Source: Thiomicrospira aerophila AL3
GTDB lineage: Bacteria; Pseudomonadota; Gammaproteobacteria; Thiomicrospirales; Thiomicrospiraceae
Assembly: GCF_000227665.2 (NCBI RefSeq)
Contig: NZ_CP007030.1
Coordinates: 558,001 to 622,000 of the forward strand
Length of the DNA stretch: 64,000 bases
Direction: 5' to 3'
Under the pieces are notes generated by a model, which was not told the DNA's origin, made no database searches, and saw nothing but the letters and a program-made list of their open reading frames with translations. Both the position numbers and the translations under genes were made by a program. Below, in pieces: positions 1 through 64,000 of this stretch. Within the stretch, counting starts at the first letter, position 1, and the number at the start of each line of letters is the position of its first letter.

Positions 1-1
1 A

Positions 2-1501
2 CCGGATCGTTTTGGCCATGCGCAAAACTTGATGGCGGCTTGGGCGCAACGCTTACCCGCCGAGGATCGCGTGGGTTTAATGCTGTTTGGTACCGAGGCC
101 TATTGGGCCTTGCCGATAACCGAAGATAAGGCGTTGTTGCAAAGCCGGTTGGGCTTATTGCAAGCACAACGCCTGCCGTTTGCGGGCACTCAGTTGGCGG
201 TCGCGATGCAGCAGGCTTTAGGGGTCGCGCAAGCGCAAGGGGTGCAGCAGGTGGTGCTGGTAACCGATGGCGTGTTGGCAGAGCAACAGACTGGTTTACT
301 GGCGGTGGCTGAGGCCTATGCGCAGGCGAAGATTGGTTTGCTAGTGGTCGGGGTAGGGTCGACGGATGCGGTGGGCTTGCCAGATTCAGCTTCACCAACC
401 GGATGGCTGGTCCATGATGGCGTGAGGGTGACGGTGCCAATGGCGCGACAAAGCTTGCAACGCCTAGCGCAAGCGGCACAAGGGCGCTATGTTGATGACC
501 GTAATCAATCTGCCGCACTACAAAGCTGGTTTGACTATGAGGCGCGTTTGTTAGTCAATGCTGGGTTGGGCTTAGATGATGAGAAGAGTGCAGACGATGC
601 GAGCGCTATGCAACGCGCATTTTACGACCTAACGCCTTGGGTGGTGGGATTGTTATTGCTAGGATTATTGTGGCGCTATTCGACGCCCAGTCAGCAGTCG
701 GCTCAGCGGCAAGCTATATCCTCATCACCGCTTGCTTTGTGGCTAGTAGCAGGCCTGCTAGTTAGCCTATTAAGTATGAACAATGTACAAGCTCAGCAAG
801 CGGATTATGTGCGCTGGATGCAAGCGGGAGAAGAGTTGCACCGCGAACAGCAACATCAACAAGCTCAGGGTTATTTTCGTCAAGCGCTATTAACTGCACG
901 AAACCATGACGAGCGGGCGCGTAGTTTATATAACCTAGGTTTAAGTTATGCCGATCAGCAGGCCTGGTCTTTAGCCGTAGAAGCCTTTGAAGGCGCGTTA
1001 ATTCATCAAGCGGACTTTCCCGAAGCGGCGCATAATTTAGCTTTGGCACAACGTCAGCAAGCGCTTGAATTGGCGGCGCAAGCCCGTCAGGCTGAGCAGG
1101 GTGAGCAAGCTCGCGAACAGGGAGAAAATGGCGAGGGCGTCGGGCGTGACGGCAATGAGGATCCAACCCTAGCTGGCGCCACCGATGGCGAAAACTGGGG
1201 GCGCGATGACGATGAAGACTATTGGGGCGAGGAGTTGCCAGAGCGCGATGCTCAGCAAGCCGAGTTACCGCCCGAGCAACAATCGACGTTTGCGAGTCGT
1301 GGGGCCTGGCAAGGCCAAGCGGTCATTGAACAGCAACGTCTAGATTTAGCCCGCGAGCAGCGTCAGGCTGATTTAGCCCGTTACTTAGACACGATTGCTG
1401 ATGACCAAGTGGGCATTTTGTTTCATTTGTTTGAGCGTGAGGCCGGTTTTCAAGCGCGTCAGGCCCAGCCACGTGAGCTGCCAGGGGTTAAACCATGGTA
1501 A
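2..1501 (+). CDS. VWA-TPR protein of a Bat-type operon (BatB/BatC-like), 5' end outside window
   Basis: The reading frame is open from base 2, so the gene begins upstream of the window. The internal TTG at 29 is not a real start, because the residues before it continue a von Willebrand A domain. The protein has the second half of a VWA domain, two hydrophobic segments at about 630-680 and 735-780, then tetratricopeptide-like repeats around 820-1060 and a long Gln/Glu-rich acidic tail. VWA plus TPR in one chain corresponds to BatB and BatC of the Bacteroides aerotolerance (Bat) operon. The next gene is BatD-like and overlaps the end by 7 bp, which supports this. Bat proteins are inner-membrane and periplasmic and are linked to stress tolerance, but their biochemistry is unclear. 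CAGGCCTG occurs at 750 and 959. Confidence 0.8.
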   Translation, partial: PDRFGHAQNLMAAWAQRLPAEDRVGLMLFGTEAYWALPITEDKALLQSRLGLLQAQRLPFAGTQLAVAMQQALGVAQAQGVQQVVLVTDGVLAEQQTGLLAVAEAYAQAKIGLLVVGVGSTDAVGLPDSASPTGWLVHDGVRVTVPMARQSLQRLAQAAQGRYVDDRNQSAALQSWFDYEARLLVNAGLGLDDEKSADDASAMQRAFYDLTPWVVGLLLLGLLWRYSTPSQQSAQRQAISSSPLALWLVAGLLVSLLSMNNVQAQQADYVRWMQAGEELHREQQHQQAQGYFRQALLTARNHDERARSLYNLGLSYADQQAWSLAVEAFEGALIHQADFPEAAHNLALAQRQQALELAAQARQAEQGEQAREQGENGEGVGRDGNEDPTLAGATDGENWGRDDDEDYWGEELPERDAQQAELPPEQQSTFASRGAWQGQAVIEQQRLDLAREQRQADLARYLDTIADDQVGILFHLFEREAGFQARQAQPRELPGVKPW

Positions 1502-2883
1502 GCAAAACGATGGTAAAACTTTACCTAAGGCGTAACCTTATGATAGCGATCATATGCTGGTGGTTTGCCATTGTCTTGCAGGGGCTGTCTGCGCACGCCA
1601 TTGCAGACGCTTCAGCCACGGGTCTTACGCCAAGTTTAATCCTCGGTGAAAGTATTCAACTGACCTTACGCAGTGACAATACGCACGCCGAATTTGGCCG
1701 CATGGATTTAACCCCGCTGCAGGCCTATTTTCATATCCAAGTGCGCTATCCTGCTGTTGATCGGGTGCGACTGACTTTGACGCCTTACCAACCTGGCTTA
1801 ATTACCACGCCGGCTTTGCGAAGTGGTACTTTGCGTTTACCCGCGCAACGCTTAGAGGTGTTACCTAATCCTTTAATCAAATTACATTGGTCGGACGCGC
1901 CAGCAAAAGGCTGGCTAGGTGACTGGTGGAGCCAGCACTTGGATATTGAATTAGTCGATGAAGGTTTGAGCTTAAATGTACAGATGCCGGAGCAAGCGGG
2001 TTTGGAGAGTGCGCCCCTAGAGCGCCTATCTAATCGGCAGGCGCGCTTAATTTGGGCGCAACGTTTAGATGAAGAAGGTGAGTTTGTGCGCAGTGCACCG
2101 AGTATTCGTATTGCGACGCGACAAGGCGGGGGAGTATGGCAGTTTTTTGCGCCGCCACAAAGTGTGAATGTGCGTGTGCGCCCAAGTTATGTTCCGCCCA
2201 GCTTGCCTTCTGGCCCCCTTGAGTGGCATTGGCAACGCCCCAGTATTATGGTCAGTGGTCGGGTGTATGAAATTCACACCCACTGGAGCGTGGTAGATGT
2301 GGATTATTTACCGCCTTTAGGTAACCTGTTGCAACAGCAATTAACCTCTGAGCATCAAACAGAATGGTTATTTCAGCGACGTGAATCGCGTGTGCTGTGG
2401 CAAGAGGCGGGGCGCGGCTTATCGCAAACCTGGGTACAACCTTTCCGATTGGATGGGGTGCGTTGGGGCTATTATGCTCCGGTGAGTTGGCTGTATTTTG
2501 ATCGCCACACCCAGCAGTTAACTGAAAAAACCTTGCCAGCGCAGTTTTTTATCGCCTTGCCAATCTGGTTATGGTTGTTACTGGCCTTGTTGGTCTTAAT
2601 AGCAGGCCTGCTCATCCTTGCTGTGTTAGTTTGGCTGATTGTGCGAGGCTATAGTCATGGGCGTTTGTGGTCTATTATGCGTCAACCGATTCATTCACCG
2701 CAACAGGCACAAGACTGCTGGCAGGCCTTATTGCAGTGGTCGCAAGCTCAAAAATTTGGCAGACCGGCGACTCAGCAGGCCTGGTTAACGGCCTATCAAC
2801 AACGTTTTGGTAAACCTTGTCGTTACCAACAAGCGATTGTAGCTTTGCGCCCTTGGTTATATGCGCCACCGGCTGACGAATAA
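1495..2883 (+). CDS. BatD-like membrane-anchored protein
   Basis: This 462-residue protein starts with a basic stretch and a hydrophobic signal or anchor (residues about 14-33). A long beta-rich periplasmic region follows, then one strong transmembrane helix near residues 352-383 and a short cytoplasmic tail of about 75 residues. This architecture, and its position directly after the VWA-TPR gene, fit the BatD (oxygen tolerance) family. The start overlaps the preceding stop by 7 bp, so translation is probably coupled. A second ATG follows 12 codons later, so the exact start is uncertain. CAGGCCTG occurs at 2603 (in the transmembrane helix, as Ala-Gly-Leu) and at 2776 (as Gln-Ala-Trp). Confidence 0.7.
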   Translation: MVSKTMVKLYLRRNLMIAIICWWFAIVLQGLSAHAIADASATGLTPSLILGESIQLTLRSDNTHAEFGRMDLTPLQAYFHIQVRYPAVDRVRLTLTPYQPGLITTPALRSGTLRLPAQRLEVLPNPLIKLHWSDAPAKGWLGDWWSQHLDIELVDEGLSLNVQMPEQAGLESAPLERLSNRQARLIWAQRLDEEGEFVRSAPSIRIATRQGGGVWQFFAPPQSVNVRVRPSYVPPSLPSGPLEWHWQRPSIMVSGRVYEIHTHWSVVDVDYLPPLGNLLQQQLTSEHQTEWLFQRRESRVLWQEAGRGLSQTWVQPFRLDGVRWGYYAPVSWLYFDRHTQQLTEKTLPAQFFIALPIWLWLLLALLVLIAGLLILAVLVWLIVRGYSHGRLWSIMRQPIHSPQQAQDCWQALLQWSQAQKFGRPATQQAWLTAYQQRFGKPCRYQQAIVALRPWLYAPPADE

Positions 2884-2933
2884 GCCCAAATCAGCTAGAA
2901 TACAAAATCCATTTAATGTGTGAGTCGTGGCTA

Positions 2934-4724
2934 ATGAATCTGATGATGGCATTGTGGCTATGGCCGCTATTATTAACGCTCACCTTGTTAATTCCAGCCG
3001 CTAAAAAATACACGGGCACGCTCATCACCCTGGCTTTAATCCCAGCTATGTTGCTATGGCTGGCGCAATTAAGTTGGCTGGCACCAAGGATAATGCCTGT
3101 CGATGCTTTATACCTGCCAAGTTTTTTACTTGGCTTTCACTTGGTGTGGCACGAACTGTCATTTATTTGGCTCAGTTTTAATATCCTTGTGTGGGCCTTA
3201 GCGGCCTGGCATAGTCACTGGGTCAAAGTTGACAACATCCGTTATCCCTTGTTTATGACACTCAGTTTAAGCGGCAGCTTAGGCTTAGTGGTAGCGGGTG
3301 ATGCACTAAGCTTCTATTTGTTTTTTAGTTTAATGAGCCTGGCAGCCTGGGGTTTAGTAGTTCATGAGCGCACGCCAGTAGCGGAGCGCGCGGCTAGCTG
3401 GTATATCATGCTGGCTATTTTGGGTGAAACTCTGCTATTAAGTGGCCTGTTGCTACGCGCAGCAGAATTGGGTAGCACTGATTTAATGCTGTGGTTGAAT
3501 ACGCCATCAGGTGCATGGGGTATGATGCTGATTGCCCTTGGTATGGGGTTCAAGTTGGGTGCGCCATTGTTACATGTTTGGTTGCCCTTGGCTCATAGCG
3601 CCGCCCCCACGCCAGCCAGTGCTATTTTATCGGGGGTGATGATTAAAGCGGGTATTCTTGGATTATGGCTATTATTACCTAGCTTGGCGATGCCTTTAAC
3701 TGACAACCTATTTATGGCTGTTGCTTGGTTAGGCGGACTTGCTATGCTTTACGGCGTGGTGATGGGCTTAACCCAAACTTATCCTAAAACCATCTTAGCC
3801 TATTCGAGTATTAGTCAAATGGGCTGGCTAGTTTGGGGGCTAAGTTGGGTATGGCAAACGCCTGATCCGCGTGTTTGGGTGTTCTGGGTAGCCTTGTTTG
3901 CTTGGCATCACGCATTGGTTAAAAGTGCTTTGTTTATTGGGTTTGGTTGGCACAAGTTTGCCACTAGCATGACGCAAGCCTATATCGTACTTGCAGGTCT
4001 TGTGGTGCTAGCTTTAGTTTTAGCGGGCGCCCCCTTAACCGCTGGCGCTTGGTTGAAATACGGCATGAAGTTATCTAGTGAAATGGAAGCCGTGGTCGCA
4101 ACCTTACCACTTTGGTGGTTAAGTATTGCTTCAGGTGCGACCTTGCTATTGATGATTCATTTTATTCGGTGTTTAGTTAGCCAAAATGGGTTTAAAGCTA
4201 AGCCTGTATCAGGGGAGCTAAAATCAAATGTCTGGCATGATGACAGTGCCTTCAGTGCCTGGCTAGCTTTATTGCTCTTAATTATGCTTTGGCCCTTATT
4301 ACTCTTGACTGGTTGGTTTACCCAAGCTGTTAATTTAGGTAATCCAGCCTGGCAGGCATTTGTACCGGTGAGTTTGGTTGATGGGTCGATGATCCAACAG
4401 GCCTGGTTGCCGTTGTTTATGGCGCTGTTGCTTGCGTTGGCCTGGCGCTTTTTAATTAATCGTCAATTTGAGTTACCTGCAGGGGATGTACTGGTCTTTT
4501 ATGCCTGGTCAGCTAAAAAGCTGGCGCATTATTTAGTGTCAGCGAGAGGCCATATACTCAATGTTAAGTATTTGTTATTGACTAAAAAATCAGCTTATTT
4601 AAAAGCTGCGCGTTTACCGGCGATAATGCAAACGCACAAAACGATGAGTTGGTTTGGTTATTTACTTGCTTGGCTAGGCCTACTCGTTATGGTGTTGTTG
4701 ATTTTGACCTTGGCAGCAAGCTGA
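2934..4724 (+). CDS. Proton-translocating antiporter-like membrane subunit (NuoL/MrpD family), copy A
   Basis: A 596-residue, very hydrophobic protein with about 14 helices. It carries the hallmarks of the proton-conducting transporter family (complex I NuoL/M/N, Mrp antiporters, HyfB, DabB): Glu165 in a membrane helix, Lys207 in KLGAPLLHVWLP, His221, Lys238 in GVMIKAG, and a C-terminal AGAPLTAGAWLKYG segment. I chose ATG 2934, not the in-frame ATG at 2916, because the tandem copy at 4782 begins with the same MNLMMALWLW. No NADH dehydrogenase, Mrp or DabA (DUF2309) partner lies next to it, so the complex it joins is unknown. CAGGCCTG lies at 4398. Family is certain; function is open. Confidence 0.8.
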   Translation: MNLMMALWLWPLLLTLTLLIPAAKKYTGTLITLALIPAMLLWLAQLSWLAPRIMPVDALYLPSFLLGFHLVWHELSFIWLSFNILVWALAAWHSHWVKVDNIRYPLFMTLSLSGSLGLVVAGDALSFYLFFSLMSLAAWGLVVHERTPVAERAASWYIMLAILGETLLLSGLLLRAAELGSTDLMLWLNTPSGAWGMMLIALGMGFKLGAPLLHVWLPLAHSAAPTPASAILSGVMIKAGILGLWLLLPSLAMPLTDNLFMAVAWLGGLAMLYGVVMGLTQTYPKTILAYSSISQMGWLVWGLSWVWQTPDPRVWVFWVALFAWHHALVKSALFIGFGWHKFATSMTQAYIVLAGLVVLALVLAGAPLTAGAWLKYGMKLSSEMEAVVATLPLWWLSIASGATLLLMIHFIRCLVSQNGFKAKPVSGELKSNVWHDDSAFSAWLALLLLIMLWPLLLLTGWFTQAVNLGNPAWQAFVPVSLVDGSMIQQAWLPLFMALLLALAWRFLINRQFELPAGDVLVFYAWSAKKLAHYLVSARGHILNVKYLLLTKKSAYLKAARLPAIMQTHKTMSWFGYLLAWLGLLVMVLLILTLAAS

Positions 4725-4781
4725 CGAGCAAGTTCAAATCAGCTACAATAAATTTACTTTTCATAGCAGACGTGGTGACAG

Positions 4782-6587
4782 ATGAACCTGATGATGGCAT
4801 TGTGGTTGTGGCCGCTGTTATTGACAATCAGCTTGTTAATCCCGGCTACCAAAAAATATACCGGCACCCTTATCACCCTTGGCCTTATCCCAGCGGTATT
4901 GTTATGGTTTGCGCAACTGGGGTTGCTGGCCCCTGTCATCTCACCGCTTGATGCGCTTTATCTTCCTAGCTTTTTGCTTGGCTTTCACTTGGTATGGCAT
5001 GAGCTGTCATTTATTTGGCTGAGTTTTAGCATTATTATCTGGGCCTTAGTGGCCTGGCATAGTCATTGGGTCACCACCGATGATATTAGCTATCCGTTGT
5101 TTATGAAACTGAGTTTAGCGGGTAGCTTAGGGCTGGTCGTGGCCGGTGATGCCCTAAGTTTTTATCTGTTTTTTAGCTTAATGAGCCTAGCAGCGTGGGG
5201 GTTGGTGGTCCATGAACGCACTGTCCACGCAGAGCGGGCAGCAAACTGGTATATCATGCTGGCTATTTTGGGCGAAATTCTGTTATTCAGTGGCCTGTTG
5301 CTACGCGCGGCAGAATTGGGTACCACCGATTTAATGGTATGGATAGATACACCGTCCGGTGCCTGGGGCATGGTACTGATTGCCATGGGTATGGCGGTGA
5401 AATTAGGTGTGCCTTTGCTACATGTTTGGTTACCCTTAGCCTATACCGCCGCCCCCATTCCAGCCAGTGCCATTTTATCGGGCGTGATGATTAAGGCCGG
5501 CATTCTTGGATTGTGGATTTTATTACCCAGTTTGGCCATGCCGCTCAGTGAAACCGTGTTTATGGCACTCGCTTGGTTAGGTGGAATTGCTATGCTCTAT
5601 GGGGTGGTGATGGGCTTAACTCAAACTGACCCTAAAACCGTGTTGTCTTATTCAAGCATTAGCCAAATGGGTTGGTTGATTTGGGGGCTAAGTTGGGTAT
5701 GGCAAACGCCCGACCCGCGCATTTGGGTACTGTGGGTGGCTTTGTTTGTTTGGCATCATGCACTGGTGAAAAGCGCTTTATTTATTGGTTTAGGTTGGTA
5801 TAAATTTGCCACGACCATGGCACTACGTTATGTCGCCTCAGCAGGCCTGGTGCTGTTAGCTTTGGTGTTAGCGGGTGCACCCTTAACCGCTGGTGCTTGG
5901 TTGAAATACGGCATGAAATTATCCAGTGAAATGGATGCGGTGGTCGCAACCTTGCCACTCTGGTGGTTAAGTATTGCCTCTGGGGCCACTTTGTTGTTAA
6001 TGACTCATTTTATTAGGCGTTTGCTTAAACAGCCTTGGCCCTTAGTTATCCCCAAAGCGGCGCCTTCATGGTCGCGTATTTGGAACGATGCCGGTGCGTT
6101 TAGTGCTTGGGCGCTGGTATTGGGATTAATTTTATTTTGGCCGCTGTTGCTGTTGGCCGGCTGGTTTACCCAAGCGGTGAGTGGCGGTGCGAACGCTTGG
6201 CAAATCTTGGCACCGGTCAGCTTAGCCTATGGGCAGATGTTGCAGCAGGCCTTGCCCCCCTTAGTATTAGCTTTGATGATCGCATTGGCCTGGCGAATTC
6301 GAATCAATCGGCAATTTGAGTTGCCCGCAGGTGATGTATTAGTCGTCTATGAATGGTTGGGTGAGCAATGGCGAACCGGTCACGTAGGATTAGGTCAATT
6401 ATGGCGTGCGACCAGTCAGCGTTTGAGCCGGCTGACACCTCCGCAAGCCGCACTAAATTGGTTTAAGCATCCTAATGTGCATGGGCTGATTCATGCCAGT
6501 AAAACCATTCATTGGTTAGGTTATTTGTTAACCTGGATTGGGTTGTTAGTGATTGTGTTGTTGATTATGGTTTGGCCGATAGGTTAG
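4782..6587 (+). CDS. Proton-translocating antiporter-like membrane subunit (NuoL/MrpD family), copy B
   Basis: A 601-residue paralogue of the preceding gene in direct tandem. The first 410 residues or so are almost superimposable by eye; the C-terminal 180 have diverged. Glu165, Lys207 and Lys238 are kept, but His221 of copy A is Tyr here (PLAYTAAP instead of PLAHSAAP). This His sits in a helix that helps form the proton path in the family, so the two copies may differ in transport or one may be degenerating. The 57-bp gap to copy A ends with a block resembling the upstream region of copy A, showing that the duplication included the leader. Convergent with chaN, with only 5 bp between the stops. 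CAGGCCTG occurs at 5842. Confidence 0.8.
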   Translation: MNLMMALWLWPLLLTISLLIPATKKYTGTLITLGLIPAVLLWFAQLGLLAPVISPLDALYLPSFLLGFHLVWHELSFIWLSFSIIIWALVAWHSHWVTTDDISYPLFMKLSLAGSLGLVVAGDALSFYLFFSLMSLAAWGLVVHERTVHAERAANWYIMLAILGEILLFSGLLLRAAELGTTDLMVWIDTPSGAWGMVLIAMGMAVKLGVPLLHVWLPLAYTAAPIPASAILSGVMIKAGILGLWILLPSLAMPLSETVFMALAWLGGIAMLYGVVMGLTQTDPKTVLSYSSISQMGWLIWGLSWVWQTPDPRIWVLWVALFVWHHALVKSALFIGLGWYKFATTMALRYVASAGLVLLALVLAGAPLTAGAWLKYGMKLSSEMDAVVATLPLWWLSIASGATLLLMTHFIRRLLKQPWPLVIPKAAPSWSRIWNDAGAFSAWALVLGLILFWPLLLLAGWFTQAVSGGANAWQILAPVSLAYGQMLQQALPPLVLALMIALAWRIRINRQFELPAGDVLVVYEWLGEQWRTGHVGLGQLWRATSQRLSRLTPPQAALNWFKHPNVHGLIHASKTIHWLGYLLTWIGLLVIVLLIMVWPIG

Positions 6588-6592
6588 ATGGG

Positions 6593-7792
6593 TTAATCGA
6601 GCGTGAGCTCTAATTCGATCACATCGACCTCGTCCGCACGGTCAGCTTGGTTGCTGGTATTATTACGATGCAGCGTCACCATAACTCGTTGATCTGGCAG
6701 GGTTTCATAAAGCGCTAACATTAAATCACTGAAGTGACGAATCGGTTGATGATTAAACGCAACAATACAGTCACCCACTTGTAAACCGGCCCAATCGGCG
6801 GCACTGTTGGCAATAATTTCACGCAAGCAAGCCTGGCCCTGTGGGGTAATATGGCTGCCAATGCGACCATGTGCCGGTAAAACTAGCTCGTCAGTGAGCA
6901 AAAAACCATCAAATCGGTCCGATTGCCATTCTTCAAATGAACCATTGGCAAGACTTAAGGTTTGTCTGGCTAAATTGGGCAGTTGGCGCAGCATATCGCC
7001 GATAATCGCCTGTTGATAATCTAAATGAAATTGTCCGGCTATAACTAACATGCGCGCGTTTGGGTTGGCTCTAAGCCAAGCGGCGGCATTCGTGGCCATG
7101 GTTTCGTCCCAAGTCCGTTGTGCATGGATAAAGTTATCGGTGTTGGCGTGTTCAGCCAAATTTTGACCAAAAAAAGCCTTAAGCCTCTGTTCATGTTCAG
7201 GATGGGGTGGATGAATCTTGGGCAATTGTATACGTTGTTCATGGCTTAAACTTTCCAGCCCCTCACGCGCAATCTGTCGGGTGAGTTCAGCGGGTGCATT
7301 CAACGCTAAGATACGAATTTGATGATCGCGCGCATAATGCATTAGTGGTTGCAGCAAGCGCCAATCATAACGCCAACGAGTAAAGTATTCGGTGCGTTGT
7401 AATAATTCGCCTTCATCTAAATGTCCAGCAATATAGCCATCTACCCAGGCTTGAAAGGGCGCTTGAAACCATTCCACACCCACCGCGAGCTCTGATGTTT
7501 GTTGATGCATCAGGTGTAATAATTCAGCTTGGATTAAATGGTCACTGAGTCGGTTGTGAATTTCGCCATGAAAAATAACCTTATAATCAGTCAAGTGAGT
7601 GATTAAACCTTGCCAGTCATCTGCCTGGCTAAAATCCACAACTTCTGGGTTAAAGGGCAGGGTGACTAGGTTTTGTTGTGCCGCTTGTTCAAGTGGACTG
7701 CTTAGTGGTGTGTCAGCCATACTGCCCCCAGAGATAGTCAATAGCAGGCCTGCTAGTATTGAGGTGACAAGTGGTTTAAGTCTGGTGGTCAT
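6593..7792 (-). CDS. ChaN-family protein with C-terminal PDZ domain
   Basis: A 399-residue exported protein with a signal peptide in the first 26 residues. The body matches the ChaN (DUF399) family: the HGEIHNRLSDH segment near residue 75 and GVEWFQAPFQ near residue 103 are its characteristic patches. ChaN proteins bind haem and have been linked to iron acquisition. The last 80 residues or so, starting near GSHITPQG, form a PDZ-like domain that would bind peptide termini. No lipobox cysteine is visible, unlike lipoprotein ChaN members. It is the last gene of a minus-strand operon with nfeD and qmcA; its ATG overlaps the nfeD stop by 4 bp. CAGGCCTG at 7745 falls in the signal peptide. Confidence 0.8.
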   Translation of the reverse strand: MTTRLKPLVTSILAGLLLTISGGSMADTPLSSPLEQAAQQNLVTLPFNPEVVDFSQADDWQGLITHLTDYKVIFHGEIHNRLSDHLIQAELLHLMHQQTSELAVGVEWFQAPFQAWVDGYIAGHLDEGELLQRTEYFTRWRYDWRLLQPLMHYARDHQIRILALNAPAELTRQIAREGLESLSHEQRIQLPKIHPPHPEHEQRLKAFFGQNLAEHANTDNFIHAQRTWDETMATNAAAWLRANPNARMLVIAGQFHLDYQQAIIGDMLRQLPNLARQTLSLANGSFEEWQSDRFDGFLLTDELVLPAHGRIGSHITPQGQACLREIIANSAADWAGLQVGDCIVAFNHQPIRHFSDLMLALYETLPDQRVMVTLHRNNTSNQADRADEVDVIELELTLD

Positions 7793-8229
7793 TCAGGCTC
7801 AATCCAGGCCTGGTTGAGTTCAATTTTAGTGACGCGAACCCTTTGACCTTCTTGCCATTCGGCCGGTGGATTGGCAACTTGCCAATGGGTGCCGTGGTAG
7901 AACACCATCCAGGTATCATTGTGTAAGGAGAGTTTGCCTATGCCACCGGTTTGGTAGGTGACCGAAATTTCTTCTTTGGCGTTGCGCTTGGCAATCACTT
8001 TATTACGCAGGGCGAACAGCAGCACCGAGCCGATGGCAAAGGCAAAAATGAGTTGAATTTCGCCATACTCAAAATCGACCACAAAACTGAGCAAGCCAAC
8101 CGCAATTAAGCCAATGCCAAACCACATCAACATAAATAAACCGAGCAGCATTTCGATGCCGATGAGCGCAAAGCCCAATGCAATTAGCGCCCAGCTTGGA
8201 ATCAGGTCGAGCAGGCCTGGTGTAATCAT
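7789..8229 (-). CDS. NfeD-family membrane protein (YbbJ-like)
   Basis: A 146-residue protein with two or three N-terminal transmembrane helices (about residues 10-75) and a C-terminal soluble beta-barrel (OB-fold) domain of about 60 residues, typical of short NfeD proteins such as YbbJ. NfeD proteins pair with SPFH proteins in membrane microdomain and membrane quality-control systems. The partner gene lies directly upstream and overlaps by 4 bp, as in ybbK-ybbJ of Escherichia coli. The downstream gene overlaps by 4 bp as well. CAGGCCTG copies lie near each end of the gene, at 7805 and 8212. Confidence 0.85.
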   Translation of the reverse strand: MITPGLLDLIPSWALIALGFALIGIEMLLGLFMLMWFGIGLIAVGLLSFVVDFEYGEIQLIFAFAIGSVLLFALRNKVIAKRNAKEEISVTYQTGGIGKLSLHNDTWMVFYHGTHWQVANPPAEWQEGQRVRVTKIELNQAWIEPE

Positions 8230-9161
8230 TTAGTCGCTCCCGATGACGTGCCGCTGGCAATACCGGCTTGGGTGAGCACGCCTTGCAGTACCGATAGAGC
8301 ACCGACCAGTTCAGTGGCTTCATAAGGAATCACTACCTTGTTGGCCGAATCACTGGCGGCAATGCCTTCCCAGGCTTTAATACGGTCTTTAGCCAGTAAG
8401 AATTCTGCGGCATTGGGGTTAGATTGCATCGCTTGCGCTAGCATCACAATCGCTTCTTGCTGACCTTGCGCCAATTGAATTTGTTCATAACGTTTCGCAT
8501 CGGCTGTACGTTCAATAGCCTCAGCTTCTTTAAAAGCTTTTTGACGGTCACCTTCGGCTTTGGCGATGGTGGCATTTTTTAACCCCTCCGCCTCAGTCTC
8601 AGTGGCTCGGCGTTCACGTTCAGCCCGTAACTGCAGTTCCATTGCGTGTTGTACGGCTTCGGGTACGGAGATGTCAGAAATTTCTACGCGCGTGACTTTT
8701 GCGCCCCAGCCGCCAGACGCATTATCTAACGCAATCATCAGGGTGGCATTCAATGTGTCGCGCGATGACAAGGTGTCGTCTAAATCCATCTTACCTATTT
8801 CAGAACGCAAGGTTGTTTGCGCCAACTGGGCAATCGCGTGCTTGAGGTCCAGAATCTCATAGGTGGCATGTTCAGCATTATTGACGCGCAAGAAAACTAA
8901 ACCATCTATGACGATACTGACGTTATCGCGAGTAATCACTTTTTGCACCGGAATATCAATCACTTGCTCTTGGGTGCCAAATTTTGAACGCACGCGATCA
9001 ACAACCGGAATGATAAAGTTTAACCCACCGTGCAGAGTGCGATGGTAGCGGCCCAAACGTTCAACAACTTGTAATTCAGCTTGCGGCACAATTTTAATGC
9101 CGGAGGCCAAATAAATGACAACCACAGCGAGCAAAATGAGTGTAAAAATTGTGAAATCCAT
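8226..9161 (-). CDS. qmcA: SPFH/stomatin-like membrane protein QmcA
   Basis: A 311-residue protein with an N-terminal membrane anchor (residues about 4-22), an SPFH/Band-7 domain (about 25-200) containing VVERLGRYHRTL and the region rich in RAERERRATETEAEG, and an Ala/Glu-rich coiled coil to about 265. The match to QmcA (YbbK) is strong along the whole length. QmcA forms large oligomers in the inner membrane and works with NfeD partners and FtsH-type proteolysis. It heads the qmcA-nfeD-chaN operon. A promoter should lie in the 100-bp gap shared with the divergent gene at 9265, but I could not define it. Confidence 0.9.
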   Translation of the reverse strand: MDFTIFTLILLAVVVIYLASGIKIVPQAELQVVERLGRYHRTLHGGLNFIIPVVDRVRSKFGTQEQVIDIPVQKVITRDNVSIVIDGLVFLRVNNAEHATYEILDLKHAIAQLAQTTLRSEIGKMDLDDTLSSRDTLNATLMIALDNASGGWGAKVTRVEISDISVPEAVQHAMELQLRAERERRATETEAEGLKNATIAKAEGDRQKAFKEAEAIERTADAKRYEQIQLAQGQQEAIVMLAQAMQSNPNAAEFLLAKDRIKAWEGIAASDSANKVVIPYEATELVGALSVLQGVLTQAGIASGTSSGATK

Positions 9162-9220
9162 AGTTCATCCTTAGTTTTGGCAGTAAGCATTCGCGACAGA
9201 TGGTGTTAGAATCAAACTGC

Positions 9221-9248
9221 TTTGCAATAACATTAAATTAAATATAAA
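9221..9248 (+). promoter_or_regulatory. Possible sigma-70 promoter for the GlcG/HbpS-like gene
   Basis: TTTGCA (9221-9226), 16-bp spacer, TATAAA (9243-9248). It lies just upstream of a strong ribosome binding site (TTGGAGG) and the ATG at 9265, so the leader would be very short. Confidence 0.4.
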
Positions 9249-9264
9249 TCATCTTGGAGGATGT

Positions 9265-9765
9265 ATGTTGAAACAATCATTAAAATCTTTACTTGTTGCA
9301 TCAGGCCTGGTTGTGGCGATGGCGCCGATTGCTAATGCGCAATCGCTTACCGTTGATGTGCCAAGATTAACCCTAGAAGTAAACAACAAAATCGCGATGG
9401 AAACCATTAAAGCTTGTGAAGCTAAAGGCATTCCGGTATCGGTTACCGTGGTCGATCGTAACGGGATTATTATGGTGCAGATGCGTGACTCGATGGCGCC
9501 ACCGGTATCCTTGCCAATTTCTCAGAAAAAAGCCTACACAGCAGTCATGTTTAATGCCAATGGGTCACAGTTAGTTAGCCAAGCTGAAGGGGCATTGCCA
9601 ACCTTGGGTGAAGGCCTTGCCTTTATGGCCGGTTCAGTGACGATTTCGGCCGGTGGCCGTTTGTTTGGTGCCGTTGGGGTGAGTGGTGCGCCAGGTGGCG
9701 ATATTGATGAAGAATGTGCTGTAGCGGGTGTTGAAGCGGTTCAGATGGACCTTGAAATGATGTAA
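9265..9765 (+). CDS. Exported GlcG/HbpS-family haem-binding-like protein
   Basis: A 166-residue protein with a clear signal peptide (cleavage after the Ala-Asn-Ala near residue 25). The mature part is a GlcG/HbpS (DUF336) domain: an initial helix, the VSVTVVDRNG strand, a central SQKKAYTAV helix, and the glycine-rich ending SAGGRLFGAVGVSG. Members bind haem or cobalamin-type ligands or act as accessory sensors; the ligand here is unknown. A very good ribosome binding site (TTGGAGG, 5 bp from the ATG) suggests strong expression. Single-gene unit with its own terminator. CAGGCCTG at 9302 lies within the signal-peptide codons. Confidence 0.8.
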   Translation: MLKQSLKSLLVASGLVVAMAPIANAQSLTVDVPRLTLEVNNKIAMETIKACEAKGIPVSVTVVDRNGIIMVQMRDSMAPPVSLPISQKKAYTAVMFNANGSQLVSQAEGALPTLGEGLAFMAGSVTISAGGRLFGAVGVSGAPGGDIDEECAVAGVEAVQMDLEMM

Positions 9766-9804
9766 ATCCAGTTATTGGATTTAAACTTGGTTTTATAGGC
9801 TATT

Positions 9805-9843
9805 ACAGCCAGGTTGAATTTATTTTGCCTGGCTGTGTTGTTT
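9805..9843 (+). terminator. Rho-independent terminator after the GlcG/HbpS-like gene
   Basis: Perfect 9-bp stem ACAGCCAGG (9805-9813) / CCTGGCTGT (9828-9836) with a 14-base loop, followed by GTTGTTT. Confidence 0.65.
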
Positions 9844-9845
9844 CA

Positions 9846-9874
9846 TAGACAAGGGCGAGCTTAGCCGTTATAAT
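9846..9874 (+). promoter_or_regulatory. Sigma-70 promoter of tRNA-Ser
   Basis: TAGACA (9846-9851), 17-bp spacer, perfect TATAAT (9869-9874), 12 bp before the mature tRNA 5' end. Confidence 0.75.
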
Positions 9875-9886
9875 TCGCGCACTTAC

Positions 9887-9977
9887 GGAGAGCTGGCTGA
9901 GCGGTTGAAGGCGCACGCCTGGAAAGTGTGTATAGGTTAATAGCCTATCGGGGGTTCGAATCCCCCGCTCTCCGCCA
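9887..9977 (+). tRNA. tRNA-Ser (anticodon GGA)
   Basis: A 91-base class II tRNA. The acceptor stem GGAGAGC pairs with GCTCTCC, followed by discriminator G and an encoded CCA (9975-9977). The anticodon loop CTGGAAA gives GGA. The long variable arm (TGTATAGGTTAATAGCCTAT) is typical of tRNA-Ser. The T-arm contains GGTTCGAATCC. It would read UCC and UCU codons. Confidence 0.95.
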
Positions 9978-9988
9978 AATTACCATTT

Positions 9989-10013
9989 AAACCCGCATCA
10001 AGCGAGTTTTTTT
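9989..10013 (+). terminator. Terminator after tRNA-Ser
   Basis: AAACCCGC (9989-9996) pairs with GCGAGTTT (10002-10009) with one C-A mismatch and a 5-base loop, running into a T tract to 10013. Confidence 0.6.
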
Positions 10014-10042
10014 AAGCCCAAAAATCAATAATTTACCAAGAT

Positions 10043-10366
10043 TTACAGCCCAAACAGGTATTTAATCGCCACAGTAACCGCAATACCAACCACCAAGCCA
10101 ATACCCCATTTTAAAACCCGTAAATCTGCGTTAATTTGTGCTATGTCTTGCTTTATTAGCGTTTGTTCGGCCCTTATGGACTGCGTATCGGCTTTAATTT
10201 CTTCTTTGGCTGTGAATAAATCTGCCTTGGTTGCCAGCTGATTTTCAGCAAATTCATTAAAAACAATCTTGTTTTGTTCGGCCAAGGCCTCGGCTTGCTC
10301 CGTGGTGAAGCCCTTGGCTTTAAGGGCTTTAGCATACTGGAGCGTATCAAATGTAATGATTGACAT
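10043..10366 (-). CDS. DUF1640-like membrane-anchored coiled-coil protein
   Basis: A 107-residue protein with a short N-terminal helical region, a charged heptad-type coiled coil (about residues 35-82, rich in Lys, Glu, Gln and Ile) and one C-terminal transmembrane helix (about 85-105). This layout fits the DUF1640 / CCDC90-like family, whose bacterial members have no settled role. The N-terminus would face the cytoplasm and the coiled coil would oligomerise. It stands alone between tRNA-Ser and a chemoreceptor. I infer a small trimeric membrane protein; function unknown. Confidence 0.65.
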   Translation of the reverse strand: MSIITFDTLQYAKALKAKGFTTEQAEALAEQNKIVFNEFAENQLATKADLFTAKEEIKADTQSIRAEQTLIKQDIAQINADLRVLKWGIGLVVGIAVTVAIKYLFGL

Positions 10367-10476
10367 AGCAAACCCTTACTTAGTGTTATTTTATGATCTA
10401 AACGGTACCCCAGTTAATCTATTGAGCAAATTGAAATCAGCTATCAAGCCGTTGCGATCTGGTCAAGGAGGAGGTG

Positions 10477-10569
10477 ATGAATAAAATTGTGATTGAAACT
10501 TTCAATGAGTTTAGACGATTTGGTTCTGCAGTATCACTATTAATCAGTTTACTCTTAACTAATTACTAA
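10477..10569 (+). CDS. Possible 30-residue membrane peptide
   Basis: A short frame from ATG 10477 to TAA 10569 encodes 30 residues: a polar front (MNKIVIETFNEFRRF) and a hydrophobic second half (SAVSLLISLLL). The ribosome binding site is unusually strong: AAGGAGGAGGTG sits directly upstream, near-complementary to the 16S rRNA tail, with 5 bp from the first AAGGAGG to the ATG. It lies in the 300-bp gap before the chemoreceptor. It resembles no family I recognise. Such a site without a real gene would be surprising, but a short length and lack of comparison keep confidence moderate. Confidence 0.4.
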   Translation: MNKIVIETFNEFRRFGSAVSLLISLLLTNY

Positions 10570-10666
10570 TATGGTGTTATTCTTGACCCAATTTATTTTT
10601 GAACTTCTAGTCAAAAAGCGCGCAATTTCAATTCTATAGCCTAAGATTTATAGTTGGAGCTAAAAA

Positions 10667-13600
10667 GTGCAGTCAAACAGACCTGTTACACAAAACCAAA
10701 TAACCATTCCTGAAGATTACATTTTATCTACCACTACTAATTTACAGGGCACTGTTGCAACGGCCTCGGATGACTTTTTAAAAATCTCTGGCTATAGTCG
10801 TGAGGAATTTGTCGGTCAACCCCATAACATTTTGCGCCACCCAGATGTGCCAGCCCAAGTGTTTGAGGATATGTGGCAAACCATTAAAGCCGGTAAAGAT
10901 TGGACTGGGATTGTAAAAAATCGTGCTAAAAATGGTGACCACTATTGGGTGCAAGCCAACGTATCGCCTATGGTTGAAGATGGCAAAAAACTCGGTTATG
11001 TTTCGGTTCGCACTCCGGCGACATCGCAACAAATAGCCATGGCTGAAAAACTTTATCGTCAAATTAATCAAGGTGAACTAAGGCTGCAAAACAGCATGGC
11101 CATCACCCCTTTGGCAGCGAAGTTAAACAAGTTTGCCATTACTGGCAGCTTGGCAAAACTTTTGGCAATTTACGCCATGATCGTGTTGTTAGCAGGCCTG
11201 GTGGCCCTGGGTGGTTTGTTTTATAAATCGCAAATTGCACCGATTATTGACCAGCAGCTCAATGAGGCGCTAGATGTTGCAGAACAACAAATCAAAGATC
11301 AGATTGCATTTAAATCGGTTTCTGTGACCGATATCGCGGCCACCGCGGCGATGATGCCTGAAATTCAGCGAGCCTTGGCAGGAGTAGTGCCTCGGACAGT
11401 TGCAGAACAGCGTCTGTCAGAAGTTCAAAATCACTTCGCTAGAATCACTGACTACCGCAATATTCGTTTTCAACTTTATGATACTGAACGCCGCTCCTTT
11501 ATGCGCTCCTGGTCATTGGAGCAGTTTGGTGATGAACATCTTGACCGGATTCGTGATCGTGCACTTGAAACCCAGCGTGTAGTGGGTGACCTATCCATTG
11601 ATAAAAATGGCTTTGGTATTGGTGCGACAGGTTATGCGCCCGTGTTTTATAACAATCAATTGGTTGGGGTGGTGTCCGCTTCGGGTGGCGTCGGCTCCAT
11701 TGTGCGCGATCTTAAGCAACTCAACACTGACTGGGTCATGGTAATCGACCAAAGCTTTTATGGTGATCGCATGCCGCGAACTTTGGTCAATAACAATGCG
11801 TTTATGTCAGGTTATTTGTTGGCTCATAACGCTTGGTTTAATGAAGAGGTCATCAATTACCTGCGTGATAACCTGCCAAAATTTGAACAGGGTGAAAATC
11901 GTGCCGGTTACTTCATAGGTGATGCAATTATTTTAGATTTACCTGCATACAATCCGGTCGGTGAGGTCATAGGTCGTCATCTGATGATTAAACCGGCCGA
12001 TCAAATTCAGCAGCAAATAGCCGCCGCCACTCAACAAGTGATTTGGTCTTTGTTAGGCGTCGTGTTGGTGGTGATTGCGATTGTGCTATTACTGTTATTA
12101 GTGATCTCAAAACGGGTGATTAAGCCGCTTAAAATGTTGTCGGCGTCGATGCGCACCATGATCAACACAGGTCGTTTTAATGGGCGAGTCATGTACCTTG
12201 ATCGCGGTGACGAAATCAGTGACATTGTGCAGTCCTACAATCGTTTTGCAGCTAATGTCCAGCGTGCAATAACCAATGTTAATGACGTCATGTCTTCGGT
12301 TGCCGAAGGTAAATTTGATGTTCAGGTTACTGATATTCTCCATGGTGACCTTAATGTGATGAAAAACGCCGTTAATGCGTCGGTAGGGAGTGTTCAAAAT
12401 ACAATGGACGCACTTGAAATCGTGATGGATGCTCTTTATAACGGCGACTTTAGTGTTAGCTTGCCGGATACTGTTAAAGGGGAGTTCCGTACTAAGGTTG
12501 ATCAGGCTGTGCAAAACTTGCAGCTAACCATCAATAGCATCAACCACGTGATGTCTAAAATGCAAGAGGGTGATTTCCATTATCGCGTTGAGGTTGACGC
12601 ACGCGGTGAACTATTGAAACTTAAAAACGGTATCAATAGTTCGATGGAAGACATCTCGGATGCGATTACAAAAATCAGTCAAGTGGTGGCCGCGCAGGCG
12701 TCGGGAGATTTAACAGTCGAGTTACCTACAGGGCATTTTAAAGGTGAACTACATAGCCTGAAAAACTCGATTAACTATTCGATGGAAAAAATGAAACAGG
12801 TGGTTAACGCAGTAACCGATGCGTCGGTCAATGTGAGCAGTGCCGCTACCGAAGTGTCGCAAGCATCATTAGATTTGAGTCAACGGGTACAAGAACAAGT
12901 TACCGCATTAGAAAAAACGTCTGCCACGATGGATGAAATGAACGCGGCAGTTCAAGCGAATACCCAAAACGCACAACAAACTGCTGAGGTTACTTTGCAG
13001 GTTAGAAGCCAAGCTAACCAAGGTGCCACGGTTATGCAACAAACTATCGGTGCGATGAATTCGATTCAAGAGTCGAGTCATAAGATAGCTGATATTGTGA
13101 CCTTGATTGATGGGATAGCCTTCCAAACCAACTTGCTTGCACTGAATGCGGCGGTAGAGGCCGCCCGTGCCGGGGAGCATGGTCGTGGTTTTGCGGTGGT
13201 AGCCAGTGAAGTACGAGCCTTGGCGCAAAAATCAGCTGAAGCGGCCAAAGATATTAAAGGCCTGATCGACGAAAGCGTGGGACGGATCGATGAAGGCACC
13301 AAGCTTGCTGCTGAATCAGGGGAGGTGCTGCAGGGTATTAATGATGCGATTAATAATGTGGCCGAGATGATTAAACAAATTGCCCAGGCCTCTGTTGAGC
13401 AATCTGAGGGCATCAAGCAAGTTCACAATGCGATTGCACAGATTGATGGTGTCACCCAGCAAAATGCGGCCTTGGTAGAAGAAACCAGTGCGGCATCAGA
13501 AAGCCTGAGTGAACAGGCGCAGTTGTTGCAACAAGACATGGCGTTCTTTAAAACCGGCAATGCCGCTAGCCAGCCGAAAGCTTTAGCGAAACCTGCGGCC

Positions 13601-13684
13601 TTAGCAAAACCTGCAGTACGTCAATTAGCGTCCAAGCCTGCGAAACCATCCAAACCGGCTGCTGACGAGTGGAGTGAGTTTTAA
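10667..13684 (+). CDS. Methyl-accepting chemotaxis protein with N-terminal PAS domain and repeated HAMP-like modules
   Basis: A 1005-residue chemoreceptor starting at GTG 10667 with GGAG upstream. An Aer-like PAS domain (about 15-125; ILRHPDVP and VRTPA patches) is followed by TM1 (164-186), a large periplasmic sensor region (about 190-455), TM2 (458-482), a HAMP domain and several further HAMP-like repeats (about 485-690). The signalling hairpin has its conserved tip in [19 protein letters not shown] near residue 815. It ends in EWSEF, resembling the C-terminal pentapeptide tethers for CheR/CheB. It combines a cytoplasmic redox/energy-type sensor with a periplasmic one. Its 3' end and terminator match those of the receptor at 14248. 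CAGGCCTG lies at 11193, in TM1. Confidence 0.9.
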
Positions 13685-13720
13685 AAGCCAATCCAAATTG
13701 TCAAAATGCAAACGCCCCAA

Positions 13721-13751
13721 CAACGCCCCAATCGGGGCGTTGTTTGTTTTT
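13721..13751 (+). terminator. Terminator after first chemoreceptor, shared with convergent regulator gene
   Basis: CAACGCCCC (13721-13729), loop AATC, GGGGCGTTG (13734-13742), then TTTGTTTTT. It sits between convergent genes. A near copy follows the second receptor. Confidence 0.85.
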
Positions 13752-14115
13752 AAAACAAGTTATTAATAACTTGGTTAAAAGCATCCAGCCGAAGTGGTTT
13801 GGTTAAGTAGCCATTCATGCCCGCTTGTTGCGCCTGCTGGCGATCGGCAGGCGTATCGTTACCACTTAGGGCCACAATTGGTAATTTAAATCCTTCAGAT
13901 CTGAGTCTTCTTGTCATCTCAAACCCGTTGATATCCGGCATGATAAGATCCATCAAAACCAAATCAAACGACTGGTTTTTTAAAGCCGTAATTGCATCTT
14001 CTGCGTGTGCTACTGCATAAGCTTGATGACCAAAGCCATTAATAAAAGCCGATTGAATACGATGTAGCAGCAGATCATCATCGACTAATAGAATATTTAA
14101 ATTTCTCATTGGCAA
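13750..14115 (-). CDS. Single-domain response regulator (CheY-like)
   Basis: A stand-alone receiver of about 120 residues with the acidic pocket DDD near residue 12, the phosphoacceptor in LVLMD near residue 57, conserved Ser in ALSGND, and Lys in YLTKPLR. It has no output domain, so it should act by protein contact like CheY or as a phospho-sink. It lies between two chemoreceptors. TTG 14115 has an AAAGG six bases upstream; ATG 14109 is the alternative start without a clear site. A decayed relative follows the second chemoreceptor at 16471. Confidence 0.85.
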   Translation of the reverse strand: MPMRNLNILLVDDDLLLHRIQSAFINGFGHQAYAVAHAEDAITALKNQSFDLVLMDLIMPDINGFEMTRRLRSEGFKLPIVALSGNDTPADRQQAQQAGMNGYLTKPLRLDAFNQVINNLF

Positions 14116-14247
14116 AGCGAGCCTTTTTTTGTTTCAGTAATTATACGTTTAATCTACAGATTTGTTGGTTATGATGCCTCGCTTTAACTCTGTCTTTATG
14201 AGAAGATAAGGCAAAATGCAGTTTATTTTTTAGGGTTAAAAGTAGAA

Positions 14248-16416
14248 ATGAGTATAAAAAATAGTATCACCCTCTTGGTCTCAACCTTACTTGGCTTTGC
14301 TTTACTGGCTGTGGTGCTTGGACTGGTGAGTATGAAGGTCAACAATGACAATCTGCATGAGTTATACGATGATCGTGTGGTGCCGCTGCAGGGCTTAAAA
14401 GAAATTGCTGATAGCTATGCAGTCAATATTGTTGATACTAACCATAAGTTACGCAATGGTAACATTAGCTGGCAAGAAGCTGAACAAAATATAGCGCAAG
14501 CTAAGCGCGATATACGTCAACTCTGGGGCGATTATATGGCTACCACCTTAACCCCGGAAGAAGCTCAGCTGGCGCAAAGGGCGCAATCCCTAATGGAACC
14601 GGCTGACCGTGCCGTTGATGAATTAGAGCGTCTGGTTAAAGCGCGTGATATGCAAGGCATTACGCAATTTAGTATAGATCGCCTCTATCCAGTGATCGAC
14701 CCAATCTCTGATGCGGTTACCGATTTGGTCAATTTACAGTTGCGTGTTGCGGCAGAATTAAATGAACGTAATGAAGCAACTTATCAGCTCACCTTTAAAT
14801 TGGCCATTATGGCGTCATTGATCTTTTTTGCCCTGGCGATATTCTTCTCCCGTACCACCCTGCGCGCGGTCACTTTACCGTTGAATGAGTTGGTGCGCGT
14901 TTCGCGTCATGTGCAGGAACAAGGTGATTTTTCTGCCCGAATTAAGGTGTCGCGTCAAGACGAAGTGGGTCAAGCTGCTAATGCCTTTAATGATTTGTTA
15001 GCAAATGCTGCCAAAGCCATCACCGAAGCCAATCACGTGGTTGGTGCGATTGCCCAATCCGACTTTAGTCAACGTGTGCAAGGTCAATATGTTGGCGATC
15101 TTGATAAGCTTAAACAAGGGGTTAACGCCTCGGCCGAACAGGTGGCCTTTATGATGGACGAGCTCGGCAAGGTCATGCAAGCCCTCTACAATGGCCGTTT
15201 TGATGCCAAGATGGACGAGCGTGTTCCACAAGCCTTTAGTCAACAAGTCGATAACGCCTTGCATAGTATCGATCAAGTGATTGTCGATATTAATAGCGTT
15301 ATGGCCTATATGAATGAAGGCAAGTTCCAGCATCGGGTAAAAGCCGACGCCAGAGGGCAATTAAGCGAGCTTAAAGGTAATATTAATGGTTCCATGGATT
15401 CGCTTGAAAATGCAGTGAATGCGATTACCGATGTTGTGGTGGCACAGTCGAATGGCGACCTGACTAAGCGTATTGAAGGCGAATACCATGGCGAGTTACG
15501 TATTCTGACTGAGGCGGTTAATAATACCGCTGTGAAGTTAACCGGTGTGGTATCACAAGCAATTAATGCATCGAATATTGTGCATACCGCCGCTGATGAA
15601 GTGTCTAAAGGCGCGCTCGATTTAAGTGAACGCGTACAGGAGCAAGCCGCCGCGCTGGAAGAAACCTCTGCAACCATGGAAGAAATGAATTCTGCGGTGC
15701 AAAACAACACCCAAAATGCCATGGAAGCCACTCAGGTTGTAGTGGGTGTGGCTGATAAAGCATCAAAAGGTAAAGTGGTGATGCAACAAACCATTGATGC
15801 GATGGGGGCAATTCAAGAGTCCAGTCATAAGATTTCAGATATCGTAAACCTGATTGATGGTATTGCGTTCCAAACCAATCTGCTGGCACTGAATGCGGCG
15901 GTTGAGGCTGCACGCGCAGGGGATCATGGTCGAGGCTTTGCGGTGGTGGCGGGAGAGGTGCGTGCGTTGGCGCAAAAATCAGCGCAAGCCGCTAAGGAAA
16001 TCTCCACACTGATCAGTGAAAGTGTTAGTCGGGTTGATCAAGGTACAAAGCTTGCATTTGAATCAGGCGATATGCTCAACCAAATGAATGATGCGGTGCA
16101 AGAAGTGACCAAGATGATTGAACAGATTGCGCAAGCGTCCAAAGAACAGGCCGATGGTGTACAGCAAGTGCACCAGGCTATTTCCAATATAGACCAAGTG
16201 ACTCAGCAAAATGCGGCGTTGGTTGAACAAACGTCAGCGGCCTCTGAAAGCATGAGCGAACAGGCCGCGATTCTCAGTAATGACATGGTGTTCTTTAATA
16301 CCGGTAATCATCGTCAAGCTGCACCAGCAAAGCTAGCGGCGCCTAAATCGGCCTCCGCTCCAAAAGCCTTGCCTATCAAACCCAAACCGGCTGCCGATGA
16401 GTGGAGTGAGTTTTAA
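14248..16416 (+). CDS. Methyl-accepting chemotaxis protein with four-helix-bundle sensor
   Basis: A 722-residue receptor: TM1 (about 8-29), a periplasmic helical 4HB_MCP-type sensor (30-180), TM2 (184-205), HAMP plus further HAMP-like repeats (206-440), and a signalling hairpin with tip [18 protein letters not shown] near residue 537. It ends in the same ADEWSEF tail as the receptor at 10667. The last third and the 3' flank including the terminator are closely related to that gene, while the sensor parts differ. This suggests duplication of the signalling module and exchange of the input. The ligand is unknown. Confidence 0.9.
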
Positions 16417-16441
16417 AAGTCAATCCCAATTGCCAAAATGC

Positions 16442-16465
16442 AAACGCCCCAATCGGGGCGTTTTT
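16442..16465 (+). terminator. Terminator after second chemoreceptor
   Basis: AAACGCCCC (16442-16450), loop AATC, GGGGCGTTT (16455-16463), then TT. It is the counterpart of the hairpin at 13721; the preceding 40 bp also match. Confidence 0.85.
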
Positions 16466-16470
16466 CGTTT

Positions 16471-16620
16471 TTAAAATAAGTTATCGCAAACTTAGTTAAA
16501 GGCATCTTGCCGAACCGCAAATGCTTGGTGCCCAAAAATTGCAATAAAAGCGAGCTGCACGCTTTGTTGTAGCAAGTCATCGTCAATAAGTAAAGTGTTA
16601 CGGGGTTGCAGGGATATAAA
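16471..16620 (-). pseudogene. Remnant of a CheY-like response regulator
   Basis: Read on the minus strand this encodes NTLLIDDDLLQQSVQLAF, then IFGHQAFAV, matching the N-terminus of the regulator at 13750 (NILLVDDDLLLHRIQSAF, then GFGHQAYAV). It then jumps straight to QDAFN-stop-VCDNLF, matching that protein's C-terminus DAFNQVINNLF. The middle 70 residues or so, including the phosphorylated Asp, are deleted, and the Gln codon near the end has become TAA. Its place after a chemoreceptor terminator mirrors the intact gene exactly, so a receptor-regulator cassette was duplicated and this regulator decayed. Confidence 0.8.
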
Positions 16621-16840
16621 AACATCTCTTAATAAAAATTGAAGCTATCCTATACCAAATTTTATTTCAATAAATTGATCAGGCTACTAGTTTTAATAAT
16701 TACGGTTAGTTGGAGTGAAGTCTTTAAACTCTAAAACTTTATTTATTAGGTGTGTTGTTAATACTTATGGCATTTGACTTCCTTCAATAATATTTACTTA
16801 AATCATGGAAAAGCCACATAGCAAGGGGTATATTTGAGCA

Positions 16841-19800
16841 ATGAGACAACTTACGGATAATCCAATGTTATTACCTAAGCTGAGCGAGATTGCGACCCCG
16901 AATGTGATTACGATTGCCGACAGTCAATCGATTAATGATGCCGTGCATTTAATGGCTGAGCGTAAATTACGCGATATGATTGTGACCGGTGAGGCGGGGT
17001 TGCGGATTCTGACAACCCGCGAATTGATCCATTTTCGCTTACAACAGGTCAACTTTGACCAGCCTTTGCGTCAAGTAGAATTGAATGCTGTCCCCACCTT
17101 ACCGCCTGAAGCACCGGTGTTACAGGCGTTGGAGGTTATTCGTTGTCACCCTGATGAATACCTGTGCCTGGTTGATCAAGCCAAGTTAGTGGGTATTGTG
17201 AGTTTTAGCGATCTTGCCGGTTATCTCGACCCGGAAAACCTTGCGCAATCCAAAACCCTGGCTGAAGTGTTAGGCATGTCGCAGTTTGTCAAGGTGGACA
17301 GCAGACACAGTGTTGAGCAGGTGTTTGCCAAGCTGAGTCAAGCACAGCAAACTGCGGCGGTGGTGTTTGCGCAACAAAAGCCGGTGGGCATGATTACCCA
17401 GAGCGATATTGTCCGTTTGTTTGATCAGGATGCGGATTTGTCAGTACTGGCTGAAACCGTAATGTCGTCCCCGTTAAAAACCTTTGCTAGTCAATTGACA
17501 CTGGGCGATGCCTTGGCTCAAGCGCGCGCCCATAATATTAAACGTTTGTTAGTGATCGATACGCTATCCGGTGAAGCTTTAGGCGTATTGCATCAAAAAG
17601 AGTTGGTGACCTTGGTGTACCAGGCCTGGGGTGAGCGCTTAGCTCAAGAGCAAGAACGCTTAAAGAATGAGCGTGATTTGTTTGCCGGTGGGCCGGTGTT
17701 GGTGTTTAAGTGGCGGCCCGAGCTAGGTTGGCCGGTGAATTTTGTTTCGCCTAATGTGGTGGATATTCTGGGGTTTCCGGTTGAAAAGATTTTGGCGGCT
17801 GATTTTCAGTTTGTTTCACTCGTACATCCTGATGATATCGAGAAGATTGGGCAAGAAGTCAGCCAATATCTTGCAGAAAAACAAACTTTTTGGGAGCAAA
17901 ACTATCGCCTCATCAATGCTAAAGGCCAATGCCGCTGGTTTTATGACTACACGCGCCCGGTGTATAACGAGCAGGGTGAGGTGGTAGAAATTTTGGGTTA
18001 TTTGATAGACCAAACTGAAATAAAACATGCCCATCATCGTTTGCAGTCTTTATCAAGTAATATTCCCGGTATGATTTATGAGATGGTGCGCTATCCAGAC
18101 GGCAGTTTTGGTTTTTCGTTTGCCAGCCCCGCGATTGCCGATTTATTTGATCTGCAGTTTGAGGATGTTCAGCATGATGCGTCTGAGCTATTTAGTCGTG
18201 TGCATCCAGATGATATTCAAGGCATAATGGATACAATCGAAGAGTCAGTGCGCGATTTTACACCTTGGTCGCAAGAATTTCGTATTAATTTGCCTAGTGG
18301 TTTAACCCGTTGGTTGAGTTCGCAGTCTACCCCTTCCAGTCGCGATGACGGTACGATTATCTGGCACGGTTTTGTGCATGATATTACCAACCAAAAACAA
18401 CAGCAACTCGCGCTAGAACAGAAGAATAGACAGTATGACTTAACCATGATGGCGACAATGATCGGGTTGTGGACGTGGGATTTACTCAATAATGATCTCA
18501 CTTGGTCAAATGAAGCCTTTGTGCAGTTAGGCTATGCACCTCAAGCTTTTCCACTCAGTCTTGAGGTTTTTCAAAGTTTATTGCACCCTGACGATTTGCA
18601 GCCGATGTTTGATTCAATTGAACAGCAAGTGGCGCAAGAAAAGTCGTTTGTCGTCGAGTTCCGGTTAAAAAATGGACAAGGCGGTTGGACGTGGATTCAA
18701 GGGCGCGGCAATACCACAAAAATGAATGAACAAGGGCAATCAATCCAAATGATGGGCACCCATTTGGAAATTCAAGCGCAAAAAGAACAGCAGTTGGTAC
18801 TGCAGCAGGCGCGTCAGAAACTCGAAGAATCCGAGCAGCGTTTTAAGGACGTGATTAAGGCCGCCGGTGAATATATTTGGGAAGTGGATATACAGGGTCG
18901 ATATATTTTTGTTTCTGAGCAAATTACCCACGTACTAGGGTTGGCGGTTGAGCAGCTTATTGGACGTTCCCCGTTTGAGTTTATGCCTGATGAAGAAAAA
19001 GCGCGCGTTGGGGCTTACTTTGCAGACAAGGTAGAACAACAAATTCCGTTTAAGGATCTAGAGCACCTGTGCATTCATCAGAATGGTCAGACTATCTGGC
19101 AACGGGTTAGTGGCGTTCCAGTGTTTTCTGACTCGAGTGAATTGATTGCTTATCGCGGTACCGGCCTCGATATTACCGAGCAAAAGGTTTATCAAGCCAG
19201 TCTAGAGCAAGCTAAGCGCGAAGCCGATGCGGCGAATAAAGCCAAGTCTGAATTTCTGGCCAATATGAGTCATGAAATCCGCACACCGATGAACGGTATT
19301 ATCGGCATGTCGGAATTGGGTTTAACCGAAACCGACCCGCAAAAAATGCACCACCAGCTTGAACGCGTGAATCAATCAGGGCGGTTATTGTTGGGCATTA
19401 TCAACGACATTCTCGACTTCTCAAAAATCGAAGCGGGTAAGTTAGAACTGGATCCACAGCAGTTTCAATTGTCGCAACTCAAAGACGAACTGACGGATTT
19501 ATTTGAAGGTCTGGCCCATGAAAAAGGCTTGGCGTTTAGCGTGCAATGTGCCTGTAAAGACAATTGTGTGCAATGTTTATATGGCGACAATTTGCGGCTG
19601 CGTCAGGTGCTGACGAATTTAATTGGCAATGCGGTTAAGTTTACCGATCGAGGCGAAGTGCGTTTAAGCATCAAGCTTGATAGTCCAGCCAACAACCCAT
19701 TCGGGGTGTTTTTAAGTTTTGAGATTCAAGACACCGGCATTGGCATGACCGCTGAACAACAGCAAAAGCTGTTTAACGCCTTCACCCAAGCCGACACCAG

Positions 19801-20626
19801 CATCACCCGCAAACATGGCGGAACCGGACTAGGTTTAGTGATTAGCGAAAGATTAGTCAGGTTAATGGGTGGCGATGACATCCATATCCAAAGCCAACCG
19901 AATAAAGGTTCAATCTTTAGTTTTAGTGTGCCGATGATGACCTGTAATCCACAACAACAAATCCAACTCAACCCCCAGCCTAAACACACTGAGCCAACAC
20001 GGCTATCAGGTCGAGTATTATTAGTTGAGGACAATGAAATCAACCAAGAAGTCGCTGCCACTATGCTAACGCAACTCGGCCTAGCCTTGGAGTTGGCTGA
20101 AAACGGTCAAATCGCGGTGGAAAAAGCCAAGCAACCGGATTTTGATTTAATTCTAATGGACATTCAAATGCCGGTGATGGACGGCTACCAGGCCTGCCAA
20201 GCGATACGCCAGTTCAATGCAAGTATGCCGATTGTCGCCTTAACCGCAGCGGCAATGGTAGAAGATCGCGCCAAAGCGCTGAGTGTTGGCATGAATGACC
20301 ATCTCGCCAAACCTCTCAATTCTGATGATTTGTATCGAGTATTAAGCGAACATTTGCCGAAAGAGTCCAAAATTTCGGTAAAACCAAAAGCCAAACCGGT
20401 GTTATTAATCGTCTGCCAAGACAAACAGCAACTCAAAACCCTGGCGCAACAAGCGCAAGCCGATTATCAAGTCAAAGTCGCGAATAATGCGACGCAAGCG
20501 ATAAAGTCAATCGAAACCAGCACCATCAACCAGGCCTGGTTGGTCGATGATGCGTTGCAGGATAGAGTTTTAATCAACTATCTTACGCGTGAGAAAATTC
20601 CATTTACGCATCGCGCTTCGATTTAA
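16841..20626 (+). CDS. Hybrid sensor histidine kinase with N-terminal CBS domains and PAS repeats
   Basis: A 1261-residue soluble hybrid kinase. It has CBS domains (about 10-255, two pairs), then about four PAS/PAC units (roughly 285-395, 400-515, 530-645, 665-785). The dimerisation domain has the phosphorylated His in [12 protein letters not shown] near residue 811, followed by an ATPase domain with GTGLGLVIS near 993. A receiver has [10 protein letters not shown] near 1058 and phosphoacceptor in LILMDIQMP near 1104. The last 75 residues resemble a degenerate second receiver. CBS pairs usually bind adenine nucleotides, so energy sensing is inferred. ATG 16865 aligns with the paralogue's start and is an alternative. 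CAGGCCTG lies at 17621, 20189 and 20531. Confidence 0.88.
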   Translation: MRQLTDNPMLLPKLSEIATPNVITIADSQSINDAVHLMAERKLRDMIVTGEAGLRILTTRELIHFRLQQVNFDQPLRQVELNAVPTLPPEAPVLQALEVIRCHPDEYLCLVDQAKLVGIVSFSDLAGYLDPENLAQSKTLAEVLGMSQFVKVDSRHSVEQVFAKLSQAQQTAAVVFAQQKPVGMITQSDIVRLFDQDADLSVLAETVMSSPLKTFASQLTLGDALAQARAHNIKRLLVIDTLSGEALGVLHQKELVTLVYQAWGERLAQEQERLKNERDLFAGGPVLVFKWRPELGWPVNFVSPNVVDILGFPVEKILAADFQFVSLVHPDDIEKIGQEVSQYLAEKQTFWEQNYRLINAKGQCRWFYDYTRPVYNEQGEVVEILGYLIDQTEIKHAHHRLQSLSSNIPGMIYEMVRYPDGSFGFSFASPAIADLFDLQFEDVQHDASELFSRVHPDDIQGIMDTIEESVRDFTPWSQEFRINLPSGLTRWLSSQSTPSSRDDGTIIWHGFVHDITNQKQQQLALEQKNRQYDLTMMATMIGLWTWDLLNNDLTWSNEAFVQLGYAPQAFPLSLEVFQSLLHPDDLQPMFDSIEQQVAQEKSFVVEFRLKNGQGGWTWIQGRGNTTKMNEQGQSIQMMGTHLEIQAQKEQQLVLQQARQKLEESEQRFKDVIKAAGEYIWEVDIQGRYIFVSEQITHVLGLAVEQLIGRSPFEFMPDEEKARVGAYFADKVEQQIPFKDLEHLCIHQNGQTIWQRVSGVPVFSDSSELIAYRGTGLDITEQKVYQASLEQAKREADAANKAKSEFLANMSHEIRTPMNGIIGMSELGLTETDPQKMHHQLERVNQSGRLLLGIINDILDFSKIEAGKLELDPQQFQLSQLKDELTDLFEGLAHEKGLAFSVQCACKDNCVQCLYGDNLRLRQVLTNLIGNAVKFTDRGEVRLSIKLDSPANNPFGVFLSFEIQDTGIGMTAEQQQKLFNAFTQADTSITRKHGGTGLGLVISERLVRLMGGDDIHIQSQPNKGSIFSFSVPMMTCNPQQQIQLNPQPKHTEPTRLSGRVLLVEDNEINQEVAATMLTQLGLALELAENGQIAVEKAKQPDFDLILMDIQMPVMDGYQACQAIRQFNASMPIVALTAAAMVEDRAKALSVGMNDHLAKPLNSDDLYRVLSEHLPKESKISVKPKAKPVLLIVCQDKQQLKTLAQQAQADYQVKVANNATQAIKSIETSTINQAWLVDDALQDRVLINYLTREKIPFTHRASI

Positions 20627-20644
20627 ATAACAAGGAAATTAATC

Positions 20645-20883
20645 ATGCAGACACTGGCGGATTTGACGGAACAAGCCGAGGACTTGCTCTCAATTTATAT
20701 TGCGGATATTTATACCAATGCAAGTAATGTGGTTGATTTTTTCTTTCGCAGGAACAGGTTTCAAATAGGTTAAAGCATACCTTGGCTGATTGGCTCAAGC
20801 TCGCTGCAATCAACGATGCGCGTCAGCAATCTGGGCAAGGGTTGCGCATTTTTAAACAGCTTGAGCTGCACAATAAACCTTAG
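20645..20883 (+). pseudogene. Frameshifted remnant of a sensory-domain gene
   Basis: ATG 20645 opens a 42-codon frame ending in TAA 20773. In the -1 frame the coding pattern continues through DFFFLSQEQVSNRLKHTLADW and on to TAG 20883. Joined, the two frames give about 78 residues of plausible protein. The FLSxExVxxRLxxTLxxW pattern resembles N-terminal sensory domains found in front of GGDEF domains. The joined product ends soon after that pattern and no GGDEF domain remains. I read this as a truncated, frameshifted gene left between two duplicated kinase genes. The match is by eye only. Confidence 0.4.
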
Positions 20884-20977
20884 CAAGACGCTAGAAGGCG
20901 CGAAGGTTTATATAGAAAATGGGCGCCATTTGAATTAACATTAAATCTATTTAGGTCAAATTAGAAAATATTAAATT

Positions 20978-23900
20978 ATGTTTTTTCCTACGCTTGCCAG
21001 TATCGCTACTAAAAACGTGATCACCCTAGCTGATGACCGTAGCATTCAACACGCCGTTGATTTAATGGATCAGCACCAGTTGCGTGATGTGGTGATCACT
21101 GGCAAGTCGGGTTTAAGAATGCTCACCGCGCGTGAGTTGATTGCCTTTCGCTTGCAAGAGTTGGATTTCGATCAGCCGCTTGCGGATGTTGATTTACAGA
21201 AAGTTAATAGCTTGGCGGAAACCGCCACCGTGATTGACGGTTTAAGTGCGCTCAAGCAGGGCGCATTTGAATACCTATGTCTGCTCGATCAGCAGGGTGA
21301 ATTGAGCGGTATTGTCAGTTATTCTGATCTGGCCGCTCATCTTGACCCTCACTACCTGTCCGAATACAAAAAAATCAATGATCTGGTTCATCTTTCTAAT
21401 TATCTGGCCGTGGAGGCTACGGCTTCGCTAAAAACCGTGTTGTTGAATCTGCGTGAACAGCAACACACTGCCGCCATTATTGAGCGTGATGGGCAAGCCG
21501 TGGGCATTGTCACTCAACAAGATATTACCCATGCCTTAGCTCAAAAAACATCGAGTGATATTGCGATCGAGCAGATTATGGTATCGCCGCTAATTACATT
21601 AGCGGGTGATATGTCGTTACAGCAAGCCTTATCCTTTAGTCGGGAGAAAAAGATTAAACGTATAGTGGTTGCGCAAGATGATCAGATAGTCGGTATTTTG
21701 CACCAAAAAGATTTAGTCGCGTTGGTCTATGAAAACTGGCAGACTCATCTGTTGGAACAGCAGCAGCATTTCCAAGCTGAGCGTGAGCTGTTCAAAAACG
21801 GCCCTGTTTTACTGTTTAATTGGCGAGTAGAAGGCAAATGGCCGGTGCTGTTTGTTTCAGACAATGTGCAGGATGTTTTGGGTTATAGCCCTGAATATAT
21901 GAAAGCCGATAGCTTTGAGTTTGGTCAAATTGTGCACCCGGATGACCTTGAGCGAACAGTCAAAGAATTGCAGCAGGCAATAGATGACCGCCAGGATTTT
22001 GTGCAACAGTCCTATCGTGTGATTGATGCCCAGGGGCAGACACGTTGGTTCTATGATTACACCCGCCCGATTTATGATGACAAAACCGGCAAAGTGGTGT
22101 CAGTGTATGGCTATTTACTTGATCAAACAGAATTAATCGAAACCAAAAATCAAGCCGAGCAGCTTCAATTGCGTTCAGATGTTGCGCTCGAAGCATCCGA
22201 AACCGGTTTGTGGACCTGGGACATGCAAACCGGCAAGGTGTATTGGAGTGACCAGGCCTATATTCAACTGGGTTATCGACCTCATGCGTTTGATATGAGT
22301 ATTGATAAGTTTACCACGCTGTTACACCCTGACGATATTGAGCAGGTGTTTGCTAATATTCAAGACCAAGTGGCGAATAATCACGGATTTTTGGTCGAAT
22401 ATCGCATAAAAAATGCCCAGGATGGTTGGGTGTGGTTGCAGGGGCGCGGGAAAGTCACCAAACTTAATCAACAGGGCGAGCCTATCGAAATGATGGGCAG
22501 CCATCTAAATATCACCGAACAAAAAACGGCGGCCGACAAAACGCGCCATGAACGTAAGCGGCTGGAAAATATTATTTGGGGTACGGGGGTCGCCACCTGG
22601 GAGTGGAATGTGCAAACCGGCGAAACCATTTTTAATGAGCGCTGGGCAGAGATGATTGGCTATCAACTCAGTGAAATACAGCCGACCACTATAGAAACCT
22701 GGATGCAGTTTGCGCATGACGAGGATTTAGCCGAATCTGAAGCACAACTCAATGCGCATTTTAAAGGTGAGGTGGATCATTATGAAGTTGAAGCCCGCAT
22801 GCGCCATAAAGATGGCCATTGGATTTGGGTGCTAGATCGCGGCAAAGTGGTAAGCTGGACAGCCGATGGTCAACCGCAATGGATGGCGGGTACCCATCAA
22901 GATATCACCGAGCGAAAACATAAAGAGTGGGTGTTGGATCAAGCACAGCAAGCCGCCCATGCCGCCAATCGCGCCAAGTCGGAGTTTTTGGCCAATATGA
23001 GTCACGAGATTCGCACCCCGATGAATGGTGTGATTGGATTAAGTGAACTGGCAATGCGAGAACGGGATGTTGATAAACTGCATGAACAGCTTCACAAAAT
23101 CTATGCTTCTGGACGACTATTATTAGGCATTATCAACGATATTTTGGATTTCTCCAAAATCGAGGCGGGCAAACTTGAAATTGATCCGCATCCTTTCTAT
23201 TTACCCAAGCAGTTAGACAATCTGAAAAGTATGCTGGCGCAAACAGCGCAAAATAAAGGTTTAATCTTTGAATTGAATCTTGATCAAAATCTGCCGCAAG
23301 CCTTGGTGGGTGATGATATGCGCTTGCACCAAGTATTAACTAATCTACTCGGCAACGCGATTAAGTTTACCAATAGGGGGTATGTGCGGCTTAAGGTTAC
23401 CAAAGCAATGGCCCAAGAGCAGATAGCACTCCCCCCCGGTGATGTGTTGATTCGTTTTGCTATAGAGGATAGTGGTGTTGGGATTTCGCCTAGTCAACAA
23501 CAGCAGTTGTTTAAGGTCTTTTCACAGGGCGATACTTCGATTACGCGTAAATATGGCGGTACAGGGTTGGGTTTGGTAATCAGTCAGCGTCTGGTTACTG
23601 CAATGGGGGGCGATAATATTCAGGTTTTGTCAGAGGTTAATCAAGGTTCTATTTTTAGCTTTAATTTGCCTTTTAAAGTCTGTGACCAACAAGAACAAGA
23701 TTTAATGCAAGCCCGCTTAGTTGAGCATAGTCAGTTGCATCAATTAGTAGGCAGGGTGTTGCTCGTTGAGGATAATGAAATCAATCAAGAAGTGGCGCAA
23801 GCGCAGTTAGGGCAAATGGGCTTGCAGGTGACTTTGGCTGAAAACGGCCAGCGGGCAGTTGATCTCGTTAAACAGCAGGATTTTGACTTGGTGTTAATGG

Positions 23901-24808
23901 ATGTGCAAATGCCGGTGATGGATGGTTATCAAGCCACTCGCGCGATTCGTCAGTTTAACGCTGACGTGCCGATTATCGCGCTCACCGCTGCTGCGATGAT
24001 TGAAGATAAACATAAAGCCTTGGCGGCGGGCATGAATGGCCATTTGGGCAAACCGATAAACAGCGATGAATTGAGACGTGTGATTATGACCTACTTAGCC
24101 GAGGCATGCACACAGGCGATTCAAACATCGAATTCATATCAGGATAATAATATGCAGGCGTCTCAAGCGGCAAAACAGACCACGGCGGCTTTAATCGATA
24201 AGCAAGCCGGGTTGGCGTTATTGGCAGGCAACCAAGCCTTGTATGACAAACTGCTCTCAAAGTTTGCCGATCAGCTCGAACAAGACTATGAAGGCTTGGT
24301 TGCCGAGTTGCAAAGCCTTGCGAAAGAAGAACTGAGCCGTGTCACGGATGAGGTTTGGACAAAATTACAACAGCAAAATCATGCCCTAAAAGGTGTCGCT
24401 GGTAATTTGGCCATTACCGCTTTGTTTGATTTAAGCCGGCACTTGGACGAGCAGTTAAAACAGCGTCAGATTCCAGCGGCTGCACTAATCGATGAATTTG
24501 CTCAAGTCTTTAAGGCCACACAACAGGCTTTGCTGGATGGCGCAGTTGAATCTGCAACACCACAGTCTCAGCGACAAGCAGGTATTGCGGAACTTAGTTC
24601 AACGATGATTATGGCGCTGGAGTCGTTGCGAGAGCGGATCAAACAGAGAGAATTTATTGATGATGCGGAGTTAGATCAACTCGCCAAACAGTTACCTACC
24701 TCCTATCACCAGGCCTGGTCTGCTATCCGAACAGAATTAGATGATTTTGAATTTGATCAAGCGGCCGCAAGGCTCAGCGCGCTGATTCACCAGCAGGCTA
24801 GGGTTTAA
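20978..24808 (+). CDS. Hybrid sensor histidine kinase with CBS domains, PAS repeats, receiver and HPt
   Basis: A 1276-residue paralogue of the kinase at 16841, with the same start of the chain ([16 protein letters not shown]). CBS domains occupy about 1-255 and PAS/PAC units about 285-640. The His is in [12 protein letters not shown] near 675, the ATPase domain has GTGLGLVIS near 862, and the receiver phosphoacceptor is in LVLMDVQMP near 972. It differs in ending with a histidine phosphotransfer domain (HALKGVAGN near residue 1134), so a full four-step phosphorelay is contained in one chain. It probably leads an operon with the next two kinases (gaps of 2 and 0 bp). No ribosome binding site is obvious before the ATG. 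CAGGCCTG lies at 24710. Confidence 0.88.
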
Positions 24809-24810
24809 TA

Positions 24811-26841
24811 TTGCAAGTAATGATTACGCGCATAACTTTTTTAGTACCTGTGTTGCTGGTTACGGTACTGATTGCTATCGCCACTTTTTACACCCTGTCA
24901 CTTGCAAAAGAGCAGGCGTTACTCGACCAGCAGCATCAAATTGACAATGAATTGAGTCAGTTACGCGTGCAGCTTGAAAGTAAAGTTATAAGCAGTATGA
25001 GCCGTGTTGAAGGTCTCATTGCGATGATTAAACTTGATCCAACGCTCTCTCAGCAAACCTATGCCAGATTTGTTGCTACGCTTATAGATGATTTTCCGCT
25101 GATCCAAAATATTGCCGCCGCTCCTGACTTAACTGTTCAGTATATGTATCCACTTGAGGGTAATGAAGCGATTGTTGGGGTTAATTATTTGGATATTCCT
25201 GCGCAAAAGGAGGCGGCGTTGCGTGCTAAAGAGGCGCGCAGTTTGCTGCTGGCTGGGCCGGTCAATCTGTTACAGGGTGGGGTGGGGCTGATTGGTCGTT
25301 TTCCGGTTTTTATTGAGCAAGATGGTCATGAAGTGTTTTGGGGGCTTGTGTCATCTGTTGTTCGTATTGATGATCTTTACCAACAAGCAGGCCTGCTAGA
25401 TACTGAACTCAATATTGCAATTCGTGGTCAAGATGCTCTAGGTGAGCAGGGCGCGGTTTTTTTCGGTGATGCGAGCCTCTTTGAGCAGGACAGCCTTTTG
25501 CAAACCGTATATTTACCTTATGGTAGTTGGCAATTAGCGGCGATGCCGCAAGAGGGCTGGGTAAACCAAGCGCCTAATGCGTTGCAAATTTATAGTTGGT
25601 TGTTACTTTTAGCCTTGTTACTGATGGCGCCAACTTCTTATATTAGTTGGTTGTTATATCAACGTAAAACCCATTTGGAAGCTCTACAGCAGGCCGTTGA
25701 TAAAGCCGAGGCAGCTAATCGTGCTAAATCGGAATTTTTGGCTAACATGAGCCACGAAATTCGCACACCGATGAATGGTATTCTTGGTTTAACCGAGTTA
25801 CTCATGGACGATAAAACGCATAAAAAAGATCAGTATTTGCAGCGTATTTATGAGTCGGGACAGCTATTACTTACGATATTAAATGACATTTTGGACCTTT
25901 CGAAGATTGAAGCGGGCAAGCTAGTTTTAGAAGCACGCAACTTTGAACTGAAAAGTCTGTTAAAAAACTTAACTGGTTTGCATGCGCCAATTGCAAAACA
26001 GAAGGGTTTAGCCTTTAAGCTTGATTTAAAGATTGATGCTAAGAAGGTGTATTTTGCTGATAATCAGCGTTTGCAACAAATACTAAACAATTTGTTAAAC
26101 AATTCATTAAAGTTTACTGAGCAGGGTGAGGTGTGTTTGACTGTAAGTGAGGAGTTAGATGCTGCTAACCAGGCCTGGTTGTGTTTCGCAGTTGATGATT
26201 CCGGTATAGGCATGAGCGTTGAGCAGCAGGCTAAATTATTGCAACCTTTTCAGCAAGCTGATAACTCCATTACGCGTCGTTTTGGTGGCACGGGATTAGG
26301 GCTGGTGATCAGTGAAAAACTGATCTGTGCGATGGGTGGCGAGGGTTTAACTATTCAATCTGAACTTGCGAAAGGGTCATCTTTTCGTTTTTGTATTCCG
26401 GTTTCGATGCAAGCTTTGTCAGTTGATGAACATCTAGATAAGCAAGGCTCCGTTAGTCCATTAACTGGACGTGTTTTGTTGGTTGAGGATAATGAAATTA
26501 ACCAGCTGGTGGCACAAGAATTTCTGCAGCGCTTGGGTTTAAGCGTTATTATTGCTCAAAACGGTTTAGACGCGGTTAATCAAGCCCAGAGCTCAAACTT
26601 TGATTTAATTTTAATGGATATTCAAATGCCGGTGATGGATGGTTATCAAGCGACCCAGCAGATTCGAGCCTTCGACGCTGCTACACCTATTATTGCCTTA
26701 ACCGCGGCCGCTATGGTCGAAGATAAAAATAAAGCGTTAGCGGTTGGCATGAATGATCATTTAGCTAAGCCGCTGGATAGTGAACAACTGCGGCAATTAA
26801 TCAATCACTATTTAGCCAATCGAACCCAATCTGAGGATTAG
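24811..26841 (+). CDS. Membrane hybrid histidine kinase with CHASE-type sensor
   Basis: A 676-residue kinase: TM1 (about 5-27), an extracytoplasmic region (about 40-245) whose [19 protein letters not shown] stretch matches the CHASE domain, TM2 (about 256-280), His in [12 protein letters not shown] near residue 313, ATPase domain to about 530, and a receiver with LVEDNEIN and LILMDIQMP near residue 600. The annotated start is TTG 24811 with AGGG upstream; ATG 24820 is the alternative. It begins 2 bp after the preceding stop and ends directly against the next ATG. CHASE domains sense small molecules outside the cytoplasm; the ligand is unknown. CAGGCCTG lies at 25388 and 26170. Confidence 0.88.
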
Positions 26842-29800
26842 ATGACTTTTTTAAACCTTTCATTTACTAAAAAACTCACTCAAGCACAAAGATTAATTCT
26901 GTTTACCCAGATTGTGTTTATCTGTTTAACGCTTATCGTGGCGTTAGCCGTGGGCTATACCGTTTATAGTGAAACTAAAACGCAACAGCTACAGCAAAAA
27001 GAGGCGCTGAATCAGCAGTTGGTGCATAGAATCGACCAAGAATTGACGGATCGAAAAAACACGCTAATGCAATTAGCTGATTTACTGGCCGATGGTGAAG
27101 CTTTGCGAAGCTTAGCCGAGATGCAGCAGACGCTCGATACCCGCATTAAGTTGCATGAATTTTTTAATGCTGGCCTGGTGGTGATGGATCCTGACGGAAG
27201 TTTAATTGTGGACTCGCCCCATGTTCCTGGTCGTACCGAACTAAACATAGCGGATAGGCCTTTCTTTGATGAGGTGATGGCAGCGAAAGGACCTGTGATT
27301 ACGGGTATTTTTATTGGCCGCGCGGTAAAAGAGCCAGTATTTCATATTTATGCGCCTATTTTGAGTAATGATCAGCGTGTTTTGGGTTATGTATTTGGTG
27401 TTACTAAGCTAGCACAAGATAATTTTATTCTCAGCCTATCGCAGGATATTATCGATGTTAATCATCACTTCTATGTTATCGATTTAGCTGATCAGTTAAT
27501 TGTAACGGCATCGCGACGCGAGTTGGTATTAAAGTCGTTAGATGAGCTTGCTGATAGTGAGATTCTGACTCAAATCCGCCAGGGCGTGCGTTTAGGTGTA
27601 GGTGAAAGTCAATTTTGTGGTCCGGTCATGTTTACCGCAACAAAACTTGACAACATGGATTGGTTGGTTGTGCATACCGTTGCAGCTGATGAAATTATGC
27701 AGCCCGTTATTAGCTTGTTGGCTAAGTTAGTAGGCCTGGTTGTTATCCTACTTATTATGGTTGTTTTAAGTATGGTGTGGTTTATTCGCCGGGAGCTTAA
27801 ACCACTTGAGTTGGCCGCCGATCAGGTCGATAAGATGCTGGTAGACGAAACTCAAAACACTTTAGAGCCTATTGCCATAAAACGTCAGGATGAACTAGGA
27901 CGATTGCTAAACGCTTTTAATGCGTTATTAGCCAAACAAAATAACATCATGTTGGAGTTGAAATTAGCTAAACAGGCCTCCGATCAAGCGAATCAAGCAA
28001 AATCAGAGTTTTTAGCGAATATGAGTCATGAAATTCGAACACCATTGAATGCGGTCATTGGTCTTACCGATATGCTGTTGGACGATAAAAACCTGCCCTT
28101 ACACATTTCTCGTCGAATTCATCAGGTCCATGATTCTGGGCGTTTATTACTTGGGATTATTAATGATGTACTTGATTATTCTAAGATTGATAGTGGGCGA
28201 ATGGAAGTTGAGGAGGCCGAGTTTTCGCTAAGTGACGTGCTTGACCAAATTTCAGTTTTGTTCAGTGATAAAGCGTCTGAAAAGGGCTTAGAGCTGGTGT
28301 TCCATGTGCGACCAGATGTGCCATTAGCTTTGATTGGAGATAGTTTGCGTCTGACCCAGGTATTGACTAATTTAATGGGTAATGCGATTAAGTTTACTCA
28401 ACATGGTGAGATTGAGCTGTGTATTCGTACCCATCCGGCTAAGGGTCAAAATGCTAAGTTGATTTTTGCGATTCGTGATACCGGCATAGGTATGACCGAG
28501 GTTCAGCAGCAAAATTTATTTAAAGCTTTCATTCAAGCGGATACCTCGATAACTCGCAAACATGGCGGCACAGGACTGGGTTTGGTGATTAGTCAGCGTT
28601 TGGTGCATTTAATGGGCGGCTCTGATATTGAGGTTCACTCAGAATTTGGTAAGGGGTCGGTGTTTAGTTTTGAGTTGAGCTTTGTTTTGCCATTACAAAA
28701 GATTGATAAACCACACCATTTTAAATGCGATCCATTACCCTGTCGCGCGCTAATTGTTGAAGATCAACCAGTTAGTCGCATGGTGCTTCGAGAAATTTTA
28801 GAGTCTTGGGACTTTGAGGTGGATGAAGCTGTTGATGGTGAGCAAGCGGTGGCGATGGTCAATGCTCATTTAGATGACGCACGCTTTTATAAAGTGATTC
28901 TGATGGACTGGGAGTTGCCTAATCTGAATGGTTTAGAGGCGTTAAAACGGATTAAATCACTTTATTTGAACTCTGACCATGAACTAGATTTGCCAGGTTT
29001 ACTCATGGTGAGCGCTTATGATCAGCGTTATATGCAAATGATGTCTGAGGATGAGTTTCCGTTGTTGAATAAGCCATTTAGTCCTTCAGGCTTATATAAC
29101 GCCATTAACCAGTTGGAGCGTTTAGTTGAGCTTGGGGTCATAGATGTTGAAAGTGAAGTGCAGTTTAAAGGTCAGCGCATTCTAGTGGTTGAAGATAATG
29201 ACATTAACCGTGAAGTGATTAAAGAGATGTTGTCAAAGCTGAACTTGGTCCTTCATTTTGCCGAGGACGGAGCCCTGGGTGTAGAGGCGGTTAAACAGCA
29301 TGATTTTGATCTGGTGTTAATGGATATTCAAATGCCGGTGATGGATGGCTATCAGGCGACCCGAGTGATTCGTCAGTTCAATCAATCTTTACCTATTGTG
29401 GCGCTAACGGCAGCTGCGATGGTGGAGGACAAGCAAAAGGCGCTAGCTGTAGGCATGGATGCGCATTTAGCTAAGCCGATAGATAAACTTAAACTCAAGC
29501 AAACCTTAGCGCAGTTTTTAGACTGGGAACAACAGGATACAACACCAGTTGAAGAGCAGGAGCTGAGTGTTGAAAAAGCGGTTGAGGATTCTGCCGCACA
29601 ATTATTGTTAGATACTCAGCAAGACAATATTAATGACACAGTGGCTGCACTGGCTAAGCGCACTAAGCCACTTATTTTGATTGTTGATGATGAGCCGACT
29701 AATGCGAAAATTCTAGCTAATGGCTTAAAGGACGATTATCGACTTAAGTTAGCCAACTCTGGTGCAAAGGCTTTAGAGTTGGTGAAAACAAGCCCTCAGC

Positions 29801-30561
29801 CTGATTTGATCTTATTAGATATTATGATGGCGGATATGGATGGTTATCAGGTTTGCCAAGCGTTAAAAAATGATCCAGACACACAAAATATTCCGGTGAT
29901 CTTTGTGACGTCTTTGGATCAAAAACATGATGAAGAAAAGGGTTTAAATATTGGTGCGGTGGATTATATTTCTAAGCCATTCCATCTTCCAATAGTGAAA
30001 TCAAGAGTGCGTAACCATTTAGCCTTAAAGTTGAAAACCGATTTGTTTGAGCAAATGTCGCAAATTGATGGTTTAACTCATTTAGCGAATCGACGCCAAT
30101 TTGATCAAACGCTGCATAAGGAAAGTCATCGTTTAGCCAGAAGTTCGAAACCTTTAGCTTTATTAATGATTGATATTGATTTCTTCAAGCCTTTTAATGA
30201 TCGTTATGGGCATGGTCAGGGTGATATTTGTCTTGAGCGTGTTGCCCAAGCGCTACAAGATGTTATAAAACGCCCTGCAGATTTGGTGGCACGTTATGGT
30301 GGTGAAGAGTTTTCGGTGATTTTGCCGGAAACGGATCTTAAGGGAGCACAGACCATAGCCGAAGCCTTACGAGAAGCGGTCTCTCAGTTGGCGATACCTC
30401 ATGAATATTCAGCCGCAGCGGATGTGGTAACCGTGAGTGTTGGCGCGGTGTCTGCCTGTTTGGATAAAGCTGAAGATTCCATAGCATTGCTGAAACGTGC
30501 TGATGATGCACTTTACCAAGCTAAAGAAAAGGGCCGCAATCGGGTTTTTGTTGCCCCTTAG
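26842..30561 (+). CDS. Hybrid histidine kinase with three receivers and a diguanylate cyclase domain
   Basis: A 1239-residue chain: TM1 (about 15-37), a Cache/PDC-like periplasmic sensor (45-285, with [11 protein letters not shown] and an NIADRPFF patch), TM2 (290-315), HAMP (to 370), His kinase core ([12 protein letters not shown] near 394), ATPase domain, and three receivers (about 633-765, 776-890, 943-1060). A GGDEF domain (1070-1239) has an intact RYGGEEF active site. RPAD five residues before the GGEEF motif is an RxxD inhibitory site for c-di-GMP. The protein thus could couple periplasmic sensing to c-di-GMP synthesis directly. Its ATG abuts the previous stop. Its end overlaps the convergent gene by 4 bp. 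Confidence 0.9.
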
Positions 30562-31259
30562 CCTTCAAGGTTGAGGGCGTTTTGCAGCTGTATGCGAATG
30601 TCAAAATTATTACGTTCAATGTTATCGTTGATCTCAGCTAGGTTATCAGGCTGAGTGGGTTCATCGGTATCATCTTGGTTAAGTTCATTCATTTCTTCGG
30701 CACGTTCTGCTTGCAGTTCAATTCGTGCTTCAGCGGCTTGTTGTGCCGCTTGAGCCGCCACTTTGATATCCTGACCAGAGGGTTCAGCTGGGGCAAGGGC
30801 TGCGCGTTGCACAACTTGCATTTTTTGGATGGTCGCTTCAGGGTCGCCCGGTATCGGAGAAACGTCGATGCCGACCGAACCCCCCACCGCATATTGCTTG
30901 CCATCTGGACCAGTTTGATAATCATATTGAATGCCACCGGTAGCATAGGGTCCGGCCGCACTAAGATGGGCTTGTTCATGCGCTCTGACTTCCCGGTCAC
31001 GTGCTTGTAACTGGGCAATCACCTGCTCGTAAGCCTGGCGCTGCTGACGTTCTTTGGCATCTTCACGAAGATCGGTGGCGGTATCGCTAGCCGCTAAAGG
31101 ATTTTGGCTAGTGGGGGATGATGTAGATGGATTAGCGCTTTCATCTGCTGTTGCATTGGGTGTGATAGATACAGGTTGGCTCGGTTGCGTATTCAACGCA
31201 GCTTGGGGTTTGGGCGCCCAAGCAGACGGAATATAAGCCAAGCCTCCACCTATGTCCAT
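30558..31259 (-). CDS. SprA-related putative metalloprotease
   Basis: A 233-residue protein with a Ser/Pro/Ala-rich, probably disordered N-terminal 60 residues, then a conserved core around HEQAH (His94, Glu95, His98), which is a zinc-peptidase HExxH motif. The [20 protein letters not shown] stretch follows, typical of the SprA-related (putative metalloprotease CJM1_0395) family. The C-terminus is helical and charged. No signal peptide is visible. Proteolytic activity of this family is predicted, not established. It converges on the kinase-cyclase gene with a 4-bp overlap and diverges from the outer-membrane protein gene at 31392. Confidence 0.75.
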
Positions 31260-31391
31260 AATCTAATCGCTCTTGTTAAATCAAAATGTTTATACTTAAC
31301 AACAGTTTAGTCTTGTTGTGTTTTGATGTAAACCTTAGTGTGCCAAGCGTGATGGCACAAAACCCTAGTGAAATAACCTTGGAGGTTGGAT

Positions 31392-32267
31392 TTGAAAATT
31401 CGATATATGGCCGTTTTAGCAGGCCTGGTCAGTCATAACACATTCATTTATGCGGCTAATGATGATCAATCCTTGGCCTGGAAGCCCGCGATTGAATTTG
31501 AGTATGATAATTTTCAATCGTCACGATTTGACAACAGTCGCGGTGAATTGTCATTGGATGTCGCTAAATTTAAGATCTCTAATCGTTATATCAGCGTGGA
31601 CTACCAACATTGGAATGTTGATACTAAAAATATAGCAGAGCTACCTTTTGGTGACCAGCAGTCCAAGCCGATAAAACAGCTTGAATCCTTTAATATTAGC
31701 ACAGGTTATATGGCCAGGATTAATCCAAATTGGCGTTGGCTCAATACACTGGGTCTGGGTGTGAACTATGAAAAGCAGATTAATGATGCAACCAGTGTCA
31801 ATTTGTTGAGCTTAGGTTTTTATAGTCTTAATCCGGATTTGGATATTATTGCTGGTTTTAGTTACCGCTATCATCCTGTGCAATCACGTATCTTACCGGC
31901 GGTGGGTTTGAGTTATCGCGCCAATGAGTTTGAAGGCTGGAGTGCCACGCTCGGTTTTCCGCGTAGTTTTGTTAATTATGGTTTTGCGGCTGACTGGCAA
32001 GTGAGCGCAGGCTTGGCCTATCAACGAATCTTGGCAAAATTAGCAAAGGACAGTGTCATTGAAGCCGATGGTTATGTTGAGATTAGTAATTGGCAAACCG
32101 ATGTTCGATTGATTCATCGTCCTGCGCCGGCATGGGAAGTATTCGCCAGTTTGCGTTATATTCCCTTCTATGAGTTTGAAACCTATAATCAGCGCGGCAA
32201 CAGACAGGATACGTATGATCTTGAGCCAACAGTGGGCGCGGGATTAGGCGTGCGTTATCAATTTTAG
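31392..32267 (+). CDS. Predicted outer-membrane beta-barrel protein
   Basis: A 291-residue exported protein. I chose TTG 31392 because GGAGG lies 6 bp upstream; an earlier in-frame TTG at 31386 overlaps that site. A signal peptide covers about 22 residues. The rest alternates hydrophobic and polar residues in many strands with aromatic belts (for example NRYISVDYQHW) and ends in Tyr-Gln-Phe, a classic C-terminal Phe recognised by the outer-membrane assembly machinery. I do not recognise a specific family or substrate. CAGGCCTG at 31420 lies in the signal peptide (Ala-Gly-Leu). Confidence 0.65.
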   Translation: MKIRYMAVLAGLVSHNTFIYAANDDQSLAWKPAIEFEYDNFQSSRFDNSRGELSLDVAKFKISNRYISVDYQHWNVDTKNIAELPFGDQQSKPIKQLESFNISTGYMARINPNWRWLNTLGLGVNYEKQINDATSVNLLSLGFYSLNPDLDIIAGFSYRYHPVQSRILPAVGLSYRANEFEGWSATLGFPRSFVNYGFAADWQVSAGLAYQRILAKLAKDSVIEADGYVEISNWQTDVRLIHRPAPAWEVFASLRYIPFYEFETYNQRGNRQDTYDLEPTVGAGLGVRYQF

Positions 32268-32272
32268 GGACT

Positions 32273-32292
32273 AAAAAACCCGCCGAAGCGGG
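32273..32292 (-). terminator. Terminator of the sulfide dehydrogenase operon
   Basis: On the minus strand CCCGC (32292-32288), loop TTCG, GCGGG (32283-32279) is followed by six T residues (32278-32273). It lies 35 bp after the micro-protein stop and also just past the convergent barrel gene. Confidence 0.8.
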
Positions 32293-32327
32293 CTATCCTG
32301 AGGAGCAGGATTTGGATGTTGTTGTGT

Positions 32328-32426
32328 TTAAGTTGACACAACAGTAAGTAGGCTCAAAAGCCAGATGAGGGTAATTGAGCCGAAGGTGAGGATAATGCCC
32401 CAGATAATGGCTTTGATTCCGTTCAT
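32328..32426 (-). CDS. 32-residue single-helix membrane micro-protein, last gene of the fcc operon
   Basis: The minus strand from ATG 32426 to TAA 32328 encodes MNGIKAIIWGIILTFG, then 16 more mostly hydrophobic residues (SITLIWLLSLLTVVST). The ATG overlaps the fccA stop as ATGA, and AGGAGG lies 6 bp upstream inside the end of fccA. Together with the terminator that follows, this strongly indicates a translated gene. Cytochrome bd oxidases have one-helix subunits of similar size (CydX, AppX) encoded at the end of their operons. This operon contains bd-like membrane subunits, so a CydX-like structural role is a reasonable inference. Sequence similarity to CydX is not evident. Confidence 0.6.
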   Translation of the reverse strand: MNGIKAIIWGIILTFGSITLIWLLSLLTVVST

Positions 32427-33151
32427 TTGGCACCTCCTTGATAACCGAGTCCGGCGTAATAATCCGCGAGCGCTTGAATTTCAGCATCACTCAATTCATA
32501 GGCAAACTGCGCCATGCCTTCGTGAATATCATTGCTGCGTTTTTTGTCACGGTAAGCCTGCATAGTGCGCATAAAATAGTCGCTGGTTTGACCGGCAAGG
32601 GCAGGGGTAATGCCATTGCCTTCACCATGTGCGCCGTGACAAGACGCGCAAGCAATAATCATCCGACTCACCTCACCCTTGCGGATCATGTGATCTATTT
32701 TTGGTTCGGTGTCCGGTTGTGCGACCCGAATCGGCAACGCCTGCTGGGCATAATAGACTGCGAGATCCGCCATGTCTTGGTTTGACATCGGCAGGGTGGC
32801 GGCTTGCATCAGTTTGGCCTTGCCATCACCTTCATTACGCAAACCGGATTGATAATCCAGTAGGGTTTTGTAGGTGTATTCTTTGGTTTGCCCGGCTAGG
32901 CTGGGTGCATTGCGTGAGGGCGCGACACCGGCATCACCGTGACACGTCATACAAAGGCCGTCGCGGTGTAATTGGGCACCTCGTAACGCGTCACCTTGCG
33001 GCATTTCGCTGAGGGTTTGGTTCCATTCAATATGCGTCCAAGTCTTAGCCGCAGCTTTAGGTTCGGCCGCCAAGCTTGCACCGGCGGTGCTGATCAGCAA
33101 AGCGGATAATGCACCGGCCAGGGCGTTTGATAAACGGTTGGGTTTGGTCAT
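32423..33151 (-). CDS. fccA: Dihaem cytochrome c subunit of flavocytochrome c sulfide dehydrogenase
   Basis: A 242-residue protein starting at ATG 33151, preceded by AAGGAG six bases upstream; the longer open frame has no such site. A signal peptide of about 28 residues is followed by two c-type haem sites, CMTCH near residue 67 and CASCH near residue 168, in two similar cytochrome c domains as in cytochrome c4 and FccA. Methionines in each half (for example TLPMSN) can serve as axial ligands. It accepts electrons from the FAD subunit encoded directly upstream. Periplasmic. The stop overlaps the micro-protein start. Confidence 0.85.
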   Translation of the reverse strand: MTKPNRLSNALAGALSALLISTAGASLAAEPKAAAKTWTHIEWNQTLSEMPQGDALRGAQLHRDGLCMTCHGDAGVAPSRNAPSLAGQTKEYTYKTLLDYQSGLRNEGDGKAKLMQAATLPMSNQDMADLAVYYAQQALPIRVAQPDTEPKIDHMIRKGEVSRMIIACASCHGAHGEGNGITPALAGQTSDYFMRTMQAYRDKKRSNDIHEGMAQFAYELSDAEIQALADYYAGLGYQGGAK

Positions 33152-33167
33152 GTTATTCTCCTTGGCC

Positions 33168-34475
33168 CTAGTGAAAGATTTCTTTGCGGAAAGTACGTTG
33201 CCAGTTTTTCGCCAAGTCGGCACGAATATGGCGAACATAGGGGTTATCCGTCACCTCTGAAATGCGCTGTTGCACCAAATAACGGTCACCGGCAAAACGA
33301 TGGGTGTCGGCAATGGTCATGCCATAGTCATCGGAAATAATGGCCACACAGTTATTCGCAATAAACGGCGTGCCGGGTTCGCGGCCTTCCAAGTCGGCAA
33401 CAATGGATTCCACCACCACCTTGGCTTGGTTGCTGGCAATCATGCCGGTTTTCGACATCGGGGCATTCACCATATCGCCAATCACATAGACATTCGGGTC
33501 AACTAGGGATTTAAAGGTTTTGGCTTCAAAATCCACCCAACGCTGGCCTTGTGCCAGGCCTGCATCCATCGCAAACTTTGATGCTTTGTGCGGCGGGATA
33601 ATGTTGATGACATCCGCTTTAATTTTTTCACCACTGGCGGTGATGAGGGTTTTATTGGCGGCATCGAGTTTAACCGCGCGGCCACCTTCTTTTTCGGCCA
33701 CCCAGCTAATCACTTCATTTTCGGTGCCAAAGCCATAGCGTTCTTTCCAGTAGTGTTCATAGTGCTCCTGGAAGGTATAGCGGTTTTTGGCATCGAGAAT
33801 AATTAACTTCGCGGTGGGATTGGTGCGCGACAGTTGATCGGCAATCATCGAGACCCGCTCATAAGGGGCAGGGGGGCAGCGATAAGCACCATCCGGAGAT
33901 GACATAACAAACACACCGCCTTGGGGCATGGCATCAATTTGCGCTTTCAGTTTGGCGGTTTGTGCGCCGGCTTTCCATGCGTGTGGCAAATCACCCGCGG
34001 CATGGGCGGCACTATAGCCCTCGACCGCGTCATAGATAAAGTCCGGCCCAGTCGAAACCACCAGCTTGTCGTAGCTGACTTTTTCGCCGGAGGCTAAACG
34101 TAATTGGCGCTTGGCATAGTCAATCGCTACCGCCTTGTCTTGAATCACATTGACGCCATAACGCTGGCGCATAGTGTCATAGTTAAAGGTCAGGTTTTCA
34201 AGGGTTTCGTGACCGTTAAATACCTCGTTACTGCCCGGGCAGAAGGTGTATTGCGGATTCGGTTCAACCAATGTGATACGGACGTCCGCATTCGCGATTC
34301 GCAGATACTTCGCGGTCGCAGCGCCACCGATGCCACCACCGACAATAACAATATGCGCTGACTTGCTTGACCAGGCCTGGTTGCTAAAACCAAATAAGCC
34401 AGTGCTGGCAACCGCGGCGGCGCCAAAGCGTTTAATTAGGTCGCGACGACTTAGGGTTGATTGTGATGAGCTCAT
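33168..34475 (-). CDS. fccB: Flavocytochrome c sulfide dehydrogenase, flavin subunit
   Basis: A 435-residue flavoprotein that oxidises sulfide to sulfur and passes electrons to FccA. It has a Tat signal (SRRDLIKRFG at residues 9-18), an FAD-binding GGGIGG motif near 46-51, and the three cysteines expected from the Allochromatium enzyme. Cys79 in YTFCPGSNEV aligns with the covalent FAD attachment site. Cys200 in AYRCPPAPYE and Cys376 in NNCVAI align with the redox-active disulfide. The C-terminal VIGDMVNAPMSKTG segment is also typical. Its ATG overlaps the preceding cytochrome gene by 4 bp. CAGGCCTG lies at 33555 and 34372. Confidence 0.9.
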   Translation of the reverse strand: MSSSQSTLSRRDLIKRFGAAAVASTGLFGFSNQAWSSKSAHIVIVGGGIGGAATAKYLRIANADVRITLVEPNPQYTFCPGSNEVFNGHETLENLTFNYDTMRQRYGVNVIQDKAVAIDYAKRQLRLASGEKVSYDKLVVSTGPDFIYDAVEGYSAAHAAGDLPHAWKAGAQTAKLKAQIDAMPQGGVFVMSSPDGAYRCPPAPYERVSMIADQLSRTNPTAKLIILDAKNRYTFQEHYEHYWKERYGFGTENEVISWVAEKEGGRAVKLDAANKTLITASGEKIKADVINIIPPHKASKFAMDAGLAQGQRWVDFEAKTFKSLVDPNVYVIGDMVNAPMSKTGMIASNQAKVVVESIVADLEGREPGTPFIANNCVAIISDDYGMTIADTHRFAGDRYLVQQRISEVTDNPYVRHIRADLAKNWQRTFRKEIFH

Positions 34476-34915
34476 TGCGCACCTCCGATTTGTTTAATTG
34501 TGCCGTCAGGATTTAAAAAGGCCGATTCGCGCACATTCGGCGCTGGCCATTGTTCCGCCGGTAGCGAGGCAAAATAATCCGCCATTGCCTCGATTTCAGC
34601 ATCGCTGTACACATAAGCGACATCATGCATCACTATGGTCGGGAAATCGCCTTGGCGAAACGCCTTCATCAGGTCAATAAAGTGTTGGCGGTTCATACCC
34701 GCTAACGGCGGCATGCCTTCGTTAAACTCGGCGCCCAGGGTGCCATGACAGGCGGCACAGCTATCGCCAAGCATTTTGCCGCTTGGCATCGGGAACTGGG
34801 CATTGATTTCATTCACCTGTTCATCAGTGAGTTTGGCGTCGGCTGCCATCACCAGGCCTGGTAGTGTCAGGCAGGCGATCAGCGCGCTTTGTAATAATTG
34901 ATTTTTAATCTTCAT
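34472..34915 (-). CDS. Periplasmic monohaem cytochrome c
   Basis: A 147-residue secreted protein. I chose ATG 34915 because AAGGAG lies six bases upstream; the adjacent ATG 34918 is the alternative, and the much longer upstream frame lies inside the previous gene. After a signal peptide (about 22 residues, ending AMA-like) comes one haem site, CAACH near residue 53, and a cytochrome c helix pattern similar to each half of FccA (YSDAEIEAMADYFASL). It sits between the bd-like subunits and fccB, so it probably carries electrons between them. CAGGCCTG at 34853 lies in the signal peptide. Confidence 0.8.
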   Translation of the reverse strand: MKIKNQLLQSALIACLTLPGLVMAADAKLTDEQVNEINAQFPMPSGKMLGDSCAACHGTLGAEFNEGMPPLAGMNRQHFIDLMKAFRQGDFPTIVMHDVAYVYSDAEIEAMADYFASLPAEQWPAPNVRESAFLNPDGTIKQIGGAQ

Positions 34916-34925
34916 CATTGTCTCC

Positions 34926-36164
34926 TTACTGCATCCAAACCCAAAAACCGAGCACAAAGAAGTGCACCATCCATAGTGAAATAATCCAGATGGCAATCGT
35001 ACCGGCACGGTCAACAGCGACGCTTGGCACATACACGCCTTTGCTTTGACCGACTTTCCAGGCAATGGTGAGGAAGTAACCCAATACCGCGCCACCGACG
35101 ACCGCAAACGTACCGAAGAACAATAGGGTCGAATACCAGTCAATGATTACTTTGTAGTCAAAAAAGTTATAGCCAAAGAAACCGTTCAGAATGTCATAAC
35201 GCAACACCTCGCGGCCAATGGAAGGCAATAACACCGCAATAAACGCCATTGCCAACACCATATAGTTACAAATCGATTTAGCGTCGTTTAAACGTAGGTG
35301 TGACCATACCGCTAAGCCAATAAAGCCCAACGCAGGTAAGATGCTCCAGATGGAACCGGCAAAGTTTTCAGCGGTTTCAGGCAGGGTGACCATCCAACCA
35401 AGATAGGGAATTAACACCAATAATGAACCGACTTTAAGCCATTTTTTACCTAATTCCGCTGTCCAGTTTAAATAGGCGTGATCTGCATCTTCGCGCACTG
35501 ATTTAAAGCGACGATAAGCCACCATCATTGCGCCGGCAACCGGAATCGCAATCAGGATAAAGAAGGCAAAGCGCCAAGGGTTGTTGGCATGCAATTGTGA
35601 ACCTGTGGTATCCATTGCACCATTGGGCATATACCACTGCTGCCAAAGTTCAGGGTGCAACATTTGCGAGGTTAGGCTGTGCATAATCCAACCGGCGAGC
35701 AAAAAGATCGCAAGGCTAGAAATAATCGACCAGCGTGCTTTGGGCTTATCCGACCCCTGACCAAATTTACCATTGCGGAAATAGTAGTAATACATCAGCC
35801 AGTAGGCCATGATCATAATCACAATAAAGCCAATTACCCAGCGTGCGGATAACACATTCGAGGTATACCACTGTGGGTCGTAGACCACCTGCACAAACAG
35901 CAGTGGCGCGACCCCAATCACAATCGCCACCGAGACCGAAACCTTGGCGATTTCCAGCATCGCACTGGCAAGACGTTGCCAGTAAGGGTTATTGCTAAAC
36001 GCACCGTAGGCAGTGATTGCACCGGTGCCCAGCATGAGTTGGACAAAGAAAATGTGCATGGCGAAGGTTAACACCCCCAAAGCGATAAATACGATCGGGT
36101 AAAAAGGCACGCCCGCCGGATTGCGCAGGGCGTACATCATGTCAGTTAATTGTGCGACTTCCAT
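34926..36164 (-). CDS. Cytochrome bd-like membrane subunit, small partner
   Basis: A 412-residue polytopic membrane protein with about nine helices. The first helix carries a His (His37 in FAMHIFFVQLMLG) and the second block is rich in aromatic residues. The pattern resembles the N-terminal part of cytochrome bd oxidase subunit I proteins rather than CydB. It has no cytochrome c motif. It begins one base overlapping the stop of the larger subunit and is followed after 10 bp by the cytochrome c gene. I infer the second half of a membrane quinone or cytochrome oxidoreductase dedicated to the sulfide dehydrogenase. Quinol oxidase activity is not established. Confidence 0.55.
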   Translation of the reverse strand: MEVAQLTDMMYALRNPAGVPFYPIVFIALGVLTFAMHIFFVQLMLGTGAITAYGAFSNNPYWQRLASAMLEIAKVSVSVAIVIGVAPLLFVQVVYDPQWYTSNVLSARWVIGFIVIMIMAYWLMYYYYFRNGKFGQGSDKPKARWSIISSLAIFLLAGWIMHSLTSQMLHPELWQQWYMPNGAMDTTGSQLHANNPWRFAFFILIAIPVAGAMMVAYRRFKSVREDADHAYLNWTAELGKKWLKVGSLLVLIPYLGWMVTLPETAENFAGSIWSILPALGFIGLAVWSHLRLNDAKSICNYMVLAMAFIAVLLPSIGREVLRYDILNGFFGYNFFDYKVIIDWYSTLLFFGTFAVVGGAVLGYFLTIAWKVGQSKGVYVPSVAVDRAGTIAIWIISLWMVHFFVLGFWVWMQ

Positions 36165-37621
36165 TATTGTATCTCCTCTGCAGACGATTTCATGCTCACC
36201 ACCAGACCGGCTTTATCGGCCAATTGCTTGGCTTGTCGGTTAGCGATTTCTTCGCTAATCGCCAGATTGGTGGCGGCTAAACCGTCATTGTTCATTTTGG
36301 TTAGGTAAGCGGCAATGGCTTGCACTTCCGATTCCAACATTGGCATTTTCGGCATATAAGCAATATTGCCGGGCACTAATGCGCCTCGGATATAGCGCGC
36401 CATCACTTCTTCATTCACCTGATCAGGGAAGTAACGATGTAACGGGCGAATACCGGAATCGCTGACCGAGTGACAGTTAGCGCAATAGGTCATGGTGATA
36501 AATTCACCGGCTTGGATTTTATTGCCGTCATTCACGGTTTGCAGATGTTCCGGTGTGAACGGATGGGCTTTAAGAATGCCCACTTTTTCAATCAAGGGCA
36601 GTTGCGATTGAATATCCATGCCCGGTACATCACGGCCGATGATTTGGTTGGAATACACATATTGGCCCGCCACCCAAGGCTTACGCATGGATTCACGCGC
36701 GGTTTCTTCCGGCCAAAGCCCGGCGACCAAAATCACAATCGCCATGGTGCCGGCAAAGCCGCTGACCAAAAACTTAGGTTGCACCATGGTCAACACGAAA
36801 TAACCAATCGTTAAGCCTAATACGATGGCGATACTTGGGCCAAAGTAATCTGGCAAACGGTTTTCCATCACCAATAACGCATAGTCAGGTACCGAGTTCA
36901 GATAAAGCTGGAACATGGCTGCGCCTAACAGGGTAGCGATAATCCCCAACCAACCGAGTTTGCGGGTCATTTCTTTTTTAAACGCTTGGTCTTTGATCCC
37001 GGCGACAATAATGCCGCCGACCACGGCGGTCATGGTGAGCATAAACATCGCACGCATCGCCAACTGAATAAAGGTGTTGTCACCATAGAAGCCAAGCAGA
37101 TAACCGCCGTCTTCAAACCAGGCTTCTTTGCCCGGCACCATCATAAACGACAGAATGCCGACAATAATCACCATGGTGGCGAAGGAGGCGATACCAAAAA
37201 TCACCGAGATTTTCATATGTGTTTTCTTATCGACCTTGCCGACCAGATACACAATCATATAAATCCCAATCACCTCGATCACAAAGAACACCCATTCGGT
37301 CGCCCATTTCCACACAAACGAGTGGATCAATGCGCCAATACCGTTCGGGCTGGCGACCGTGGTGGAATACCAAATCCCGACCCCGGTTAACGAGCCGGCG
37401 ACATAGGTAAACACCAAAAGAAACAGCCCGTACTTTTTAACAAAATCGAGATAGTCATCACGATCATCTTTCCAAGCACGGTAAGACAGATAAGCAAATA
37501 ACAAGGCCGCACCCACCGAGGTGTGTGAGGCGAGAATGTGAAAAGTGGCGATAAAGCCGACCACCCAGCCCGAACCGACTGCGGGTTCGTACCAGGTGGG
37601 GAACAGTCCAATGAGTTCCAT
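36164..37621 (-). CDS. Cytochrome bd-like membrane subunit fused to a cytochrome c domain
   Basis: A 485-residue protein beginning at ATG 37621 (GAGG 8 bp upstream; an upstream in-frame ATG at 37657 lacks a site). Eight or nine transmembrane helices come first. His28 and His33 are in the first helix, and a block around FFVIEVIGIYMIVYLVGK is reminiscent of the FFLES segment of CydA. A C-terminal periplasmic cytochrome c domain follows, with CANCH near residue 378 and a Met-rich PKMPML stretch for the axial ligand. CydA-like helices joined to a haem c suggest electron transfer between quinone or oxygen chemistry and periplasmic cytochromes. First gene of the fcc operon. Confidence 0.65.
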   Translation of the reverse strand: MELIGLFPTWYEPAVGSGWVVGFIATFHILASHTSVGAALLFAYLSYRAWKDDRDDYLDFVKKYGLFLLVFTYVAGSLTGVGIWYSTTVASPNGIGALIHSFVWKWATEWVFFVIEVIGIYMIVYLVGKVDKKTHMKISVIFGIASFATMVIIVGILSFMMVPGKEAWFEDGGYLLGFYGDNTFIQLAMRAMFMLTMTAVVGGIIVAGIKDQAFKKEMTRKLGWLGIIATLLGAAMFQLYLNSVPDYALLVMENRLPDYFGPSIAIVLGLTIGYFVLTMVQPKFLVSGFAGTMAIVILVAGLWPEETARESMRKPWVAGQYVYSNQIIGRDVPGMDIQSQLPLIEKVGILKAHPFTPEHLQTVNDGNKIQAGEFITMTYCANCHSVSDSGIRPLHRYFPDQVNEEVMARYIRGALVPGNIAYMPKMPMLESEVQAIAAYLTKMNNDGLAATNLAISEEIANRQAKQLADKAGLVVSMKSSAEEIQ

Positions 37622-37656
37622 CGTAAAATCCTCATGAAAATGGATAGATAATTTCA

Positions 37657-37753
37657 ATACCCATATTAATTTTTTTTAAGTCTTGAGACTATTACAAAAG
37701 TCTTAAGATGACATCAACTGTGGATTCTACATAAATATATTGTATATGGGTAT
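37657..37753. promoter_or_regulatory. Inverted repeats in the divergent fcc operon / DCC gene control region
   Basis: In this 243-bp gap ATACCCATAT (37657-37666) and ATATGGGTAT (37744-37753) form a perfect 10-bp inverted repeat 87 bp apart centre to centre. Between them, AGTCTTGAGACT (37679-37690) has perfect 5-bp arms and CTTGAGACT pairs imperfectly with AGTCTTAAG (37699-37707). This looks like operator architecture for a regulator controlling the sulfide operon; no regulator gene is adjacent. Confidence 0.4.
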
Positions 37754-37804
37754 CAGTAAATTTTATATTAAAGGTCAAGAAAAATTAATCCTTGTATTGG
37801 TCTC

Positions 37805-37833
37805 TTGCGACAAAGTGCTACAAACAAGATAAT
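37805..37833 (+). promoter_or_regulatory. Sigma-70 promoter of the DCC-family gene
   Basis: TTGCGA (37805-37810), 17-bp spacer, GATAAT (37828-37833), about 32 bp before the GTG start. Confidence 0.6.
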
Positions 37834-37864
37834 GAGAGATATTTTTTATTAACGGAGACCTATC

Positions 37865-38248
37865 GTGGCTCAACACCAAATCAAGGGTTTGATTCGCGTT
37901 TATTACGACGGCTTATGTGGTTTGTGTCGGCGTGAAATTGCCTATTATCAAAAAATTCAGCCTGCCGATGTGTTTGAATGGATTGATATTACCCAGTCTG
38001 CGGATGATTTAGCGCAGCAAGGTATAAGCCTACAAACCGCGCTGAAACATTTGCACGTGCAAGATGCGCAAGGACACTGGCATCTTGGCGTTGATGCTTT
38101 TTTAGTGATTTGGCGCGGGTTGGGTGGAGTTTGGTCGATGCTGGCACGCATTGTCGCACTACCAGGCCTGCTGCAGCTAGCACGAATAGCCTATAAATTA
38201 TTTGCGGCCTGGCGCTATAAACGTCTTAGTCACTGCAAGCTTGATTAA
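37865..38248 (+). CDS. DCC-family thiol-disulfide oxidoreductase-like protein (DUF393)
   Basis: A 127-residue protein starting at GTG 37865 with GGAG seven bases upstream. Near the N-terminus it has the family signature YYDGLCGLC: a DxxCxxC motif with two cysteines, as in thioredoxin-like proteins. The C-terminus has a hydrophobic helix (SMLARIVALPGLLQLARIAY) that may contact the membrane. The substrate is unknown. The divergent arrangement with the sulfide dehydrogenase operon suggests, but does not prove, a role in handling sulfur or redox stress. CAGGCCTG lies at 38163. Confidence 0.75.
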   Translation: MAQHQIKGLIRVYYDGLCGLCRREIAYYQKIQPADVFEWIDITQSADDLAQQGISLQTALKHLHVQDAQGHWHLGVDAFLVIWRGLGGVWSMLARIVALPGLLQLARIAYKLFAAWRYKRLSHCKLD

Positions 38249-38282
38249 CTCAGTTACCTCATATAACAGGATGTTCCATTAG

Positions 38283-39632
38283 ATGAAAAAAACCTTGATT
38301 AAAAATGCTATGGTCGTTAACGATGGTCATATTCAACAGCTTGATGTATTGATTGAAGGTCAGTTTATCGCAGCGGTGGGCACTATTCCCTCGATAGACG
38401 GCTTAGAGGTAGTCGATGCGACCGGCCTGTATCTAATGCCTGGCGTGATTGATGGCCAGGTGCATTTTCGTGACCCGGGTTTGACCCATAAGGGCGATAT
38501 CGCAACGGAGAGTCGTGCGGCGGTAGCTGGTGGTACGACCTCCTATATTGATATGCCTAATACGCGTCCGAATGTGTTGTCGATGCCCTTGCTAGAAGAA
38601 AAATACGCTCTCGCCGCGCAGAAATCCTTGGCGAATTTTGGGTTTTTTCTGGGGGTGAATGGGGATAATTTAGATGAGGTACTGCAAACCGATACTTCGA
38701 GTTTGTTGGCGGTGTCAGATGATGGGTTGTATTTTACCAAAAAAGGTAATTTGTTGGCGGATAATCCCGAAACGCTGGAAAAGCTGTTTGCCGGTTGTCC
38801 GGCGATTATTGCCATTCACTCTGAAAAAGAACAGTTGGTTGAAGAAAATGAAGAACGCTATCGCGCACAATACGGTGACAATGTGCCGATTGAGTGTCAT
38901 CCGCTGATTCGCAGTGAGCAGGCCTGCTTTGAAGCCACCGAGCGCGCGATTGCGTTGGCGAACAGACATAGCGCGCGTTTGCATATATTACATTTGACCA
39001 CCGCAGCGGAAACGGCGTTGTTCCGTAATGATATTCCGCTCACCAAGAAGCGGATTACCACTGAGGTGTCAGTGCATCATCTATGGTTTAACGATCAGGA
39101 TTATGCGCGTTTAGGCACGCGGATTAAATGGAACCCGGCGATTAAAACCGAGCAGGATCGCCAAGGCTTAATGCAGGCGTTGTTGGACGATCGGATTGAT
39201 TTTATTACCACCGACCATGCACCCCATACTGAGGAAGAAAAAGATCAGCCTTACTTTCAGTCGATGTCGGGCGCACCGATGGTGCAGCACTCGTTGAATA
39301 TCATGCTGGAGTTTTATCGCCAAGGTGTGATTTCGCTGGAAAAAATTGTTGAAAAAATGAGCCATAATCCAGCGACTTTTTATCGTATGTCAAAACGGGG
39401 CTTTATCCGTGAAGGCTATTATGCTGACATGGTGTTGTTCGATTTGAACCAGCCCTGGACGGTGTCGAAAGACAATATTTTGTATAAGTGCGGTTGGTCG
39501 CCCTTAGAAGGCACAGAGTTGCATTCGCAAGTGGTATCCACCTGGGTGAATGGGCATTTGGCCTATCATCAAGGTGTATTTGATGACACGCAGCTGGGCT
39601 TGCCGTTGGTGGTAGAGCAGGCTGCGCGTTAA
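38283..39632 (+). CDS. pyrC: Dihydroorotase
   Basis: A 449-residue amidohydrolase that cyclises carbamoyl-aspartate to dihydroorotate in pyrimidine synthesis. The metal-binding DGQVHFRDPG motif lies near residue 57, followed by HKGDIATESRAAVAGGTTSY and DMPNTRPN. Two more metal-ligand regions are AIHSEK and LHILHLTTA. The catalytic Asp is in TTDHAPHTEEEK. Length and motifs fit the longer class I bacterial dihydroorotases; allantoinase and dihydropyrimidinase relatives are less likely given the NTRPN substrate motif. Convergent with the LysR gene with a 4-bp overlap. CAGGCCTG lies at 38919. Confidence 0.85.
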   Translation: MKKTLIKNAMVVNDGHIQQLDVLIEGQFIAAVGTIPSIDGLEVVDATGLYLMPGVIDGQVHFRDPGLTHKGDIATESRAAVAGGTTSYIDMPNTRPNVLSMPLLEEKYALAAQKSLANFGFFLGVNGDNLDEVLQTDTSSLLAVSDDGLYFTKKGNLLADNPETLEKLFAGCPAIIAIHSEKEQLVEENEERYRAQYGDNVPIECHPLIRSEQACFEATERAIALANRHSARLHILHLTTAAETALFRNDIPLTKKRITTEVSVHHLWFNDQDYARLGTRIKWNPAIKTEQDRQGLMQALLDDRIDFITTDHAPHTEEEKDQPYFQSMSGAPMVQHSLNIMLEFYRQGVISLEKIVEKMSHNPATFYRMSKRGFIREGYYADMVLFDLNQPWTVSKDNILYKCGWSPLEGTELHSQVVSTWVNGHLAYHQGVFDDTQLGLPLVVEQAAR

Positions 39633-40528
39633 ACTTTAAACTGATCGATATTGGCCAGTAAGAATTGATAAAAAGTTTGTGCAATAATGGGTAAATTTTT
39701 GTTTTTGTGTTGCACCCAATACCAGCTGCGTTTAATAGGAAAACCCTCGACATCCAGAACAGCGAGTTCGTTATCTTTTTGCTCGTGAATGAGCGTACTG
39801 CTAGATAGAATCGACAAACCTAACCCACCCGCAACTGCTTGTTTAATCGCTTCGTTACTCCCCATTTCTAAGCGAATAACGGGTGTTTGATGCCGCTCCG
39901 CAAACAGCTTTTCAATTTGTAGGCGTGTGCCTGAGCCAGGTTCTCTAAAAACAAAAGGCTCTTGTGCTACTCGGGTAAAAGGAATGTTTTTTTGTTTGGT
40001 TAAGGGGTGGTTAAGTGCGGCAATCATTAACAGACTGTTCGCTAAAAAAGGCATCGCTTCAATCCTGGGGTTGTCTGGTGGTACCCCCATAATATACACA
40101 TCATCTTCATTGCGTTCTAAACGCTCCATGACTCGTTCACGGTTAAGAATTTCTAAACGAATATCTACGCCGGGGTAGTGCTGACAAAACTGACCAATCA
40201 GTTTGGGTAAAAAATATTTGGTGGTGGTGACAGTCGCAATTCTGAGGCGTCCTGCGGTCATCCCTTTCATATTGGCTATCGTTTGTTCAAACTGATCCCA
40301 GCTTTTTAACCACTGGTTACAGGTTTGATAAAGCGTTTCGCCAGCTTCAGTTAAAAAAATCTTTTTACCGAATTGTTCAAGCAAAGGTAAGCCAATTTCT
40401 TCCTGTAGTGCCTTAATTTGTTTCGACACCGTGGGTTGACTGACATGCATTTCTTGGGCAGTCAGCGAGAAACTTTGGCGTCGAGCTAGCGTTTCAAAAG
40501 TTTGAAGTTGTCGAAGAGTAATGCGCAT
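39629..40528 (-). CDS. LysR-family regulator (CbbR/CcmR-like), probable regulator of sbtA
   Basis: A 299-residue LysR protein: an N-terminal winged helix-turn-helix (about 3-62; SFSLTAQEMHVSQPTVSKQI) and an effector-binding domain of two lobes (about 90-295). The overall pattern (MRITLRQLQTFETLARRQSFS and the VGGLGLSIL-type hinge AVAGGLGLSILS) resembles CbbR/CcmR regulators of carbon fixation and inorganic carbon uptake. It diverges from the bicarbonate transporter gene with 124 bp between starts, and an inverted repeat lies just before its own start. I infer that it controls sbtA and itself in response to inorganic carbon status. Confidence 0.8.
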   Translation of the reverse strand: MRITLRQLQTFETLARRQSFSLTAQEMHVSQPTVSKQIKALQEEIGLPLLEQFGKKIFLTEAGETLYQTCNQWLKSWDQFEQTIANMKGMTAGRLRIATVTTTKYFLPKLIGQFCQHYPGVDIRLEILNRERVMERLERNEDDVYIMGVPPDNPRIEAMPFLANSLLMIAALNHPLTKQKNIPFTRVAQEPFVFREPGSGTRLQIEKLFAERHQTPVIRLEMGSNEAIKQAVAGGLGLSILSSSTLIHEQKDNELAVLDVEGFPIKRSWYWVQHKNKNLPIIAQTFYQFLLANIDQFKV

Positions 40529-40539
40529 ACGCCCTCTGT

Positions 40540-40555
40540 ATAGCCAGTTGGCTAT
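40540..40555. promoter_or_regulatory. Candidate LysR operator between the LysR gene and sbtA
   Basis: ATAGCCA (40540-40546), GT, TGGCTAT (40549-40555): perfect 7-bp arms, 12 bp upstream of the LysR start. A further half-site, ATAGCC, occurs about 50 bp away toward sbtA. Confidence 0.5.
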
Positions 40556-40652
40556 TGTTTTATTAAAAATTATTCATTTTTATATTATCACGTTTCTCTA
40601 TAGGATAGCCCCGAGTGTTTCGTTTAATGGTTTTTAACATAAGGAGAGGGTT

Positions 40653-41666
40653 ATGGATTTTTCATTAATCAATAACTTAATCGACCCGGCGATATTGTTT
40701 TTCTTTTTCGGGTTGTTTGCGGCGGCGGTCAGGTCGAATCTTGAAATTCCGCCGGCGATTGCTAAGTTTTTTTCATTGTACTTGTTGGTCGCGATTGGGT
40801 TTAAAGGCGGGGTTGCGCTATCAGCCAGTGGTTTTACATCCACTGCAATGATTGCTATAGCTGCAGCGCTATTTATGGCTTTTTTAGTACCGTCCTATAC
40901 CTTTTTAATTTTACGCAAACGCACAACACCCTTTAATGCGGCGGCGATTGCGGCGACCTATGGGTCAATTAGTGCCGTGACGTTTATTGCCGCTCAACAA
41001 TATCTCACTAATAATGGCGTGGATTTTGGCGGTTATATGACCGTGGCAATGGTACTCATGGAATCGCCTGCGATTATTATGGCGGTGTTACTGGCTGCGA
41101 TTGTGCGCAAGCAACAAGCACAATCTGAAGCATTTGCCGGTGTGCCTGTGACCACGAACAGCCAGAAAGAACCTATTTCAGTTAAATCAGTACTGCACGA
41201 GGCGTTTACTGATGGTGCACACTTGTTATTGATTGGGAGTTTGGTGATTGGTTACATCACTGGCGACGCCGGCAAAACGATGATGGCACCTTTTACTGAT
41301 GCTATTTTCAAAGGGATTCTGGCTTTTTTCTTGTTGGAAATGGGCTTGTTGGTAGCGCGTCAATTGCGCCAAACGCAGGATTTAGATGCATTTTTAGTCA
41401 GTTTTGCTGCATTGATGCCTATCTTTAATGCCAGTTTAGCGATTGGTCTTGCCTATGTATTGGGCATGGGTCAGGGTGATGCCTTGTTATTGGCGGTATT
41501 GGTCGCGAGTGGTTCTTATATTGTGGTGCCTGCCATTTGTCGCTATGCCATTCCAGAAGCCAAACCGGGTGTGTATTTTAGTATGTCGTTAGGTATTACC
41601 TTTCCGTTTAATATTGTGATTGGTATTCCGTTGTATTTTGCCGCTATTAGTTTGTTATGGAGTTAA
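40653..41666 (+). CDS. sbtA: SbtA-family sodium-dependent bicarbonate transporter
   Basis: A 337-residue membrane protein with about ten helices in two inverted halves. It matches SbtA (DUF897) in LIDPAILFFFFGLFAAAVRSNLEIP at the start (residues 8-32), FKGGVALSASG, the TYGSISAVTFIAA patch, and the matching second-half VASGSYIVVPAICRYAIPEA. SbtA imports bicarbonate with sodium and feeds carbon-concentrating mechanisms; homologues are known in Thiomicrospira-type autotrophs. AAGGAGAGGG lies just upstream of the ATG. A PII-like gene follows after 2 bp, as SbtB follows SbtA in cyanobacteria. Confidence 0.88.
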   Translation: MDFSLINNLIDPAILFFFFGLFAAAVRSNLEIPPAIAKFFSLYLLVAIGFKGGVALSASGFTSTAMIAIAAALFMAFLVPSYTFLILRKRTTPFNAAAIAATYGSISAVTFIAAQQYLTNNGVDFGGYMTVAMVLMESPAIIMAVLLAAIVRKQQAQSEAFAGVPVTTNSQKEPISVKSVLHEAFTDGAHLLLIGSLVIGYITGDAGKTMMAPFTDAIFKGILAFFLLEMGLLVARQLRQTQDLDAFLVSFAALMPIFNASLAIGLAYVLGMGQGDALLLAVLVASGSYIVVPAICRYAIPEAKPGVYFSMSLGITFPFNIVIGIPLYFAAISLLWS

Positions 41667-41668
41667 TT

Positions 41669-41962
41669 ATGAAACCAGTTAAGCGAGTTGAGTTTATTGT
41701 GGATGCGCATGAAGTAGATAACTTATTGGCCTCTTTAGCTAAGATTAATATTCGAAGTTACACCGTTATTAAAGAGGCTTACGGCAATGGCGAGAGGGGA
41801 TTAAGAGGGGGCGACATTTTTAGCAATACCTTCGATAATAGCTATGTGTTAATAGCCTGTACCGATGAAGAGGCTTTGGCTATTGTAGAGAAGGTGCGTC
41901 CCATCTTGAAGTCCCTAGGTGGCATGTGTTTAGTGTCGGATGCCATGTGGGTGATTCATTGA
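41669..41962 (+). CDS. PII-like regulatory protein, SbtB-like partner of SbtA
   Basis: A 97-residue PII-superfamily protein. I chose ATG 41669 because GGAG lies six bases upstream; an earlier ATG at 41657 is inside sbtA. The ferredoxin-like core has a T-loop region containing ERGLRGGDIFSNTFDNSYV, similar to SbtB, which binds adenine nucleotides including cAMP and inhibits or gates SbtA. The stop codon TGA is split between host and insertion sequence: T belongs to the target site and GA to the first two bases of the IS256-type element. The original stop was also TGA, so the protein is unchanged. Confidence 0.8.
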   Translation: MKPVKRVEFIVDAHEVDNLLASLAKINIRSYTVIKEAYGNGERGLRGGDIFSNTFDNSYVLIACTDEEALAIVEKVRPILKSLGGMCLVSDAMWVIH

Positions 41963-43278
41963 GCCTGTAAATAATTCTGTGTAAACGCTCGTTGGGTTAA
42001 ACATATGCTTGCAAGCGTTCTTCATGCAGAATCATAAACTGGTTCATTGCTGCATTCCAGTCACGAATTGGCATCGTCCATTTCTTTGAGGCTGATTCAA
42101 TCGCCAGAAAGATGATTTTAAAGGCCGAATTGTCATGACTGAATAGTTTGCGATTTTTAATCGCCTTGCGAATCACTGAGTTCAAGGATTCAATGGCATT
42201 GGTGGTGTAAATCACCTTACGAATCGCCTGCGAGTATTGGAATACCGTGGCGATATTGTCCCAATGATTGCGCCAGGAACGGCTGATACTGGGGAATTTG
42301 GCATCCCATTTCGTCTCGAACTGCTCCAGCGCCAATAGAGCCTCTTCCTCTGTAACGGATTGGTAAATCTGCTTGAGGTCAGTGGCTACCGCCTTGCGCT
42401 CTTTGTAGCCGACGTATTTGAGTGAATTGCGCACCATGTGAACAATACACAGTTGCACATCGGTTTTAGGGTACACAGCACTAATCGCTTCGGGAAAACC
42501 GGTTAAACCGTCGACCGAGGCGATAAGAATGTCTTTCACGCCACGGGCGTGAATGTCATTCAATACGCTTAACCAGAACTTGGAAGATTCGGTTTCTGAC
42601 AGCCATAGCCCTAAGCATTCTTTTTGACCAGAGAGGTTGATGCCGAGTGCGACGTACATGGTTTTTCTGACGATCTGCTTGTCTTGACGGACTTTGATCA
42701 CAATGCCGTCGAGATAGAGCACCGGATAAACCTCATCGAGCGGACGGGAACGCCAAAGGGTGACCTTTTCCATCACCGCTTCGGTGACTTTTGAGATGAG
42801 TGTGGGCGAAACCTCCGCGCCATACATCTCTTGAAAGGTCGCGACGATATCACGGGTGGTCATGCCTTTGGCATAGAGGGCGAGAATTTGGTCATCCATG
42901 CTGGTCAAGCGCGTCTGACCCTTTTTCACCATAACGGGCTCAAAGGTGCTTTCGCGGTCTCGCGGTACGCTAATATCAACCTCACCATGGTCGCCCTTGA
43001 GGGTTTTGGTGGAATAGCCATTACGACTGTTAGCACCCTCGGATGGCTGATGTTTGGCATAGCCTAGGTGAGCTTCCATCTCAGCGCCGAGAGCCGCTTC
43101 TACGGTCATTTTGAGCAGTGCGGCGGAAAGTTGAGATAAGTCGGCTTGGGTTTTAACGTCTTTGGCCAGCTCAGCAGCCATGGCTTTAAGTTTTTCTTGA
43201 TCGAATTGGCTCATAGTATTTTTCCTTTTTGGGGGATTTTAAACTATGAGCGTTTACACAATTTAATTTACAGGCTCG
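41961..43278 (-). mobile_element. Complete IS256-family insertion sequence
   Basis: A 1318-bp element with one transposase gene. The left end begins GAGCCTGTAAAT and its inner part is GTGTAAACGCTC (41961-41990). The right end (43248-43278) is its reverse complement except for a 6-7 bp central mismatch, giving 30- and 31-bp imperfect inverted repeats. An 8-bp target duplication GATTCATT flanks it at 41953-41960 and 43279-43286, as expected for this family. Intact ends, an open transposase frame and an unmutated target duplication indicate a recent insertion. It contains no CAGGCCTG. Confidence 0.93.
41997..43214 (-). CDS. IS256-family transposase
   Basis: A 405-residue mutator-type transposase. 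Recognisable segments include the N-terminal EAHLGYAKHQPSEGANSRNGY, the LYLDGIVIKVRQ strand with the first catalytic Asp, ASVDGLTGFPEAI with the second, QLCIVHMVRNSLKYV, and the C-terminal YTTNAIESLNSVIRK block that contains the catalytic Glu of the DDE triad. Length is normal for the family and there are no interruptions, so it is probably active. It fills the element on the minus strand. Confidence 0.95.
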   Translation of the reverse strand: MSQFDQEKLKAMAAELAKDVKTQADLSQLSAALLKMTVEAALGAEMEAHLGYAKHQPSEGANSRNGYSTKTLKGDHGEVDISVPRDRESTFEPVMVKKGQTRLTSMDDQILALYAKGMTTRDIVATFQEMYGAEVSPTLISKVTEAVMEKVTLWRSRPLDEVYPVLYLDGIVIKVRQDKQIVRKTMYVALGINLSGQKECLGLWLSETESSKFWLSVLNDIHARGVKDILIASVDGLTGFPEAISAVYPKTDVQLCIVHMVRNSLKYVGYKERKAVATDLKQIYQSVTEEEALLALEQFETKWDAKFPSISRSWRNHWDNIATVFQYSQAIRKVIYTTNAIESLNSVIRKAIKNRKLFSHDNSAFKIIFLAIESASKKWTMPIRDWNAAMNQFMILHEERLQAYV

Positions 43279-43300
43279 ATTCATTGATTACTTGCAATAA

Positions 43301-43326
43301 AAAGGGACCTGTTGAGGTCCCTTTTG
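43301..43326. terminator. Bidirectional terminator, originally directly after the sbtA-PII operon
   Basis: AAAAGGGACC (43301-43310), loop TGTTGA, GGTCCCTTTT (43317-43326); a perfect 10-bp stem. On the minus strand it runs into TTTTTATT and serves the DsrE-like gene. Before the insertion it lay about 15 bp after the PII-like gene's stop; it is now 1.3 kb away. Confidence 0.8.
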
Positions 43327-43341
43327 AATTGTTGGAATGCC

Positions 43342-43785
43342 TTATGGGCGCAGGTAAACAAATCCTTGCTGTTGCAATGCGGCAATTTCTGCAACTCCTG
43401 CAGGGACGATATCGGCTTCACTGGCATCAAATAGTTCACTAACAGCTATGTTGTTGCCTTGAAGGGTATTCGCACAGATTTTGAAGTTTACGCCTTGTGC
43501 TTTTAGGTTGAGAATTCGAGATTGAATTAACTCATCGGTATGGGCGCTGTTGAGCAGACCTATTCCTGCACCGTGCATGACAACATGAATGGTTATTTGG
43601 TCTTCACCGACACCATTGATATGATTTTGAATGTTACCCAGCATGCCTCTGTAGCGTTGTTCATCGCCATAGTTGACGTGATAAACCACCTTTTGTTCAT
43701 CGTAACTGTTTGCATAGCTTGGCATATTGCCAAGGGTTAACAGTCCTGCAAAGGAAACCAATAAAGCTTTGACAAAATTTTTCAT
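43342..43785 (-). CDS. Exported DsrE-like protein
   Basis: A 147-residue protein with a signal peptide (about 25 residues) and a DsrE/DsrF-like domain starting at KVVYHVNYGD. The HVVMHGAGIGLL strand and a single Cys104 in FKICANTLQG are typical of periplasmic DsrE-like proteins. Cytoplasmic DsrE/TusD relatives carry sulfur as cysteine persulfide; secreted forms are common in sulfur oxidisers but unexplained. The same fold, with an aligned Cys, forms the outer half of the anti-sigma factor encoded next on the same strand, so the two may interact. Confidence 0.75.
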   Translation of the reverse strand: MKNFVKALLVSFAGLLTLGNMPSYANSYDEQKVVYHVNYGDEQRYRGMLGNIQNHINGVGEDQITIHVVMHGAGIGLLNSAHTDELIQSRILNLKAQGVNFKICANTLQGNNIAVSELFDASEADIVPAGVAEIAALQQQGFVYLRP

Positions 43786-43913
43786 GTGTAGACTCCCAGT
43801 TATTTTTTAATGTAAAAGGTTTTGTGACCTTCATTGTAATAACGGAGTTTGATCCTTTTTATTCCATCAAGGCTGCTGATGTCTGTATTGGTTAAATATA
43901 TATCATGACATGG

Positions 43914-44600
43914 TTAAATTTTAATAAAGGTCCAGCCACTCTTTAAGCGTTTGACTACTTCATCGACTGCTGGCTCATCCACTCTGACCGCAGGTAGTAG
44001 GTTAAATGTCTTGCCTTCCTGTCCAATCCTTTCAAGTGTTCTTCGGCAAGCAATGAGTTCAAGGTTTTGATGTTGTTCAACCAGTGTAATAATCTCATCA
44101 GCCATGGCATTTTGGGCATTAAAAAGCTCAATCCCTTCATGGTTGGTAATAATTTGTACTTGGGTATTAGGTTGTTGATTAAGCAGTTGACTAGCCTTTT
44201 GCAGGCTCGCAACCATTTTATCTTGCTGGTTATTATCCAAATGAATGACAAATTTATTCGAGGGCTGTGCTATAGGCGTATTGTGATTTTGGTCTGGGTA
44301 GGAGAAATTGAGCATCATTCCAAGCAGCAGGCCTGCTAATCCTGCGGCAATGTATCGCCAGCTAGGGATGATGTTTGGTTTGGAATGGGTTAAATGAACA
44401 GTTTGCGTTGTGTGTGAATTTAGGGGGCTAATCTTTTTATAGTGTTGTGAAATTTGTGCTTTGATGTGTCTTTTGACACACACTTGTTCCTTGGCATTAG
44501 CGTCATTTTGGAGGTTTTTTTCAAAAGCTAATCGCTCGTTAATATCGAGTTCATCGTCAACATATTGATCAATTTCATAGGGTTTAAAGTGAGGTCTCAT
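43914..44600 (-). CDS. Anti-sigma factor with periplasmic DsrE-like domain
   Basis: A 228-residue single-span membrane protein. The N-terminus (about 1-55, IDQYVDDELDINERLAFEKN) matches the cytoplasmic anti-sigma fold, but the zinc-finger HxxxCxxC set is not present. One transmembrane helix spans 83-99. The outer part (115-228) is homologous to the secreted DsrE-like protein at 43342, with Cys185 in LIACRRT aligned to its Cys104. Its ATG overlaps the ECF sigma stop by 4 bp. I infer that sulfur species or the DsrE partner act on the outer domain and release the sigma factor. CAGGCCTG at 44328 lies in the membrane helix. Confidence 0.7.
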   Translation of the reverse strand: MRPHFKPYEIDQYVDDELDINERLAFEKNLQNDANAKEQVCVKRHIKAQISQHYKKISPLNSHTTQTVHLTHSKPNIIPSWRYIAAGLAGLLLGMMLNFSYPDQNHNTPIAQPSNKFVIHLDNNQQDKMVASLQKASQLLNQQPNTQVQIITNHEGIELFNAQNAMADEIITLVEQHQNLELIACRRTLERIGQEGKTFNLLPAVRVDEPAVDEVVKRLKSGWTFIKI

Positions 44601-45172
44601 GATGGTTTCCTCATGGCAATTACATTATCTTTATTGGCTGGTTTATTGGTCATTAGCTGCCTTTCAAGTTCTTTGCGAGCACGAGATAGGCGTGACATAA
44701 CTGTACCCATCGGGATGTCTAAGATTTCAGCCGTTTGTTGATAACTTAGTTCTTGTAAATCGATCAACGTAATAATTTGGCGTTGGCTGGCCGTCAGTTT
44801 GATCATGGCTTGCTCTAAGCTATCAATAGCTTCATCAGCAAGGTATTCATCTTCACTGGAAGGGTGATGATAATGAAAGTCTATGGCCTCCTCAGTAACC
44901 GATTGCCATTGCTGTTGGTAGCGTAGTTTATCTATATAAAGGTTATGTAATATTTTGCAGAGCCAGGGTAAGAGCTGATCAAGTTCTTTAAGTTGGTCTT
45001 TGTGTTCTATGGCTTTGAGTAACGTTTCTTGTACTAGGTCCTCGCTTAGACTTGGTTGATGTGTCCAGGCATAAGCGAGCTGATAGAGTCGTATAGTCTG
45101 CTGACTAAGCAATGAATTAAAATCGGTTTTAGCGGTTGATTGTTTTAGCCAGTGCTGAACATATTTAAGCAT
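44597..45172 (-). CDS. ECF-type RNA polymerase sigma factor
   Basis: A 191-residue sigma-70-family protein with region 2 (about 25-95; LSEDLVQETLLKAIEH, then WLCKILHNLYIDKLR) and region 4 (about 130-185; SYQQTAEILDIPMGTVMSRLSRARKEL), and no region 3, as in ECF factors. The anti-sigma gene overlaps by 4 bp, the standard layout. Likely targets are its own operon and the DsrE-like gene downstream, but I could not identify a shared promoter motif by eye. Confidence 0.88.
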   Translation of the reverse strand: MLKYVQHWLKQSTAKTDFNSLLSQQTIRLYQLAYAWTHQPSLSEDLVQETLLKAIEHKDQLKELDQLLPWLCKILHNLYIDKLRYQQQWQSVTEEAIDFHYHHPSSEDEYLADEAIDSLEQAMIKLTASQRQIITLIDLQELSYQQTAEILDIPMGTVMSRLSRARKELERQLMTNKPANKDNVIAMRKPS

Positions 45173-45248
45173 AATGGGACCTGTAAAAATTGAAATTCAA
45201 TTTTAGCTTAGATTAATGAGGGTCGCGAATGCATTAGTAAAGGTTAAT

Positions 45249-45270
45249 AAAAAAGCGCCTTGCGGCGCTT
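45249..45270 (-). terminator. Terminator of nrdAB
   Basis: On the minus strand AAGCGCC (45270-45264), loop GCAA, GGCGCTT (45259-45253), then TTTT. It follows nrdB by about 27 bp. Confidence 0.85.
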
Positions 45271-45296
45271 GAGATGAACTTGCGTTGGTAGATTAG

Positions 45297-46430
45297 TTAC
45301 AGTGAAAAACCACCAAAGTCATCTTTGCTAACGTTGGTGTCCACTTGACCAACAAGATAAGAGCTGATTTCTGATTCTTGTGGGGCGACTTGAACATTAT
45401 CACTGACTAGCCAGTTATTCATCCAGGGTAAGGGGTTGCTGCGCTGCTGGAAAATAGTGGGGTAGTTAAGTGCTTTTAAACGCACGTTGGTAATGTATTC
45501 AACATAGTCCTGCAGAATCTTGGTGTTTAAGCCAATCATTGAGCCATCTTTGAACAGATACGCGGCCCACTGCTTTTCCTGTTCAGCGGCATCTTTAAAG
45601 ATGTTGATGATAGCCTCTTCTTCTTCAGCGGCAATTGCGGCCATTTCAGGGTCGTCATCGCCATTGCGTAATAGGTTGAGCATGTGCTGAGTGCCTGACA
45701 AATGCAAGGCTTCATCGCGGGCAATCAGTTTGATAATCTTGGCATTGCCTTCCATTAGCGAGCGTTCGGCAAATGAAAAACTACACGCAAAAGAAACATA
45801 GAAGCGAATCGCTTCAAGTACGTTCACAGACACCAGGGTTAAATACAGCGCACGCTTGATTTTTTTGCGAAACACCGCATCTTGTTCAATATCAATGGCT
45901 TGCGAGTAAAGGGTGTTGGTTAAAAAAATCAACTCATCATAATATTCGGTGACCGAAATCGCGCGTTTAACGATTTCTTCATTGGTGACGATATCGTCAA
46001 ATACCACGCTTGGATCCGTCACGATGTTGCGAATGATATGGGTATAGGAGCGACTATGGATGGTTTCTGAAAATGACCAGGTTTCAATCCAGGTTTCGAG
46101 CTCTGGAATGGATACAATCGGCAATAGCGCGACGTTGGGTGAACGCCCCTGTACCGAATCTAATAGCGTTTGGTATTTGAGGTTGCTTAAGAAAATATGT
46201 TTTTCATTGTCGGGTAGGGCGGCAAACTCGGCGCGATCGCTCGACAAATCGACCTCTTCTGGACGCCAAAAGAAGCTCAGTTGCTTTTCAATGAGTTTTT
46301 CAAAAATCGGAAATTTTTGTTGATCGTAACGCGCCACGTTAACATTTTGACCAAAAAACATCGGCTCTTTAAGCGCGTCATTTTGACTGCGACAAAAAGT
46401 GGAATAGGTCATTTTTTCTTGGCAACTCAT
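45297..46430 (-). CDS. nrdB: Class Ia ribonucleotide reductase, beta subunit
   Basis: A 377-residue di-iron subunit that holds the tyrosyl radical needed by NrdA to make deoxyribonucleotides. Nearly canonical class Ia sequence: [20 protein letters not shown], the radical-site segment [16 protein letters not shown] with the radical Tyr, iron ligands in [13 protein letters not shown] and [13 protein letters not shown], and the [10 protein letters not shown] stretch near the C-terminus. It follows nrdA by 18 bp on the same strand. Confidence 0.95.
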
Positions 46431-46448
46431 AGTGATTTCCTGTTGTTA

Positions 46449-48725
46449 TTATAGTTTACACGCACCGCCAGCACAGCCATCGTCATCTTGCGAATCAGCC
46501 GCACCATCACGGGTGTTATGGTAATAGAGGGTCTTTAAACCAAGCTTGTAACAATAGAGTAAATCTTGCAGTATTTGTTTAATCGGAACTTTACCTTGTT
46601 CAAATTTGGCCGGATCATAGTTGGTGTTGGCCGAAATCGCTTGGTCAACAAACTTTTGCATAATCGCGACTAATTGAATATAGCCAGTATTGTTAGGAAT
46701 CTGCCATAGTAACTCGTAGTTAGCTTTAATTTCTTTAAAGCCAGGGACCACTTGTTTCAAGATGCCATCTTTGGACGCTTTCACCGAGATATAGCCACGC
46801 GGCGGTTCAATACCGTTGGTCGAATTGGTGATTTGTGATGAGGTTTCACAAGGCATCAATGCGGTTAAGGTTGAGTTGCGCAATCCGGTAGTTTTAATCT
46901 CACTACGTAAACTTTCCCAATCGTAGTGCAATGGGCTATTGCAGACACTATCGACATCTTTTTTATAGGTATCAATCGGTAAAATACCCTGGGCATAGGT
47001 GGTCTCATTAAACTTCGGGCAGGCCCCAAATTCTTGCGCTAAACGATTCGATGCTTTTAGCAGGTAGTATTGAATGGCTTCAAAGGTGCGATGCACCAGA
47101 TCATTCGCTGAGCCATCAGAGTAGCGCACACCGTGTTTTGCTAAATAATAGGCCAGGTTAGTGACACCTACCCCTAGCGTACGGCGATCTAGGCTGGCAA
47201 TCTGTGCCGCTTTAATCGGGTAGTCTTGGTAATCAAGCAGACTATCTAATGCGCGCACAATCAGCTCAGACAGCTCTTCGAGCTCATCAAGGTCTTCAAT
47301 CGCCCCCAAGTTGAATGCCGACAGGGTGCAGAGCGCGATTTCTCCATTTGGGTCATCCACTGAGTTGAGTGCCTTCGTAGGCAGCGCAATTTCTAAACAC
47401 AGGTTAGATTGGCGCACCGGTGCTTGTTTTGAGTCAAACGGGCTGTGGGTGTTGGTATGATCGACGTTTTGAATATAAATACGACCGGTTTGTGCTCGCT
47501 CCTGCGCGAGTTGCGAGAATAAGTCTAGCGCCTTAATTTGTTTTTTACGCACGGCAGGATCGGCTTCATAGAGCTGATAGAGGCGTTCAAATTCCGCTTG
47601 ATCTTCGAAGAAGGCATCATAAAGCCCAGGCACATCAGATGGGCTGAACAGCGTGATCATGCCACCTTCAAGTAAACGTTGATACATCACCTTGTTGAGT
47701 TGCACGCCGTAATCTAAATGACGGGCGCGGTTTTCTTCAACACCGCGGTTATTTTTTAGCACTAACAGGGATTCAACTTCTAAGTGCCATAAGGGATAAA
47801 ACAAGGTCGCTGCCCCCCCACGCACGCCACCTTGCGAACAGGATTTAACCGCAGTTTGAAAGTGTTTGATAAACGGAATCAGGCCGGTATGGAACGCCTC
47901 ACCGCCACGAATGGCGCTGCCAAGGGCGCGCACGCGGCCAATATTGACCCCAATGCCTGCGCGTTGTGATACATATTTGACAATAGATGAGGAGGTGGCG
48001 TTAATCGAATCGAGAGAGTCACCGCATTCAATGAGTACACAGGAACTAAACTGGCGAGTTGGCGTGCGCACACCAGACATAATGGGCGTGGGTAGTGACA
48101 GTTTAAAGTTTGATGCGGCATCATAAAAGCGTTTAATTAGGTTGAGACGGGTGTTGCCCTCATAGTGACTAAATAGGCACATAGGGATGAGCATATAGAT
48201 AAACTGTGGGCTTTCGTAAATCTCACCGGTAACCCGGTTTTGGACCAGGTATTTGCCTTCTAACTGTTTCACTGCTGCATAACTAAAGGTTAAATCGCGA
48301 TCATGCTGAATATAACCATCAAGCTCATCAATTTCGGTTTTGCTGTAATCTTCTAGCAACTGGGCATCATAGCGACCGGCACGCACCATTTTGTTGATCT
48401 GTTCAAATAACGACGGTGGCGTAAAACGCCCAAAGGCTTTTTTGCGTAAATGGAAAATCGCCAGGCGCGCGGCCAAATGTTGATAGTCAGGTGAATGTTC
48501 TGAAATCAAATCAGCGGCTGATTTAATAATGGTTTCGTGGATGTCGGCGGTTTTAATGCCATCATAGAATTGGATATGCGAGCGCAATTCCACCTCAGAA
48601 ACGGATACCTCATCCAAGCCTTCGGCCGCCCAGGTAATGACGCGGTGAATTTTTTCGAGATCAATGGATTCTTTTCGACCGTCGCGTTTGACGACTAAAA
48701 TTTCTGAAGAGCTTGTGTTAGACAT
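46449..48725 (-). CDS. nrdA: Class Ia ribonucleotide reductase, alpha subunit
   Basis: A 758-residue catalytic subunit. I chose ATG 48725, preceded by AGGAATTG; an upstream ATG lacks support. An N-terminal ATP-cone regulates activity (VKRDGRKESIDLEKIHRV). Active-site residues are visible: Cys in FSSCVLIECGDS, the Cys/Glu pair in NLCLEIALP, Cys in GEIALCTLSAFNLG, and the tyrosine pair in LKTLYYHNTR for radical transfer. The C-terminal cysteine pair for reduction is in GCAGGACKL. Expression is probably controlled by the NrdR-like and DnaA-like sites upstream. Confidence 0.95.
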   Translation of the reverse strand: MSNTSSSEILVVKRDGRKESIDLEKIHRVITWAAEGLDEVSVSEVELRSHIQFYDGIKTADIHETIIKSAADLISEHSPDYQHLAARLAIFHLRKKAFGRFTPPSLFEQINKMVRAGRYDAQLLEDYSKTEIDELDGYIQHDRDLTFSYAAVKQLEGKYLVQNRVTGEIYESPQFIYMLIPMCLFSHYEGNTRLNLIKRFYDAASNFKLSLPTPIMSGVRTPTRQFSSCVLIECGDSLDSINATSSSIVKYVSQRAGIGVNIGRVRALGSAIRGGEAFHTGLIPFIKHFQTAVKSCSQGGVRGGAATLFYPLWHLEVESLLVLKNNRGVEENRARHLDYGVQLNKVMYQRLLEGGMITLFSPSDVPGLYDAFFEDQAEFERLYQLYEADPAVRKKQIKALDLFSQLAQERAQTGRIYIQNVDHTNTHSPFDSKQAPVRQSNLCLEIALPTKALNSVDDPNGEIALCTLSAFNLGAIEDLDELEELSELIVRALDSLLDYQDYPIKAAQIASLDRRTLGVGVTNLAYYLAKHGVRYSDGSANDLVHRTFEAIQYYLLKASNRLAQEFGACPKFNETTYAQGILPIDTYKKDVDSVCNSPLHYDWESLRSEIKTTGLRNSTLTALMPCETSSQITNSTNGIEPPRGYISVKASKDGILKQVVPGFKEIKANYELLWQIPNNTGYIQLVAIMQKFVDQAISANTNYDPAKFEQGKVPIKQILQDLLYCYKLGLKTLYYHNTRDGAADSQDDDGCAGGACKL

Positions 48726-48914
48726 AATCAATTCCTGCGCCAAATAAATGTTTTGTGGGTAGCAACATTGCAATTGTTAGGGTTGTGAATAAAAAAATAT
48801 TTTTATTCGGATATTACCCTAGGTAATGGTGTTGTAAATCAGTGAGTTAGCGTTCAAAGATTAAATAATATTTAAACTTTGTGATTTAACTATTGTTACC
48901 GCATGGTAAATAAA

Positions 48915-48961
48915 GCACTACATATTGTTGTTTTCGTTTATATAGATGCAAAATATAGTAA
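48915..48961. promoter_or_regulatory. Tandem NrdR-box-like sites upstream of nrdA
   Basis: Compared with the NrdR consensus ACACTATATATAGTGT, 48915-48930 (GCACTACATATTGTTG) matches 11 of 16 positions and 48946-48961 (ATGCAAAATATAGTAA) matches 10 of 16. Their centres are exactly 31 bp apart, the three-turn spacing typical of paired NrdR boxes. They lie in the 413-bp gap between nrdA and the diguanylate cyclase gene. Confidence 0.55.
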
Positions 48962-48997
48962 ATTTGTCGATGAAGTGCAAGCTAAAAATCTGTCAGG

Positions 48998-49089
48998 TTA
49001 TGCACAGGTATTTTGGGTGAGATTTGTTGATGAAGGGGCGTAAAACTTGGTAAATAAAGGACTGCCCCTGTGGATAACCCTGTGGAAAG
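48998..49089. promoter_or_regulatory. DnaA boxes upstream of nrdA
   Basis: TTATGCACA at 48998-49006 (plus strand) and TTATCCACA at 49069-49077 (minus strand) both fit TTWTNCACA, the second being the perfect high-affinity box. CTTTCCACA (49081-49089, minus strand) is a near match. DnaA is known to control nrdAB in Escherichia coli. Apart from these and the NrdR-like boxes the gap shows nothing but AT-rich sequence. Confidence 0.55.
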
Positions 49090-49138
49090 GATATAAATTT
49101 TATTTAAATTTAGTTTGTTTTAAGACGAGTGGTCAGCG

Positions 49139-50170
49139 TTAGAGCTGATGTTCGCCTCTTACCGTGTTACGTTTGGCTTTTGCCGCATAGAGTGCTTTGT
49201 CAGCACGCTGAAATAATTGGTCCTGGGTTTCGCCAATTTGATACATAGCGACACCTATTGATACGGTCATGTGCAATGGATCTTTGTGACCACGAATATG
49301 TAGGGACTTTCGTGCAATACTGTTGCGGATGTTTTCAGCAAACCTTAGCGCATTGTCATAGGTGATTTTGTTTAATAGGATAATGAACTCTTCACCACCA
49401 TAGCGGGCGATGCGGTCATGTCCCTTGGTTTCAGCATCCAGTAATTTTGCAATGTAGCGTAATGTCGTGTCGCCCACTAAGTGACCGTATTTATCATTCA
49501 CGTTTTTAAAATGATCAAGATCGATAACCAGCATGCAAAATGTTTCAGCCTTGGTTTTTGCCAGCTCGATGTGTTCGGCAATCATTTCATCTAAACTGTG
49601 GCGGTTTGGAATACCGGTTAATGAATCTGTTTTAGCAAGTTTATGCGCATTTTTTAAGTCTTCGCGGAGTTTATCAATCAGAACTGACCATTCATCCAGT
49701 TTATTTTGGAGTTGAACGGTTGCTTGGCAAATATGTTTAATCGGCGGAATAATGTGGCTATTAACATAGTCAGTTACCGCTTCTTTGGTTTCACAGGCGG
49801 CAATGCCGGCAAGGTTTTGGCTAAGTTGGGCTTGCTGTTCGCCAGATGTGCGATTCCATGACTGGGTGTCGCCAATCGCTTGATGAATAAGTTGGTGGAC
49901 TTCAGCGGTGGGTAGGTTAATCGCTAGTGCCGATTTAATCAGGTCTTGATAAATCGGCATGGCTAGATCGTCTTGGTATTGCTTGGCTTCAATTAGCTCT
50001 TTTAATTGCTTAGTTAACTCGGGATCAATATCACTTAATAGTTCAAAGATAAGCGTAAAGTGAATCGGGTTGGGCGCTAATCCAAGTTTGTCGATTTCTT
50101 TGAGTGTTTCCTGTGCAATTTTTTTGGTTTGTGAGACTGTGCCCTGGTAACGAAGTTTATTTTTAGCCAT
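49139..50170 (-). CDS. Diguanylate cyclase with helical N-terminal domain
   Basis: A 343-residue soluble protein: an all-helical N-terminal region (about 1-165) of unknown function and a GGDEF domain (175-340). The active site RYGGEEF is intact, and metal and substrate motifs (DLDHFKNVNDKYGH, and SIGVAMY near the end) are present, so it should make c-di-GMP. The position expected for the RxxD inhibitory site reads KGHD, so product inhibition at that site is probably lost. No membrane helices or receiver. It stands alone upstream of nrdAB on the same strand. Confidence 0.88.
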   Translation of the reverse strand: MAKNKLRYQGTVSQTKKIAQETLKEIDKLGLAPNPIHFTLIFELLSDIDPELTKQLKELIEAKQYQDDLAMPIYQDLIKSALAINLPTAEVHQLIHQAIGDTQSWNRTSGEQQAQLSQNLAGIAACETKEAVTDYVNSHIIPPIKHICQATVQLQNKLDEWSVLIDKLREDLKNAHKLAKTDSLTGIPNRHSLDEMIAEHIELAKTKAETFCMLVIDLDHFKNVNDKYGHLVGDTTLRYIAKLLDAETKGHDRIARYGGEEFIILLNKITYDNALRFAENIRNSIARKSLHIRGHKDPLHMTVSIGVAMYQIGETQDQLFQRADKALYAAKAKRNTVRGEHQL

Positions 50171-50295
50171 AGTTAAACCTAAACACCCAATTTGGTTAGC
50201 ATAGTTATATTATTAATTAATTATCGCAGTTTTTAAGAGTTTGTGTATGTGAAAATACGGTTATTTAATTCTAGATTGGTTTTGAGGTCGGTTTA

Positions 50296-50694
50296 ATGAA
50301 CTTACAACAAAAATTACCCGGTGAGGTTTTGAGCGATTCGATTCGTGGACGGGTGTGGTTGATGGCTCCGAATGGCGAGAGCTATTTTGGTAAGGGGCGT
50401 ATTTTATTACTTGAACGTATTGCCGAATGCGGGTCAATCAGTCAGGCGGCCAAGTCAATGAATATGTCTTATAAAAAGGCGTGGCGTTTGGTTGATGAAA
50501 TGAATCAAGCGGCAGCCGAGCCCTTGGTGGTGAGTGAAGCCGGTGGACGTCAGGGTGGTGGCACGCGGATTACACCGGCTGCCGAACGGGTGATTGCGCA
50601 GTACCATCAATTGCATGCCGCTTTGCTGGCCTTTTGTGCTGAGCAGGAGCGAATTTTAGCTAGGCAAGATACGGCTGATGGGTCGAGTGAATAA
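50296..50694 (+). CDS. ModE-type winged-helix DNA-binding protein without a molybdate-binding domain
   Basis: A 132-residue protein resembling the N-terminal half of ModE: LLERIAECGSISQAAKSMNMSYKKAWRLVDEMN is the LysR-like helix-turn-helix (residues about 38-70), followed by the wing GGRQGGGTRITPAAE. ModE's C-terminal MOP-type molybdate-binding domains are missing, as in several stand-alone relatives. Target genes are unknown. The next gene, an outer-membrane protein, is on the same strand but behind its own sigma-54-type promoter and a terminator. Confidence 0.8.
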   Translation: MNLQQKLPGEVLSDSIRGRVWLMAPNGESYFGKGRILLLERIAECGSISQAAKSMNMSYKKAWRLVDEMNQAAAEPLVVSEAGGRQGGGTRITPAAERVIAQYHQLHAALLAFCAEQERILARQDTADGSSE

Positions 50695-50706
50695 TAGTTT
50701 TATTTT

Positions 50707-50728
50707 GGTGCAGTGTTGCACCTTTTTT
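50707..50728 (+). terminator. Terminator after the ModE-like gene
   Basis: GGTGCA (50707-50712), loop GTGT, TGCACC (50717-50722), followed by six T residues. Confidence 0.65.
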
Positions 50729-50808
50729 GGTTTTTAGTGCTGGTTAAAAATTTACTTATAGGTTGTATTTTTATTTAAGTGATTGTTTTTTATAGTTTTG
50801 TTATTTAT

Positions 50809-50825
50809 TTGGCACGATAAAAGCT
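50809..50825 (+). promoter_or_regulatory. Sigma-54 (RpoN)-type promoter
   Basis: TTGGCACG (50809-50816) is a perfect -24 element. Four bases later AAGCT (50821-50825) matches the essential GC of the -12 element TTGCW; spacing GG-N10-GC is exact. The start codon of the porin-like gene lies 49 bp downstream. Confidence 0.6.
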
Positions 50826-50874
50826 AATATTTTTTCGAGTTTAGCTCTTGTTAGTCATAAAAAGGAAAACAAAC

Positions 50875-51585
50875 ATGAAAAATGCATTCAAACTTAAATC
50901 TTTAGCGTTATCTGTTGCAGTGGCTTCATCGTCAATGGCGGTCATGGCGCCTAATGTTGCTCAAGCGGAATTGACCGGTAATATTGGTTTAATGTCAGAG
51001 TATTATTTCCGCGGTATACAACAATCTGATGGGGTTTCACCAGAATTTGGTATTGATTATGAGCATGAGTCTGGTTTTTATATTGGTGCTTGGTCGGCAA
51101 AGGTAGATGAACAAGATATTGAATACGACATCTATGGTGGTTATGAAACTGAAATCAGTGGTTTTACACTTGGTGCGGGTTTTACCCTGTATCGTTATTT
51201 AGAGCGTGATTGGGATACAGCTTATGACGAGCTTAATCTCTGGGCAGGTTATGGTCCGTTTACGTTAATGGTTGATCGCGGTTTGCACCGTGACCAAGAA
51301 GATGCTGACGGCAAGAAAGGTGATCGTGATTACACTGTTGTAAGTGTAGCCGCAGAGTATGCTGGCTTCTATGGTGTGTATGGTCGTGGTATGGGCTTTC
51401 TGCCAGATGAAGACAATGCTCAGAAAGGCGAAGATCACACTTGGGTTCAGTTAGGCTATAGCACTGAAATCTACACGGATACCACAATTGACTTCTCTAT
51501 TCTTCGTTCAAGTAAAGAAGCAACTGGTGATAAAGAGCGCACCACTCTGTTGCTAGGTATCAACAAGTCATTTAGCTTTATGTAA
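50875..51585 (+). CDS. TorF/TIGR02001-type putative porin
   Basis: A 236-residue exported beta-barrel. I chose ATG 50875 (AAAAGGAAAAC upstream) over an earlier in-frame start because a normal signal peptide follows directly, ending AQA near residue 31. The mature start ELTGNIGLMSEYYFRGIQQS and the SGFYIGAWSAKVD strand are signatures of the Gcw_chp/TIGR02001 family. It ends in a hydrophobic Phe-Met. The family is often found near nitrogen-regulation genes (glnK-amtB), which fits the sigma-54-type promoter. What it transports is unknown. Confidence 0.8.
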   Translation: MKNAFKLKSLALSVAVASSSMAVMAPNVAQAELTGNIGLMSEYYFRGIQQSDGVSPEFGIDYEHESGFYIGAWSAKVDEQDIEYDIYGGYETEISGFTLGAGFTLYRYLERDWDTAYDELNLWAGYGPFTLMVDRGLHRDQEDADGKKGDRDYTVVSVAAEYAGFYGVYGRGMGFLPDEDNAQKGEDHTWVQLGYSTEIYTDTTIDFSILRSSKEATGDKERTTLLLGINKSFSFM

Positions 51586-51594
51586 TGCAAGTTA

Positions 51595-51621
51595 GGCTCA
51601 CTGCGAAGTGAGCCGTGTTTT
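51595..51621 (+). terminator. Terminator after the porin-like gene
   Basis: GGCTCACT (51595-51602), loop GCGA, AGTGAGCC (51607-51614), then GTGTTTT. Confidence 0.75.
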
Positions 51622-51663
51622 CCGATTTATGCTGTCGGATTCCTTGGTTAGTATCCTCGTAGG

Positions 51664-51710
51664 CCTTGTGCAAGCAAGGTTTTTTCAGGCCCCTCGCGGG
51701 CCTGCTTTTT
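51664..51710 (+). terminator. Two further hairpin-plus-T-tract terminators in series
   Basis: CCTTG (51664-51668) / CAAGG (51675-51679) followed by six T residues, then CAGGCCC (51686-51692) / GGGCCTG (51698-51704) followed by CTTTTT. With the hairpin at 51595 they make three in 120 bp, which blocks read-through into the convergent anmK or ends a short unannotated RNA. Confidence 0.6.
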
Positions 51711-51731
51711 ATATATGATTTTTTATTTTGG

Positions 51732-52823
51732 CTAGCTTCCCTGCCAACATCCACCCAAAATACACGCCTTGCTACTGCCGGTGACCCCAGTTAAATCGAC
51801 TGGTTTACCTAACCAGGCCTGCTGCGCCAGCCATGCACACAGCATCCCCTCAATAGCTAAAGGATCGGTCTGGTAATCTGCCGTGGTCATTACCTGTTGG
51901 GTGCCAATTTTATGCTGCAAGCGCGTTAATAGCGTGCGATTTAAACTGCCGCCGCCGCAGATTATCACCGGTGCGAACGCTTGGTTTATATTATTGGCTA
52001 GGGTGATGGCCGTGAGTTCATTAAGGGTGCTGAGTAGTTCTATAGGCGCTTGCCAGGCGCTAGCGGGTAAGCGTGCTTGTAACCAGGCCTGGTTAAAATA
52101 GTCGCGCCCCGCGCTTTTGGGCGGTGGTTTGGCAAAGTATGGATCGCTCAATAAGGCTTGTAACCAGGCCTGGTTGGGGGTCGCCTGTGCGGCCAGCTCA
52201 CCCTGGGCATCGTAGCGGCAGTTTAAATAGGCTTGGCAAATTTCATCCATCAAACCGTTGCCTGGGCCGGTATCCCAGCCCTGCAATGGCGTATTAGGGC
52301 TAATGAGGCTGACATTGGCAATGCCACCAATATTCACCATCCAGGCTTGCTGCAGCGCTTTGCTGTGTAACCAGGCCTGGTGAAACAGCGGGGCGAGGGG
52401 CGCGCCTTGGCCTCCGAGTGCCATATCATCGACGCGAAAATCCGCGTAGGTGGTAATGCCGGTGCGTTTAGCAATCACCGCTGGGTGACCTATTTGTAAG
52501 CTCATGCCGAGTTGGGGTGCATGAAACAGGGTATGGCCATGACTGCCTAAGGCGGTAATCTGCTCGGGTAGCATGTCATGTTGGTCAATAAGGTTGAGCG
52601 TCGCTTGGGCGAAGGCGTCGCCAAGATCGCGCTCTAGCTGAGCCAACTCTAGCAGGCTAATGTGTGTTTGCTTGTTGAGGTTTTTTAGCGCAGCCGCGTG
52701 CGGCAGTGGATGGGTGTAGCGCCCGATCAGTTGCATGTCTTGCTGTTCGAAGGCGACCAGACAGGCTTCAATGCCATCGGCACTGGTGCCGGACATCAAG
52801 CCAATAAAATACTGTCTGTTCAT
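51732..52823 (-). CDS. anmK: Anhydro-N-acetylmuramic acid kinase
   Basis: A 363-residue sugar kinase of peptidoglycan recycling: it cleaves and phosphorylates anhydro-MurNAc to MurNAc-6-phosphate in the cytoplasm. Motifs seen: GLMSGTSADGIE at the N-terminus, GSHGHTLFHAP, VNIGGIANVSLI, DTGPGNGLMD, and ICGGGSLN near the C-terminus. Four copies of CAGGCCTG (51814, 52084, 52165, 52372) all encode Gln-Ala-Trp-Leu within otherwise variable surface segments, the densest cluster in the window. It is the last gene of a minus-strand set with the M23 peptidase (9-bp gap) and tusA. Confidence 0.92.
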   Translation of the reverse strand: MNRQYFIGLMSGTSADGIEACLVAFEQQDMQLIGRYTHPLPHAAALKNLNKQTHISLLELAQLERDLGDAFAQATLNLIDQHDMLPEQITALGSHGHTLFHAPQLGMSLQIGHPAVIAKRTGITTYADFRVDDMALGGQGAPLAPLFHQAWLHSKALQQAWMVNIGGIANVSLISPNTPLQGWDTGPGNGLMDEICQAYLNCRYDAQGELAAQATPNQAWLQALLSDPYFAKPPPKSAGRDYFNQAWLQARLPASAWQAPIELLSTLNELTAITLANNINQAFAPVIICGGGSLNRTLLTRLQHKIGTQQVMTTADYQTDPLAIEGMLCAWLAQQAWLGKPVDLTGVTGSSKACILGGCWQGS

Positions 52824-52832
52824 TGGGTTAAG

Positions 52833-54131
52833 CTATTCAAATAGCTTGGCGAGTTGGGTAATGCTTGGGTCGGTGCGGCGCAATTGAGCGTTCAGCAGGC
52901 CTGCCCATTGGGCAAAAACCGGTTGTAGTTCTTTAGCCACCGGGTCGCCGCCTGGAAATTCAACGGTAAGTGGGTCGTGATGCACGCCATTAATACGGAA
53001 TTCATAATGCAGATGAGGCCCGGTTGCAAGACCGGTCATGCCAACATAACCAATGACGTCGCCCTGTTTAACGCGTTGTCCTTGTTTGAATTTGCCAAAG
53101 CGTGACATATGGCCATAAACGGTTTCATAACGCCCGGCGTGTTGCAAGATGATGTAGTTGCCATAGCCGCGACCCCAGCCACGGAATTTAACCGTACCAT
53201 CGCCAGCAGCATAAATGGGGGTGCCGGTTGGAGCGGCATAATCAACGCCCTTGTGGTCACGAATTTCTTGTAATACCGGGTGGTAGCGACCACGCTGAAA
53301 ACGTGAGCTAATCCGCGTATAGTTAATCGGGTTGCGCATAAAGGCTTTGCGGAGGTTGTCGCCATTTTCATTGAAATAGCCTAGCAGCTCACCTTCGTGT
53401 TCAAAGCGAAAGGCGTTAATCGTTCGATTACGATGCTTGAGGTGCAGTTGTGCAGCTAAAATGGCGCCGTCACCTATGTATTGGCCATCAATATAGCGGC
53501 GTTCATAAACAATAGTAAATTCGTCGCCTTCGCGTAATTCACGGACAAAATCGACTTCCCAGGAGTAGATGTCAGCTAAGTTCATAATGGTGCGTGGACT
53601 GGCACCTACGGCTTGCACGCCTAAATAAAAGGAGTCATTAATTTCACCTGATGCCATCACAATACGAGTTTTAACTTCCTTATGTTCGGCGTAGATGGTC
53701 ATACCCTTATCAAGCTCTTCATTCATTTCCAGAATGTAGGTGAGAGTGGGGCTACGATTAAGTTCCATGCGGGCTAATTCGTCATCCGCGGTCAGCCACA
53801 TAATGATCTCGTCACCTGAGCGTAATCGGGTGAAGTAATGGGCATTTTCATGGCGGCCAATGCGCCAAAGCAGGTTGCCATTGTCGGCAACGATTTGAAG
53901 AGCATGACCTAAACCTTGGTTGCGCTGCAGGGTGTAGCGTACTTCCCGCAGTTCAGGGCTGAAATTTTCGGTTTGTTGTTGGCTTTGGGTGTTGTTAATT
54001 TGGCGTTCTGGCAGTTCAAGGTTTAGGCGTTGGTAATCTTGCGCCATAATGGGTTGGCTTAGCCAAGCTAGGCCTAATAGCATTACAACAAAAAAGAGGG
54101 TAAGTAAGCGAATTCGTGGTGCTTGAGTCAT
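52833..54131 (-). CDS. M23-family cell-wall endopeptidase (MepM/OapA-like)
   Basis: A 432-residue protein with an N-terminal membrane anchor or signal (about 10-30), a LysM-like or OapA-type middle region (about 90-160), and a C-terminal LytM/M23 domain (about 285-410). Zinc ligands are visible in HKGVDYAAP (HxxxD), and HLHYEF near the end completes the site. MepM-type enzymes cleave peptidoglycan cross-links to let the wall grow. Its neighbour anmK recycles the resulting wall fragments. CAGGCCTG lies at 52896. Confidence 0.87.
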   Translation of the reverse strand: MTQAPRIRLLTLFFVVMLLGLAWLSQPIMAQDYQRLNLELPERQINNTQSQQQTENFSPELREVRYTLQRNQGLGHALQIVADNGNLLWRIGRHENAHYFTRLRSGDEIIMWLTADDELARMELNRSPTLTYILEMNEELDKGMTIYAEHKEVKTRIVMASGEINDSFYLGVQAVGASPRTIMNLADIYSWEVDFVRELREGDEFTIVYERRYIDGQYIGDGAILAAQLHLKHRNRTINAFRFEHEGELLGYFNENGDNLRKAFMRNPINYTRISSRFQRGRYHPVLQEIRDHKGVDYAAPTGTPIYAAGDGTVKFRGWGRGYGNYIILQHAGRYETVYGHMSRFGKFKQGQRVKQGDVIGYVGMTGLATGPHLHYEFRINGVHHDPLTVEFPGGDPVAKELQPVFAQWAGLLNAQLRRTDPSITQLAKLFE

Positions 54132-54140
54132 AAGCGGATC

Positions 54141-54416
54141 CTAACTGGATGAAATATTTTTGTGTAATTTTAGCTGAATTTTCCAATTTGGGGGCGCAAG
54201 TTGTTGTTCAGGGGCATTAAAAATAGTCACACTCATCAGTTGGTGCTTGTTAATTCGGCACCAGCTAGCGAGGTCTTTTTCAGCGGCCGGGTCGGTTACC
54301 CAAACTTCAATTAGGCAGCCATCTGGCAGTTGGCGAGCCGCTTGTTGGGTTTTTATGACCGGCATCGGGCATTTTAGTCCCCGCAAGTCGAGGGTGTGAG
54401 GTTGATCTGACGGCAT
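54141..54416 (-). CDS. TusA-family sulfur carrier protein
   Basis: A 91-residue protein with the TusA signature near its start, LDLRGLKCPMPVIKTQ, in which the Cys of CPMP carries a persulfide. Length and the DPAAEKDLASWC helix fit the family. TusA moves sulfur for tRNA thiolation and, in sulfur oxidisers, for cytoplasmic sulfur oxidation. The gene is next to wall and translation genes rather than a dsr or hdr cluster, so a housekeeping role is slightly more likely. Divergent from glyQ. Confidence 0.85.
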   Translation of the reverse strand: MPSDQPHTLDLRGLKCPMPVIKTQQAARQLPDGCLIEVWVTDPAAEKDLASWCRINKHQLMSVTIFNAPEQQLAPPNWKIQLKLHKNISSS

Positions 54417-54434
54417 AAATCATCCTTTTTAGGG

Positions 54435-54440
54435 TATAAT
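54435..54440 (+). promoter_or_regulatory. Probable -10 element for glyQS
   Basis: Perfect TATAAT about 98 bp before the glyQ start. No good -35 element lies at the right distance. Confidence 0.35.
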
Positions 54441-54537
54441 CGCGCTAATTTTTTTATTTTTGAGCTTGAACGCACGCGGCTTTAGCCAAAGTCTGGTCGT
54501 ATGGGTTCGATTCGTCATTTTAACCGAGGATGGAAGC

Positions 54538-55476
54538 GTGTCAAATAAGCAACTCGTCGCTGATGTATCCAGTTTTCAAGGCCTAATTCAAACTTTACAA
54601 GCCTATTGGGCGGCACAAGGCTGTGTCGTATTGCAACCCTATGATAATGAAATGGGCGCGGGTACCTTTCACCCGGCGACTTTTTTGCGCGCGATCGGTC
54701 CCGAGCCATGGCGTGCAGCCTATGTGCAACCGAGTCGTCGTCCAACCGATGGCCGTTATGGCGAAAACCCGAATCGACTGCAGCATTATTATCAATTTCA
54801 AGTCATGCTGAAGCCGTCGCCCGCTAATATTCAAGAATTGTATTTAGATTCATTGCGCCATCTAGGTATTGACCCGCTAGAGCATGATATTCGTTTTGTA
54901 GAGGATAATTGGGAGTCGCCGACCTTGGGGGCTTGGGGCTTAGGTTGGGAAGTGTGGCTTAATGGCATGGAAGTGACTCAGTTTACTTATTTCCAGCAGG
55001 TGGGTGGTTTGGAGTGTCGTCCAGTCACCGGTGAAATCACCTATGGTCTTGAGCGGATTGCCATGTATCTGCAAGGCGTGGATAGTGTGTATGATTTAAC
55101 CTGGGTGGATGGACCGCAAGGCAAAGTGACCTATGGTGATGTCTTTCATCAAAACGAAGTGGAAATGTCGGCCTACAATTTTGAACATGCTGATGTGCCG
55201 CATTTATTTAATCAATTTGATGCCTGTGAAAAAGCCTTTGCCGGATTAATTGCCGCCGGCCTGCCCTTGCCCGCTTATGAGCAAGTATTAAAAGCCTCGC
55301 ATACTTTCAACCTGTTAGATGCGCGTCATGCAATTAGTGTGACTGAGCGTGCGCGCTTTATTGGCCGAGTTCGTGCCATGGCGCGTGATGTGGCGCAGGC
55401 TTATTTTAATGGTCGTGAGGCATTAGGATTTCCATTGGTTAAAACAGATACTGCAGGGCAAGAGGGAGCGAAATAA
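54538..55476 (+). CDS. glyQ: Glycyl-tRNA synthetase alpha subunit
   Basis: A 312-residue catalytic subunit of the tetrameric glycyl-tRNA synthetase. I chose GTG 54538 (GAGG eight bases upstream) because the protein then begins just before [17 protein letters not shown], as in known GlyQ; the longer frame upstream is non-coding in character. Highly conserved stretches include [37 protein letters not shown] and [20 protein letters not shown]. It is followed by glyS with a TAATG overlap. Confidence 0.93.
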
Positions 55477-57551
55477 TGCTGGCGCAACAAGATATTTTGG
55501 TCGAAATTGGTACAGAAGAGCTGCCACCTAAGTCGTTACAAACCTTGGCAAAATCTTTGGCAAGCGGTTTAGAAACGGGCTTGCAACAAGCTAATCTCAG
55601 TTATGGTCTGGTGCATGTCTATGCGGCACCACGTCGTTTAGCAGTGTGGGTTGAAGCGGCGCAAACTCAGCAAGCCGATCAAACGCTTGAGCGTAAAGGG
55701 CCTGCCTTGCAAGCAGCCTATGATCAAGACGGTCAGCCGACCAAGGCGTTGTTAGGTTTTGCGCGGTCGTGTGGCTTAGAGTTGAGCGAACTATTTACTG
55801 AAGAAACTGACAAGGGCGCCTGGTTAATGGCGCGTCAAGTTAAGCCGGGTGCCGCCTTAACAAGTCTATTACCAGGCTTGGTTGAGCAGGCATTAAAACA
55901 CTTGCCGATTCCAAAGCCGATGCGTTGGGGCGATTCAGCGATTGAATTTGTGCGCCCAGTCCATTGGGTAGTATTAATGTTGGGTGATCAAGTGGTGCCC
56001 GCGACGATTCTAGGTTTGCCAACGGGGAATACTACCCGAGGTCATCGTTTCCATGCGCCGGAAGAAATCGAGATTTCATTACCGAGTGAATATGCGTCTA
56101 TTCTTGCAGAACAAGGTTTTGTGTTGGCCGACTTTGATCAGCGTCGTGAGCGTATTCGCGAGCAGGTCGCACGCGTGGCGGATAGCTTTGATGCGCGTCC
56201 AGTGATTGATGAGGCCTTGCTTGATGAGGTGACGGCGTTGAATGAATGGCCGAATGCCTTGGCGGGTTGTTTTGATGAACAATTTTTGCAGGTGCCGGCT
56301 GAATGCTTAGTGTCGGCGATGAAAGGCCATCAAAAGTTTTTCCATTGCCTGGCACCAAATGGTGAGTTGATGGCACGTTTTATTACCGTCAGTAACATTG
56401 CCAGTCAAAATCCGGCGGCGGTGGTATCGGGCAATGAGCGCGTCATCCGTCCTCGTTTATCTGATGCGCAATTCTTTTGGAATCAAGATCGCAAACAATC
56501 CCTAGAAGCTTTTCTACCGGCACTTGAAAAAGTCGTATTCCAGCAACAACTTGGTACAGTCGCTAACAAAATTGGGCGTTTAGAACAGCTTGCTAGTGAG
56601 TTAGCGACCGAGTTGAATGCAGAGCCGGCGGCGGCAATGCGTGCCGCGCGTTTGGCTAAATGTGATTTGATGAGTTTGATGGTCGGTGAATTTCCTGAAT
56701 TACAGGGCACGATGGGACGTTATTATGCTTTGCAACAGGGTGAAGCTGATGCGGTCGCGCAAGCCATAGAGCAACATTATTGGCCTCGTTTTGCCGGTGA
56801 TGCTCTGCCGCAAGACACCTTGGCGCAGATTGTCGCTTTGGCTGATCGTCTTGATACCATTGTGGGTATTTATGCTATAGGTCAAGGACCGACCGGTGAT
56901 AAGGATCCGTTTGCCTTACGTCGTGCGGCCTTAGGCTTGGCGCGTATTGTGATTGAAGCAGGCCTGCCTATTGATATTACGCACTGGGTGGCGCGTGCCG
57001 CTGCAGCCTATCCGCAGTTGCAAATTAGTGCTGAACAGCAGGCTGAGATTGTGGCGTTTATTGTGTCGCGCTTGAAGTCCTACTATCAAGATGAAGGTGT
57101 TTCTGCACAGGTATTTGATGCGGTGCGGGATACGGGCGTGACGCGTTTGTTAGAGTTGAATCAACGCATTCAAGCGGTGCGTCATTTTGCCAGTTTAGAA
57201 CAAGCTGAAAGTCTATCAGCGGCAAATAAACGGATTGCGAACATCTTGAAAAAAGTCGCGCAACCCTGGCCAGATGCGGTGGTGGAAACGCGTTTTGAGC
57301 AGGATGCTGAGCGTGCGCTCTGGGCGGCGTTTTGTCAGGTGCGTGCCGAGAGTTTAGCGGCGATGGCGCAGGGTGACTATCAGCAGGCACTGGTGGTGTT
57401 AGCGGTGTTGCGTGAACCGGTGGATGCGTTTTTTGATCAGGTGCACGTGATGGCTGATGACGCGGAACTACAAGCGAATCGCATCGCGATGTTGAATCAT
57501 ATTCGTCAAGCTTTTTTAGCGGTCGCGGATATTTCTCGGTTGGCAAATTAA
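55476..57551 (+). CDS. glyS: Glycyl-tRNA synthetase beta subunit
   Basis: A 691-residue subunit with the N-terminal LVEIGTEELPPKSL signature, the central RPVHWVVLMLGD region, a GNERVIRPRLSDAQFFWNQD block, and a C-terminal anticodon-binding domain (DALRQ-like; VRDTGVTRLLELNQRI). Needed with GlyQ to charge tRNA-Gly. It overlaps glyQ by one base and gmhB by one base (TAATG at both junctions), so the four genes glyQ-glyS-gmhB-plsC form one operon. CAGGCCTG lies at 56959. Confidence 0.95.
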   Translation: MLAQQDILVEIGTEELPPKSLQTLAKSLASGLETGLQQANLSYGLVHVYAAPRRLAVWVEAAQTQQADQTLERKGPALQAAYDQDGQPTKALLGFARSCGLELSELFTEETDKGAWLMARQVKPGAALTSLLPGLVEQALKHLPIPKPMRWGDSAIEFVRPVHWVVLMLGDQVVPATILGLPTGNTTRGHRFHAPEEIEISLPSEYASILAEQGFVLADFDQRRERIREQVARVADSFDARPVIDEALLDEVTALNEWPNALAGCFDEQFLQVPAECLVSAMKGHQKFFHCLAPNGELMARFITVSNIASQNPAAVVSGNERVIRPRLSDAQFFWNQDRKQSLEAFLPALEKVVFQQQLGTVANKIGRLEQLASELATELNAEPAAAMRAARLAKCDLMSLMVGEFPELQGTMGRYYALQQGEADAVAQAIEQHYWPRFAGDALPQDTLAQIVALADRLDTIVGIYAIGQGPTGDKDPFALRRAALGLARIVIEAGLPIDITHWVARAAAAYPQLQISAEQQAEIVAFIVSRLKSYYQDEGVSAQVFDAVRDTGVTRLLELNQRIQAVRHFASLEQAESLSAANKRIANILKKVAQPWPDAVVETRFEQDAERALWAAFCQVRAESLAAMAQGDYQQALVVLAVLREPVDAFFDQVHVMADDAELQANRIAMLNHIRQAFLAVADISRLAN

Positions 57552-58117
57552 TGGGTGATACCATGCCACCTTTGCTTATTCTTGATCGTGATGGGGTGAT
57601 CAATTTTGACTCAGATGACTTTATTAAATCGGCTGATGAGTGGCAACCTATACCGTTTAGCTTAGCTGCGATAGCGCAGTTTAAACGCGCCGGCTGGCTA
57701 GTGGCGGTTGCGACCAATCAATCTGGCATTGCGCGCGGCTATTATGACCGTTTGGCCTTGCGTGCGATGCACCGTAAGTTAAATCAGCTTTTAGTCAGCG
57801 AGTTTAATGTCCAGTTGGATTGGCTGTGTTATGCCCCTTATTTGAGTGATCAGCCGAATGTGGCACGCAAGCCGCTCACCGGTATGTTGCGCCAAATTAG
57901 CCTTACTCTAAACCGGCCTTTGCAGCAGCAAATTATGGTGGGTGATACCTTGGCCGATATTCAAGCTGCGCAGGCGGTTGGCATGCGTCCCTATTTGGTG
58001 CGCAGCGGTAAGGGTGAGCGAACACTGGCTGCGCATCCAGAGTTAGCAAAACATTTGCCGGTTTATGATGATTTAGCCGCAGTGGCAGCAGGCCTGCTCA
58101 CTCAGTCCAAGGAGTAG
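57551..58117 (+). CDS. gmhB: HAD-family histidinol/heptose bisphosphate phosphatase, GmhB-like
   Basis: A 188-residue HAD phosphatase with LDRDGVIN near residue 11 (nucleophile and acid Asp), ATNQSGIARGYY, RKPLTGM, and GDTLADIQAA. The position after glyS is where gmhB, the heptose-1,7-bisphosphate 7-phosphatase of lipopolysaccharide core synthesis, is often found. Unusually, the zinc-loop region reads CYAPYLSDQPNVARKP, lacking the Cys/His set found in Escherichia coli GmhB before RKP. So either this branch does not use the structural zinc or the substrate differs. ATG 57563 is an alternative start. CAGGCCTG lies at 58089. Confidence 0.75.
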   Translation: MGDTMPPLLILDRDGVINFDSDDFIKSADEWQPIPFSLAAIAQFKRAGWLVAVATNQSGIARGYYDRLALRAMHRKLNQLLVSEFNVQLDWLCYAPYLSDQPNVARKPLTGMLRQISLTLNRPLQQQIMVGDTLADIQAAQAVGMRPYLVRSGKGERTLAAHPELAKHLPVYDDLAAVAAGLLTQSKE

Positions 58118-58120
58118 TAG

Positions 58121-58849
58121 ATGAATAGAGCGCTGGTGTTTATTCGATCCTTGGTGTTTGAAATCGGGCGGGTATGTTTAACGCTAGTGTTTGCGGTATT
58201 CGGGCAGGTGTTGTGGCTGACGCCCTATCGGGTGCGTTATTATGTTTTAGGTTACTGGGCACGTTTAACCCTGGCGTGGTTGCGGATCACCTGTGGGGTG
58301 AAGGTGAGCGTAACCGGTCTAGAACACTTGGATAGGAACCAGCCGAGTATTGTGATGGCGCATCATGAATCAGCATGGGAAACGCTGGCGTTAAATAGTC
58401 TGTTACCGCGACATACTTATGTGCTGAAACGAGAATTGATGTGGATTCCCTTTTTTGGTTGGACCTTGGCGATGCTTAAACCCATCGCAATCAATCGCTC
58501 GGCGGGTGGTAAAGCGCTTAAACAGCTGTTGCAACAAGCCAAGCAACACATGAATGAACGAGGTGATTGGGTAGTGATTTTTCCGGAAGGAACACGCGTG
58601 CCAACCGGTACCGTAGGTAAATTAGGAAGCGGTGCGGCAAGGTTAGCACAACAGATGCAGGTACCGGTTTATTTTCTAACTCATAACGCGGGCGCGGTTT
58701 GGCCAAAAAAAAGCTTTTTAAAATACCCGGGTGAGATTAAAGTAGCGATAAGTCCTGTGATCTATCCAGCGGACCAGGCGATAGAAGCATTAAATCAACA
58801 AGCGGCAGAGTGGTTCGCACAGGGCATAGATGTCAGTCAAGACCATTAA
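58121..58849 (+). CDS. plsC: 1-acyl-glycerol-3-phosphate acyltransferase (PlsC family)
   Basis: A 242-residue membrane acyltransferase that adds the second fatty acid to make phosphatidic acid. An N-terminal membrane helix (about 10-35) is followed by the catalytic block HHESAWETL (a HxxxxE variant of the usual HxxxxD motif, common in this subfamily), KRELMWIPFFGW, and the phosphate-binding FPEGTRVPTG. Three bases separate it from gmhB; the motA-like gene follows after 12 bp and may share the transcript. Confidence 0.85.
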   Translation: MNRALVFIRSLVFEIGRVCLTLVFAVFGQVLWLTPYRVRYYVLGYWARLTLAWLRITCGVKVSVTGLEHLDRNQPSIVMAHHESAWETLALNSLLPRHTYVLKRELMWIPFFGWTLAMLKPIAINRSAGGKALKQLLQQAKQHMNERGDWVVIFPEGTRVPTGTVGKLGSGAARLAQQMQVPVYFLTHNAGAVWPKKSFLKYPGEIKVAISPVIYPADQAIEALNQQAAEWFAQGIDVSQDH

Positions 58850-58861
58850 GTGGAGTAACGC

Positions 58862-59692
58862 ATGAATCGAGCATCGACAATATTAGGCTTGTTGCTTGGC
58901 AGTATCATTATTCTATTATCTATGGTTGATTACTCAACTTTTCAAATTATCTCAGCCTTTTTTAACCTGCAAGGGATATTGGTGGTTTTGGGTGGCACAC
59001 TTGCGGCGGTTCTAATCAATTATCCTCTCAATCAATTAGGTTGTGCTTATCATGGCTTTAGAAAAACCCTGGTAGCAGACCAACAAGATATGTTGATTAT
59101 TATTAATAAGTTGGCTGAACTGAGTCACATGGCTCACAAGCAGGGCTTATTGTCACTGGAGAAGGTAATTCCACAAATCAAAGATGATTTTTTACGCTAT
59201 GCCGTTACTCAGCTGATGGTTCATCATGAGGAAACCATGCTAGAGCAAGCGCTTGAAGTTCAACAGTTACAAACACAACAGCGCCATTTTAATTGCCAAG
59301 AAATGTTTCAGAATATGGCCTCTTATGCGCCGGCTTTTGGGATGATTGGTACGGTTATGGGTCTAATTATTATGATGACTAGCCAAATGAGTGCCGACCC
59401 CTTAGCGATGGAATCTGATGATATGTTAGCCGGTCTGCTTACCGGTATGGGTTTGGCATTGGTGACAACTTTTTACGGCGTGCTGTTAGCCAACTTAATT
59501 TTCGTGCCTATTGCAGGCAAGTTAAAAACCTTATCAGAACAAGAAATGGTCACTCAAGCGCTTATTCATGAAGCGATTATGGCCATCAAACGCAGTCATT
59601 CACCTATCTTAGTGCGTGAAATGATGATGAGCTATCTCACTAAACAACGCCAACAAAAATTAGCCAGTGCGAAGAATATGAAACGAGTCTAA
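58862..59692 (+). CDS. MotA-family stator protein
   Basis: A 276-residue protein with four transmembrane helices (two near 5-50, two near 160-225) and a large cytoplasmic loop, as in MotA/PomA. The APAFGMIGTVMGLIIMM helix and GLLTGMGLALVTTFYGVLLAN are the conserved ion-path helices. It is the ion-channel partner of MotB-like proteins. Two MotB-like genes follow (3-bp gap, then overlap), with no flagellar structural genes in view, so it may drive the flagellum, surface motility or another envelope process. Confidence 0.88.
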   Translation: MNRASTILGLLLGSIIILLSMVDYSTFQIISAFFNLQGILVVLGGTLAAVLINYPLNQLGCAYHGFRKTLVADQQDMLIIINKLAELSHMAHKQGLLSLEKVIPQIKDDFLRYAVTQLMVHHEETMLEQALEVQQLQTQQRHFNCQEMFQNMASYAPAFGMIGTVMGLIIMMTSQMSADPLAMESDDMLAGLLTGMGLALVTTFYGVLLANLIFVPIAGKLKTLSEQEMVTQALIHEAIMAIKRSHSPILVREMMMSYLTKQRQQKLASAKNMKRV

Positions 59693-59695
59693 GCC

Positions 59696-60433
59696 ATGTC
59701 TAAATTAAGTGAAGAGCAAGCCGCCATTCAGGAGCGAGTTAGTTTAGAAAACTATAAAAAATCCCGCGGCTGGCTATTTACTTTTGTGGGTTTGTTCACC
59801 GTTTTATTGGCTTTTTTTGTGTTGATTATCGCTTTGCTCGAATTTGAAGGTATTAGTGAACAACGGGCTTTCCAAAAAATTAACCATAATATCTTTTTGC
59901 GCTTAGAACATGCACGGGTAGAGCAAGGTTGGGAGCATATTGAAATTGAAAACACCTTGGCAATGGGGGTTCGAATTCGGTTTCTATCTGACGTATTTGA
60001 ACAAACTCCATTGTTTTTATCTGCACGAGCAGAGTTTCAACAAGAGCATATTGCTACCATGAATCAGTTGGTGTATTTGGTGAATTCTTTAGATCTGACT
60101 AATGCGCGTAATCGATATGCGAGCTGGGTGGTGGCTATTGAAAGGGCTGGGTTTAGCTTTAATATGCAGGTCAGGGTCGAAGGTCATACCGATGCGGTGC
60201 CACTCGTGCCGGGTTTCTTATATCGCAACAATCTAGAGCTCAGTACTGATCGTGCCTTTCAGGTTAAGGACTATATTAGACGTGGTACGGGATTACCTCC
60301 AGAGTTATTTGCTATTGCCGGCTATGGTGATTTTAGACCCGATACGGCTAACCCTTTTGACTCTGAAAATAGACGGATTGAAGTCTATATCACCCCTATC
60401 ATGAGTGCTAATTCGTTAAGAGCATCACAATGA
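59696..60433 (+). CDS. MotB-like OmpA-domain protein lacking the channel aspartate
   Basis: A 245-residue protein with one N-terminal transmembrane helix (about 26-48) and a C-terminal OmpA/MotB peptidoglycan-binding domain (about 125-235; VRVEGHTDAVP and NRRIEVYI). In working MotB proteins the helix has a proton-carrying Asp in an ADL motif. Here the helix reads GWLFTFVGLFTVLLAFFV, with Gly32 at that position, whereas the next gene has YADL. It should therefore anchor to the wall but not conduct ions. A heterodimer with the next protein is inferred. Its end overlaps the next gene by 4 bp. Confidence 0.8.
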   Translation: MSKLSEEQAAIQERVSLENYKKSRGWLFTFVGLFTVLLAFFVLIIALLEFEGISEQRAFQKINHNIFLRLEHARVEQGWEHIEIENTLAMGVRIRFLSDVFEQTPLFLSARAEFQQEHIATMNQLVYLVNSLDLTNARNRYASWVVAIERAGFSFNMQVRVEGHTDAVPLVPGFLYRNNLELSTDRAFQVKDYIRRGTGLPPELFAIAGYGDFRPDTANPFDSENRRIEVYITPIMSANSLRASQ

Positions 60434-61122
60434 GTAAGGTATCCGATTTAAAAGCGCGCGGCAGCTGGCTCATGAGTTATGCCGACTTAGTAACGCTATT
60501 GATTACCTTTTTTATCATGATGCTTGCACTCTATCATACTGAAATTAGTCGTATGCAAAACTGGGCTAATTTTAAGATGGACCAGTCCTTCAGCTATTTA
60601 ACTAACCTGGTTGAAACAAAAGATTATCGTTATATCGGCGTGTTTCGATCTGGCCAGGGTGTGCATATTTATATTCAACATCCAGAAGCTTTTGTGCAAG
60701 GTGGCTATCAGCTGGCCAGTGATTTAGAGGACGAGTTAGTTGATTTAGCCGGCTATTTTTCGACACTCCCTATGTTTGAAGCCTTTATCAATCAATTCGA
60801 TGAAAATGCGCCCAAAGAACCTATATTGCGTCGTGCTAGCTTAGCGGGTTTAAATTTACAGGCTGATGTGCGTGTTGAAGGCCATACTGATGATATTCCA
60901 ATTGCGGCCGGTTCGCGAATGCGAAATAATTGGGTATTAAGCACTTTGCGTGCGCAACAAGTGATGCAATCTATGTATGGTGTGAGTAACTTGCCCGCTG
61001 ATACCTTTGCAATTGCTGGGCGTGCGGAGTTTGACCCGCTGGTACCGCATGACACGCCAGAAAATCGTGCCATTAATCGCCGCATTGAAGTGGTGTTAAC
61101 CTTGTATTTTGTGCGCGGCTAG
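60430..61122 (+). CDS. MotB-like stator protein with intact channel aspartate
   Basis: A 230-residue protein with one membrane helix (about 12-34) containing SYADLVTLLITFF, in which Asp19 is the conserved ion-binding residue of MotB. A C-terminal OmpA-like wall-binding domain (about 135-225; VRVEGHTDDIP, NRRIEVVL) follows. It is shorter than classical MotB and lacks an obvious long plug segment after the helix. With MotA and the Asp-less MotB-like protein it forms a three-gene stator-type set (ATGA overlap). Confidence 0.85.
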   Translation: MSKVSDLKARGSWLMSYADLVTLLITFFIMMLALYHTEISRMQNWANFKMDQSFSYLTNLVETKDYRYIGVFRSGQGVHIYIQHPEAFVQGGYQLASDLEDELVDLAGYFSTLPMFEAFINQFDENAPKEPILRRASLAGLNLQADVRVEGHTDDIPIAAGSRMRNNWVLSTLRAQQVMQSMYGVSNLPADTFAIAGRAEFDPLVPHDTPENRAINRRIEVVLTLYFVRG

Positions 61123-61130
61123 TAAAATCA

Positions 61131-61149
61131 TGGGCTATTTTTAAGCCCA
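61131..61149. terminator. Possible hairpin between the stator operon and ung
   Basis: TGGGCT (61131-61136) pairs with AGCCCA (61144-61149) across a 7-base T-rich loop, between convergent genes and covering the ung stop. The T tract is in the loop rather than after it, so it is a weak terminator candidate. Confidence 0.3.
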
Positions 61150-61815
61150 GTTAATGGCGGTTAAACCTTGCGATGCTAACCAGTCATTCGCTTGGCTAAA
61201 TGGCTTGCTACCCCAAAAACCACGGTAGGCGGACAGAGGCGAGGGATGGGCGCTGCATAAGCATAGGTGACGCGGTTCGATGAGGCGTTGCAGTTGTTGT
61301 GCTGGTTTTCCCCATAGAATAAACACTAGCTTATGGTGATGATCGTTGAGTTGATCAATAATCTGTTCGGTCAGTGTCTCCCAACCTTGACCTTGATGGC
61401 TGTTGCTTTGGTTGGCTCGTAAGGTGAGCACGCGATTAAGCAATAGAACGCCTTGGCTTGCCCAGCCTGATAAATCACCGTTTATTGGACATTGCCCGAT
61501 ATCATCATTAAGTTCCTGAAAAATATTTTTGAGTGATTTGGGTAGCGGTGACACACTGGCATCAACCGAAAAACTCAGACCATGGGCATGACCTGGCGTG
61601 GGATAAGGGTCTTGGCCGACAATCACCACCTTGACTTGTTCGTAAGGGGTCAGATTAAGCGCTCGAAACCAATCCGCTTGTGCCGGCAAAATCGTCTGTT
61701 TTTGCGCTATTTCTTGGGCCAAAAACGCCGCCAAACGCTGCGCTTCAGCGCTGGGCCAATAGTGTTCTAGGCGTGATTGCCAGCTCGGATCAGTAATAAA
61801 ATCTTTAAGCTCCAC
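61141..61815 (-). CDS. ung: Uracil-DNA glycosylase
   Basis: A 224-residue family 1 enzyme that removes uracil from DNA. The catalytic GQDPYPTPGHAHGLSFS motif and the C-terminal HPSPLSAYRGFWG loop are complete, and LLLNRVLTLRANQSNSHQ is the usual middle block. It follows pdxH by 14 bp on the same strand, suggesting a two-gene operon. Confidence 0.95.
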   Translation of the reverse strand: MELKDFITDPSWQSRLEHYWPSAEAQRLAAFLAQEIAQKQTILPAQADWFRALNLTPYEQVKVVIVGQDPYPTPGHAHGLSFSVDASVSPLPKSLKNIFQELNDDIGQCPINGDLSGWASQGVLLLNRVLTLRANQSNSHQGQGWETLTEQIIDQLNDHHHKLVFILWGKPAQQLQRLIEPRHLCLCSAHPSPLSAYRGFWGSKPFSQANDWLASQGLTAINWA

Positions 61816-61829
61816 GTGCGTGACTCAAC

Positions 61830-62477
61830 TTAAGGCGATAGCCGCTGTCCATGCCAGCTGCCATCCGTATGACGTGTAAAGTTGATGCGGTCATGTAAAC
61901 GATTTGGACGGCCTTGCCAAAATTCGATACGTTCCGGCGCTAAACAATAACCGCCCCAATGAGCAGGCCTGGTCGGTGCTTGATTGGCATAGCGATGTTT
62001 GAGTTCAGCCATTTTTTGTTCAATAGCTTCTCGGTTCGCCAGCACTTGACTTTGTTCCGACACCAGCGCGCCAAGCTGACTATCAAGTGGCCGACTTTGG
62101 AAGTAGCGGTCTGACGCTTCAGCACTTATTTTAGTGACCTTGCCTTCAATGCGAATTTGGCGCTCAAGCTGTGGCCAAAAGAAGTTCAGTGCTGCAAAGG
62201 GGTTATGAGCAAGCTCTTCACCTTTATCGCTGGCATAGTTGGTGTAAAACACCAGGCCTGCTTGATCAAGCTGTTTTAGTAATACGATGCGGCTGTGGGG
62301 ACGTCCCTGTGCATCGACAGTGGCTAGGTTCATCGCTGTGGGCTCATCAATCTTGTGATTAAACGCATCGTCAAACCAGGTTTGTAACAATAGCAAGGGT
62401 GATTGCGCGATAAAACTATCGTCTAGCGCGCCCATTTCATAGCTTTTACGTTCGGCATGATAATCACGATTTGGCAT
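61830..62477 (-). CDS. pdxH: Pyridoxine/pyridoxamine 5'-phosphate oxidase
   Basis: A 215-residue FMN enzyme that makes pyridoxal 5'-phosphate. Motifs: AMNLATVDAQGRPHSRIVLLK, FYTNYASDKGEEL, the QSRPLDSQLGALVSEQS segment, and the C-terminal WGGYCLAPERIEFWQGRPNRLHDR and W-Q-RLSP-type ending. Full length. CAGGCCTG at 61964 is the only copy in the window read in the Arg-Pro frame; another lies at 62253. Confidence 0.95.
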   Translation of the reverse strand: MPNRDYHAERKSYEMGALDDSFIAQSPLLLLQTWFDDAFNHKIDEPTAMNLATVDAQGRPHSRIVLLKQLDQAGLVFYTNYASDKGEELAHNPFAALNFFWPQLERQIRIEGKVTKISAEASDRYFQSRPLDSQLGALVSEQSQVLANREAIEQKMAELKHRYANQAPTRPAHWGGYCLAPERIEFWQGRPNRLHDRINFTRHTDGSWHGQRLSP

Positions 62478-62575
62478 GGTTCACCTCAGTTAGAACAGTT
62501 AGGTTTTGGATGATCATCATACTGAGCGAAATCACAAAATGCTAGAGGCCCGCGCAAGCGCAGGCGTTTTTAGTC

Positions 62576-62581
62576 TATAAT
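62576..62581 (+). promoter_or_regulatory. Probable -10 element for parE
   Basis: Perfect TATAAT 31 bp before the parE start codon in the 135-bp gap divergent from pdxH. No convincing -35 element. Confidence 0.4.
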
Positions 62582-62612
62582 TTGGATATATAAACACCTT
62601 GGGAGACGTGCT

Positions 62613-64000
62613 ATGGCGCAGGGCTACAATGCAGCGGAAATTGAAGTGTTAACCGGTTTAGATCCGGTGCGCAAGCGTCCCGGTATGTATACCGATACGA
62701 CACGCCCCAATCATCTTGCGCAAGAAGTCATCGACAATAGTGTCGATGAAGCCTTAGCGGGTTTTGCCAATCGTATTGAAGTGATTCACTATCCAGATGG
62801 TTCAATGAGTGTTGAAGATAATGGTCGTGGGATGCCTGTTGATTTACATCCTGAAGAGGGCGTACCGGGTGTTGAGGTGATCTTGACCCGACTCCATGCC
62901 GGTGGCAAGTTTTCTAATAAAGCTTACCAGTTTTCAGGTGGTTTGCATGGTGTCGGGGTATCGGTAGTGAATGCCCTTTCGAAGCGAGTTGAGGTAGAAA
63001 TTAAGCGCGATGGGCTGATTCATCATATTGCCTTTGAACAAGGGCTTCGAGTCAGTCCACTGACGGTGACTGGTAAAGTCGCTAAAAAACAAACCGGTAC
63101 ACGGGTCACTTTTTGGCCAGAAGCGCAGTTTTTTGATAGCCCTAAATATGCCTTGTCACGATTAAAGCATTTATTGCGTGCGAAGGCGGTGTTATGTCCA
63201 GGCCTGCTGATTCGTTTTGAGGACCAGCAAAGTCAAGACGTGCAAGAGTGGTGTTATGAATCCGGTTTGCAAGACTATTTAGTGCAGTCAATGGCTGATC
63301 AAGAGGTCTATCCAGCGGAGGGATTTGTCGGTGAGCACCGTGGTGAGCAAGAGGCGGTTGCTTGGGCGCTGGCTTGGCAGGTAGGCGGGGAAGCCCTGGC
63401 TGAAAGCTATGTCAATTTGATTCCGACCCCGCAAGGTGGCACCCATGTGAATGGTTTGCGCCAAGGGGCAACGGATGCGGTGCGGGAGTTTTGTGAGTTT
63501 CGTAATATGTTACCGCGTGGTTTAAAACTCTCTCCTGAGGATGTTTGGCAAAACGTCGCCTACGTACTGTCGGCCAAAATGCGTGATCCGCAGTTTGCCG
63601 GTCAAACTAAAGAGCGCTTGTCATCACGTGAAGCAGCAGTTTACATAGGTGGCGTGGTAAAAGATGCCTTGAGTCTCTGGTTGAATCAGCATACCGATGT
63701 TGCTGAAAAAATTGCTGAACTTGCGATTCAGAATGCGCAGTCGCGGCAACGTAAATCTAAGCAAGTGACCCGCAAAAAAATCACCATGGGACCGGCTTTG
63801 CCTGGCAAGTTGGCCGATTGTACTGAATCGGATTTAACCCTTACCGAGTTGTTTTTGGTTGAGGGGGATTCCGCTGGCGGTTCGGCCAAGCAAGCTCGTG
63901 ATAAACGTTTTCAGGCGATTATGCCGTTACGCGGTAAAATTCTTAATACTTGGGAGGTCGCTTCTGACCAGGTGTTGGCATCACAAGAAGTGCATGACAT
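62613..64000 (+). CDS. parE: DNA topoisomerase IV subunit B, 3' end outside window
   Basis: Starts at ATG 62613 with GGGAG nine bases upstream and stays open to the end of the window (462 codons). It encodes the ATPase subunit of topoisomerase IV, which separates replicated chromosomes. The GHKL ATPase site is visible: EVIDNSVDEALAG, EDNGRGMPVD and GGLHGVGVSVVNALS. The transducer domain with its QTKERLSS stretch follows, and the TOPRIM start is LFLVEGDSAGGSAKQARD, then AIMPLRGKILNTWEV. The AKQARDKRFQAIMPLRGKIL pattern and DTTRPNHL near the start favour ParE over GyrB. CAGGCCTG lies at 63199. Confidence 0.93.
   Translation, partial: MAQGYNAAEIEVLTGLDPVRKRPGMYTDTTRPNHLAQEVIDNSVDEALAGFANRIEVIHYPDGSMSVEDNGRGMPVDLHPEEGVPGVEVILTRLHAGGKFSNKAYQFSGGLHGVGVSVVNALSKRVEVEIKRDGLIHHIAFEQGLRVSPLTVTGKVAKKQTGTRVTFWPEAQFFDSPKYALSRLKHLLRAKAVLCPGLLIRFEDQQSQDVQEWCYESGLQDYLVQSMADQEVYPAEGFVGEHRGEQEAVAWALAWQVGGEALAESYVNLIPTPQGGTHVNGLRQGATDAVREFCEFRNMLPRGLKLSPEDVWQNVAYVLSAKMRDPQFAGQTKERLSSREAAVYIGGVVKDALSLWLNQHTDVAEKIAELAIQNAQSRQRKSKQVTRKKITMGPALPGKLADCTESDLTLTELFLVEGDSAGGSAKQARDKRFQAIMPLRGKILNTWEVASDQVLASQEVHD

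Follow-up and report, generated by a model that had tools for sequence, protein, structure and literature searches.

The window, by which we mean the whole 64-kb stretch of DNA analysed, contains 34 exact copies of the palindromic octamer CAGGCCTG, whereas 100 dinucleotide shuffles gave a mean of 0.78 copies and a maximum of 4. The earlier note had counted 34 copies where chance gives about one and had placed 25 of them on a 12-bp palindrome; both counts were reproduced, with 25 of the 34 copies matching ASCAGGCCTGST (7 + 10 + 8). Seven copies have the 12-mer AGCAGGCCTGCT (750..757, 2603..2610, 7745..7752, 25388..25395, 38919..38926, 44328..44335, and 58089..58096), and ten have either AGCAGGCCTGGT (959..966, 2776..2783, 5842..5849, 8212..8219, 11193..11200, 31420..31427, and 61964..61971) or ACCAGGCCTGCT (38163..38170, 51814..51821, and 62253..62260). 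Eight have ACCAGGCCTGGT (20531..20538, 24710..24717, 26170..26177, 34372..34379, 34853..34860, 52084..52091, 52165..52172, and 52372..52379). The other copies of the octamer are located at 4398..4405, 7805..7812, 9302..9309, 17621..17628, 20189..20196, 33555..33562, 52896..52903, 56959..56966, and 63199..63206.

Based on a home-made gene caller, 33 of the 34 copies are wholly inside genes. The copies at 7805 and 8212 share a called gene of less than 150 amino acids (7789-8229, minus strand), the copy at 38163 is in another such gene (37865-38248, plus strand), and the called gene around the copy at 63199 extends past the window end. The sole exception is the copy at 34853, whose only location is a 223-aa ORF overlapping another ORF. 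The claim that all copies are coding thus stands, or very nearly so, for the window, but it does not amount to a preference genome-wide, where 754 of 862 copies were in called genes compared with 754.6 expected from coding density. Enrichment in non-coding DNA, a trait of the USS and DUS uptake signals, was not found in this genome either.

In the whole 2.16-Mb genome that contains the window (G000), CAGGCCTG occurs 1,128 times (about 520 per Mb) and its reversed control once. The count against a Markov model that had been proposed as a check gave a value far above expectation: 862 copies were observed in 1.68 Mb, compared with 22 expected (order-3 model, motif masked), so that a palindromic word is vastly over-represented throughout the genome, as in HIPs. 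The observation is therefore confirmed and is larger than first noted. The motif is scarce in mobile islands. No regular spacing was seen, gaps being near exponential and slightly clumped, and no zone of high density marks the region near 1.0 Mb where the terminus presumably lies. The reported recurrence of near misses holds weakly: one-mismatch words total 602 versus 540 expected (1.11x, motif masked), with TAGGCCTG/CAGGCCTA in excess (58 versus 32) but GAGGCCTG/CAGGCCTC at expectation (23 versus 24). Exact copies outnumber one-mismatch copies both in G000 (862 versus 602) and in G006 (190 versus 172).

The peptides at the copies are mainly QAW/QAC and (A/P)GL, in agreement with the recurring peptides described before. 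QAW and AGL are frequent peptides; QAW was spelled CAGGCCTGG in 86 of 98 cases compared with 10.8 expected from codon usage, and codon usage alone therefore fails to explain the excess. Comparison of copy positions between G000 and G006, two species with 79% identity, revealed exact conservation at 94 of 148 sites, compared with 20% for all 8-mers. At positions with an unchanged peptide, motif-coded tripeptides were nucleotide-identical in 49 of 61 cases, and other tripeptides in 22%; for AGL, nucleotide conservation was 12/19 when motif-coded versus 2/28 when not. A site in murD is common to 11 genomes from three genera, and motif-free relatives have other residues at that place. The constraint acts on the DNA, and the proposal that protein sequence bends to the motif was borne out.

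CAGGCCTG forms the centre of a site that is symmetric over at least 12 bp, with weaker preferences further out; beyond a few flanking bases there is neither sequence signal nor conservation. The flanks of the two half-sites vary independently (469 sites are good on both sides versus 461.7 expected), which, together with the two-fold symmetry, is the pattern expected of a symmetric reader of double-stranded DNA.

To describe the occurrence of the motif in the family, 62 genomes of Thiomicrospira, Hydrogenovibrio, and Thiomicrorhabdus were analyzed. Thirty-two of them are carriers, with 236-1,173 copies of CAGGCCTG each. One relative, G029, has only 12 copies but is rich in a second palindrome, ACCGGCCGGT, which it contains 1,025 times and which occurs 0-15 times in the remaining 61 genomes. 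In G029, ACCGGCCGGT is enriched outside genes (20/36 versus 6.4 expected), and inspection by eye of the dcw offset lists showed no clear common place between it and old CAGGCCTG positions. Flanks outside the core also differ between lineages, and thus lineage dialects, as known for USS and DUS, are present. The search for alternative words in motif-poor genomes additionally detected a different, non-palindromic, DUS-like 14-mer in G030 and G032; it is also present in G034, though not obvious in its 20-kb sample, and these three relatives have 205-230 copies each. No other obvious word was found in samples of G016 (100 kb), G035 (60 kb), G043, and G014 (40 kb each). About four losses of CAGGCCTG were counted by eye on a tree of 32 sequences, and parsimony on this small tree suggests that it is the ancestral word. 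Among the literature matches listed, no published description of a CAGGCCTG-type repeat in Thiomicrospira or its relatives was found.

Genes for competence and pili were also compared. Of the genomes with a completeness of at least 90%, 27/27 motif-rich and 17/24 motif-poor ones have one intact ComEC gene of the typical kind (Fisher P-value = 0.003, uncorrected for kinship), which makes ComEC a suggestive correlate only. The class without intact ComEC is itself mixed: in G027 the gene is in two parts 37 kb from each other, of which the main one exceeds the family cut-off; the genes of the three g2 genomes that reach 90% completeness are open but divergent; and the matches in G021, G049, and G055 are only weak. 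DprA was matched in 62/62 genomes (60 over the cut-off) and is uninformative as a correlate; G000 itself has matches to both ComEC and DprA. Among the 27 carriers that reach 90% completeness, only G000, G002, and G006 have no full-length PilB-like match, and these three also lack a PilT-class match in a search that left out PilT's own family, yet they have 840-1,128 copies of CAGGCCTG. The only filament operon found in G000 is MSHA-like, so that uptake in this organism would need an MSHA-like system.

Uptake-recombination drive has been proposed for the USS of Haemophilus and the DUS of Neisseria. Our best explanation, to which we give a probability of roughly 0.4, is that CAGGCCTG is a self-DNA (uptake) signal spread by such a drive. 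The motif would then be a family-wide label of self DNA and most likely the basis of a preference for own-kind DNA in natural transformation, with a symmetric, probably homodimeric protein on double-stranded DNA as its candidate reader. Fragments bearing the site would be taken up more often and recombined into the chromosome, by which sites could be spread and repaired; loss of the reader would let the copies decay, and a new reader might establish a new dialect. The dialects (ACCGGCCGGT in G029 and the lineage-specific flanks), the losses on the tree, the stable positions (both between G000 and G006 and in murD), the ComEC correlation together with the presence of ComEC and DprA in G000, and the DUS-like 14-mer of the three motif-poor relatives are all consistent with this reading. 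The DUS of Neisseriaceae, whose reader is ComP, is similarly family-wide and divided into dialects; it differs in sequence and in not being palindromic, and no uptake receptor, ComP-like or other, was identified for CAGGCCTG.

The excess of perfect over one-mismatch copies, the latter near the number expected by chance, also argues for an uptake signal, since in both USS and DUS perfect copies outnumber those with one mismatch, unlike the sites of regulatory proteins (Redfield et al., PMC1626085). Further likenesses to the USS of Pasteurellaceae (AAGTGCGGT) are a strong consensus in the core, from which few copies deviate, the stability of positions between genera, and the subclade dialects (PMC1626085). 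On the other hand, USS is non-palindromic (PMC12616744), and USS and DUS are found preferentially in non-coding DNA and are spaced more regularly than random (PMC1626085), whereas CAGGCCTG is palindromic and coding-neutral with near-exponential gaps. Intact ComEC in many motif-poor genomes also counts against uptake, and the strongest objection is the missing PilB/PilT-type matches in the window's clade (G000, G002, and G006) despite its many copies and the strong constraint on sites between G000 and G006.

In a rival reading, CAGGCCTG is bound by an abundant homodimeric protein of the chromosome (for nucleoid organisation, segregation, or repair), about 1,100 sites being under direct selection unrelated to uptake. 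The two-fold symmetric consensus with independent half flanks is as expected of dimer contacts, the motif is coding-neutral, and the strong conservation of sites is seen between two genomes, G000 and G006, that both lack the pilus motor matches. However, selection acting on 1,000 sites individually would not easily produce the new palindrome of G029 and the several losses; regular spacing and a dense zone at the presumed terminus are missing; and usual protein sites do not have so strong a consensus in the core (PMC1626085). We regard this explanation as somewhat unlikely.

As a description, the HIP1-like label of the earlier note fits well: HIP1 (GCGATCGC) and the alternate HIPs are likewise palindromic octamers with hundreds of copies per Mb and alternates in relatives (PMC4390886), and CAGGCCTG is mostly intragenic, lies within the HIP density range, and has a GGCC core whose centre is shared by the alternate word of G029. 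The judgement that it resembles HIP1 more than uptake sequences held in part; palindromy and coding-neutrality favour it, but the dialects, the stable positions, and the strength of the consensus are features described for uptake sequences (PMC1626085). HIP1 also belongs to another phylum and has another sequence, and its one-mismatch copies are described as common in many cyanobacteria, whereas those of CAGGCCTG are fewer than exact copies.

The suggested mechanistic counterpart, in which an orphan GGCC or AGGCCT methyltransferase and biased mismatch repair create and keep the palindrome (Elhai's model), fared worse. The family-wide search covered PF00145, PF01555, and PF02086, and within these three families no word- or core-specific methyltransferase common to the carriers, as expected for a HIP, was found. 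An orphan C5 methyltransferase was rejected, since PF00145 gave 0 matches in G000 and in all 8 other genomes of its genus, and the N4/N6-beta and D12 methylases were rejected because they are not common to carriers: PF01555 is patchy across the family, and PF02086 has no match in G000. None of the three families is matched in G029 or in 9 of the 27 carriers that reach 90% completeness. PF01555 matches G000 twice, once within a mobile island poor in the motif and once at 1.95 Mb, outside the part that was scanned; G000 also has a type I HsdM. The scan covered 1.56 Mb (72%) of this genome, in which 15 proteins have a methylase signature; the DNA methylases among the nine run against Pfam are one type I HsdM and a type III Mod. 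Type I enzymes recognise split sites that are not palindromic. According to Elhai, some HIP1-rich genomes have no CGATCG methyltransferase (PMC4390886), and absence of the enzyme is thus not fatal to the model. A HIP1-type methyltransferase explanation for CAGGCCTG is nevertheless not supported, and we consider it improbable.

Chi is read on a single strand and in a single direction, whereas the CAGGCCTG site is symmetric, flanks included. A Chi-like recombination hotspot with RecBCD as its reader would also be a short over-represented word, and RecC matches occur in G000, G002, G006, and G029; however, RecC was detected in just 12/62 genomes and 3/32 carriers, leaving 29/32 carriers with no RecC match. 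RecBCD/Chi was rejected on this ground and is very improbable. Finally, a by-product of peptide or codon preference, for which the frequency of QAW and AGL might speak, or of a spreading inserted element is refuted by the spelling of QAW, the nucleotide conservation of AGL, and the end of signal and conservation within a few flanking bases, which indicates that no element was copied.

Returning to the self-DNA signal, it is possible, though we would put it below an even chance, that CAGGCCTG represents a third, independently evolved class of such signals: palindromic, methylation-independent, numbering about 1,000 copies, recognised in double-stranded form by a symmetric protein, replaceable wholesale, and maintained by drive even without the usual type IV pilus motors. 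The distribution of the motif suggests an undescribed way of marking or handling own DNA. In the essential enzyme MurD, this DNA-level demand is strong enough to set residues across three genera. With about 60 genomes in which the palindrome is present, absent, or replaced, it is possible to list the genes gained and lost along with it and to search for the protein that reads it.

The window has 34 copies of the palindromic octamer CAGGCCTG, against a mean of 0.78 in 100 shuffles, and 25 of them match the extended form ASCAGGCCTGST. The entire 2,158,359-base genome of Thiomicrospira aerophila AL3 (G000) contains 1,128 copies and only one of the reversed word. Over 1.68 Mb of this genome the observed number was 862, compared with 22 predicted by a motif-masked order-3 Markov model; when octamer palindromes were ranked in 464 kb, CAGGCCTG came first with 270 copies and the runner-up had 39. 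Literature searches, mainly of open-access journals, found no published description of the repeat. The window also contains two neighboring genes of about 600 codons (2916-6587) resembling NADH-dehydrogenase/antiporter subunits, all of whose matches lie below curated cut-offs.

Examination of 269 copies revealed that the core is flanked by A (81%) and C/G (95%), beyond which two to three further bases are weakly preferred. In other lineages, represented by 30–100 half-sites each, C is preferred at the inner flank (82–90%) and the outer bases are lineage-specific. Flanks of the two half-sites vary independently, being good on both sides in 469 of 796 sites (461.7 expected). This independence, together with a symmetry that includes the degenerate flanks, suggests that the putative reader of CAGGCCTG is a symmetric protein acting on double-stranded DNA. 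Perfect copies outnumber those with one mismatch, both in G000 (862 and 602, with 540 of the latter expected) and in its congener G006 (190 and 172, with 121 of the latter expected). The copies are coding-neutral according to a home-made gene caller (754 of 862 inside genes, 754.6 expected), and the gaps between them are nearly exponential with slight clumping. Two of the three reading frames predominate among 236 intragenic copies (114, 111, and 11), which chiefly write the peptides QAW/QAC and (A/P)GL.

Conservation of the sites was analyzed in a 231-kb alignment of G000 and G006 (78.7% identity). Exactly kept sites amounted to 94 of the 148 in G000 and 94 of the 117 in G006, whereas exact conservation held for 20% of 8-mers overall and 14% of those matched in composition, and identity drops to background a few bases away from the word. 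Tripeptides were compared in three of the alignment's five blocks, in which the motif did not raise peptide retention (61 of 78 motif-coded tripeptides and 37,026 of 46,987 others). Given a retained peptide, nucleotides were identical in 49 of the 61 motif-coded tripeptides versus 8,216 of the 37,026 others, and in only 2 of 28 AGL written without the motif. QAW itself was observed 98 times versus 22.5 expected from neighboring dipeptides, and 86 of the 98 were spelled CAGGCCTGG (10.8 expected from codon usage). One QAW-encoding site, about 730 bases into murD, has a position common to 11 genomes of three genera (five Thiomicrospira, three Hydrogenovibrio, and three Thiomicrorhabdus). Other residues occupy this position in six word-poor relatives (G016, G029, G030, G032, G034, and G035) and also in the three Thiomicrospira that lack this site (G000, G002, and G006).

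Among 62 genomes of the family, 32 were high for CAGGCCTG (at least 200 copies). These included all nine genomes of group g1 (840–1,128 copies), the single g4 genome (409), 7 of 11 in g6 (479–962, the remainder 9–18), and 15 of 32 in g3 (236–1,173, the remainder 3–74); the nine genomes of g2, g5, and g7 were all low (0–67). In 51 genomes from other families of the class, the word reached at most 225 copies and reversed controls as many as 91. By eye and irrespective of branch support, a phylogeny built from nine dcw-cluster proteins (32 sequences including three outgroups; g2, g4, g5, and g7 unplaced) is most simply read as presence of CAGGCCTG in the common ancestor of the three genera, followed by about four losses, two of which (loci L113 and L119) were judged on 18–21 kb only.

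In G029, which lacks CAGGCCTG, the palindrome ACCGGCCGGT is present in 1,025 copies (loci L069 and L081-L084) and in 0–15 in the remaining 61 genomes. Its flanks are T- and A-rich, and 100 kb of G029 contain 36 exact and 13 one-mismatch copies. Unlike the coding-neutral CAGGCCTG, it lies mainly outside genes (20 of the 36). Three Hydrogenovibrio relatives, G030, G032, and G034, share a repeat that is not palindromic, ATCTGCCAGG(C/T)TGG, preceded on its 5' side by A-rich sequence (loci L062-L064 and L071-L076). ATCTGCCAGGNTGG occurs 209, 205, and 230 times in these genomes, respectively, and at most once in the other 59. Among the copies listed, G032 and G034 have T as the variable base, and G030 has C apart from a single G. 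This DUS-like or REP-like repeat is often outside genes, with some copies in inverted pairs. Replacement of the word and clean loss of CAGGCCTG favor a drive over some 1,000 separate selective needs. Uptake-recombination drive has already been put forward to explain words that combine a strong consensus with positional stability and dialects (PMC1626085, PMC1939737); for this reason it is our preferred, if tentative, explanation of CAGGCCTG, with a probability of roughly 0.4.

We then analyzed the distribution of uptake and recombination proteins. DprA was matched in all 62 genomes, ComEC in 61 (above cut-off in 52), and RecC in 12. Among 51 genomes at least 90% complete (27 carriers and 24 low genomes, including G061 with 8% contamination), a typical ComEC was found in all carriers and no single intact one in 7 low genomes, a difference with a Fisher p of 0.003 when related genomes are counted separately. 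On contig C1 of G027, which has the most copies in the low group (74), ComEC is split into two pieces 37 kb apart. As no genome passed the curated cut-off of the PilB profile TIGR02538, its matches were sorted by class; 24 of the 27 carriers have a full-length PilB-like match (model positions ~2–562). Carriers G000, G002, and G006 have neither such a match nor one of the PilT class (~145–154 bits) among their one, one, and two TIGR02538 matches, all of which were assigned. Each has one match of ~390 bits, and G006 another of 540 bits over positions 81–563. That these three genomes keep CAGGCCTG is the main obstacle to T4P-driven uptake, and in two of them (G000 and G006) the sites are under strong constraint. 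An intracellular chromosome-architecture or repair protein is an alternative candidate binder, to which we assign a somewhat lower probability than to uptake-recombination drive. Under uptake-recombination drive, it is possible that a minimal filament performs uptake in the three genomes. The ~390-bit match in G000 belongs to an MshEN-domain ATPase, whose neighbors are a prepilin, a GspF-like protein, and a secretin that resembles MshL most closely but scores under that family's cut-off. Together they form a minimal MSHA-like filament operon (G000:C1:644645-651820, locus L230) in this clade, where PilT-class and full-length PilB-like matches are both missing.

The longest gaps between copies in 1.56 Mb of G000 coincide with the rpoBC-ribosomal-protein cluster, a type I-F CRISPR locus, and a 53-kb mobile region. 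In the ribosomal cluster none of eight AGL/PGL is written with CAGGCCTG, and this gap may reflect plain protein constraint. The type I-F CRISPR-Cas locus (G000:C1:1355340-1371089, L260-L261) contains no copy of the word; its array comprises 42 or more repeat units with a 60-base period. The mobile region (G000:C1:1214677-1268019, L253-L256) encodes F-type conjugation genes (TraD/TraC-like) and a type III methylase, and has integron-like, cassette-like genes parted by repeats of up to ~100 bp. It contains three copies of CAGGCCTG, and such scarcity in mobile DNA is consistent with the word being a label of resident DNA.
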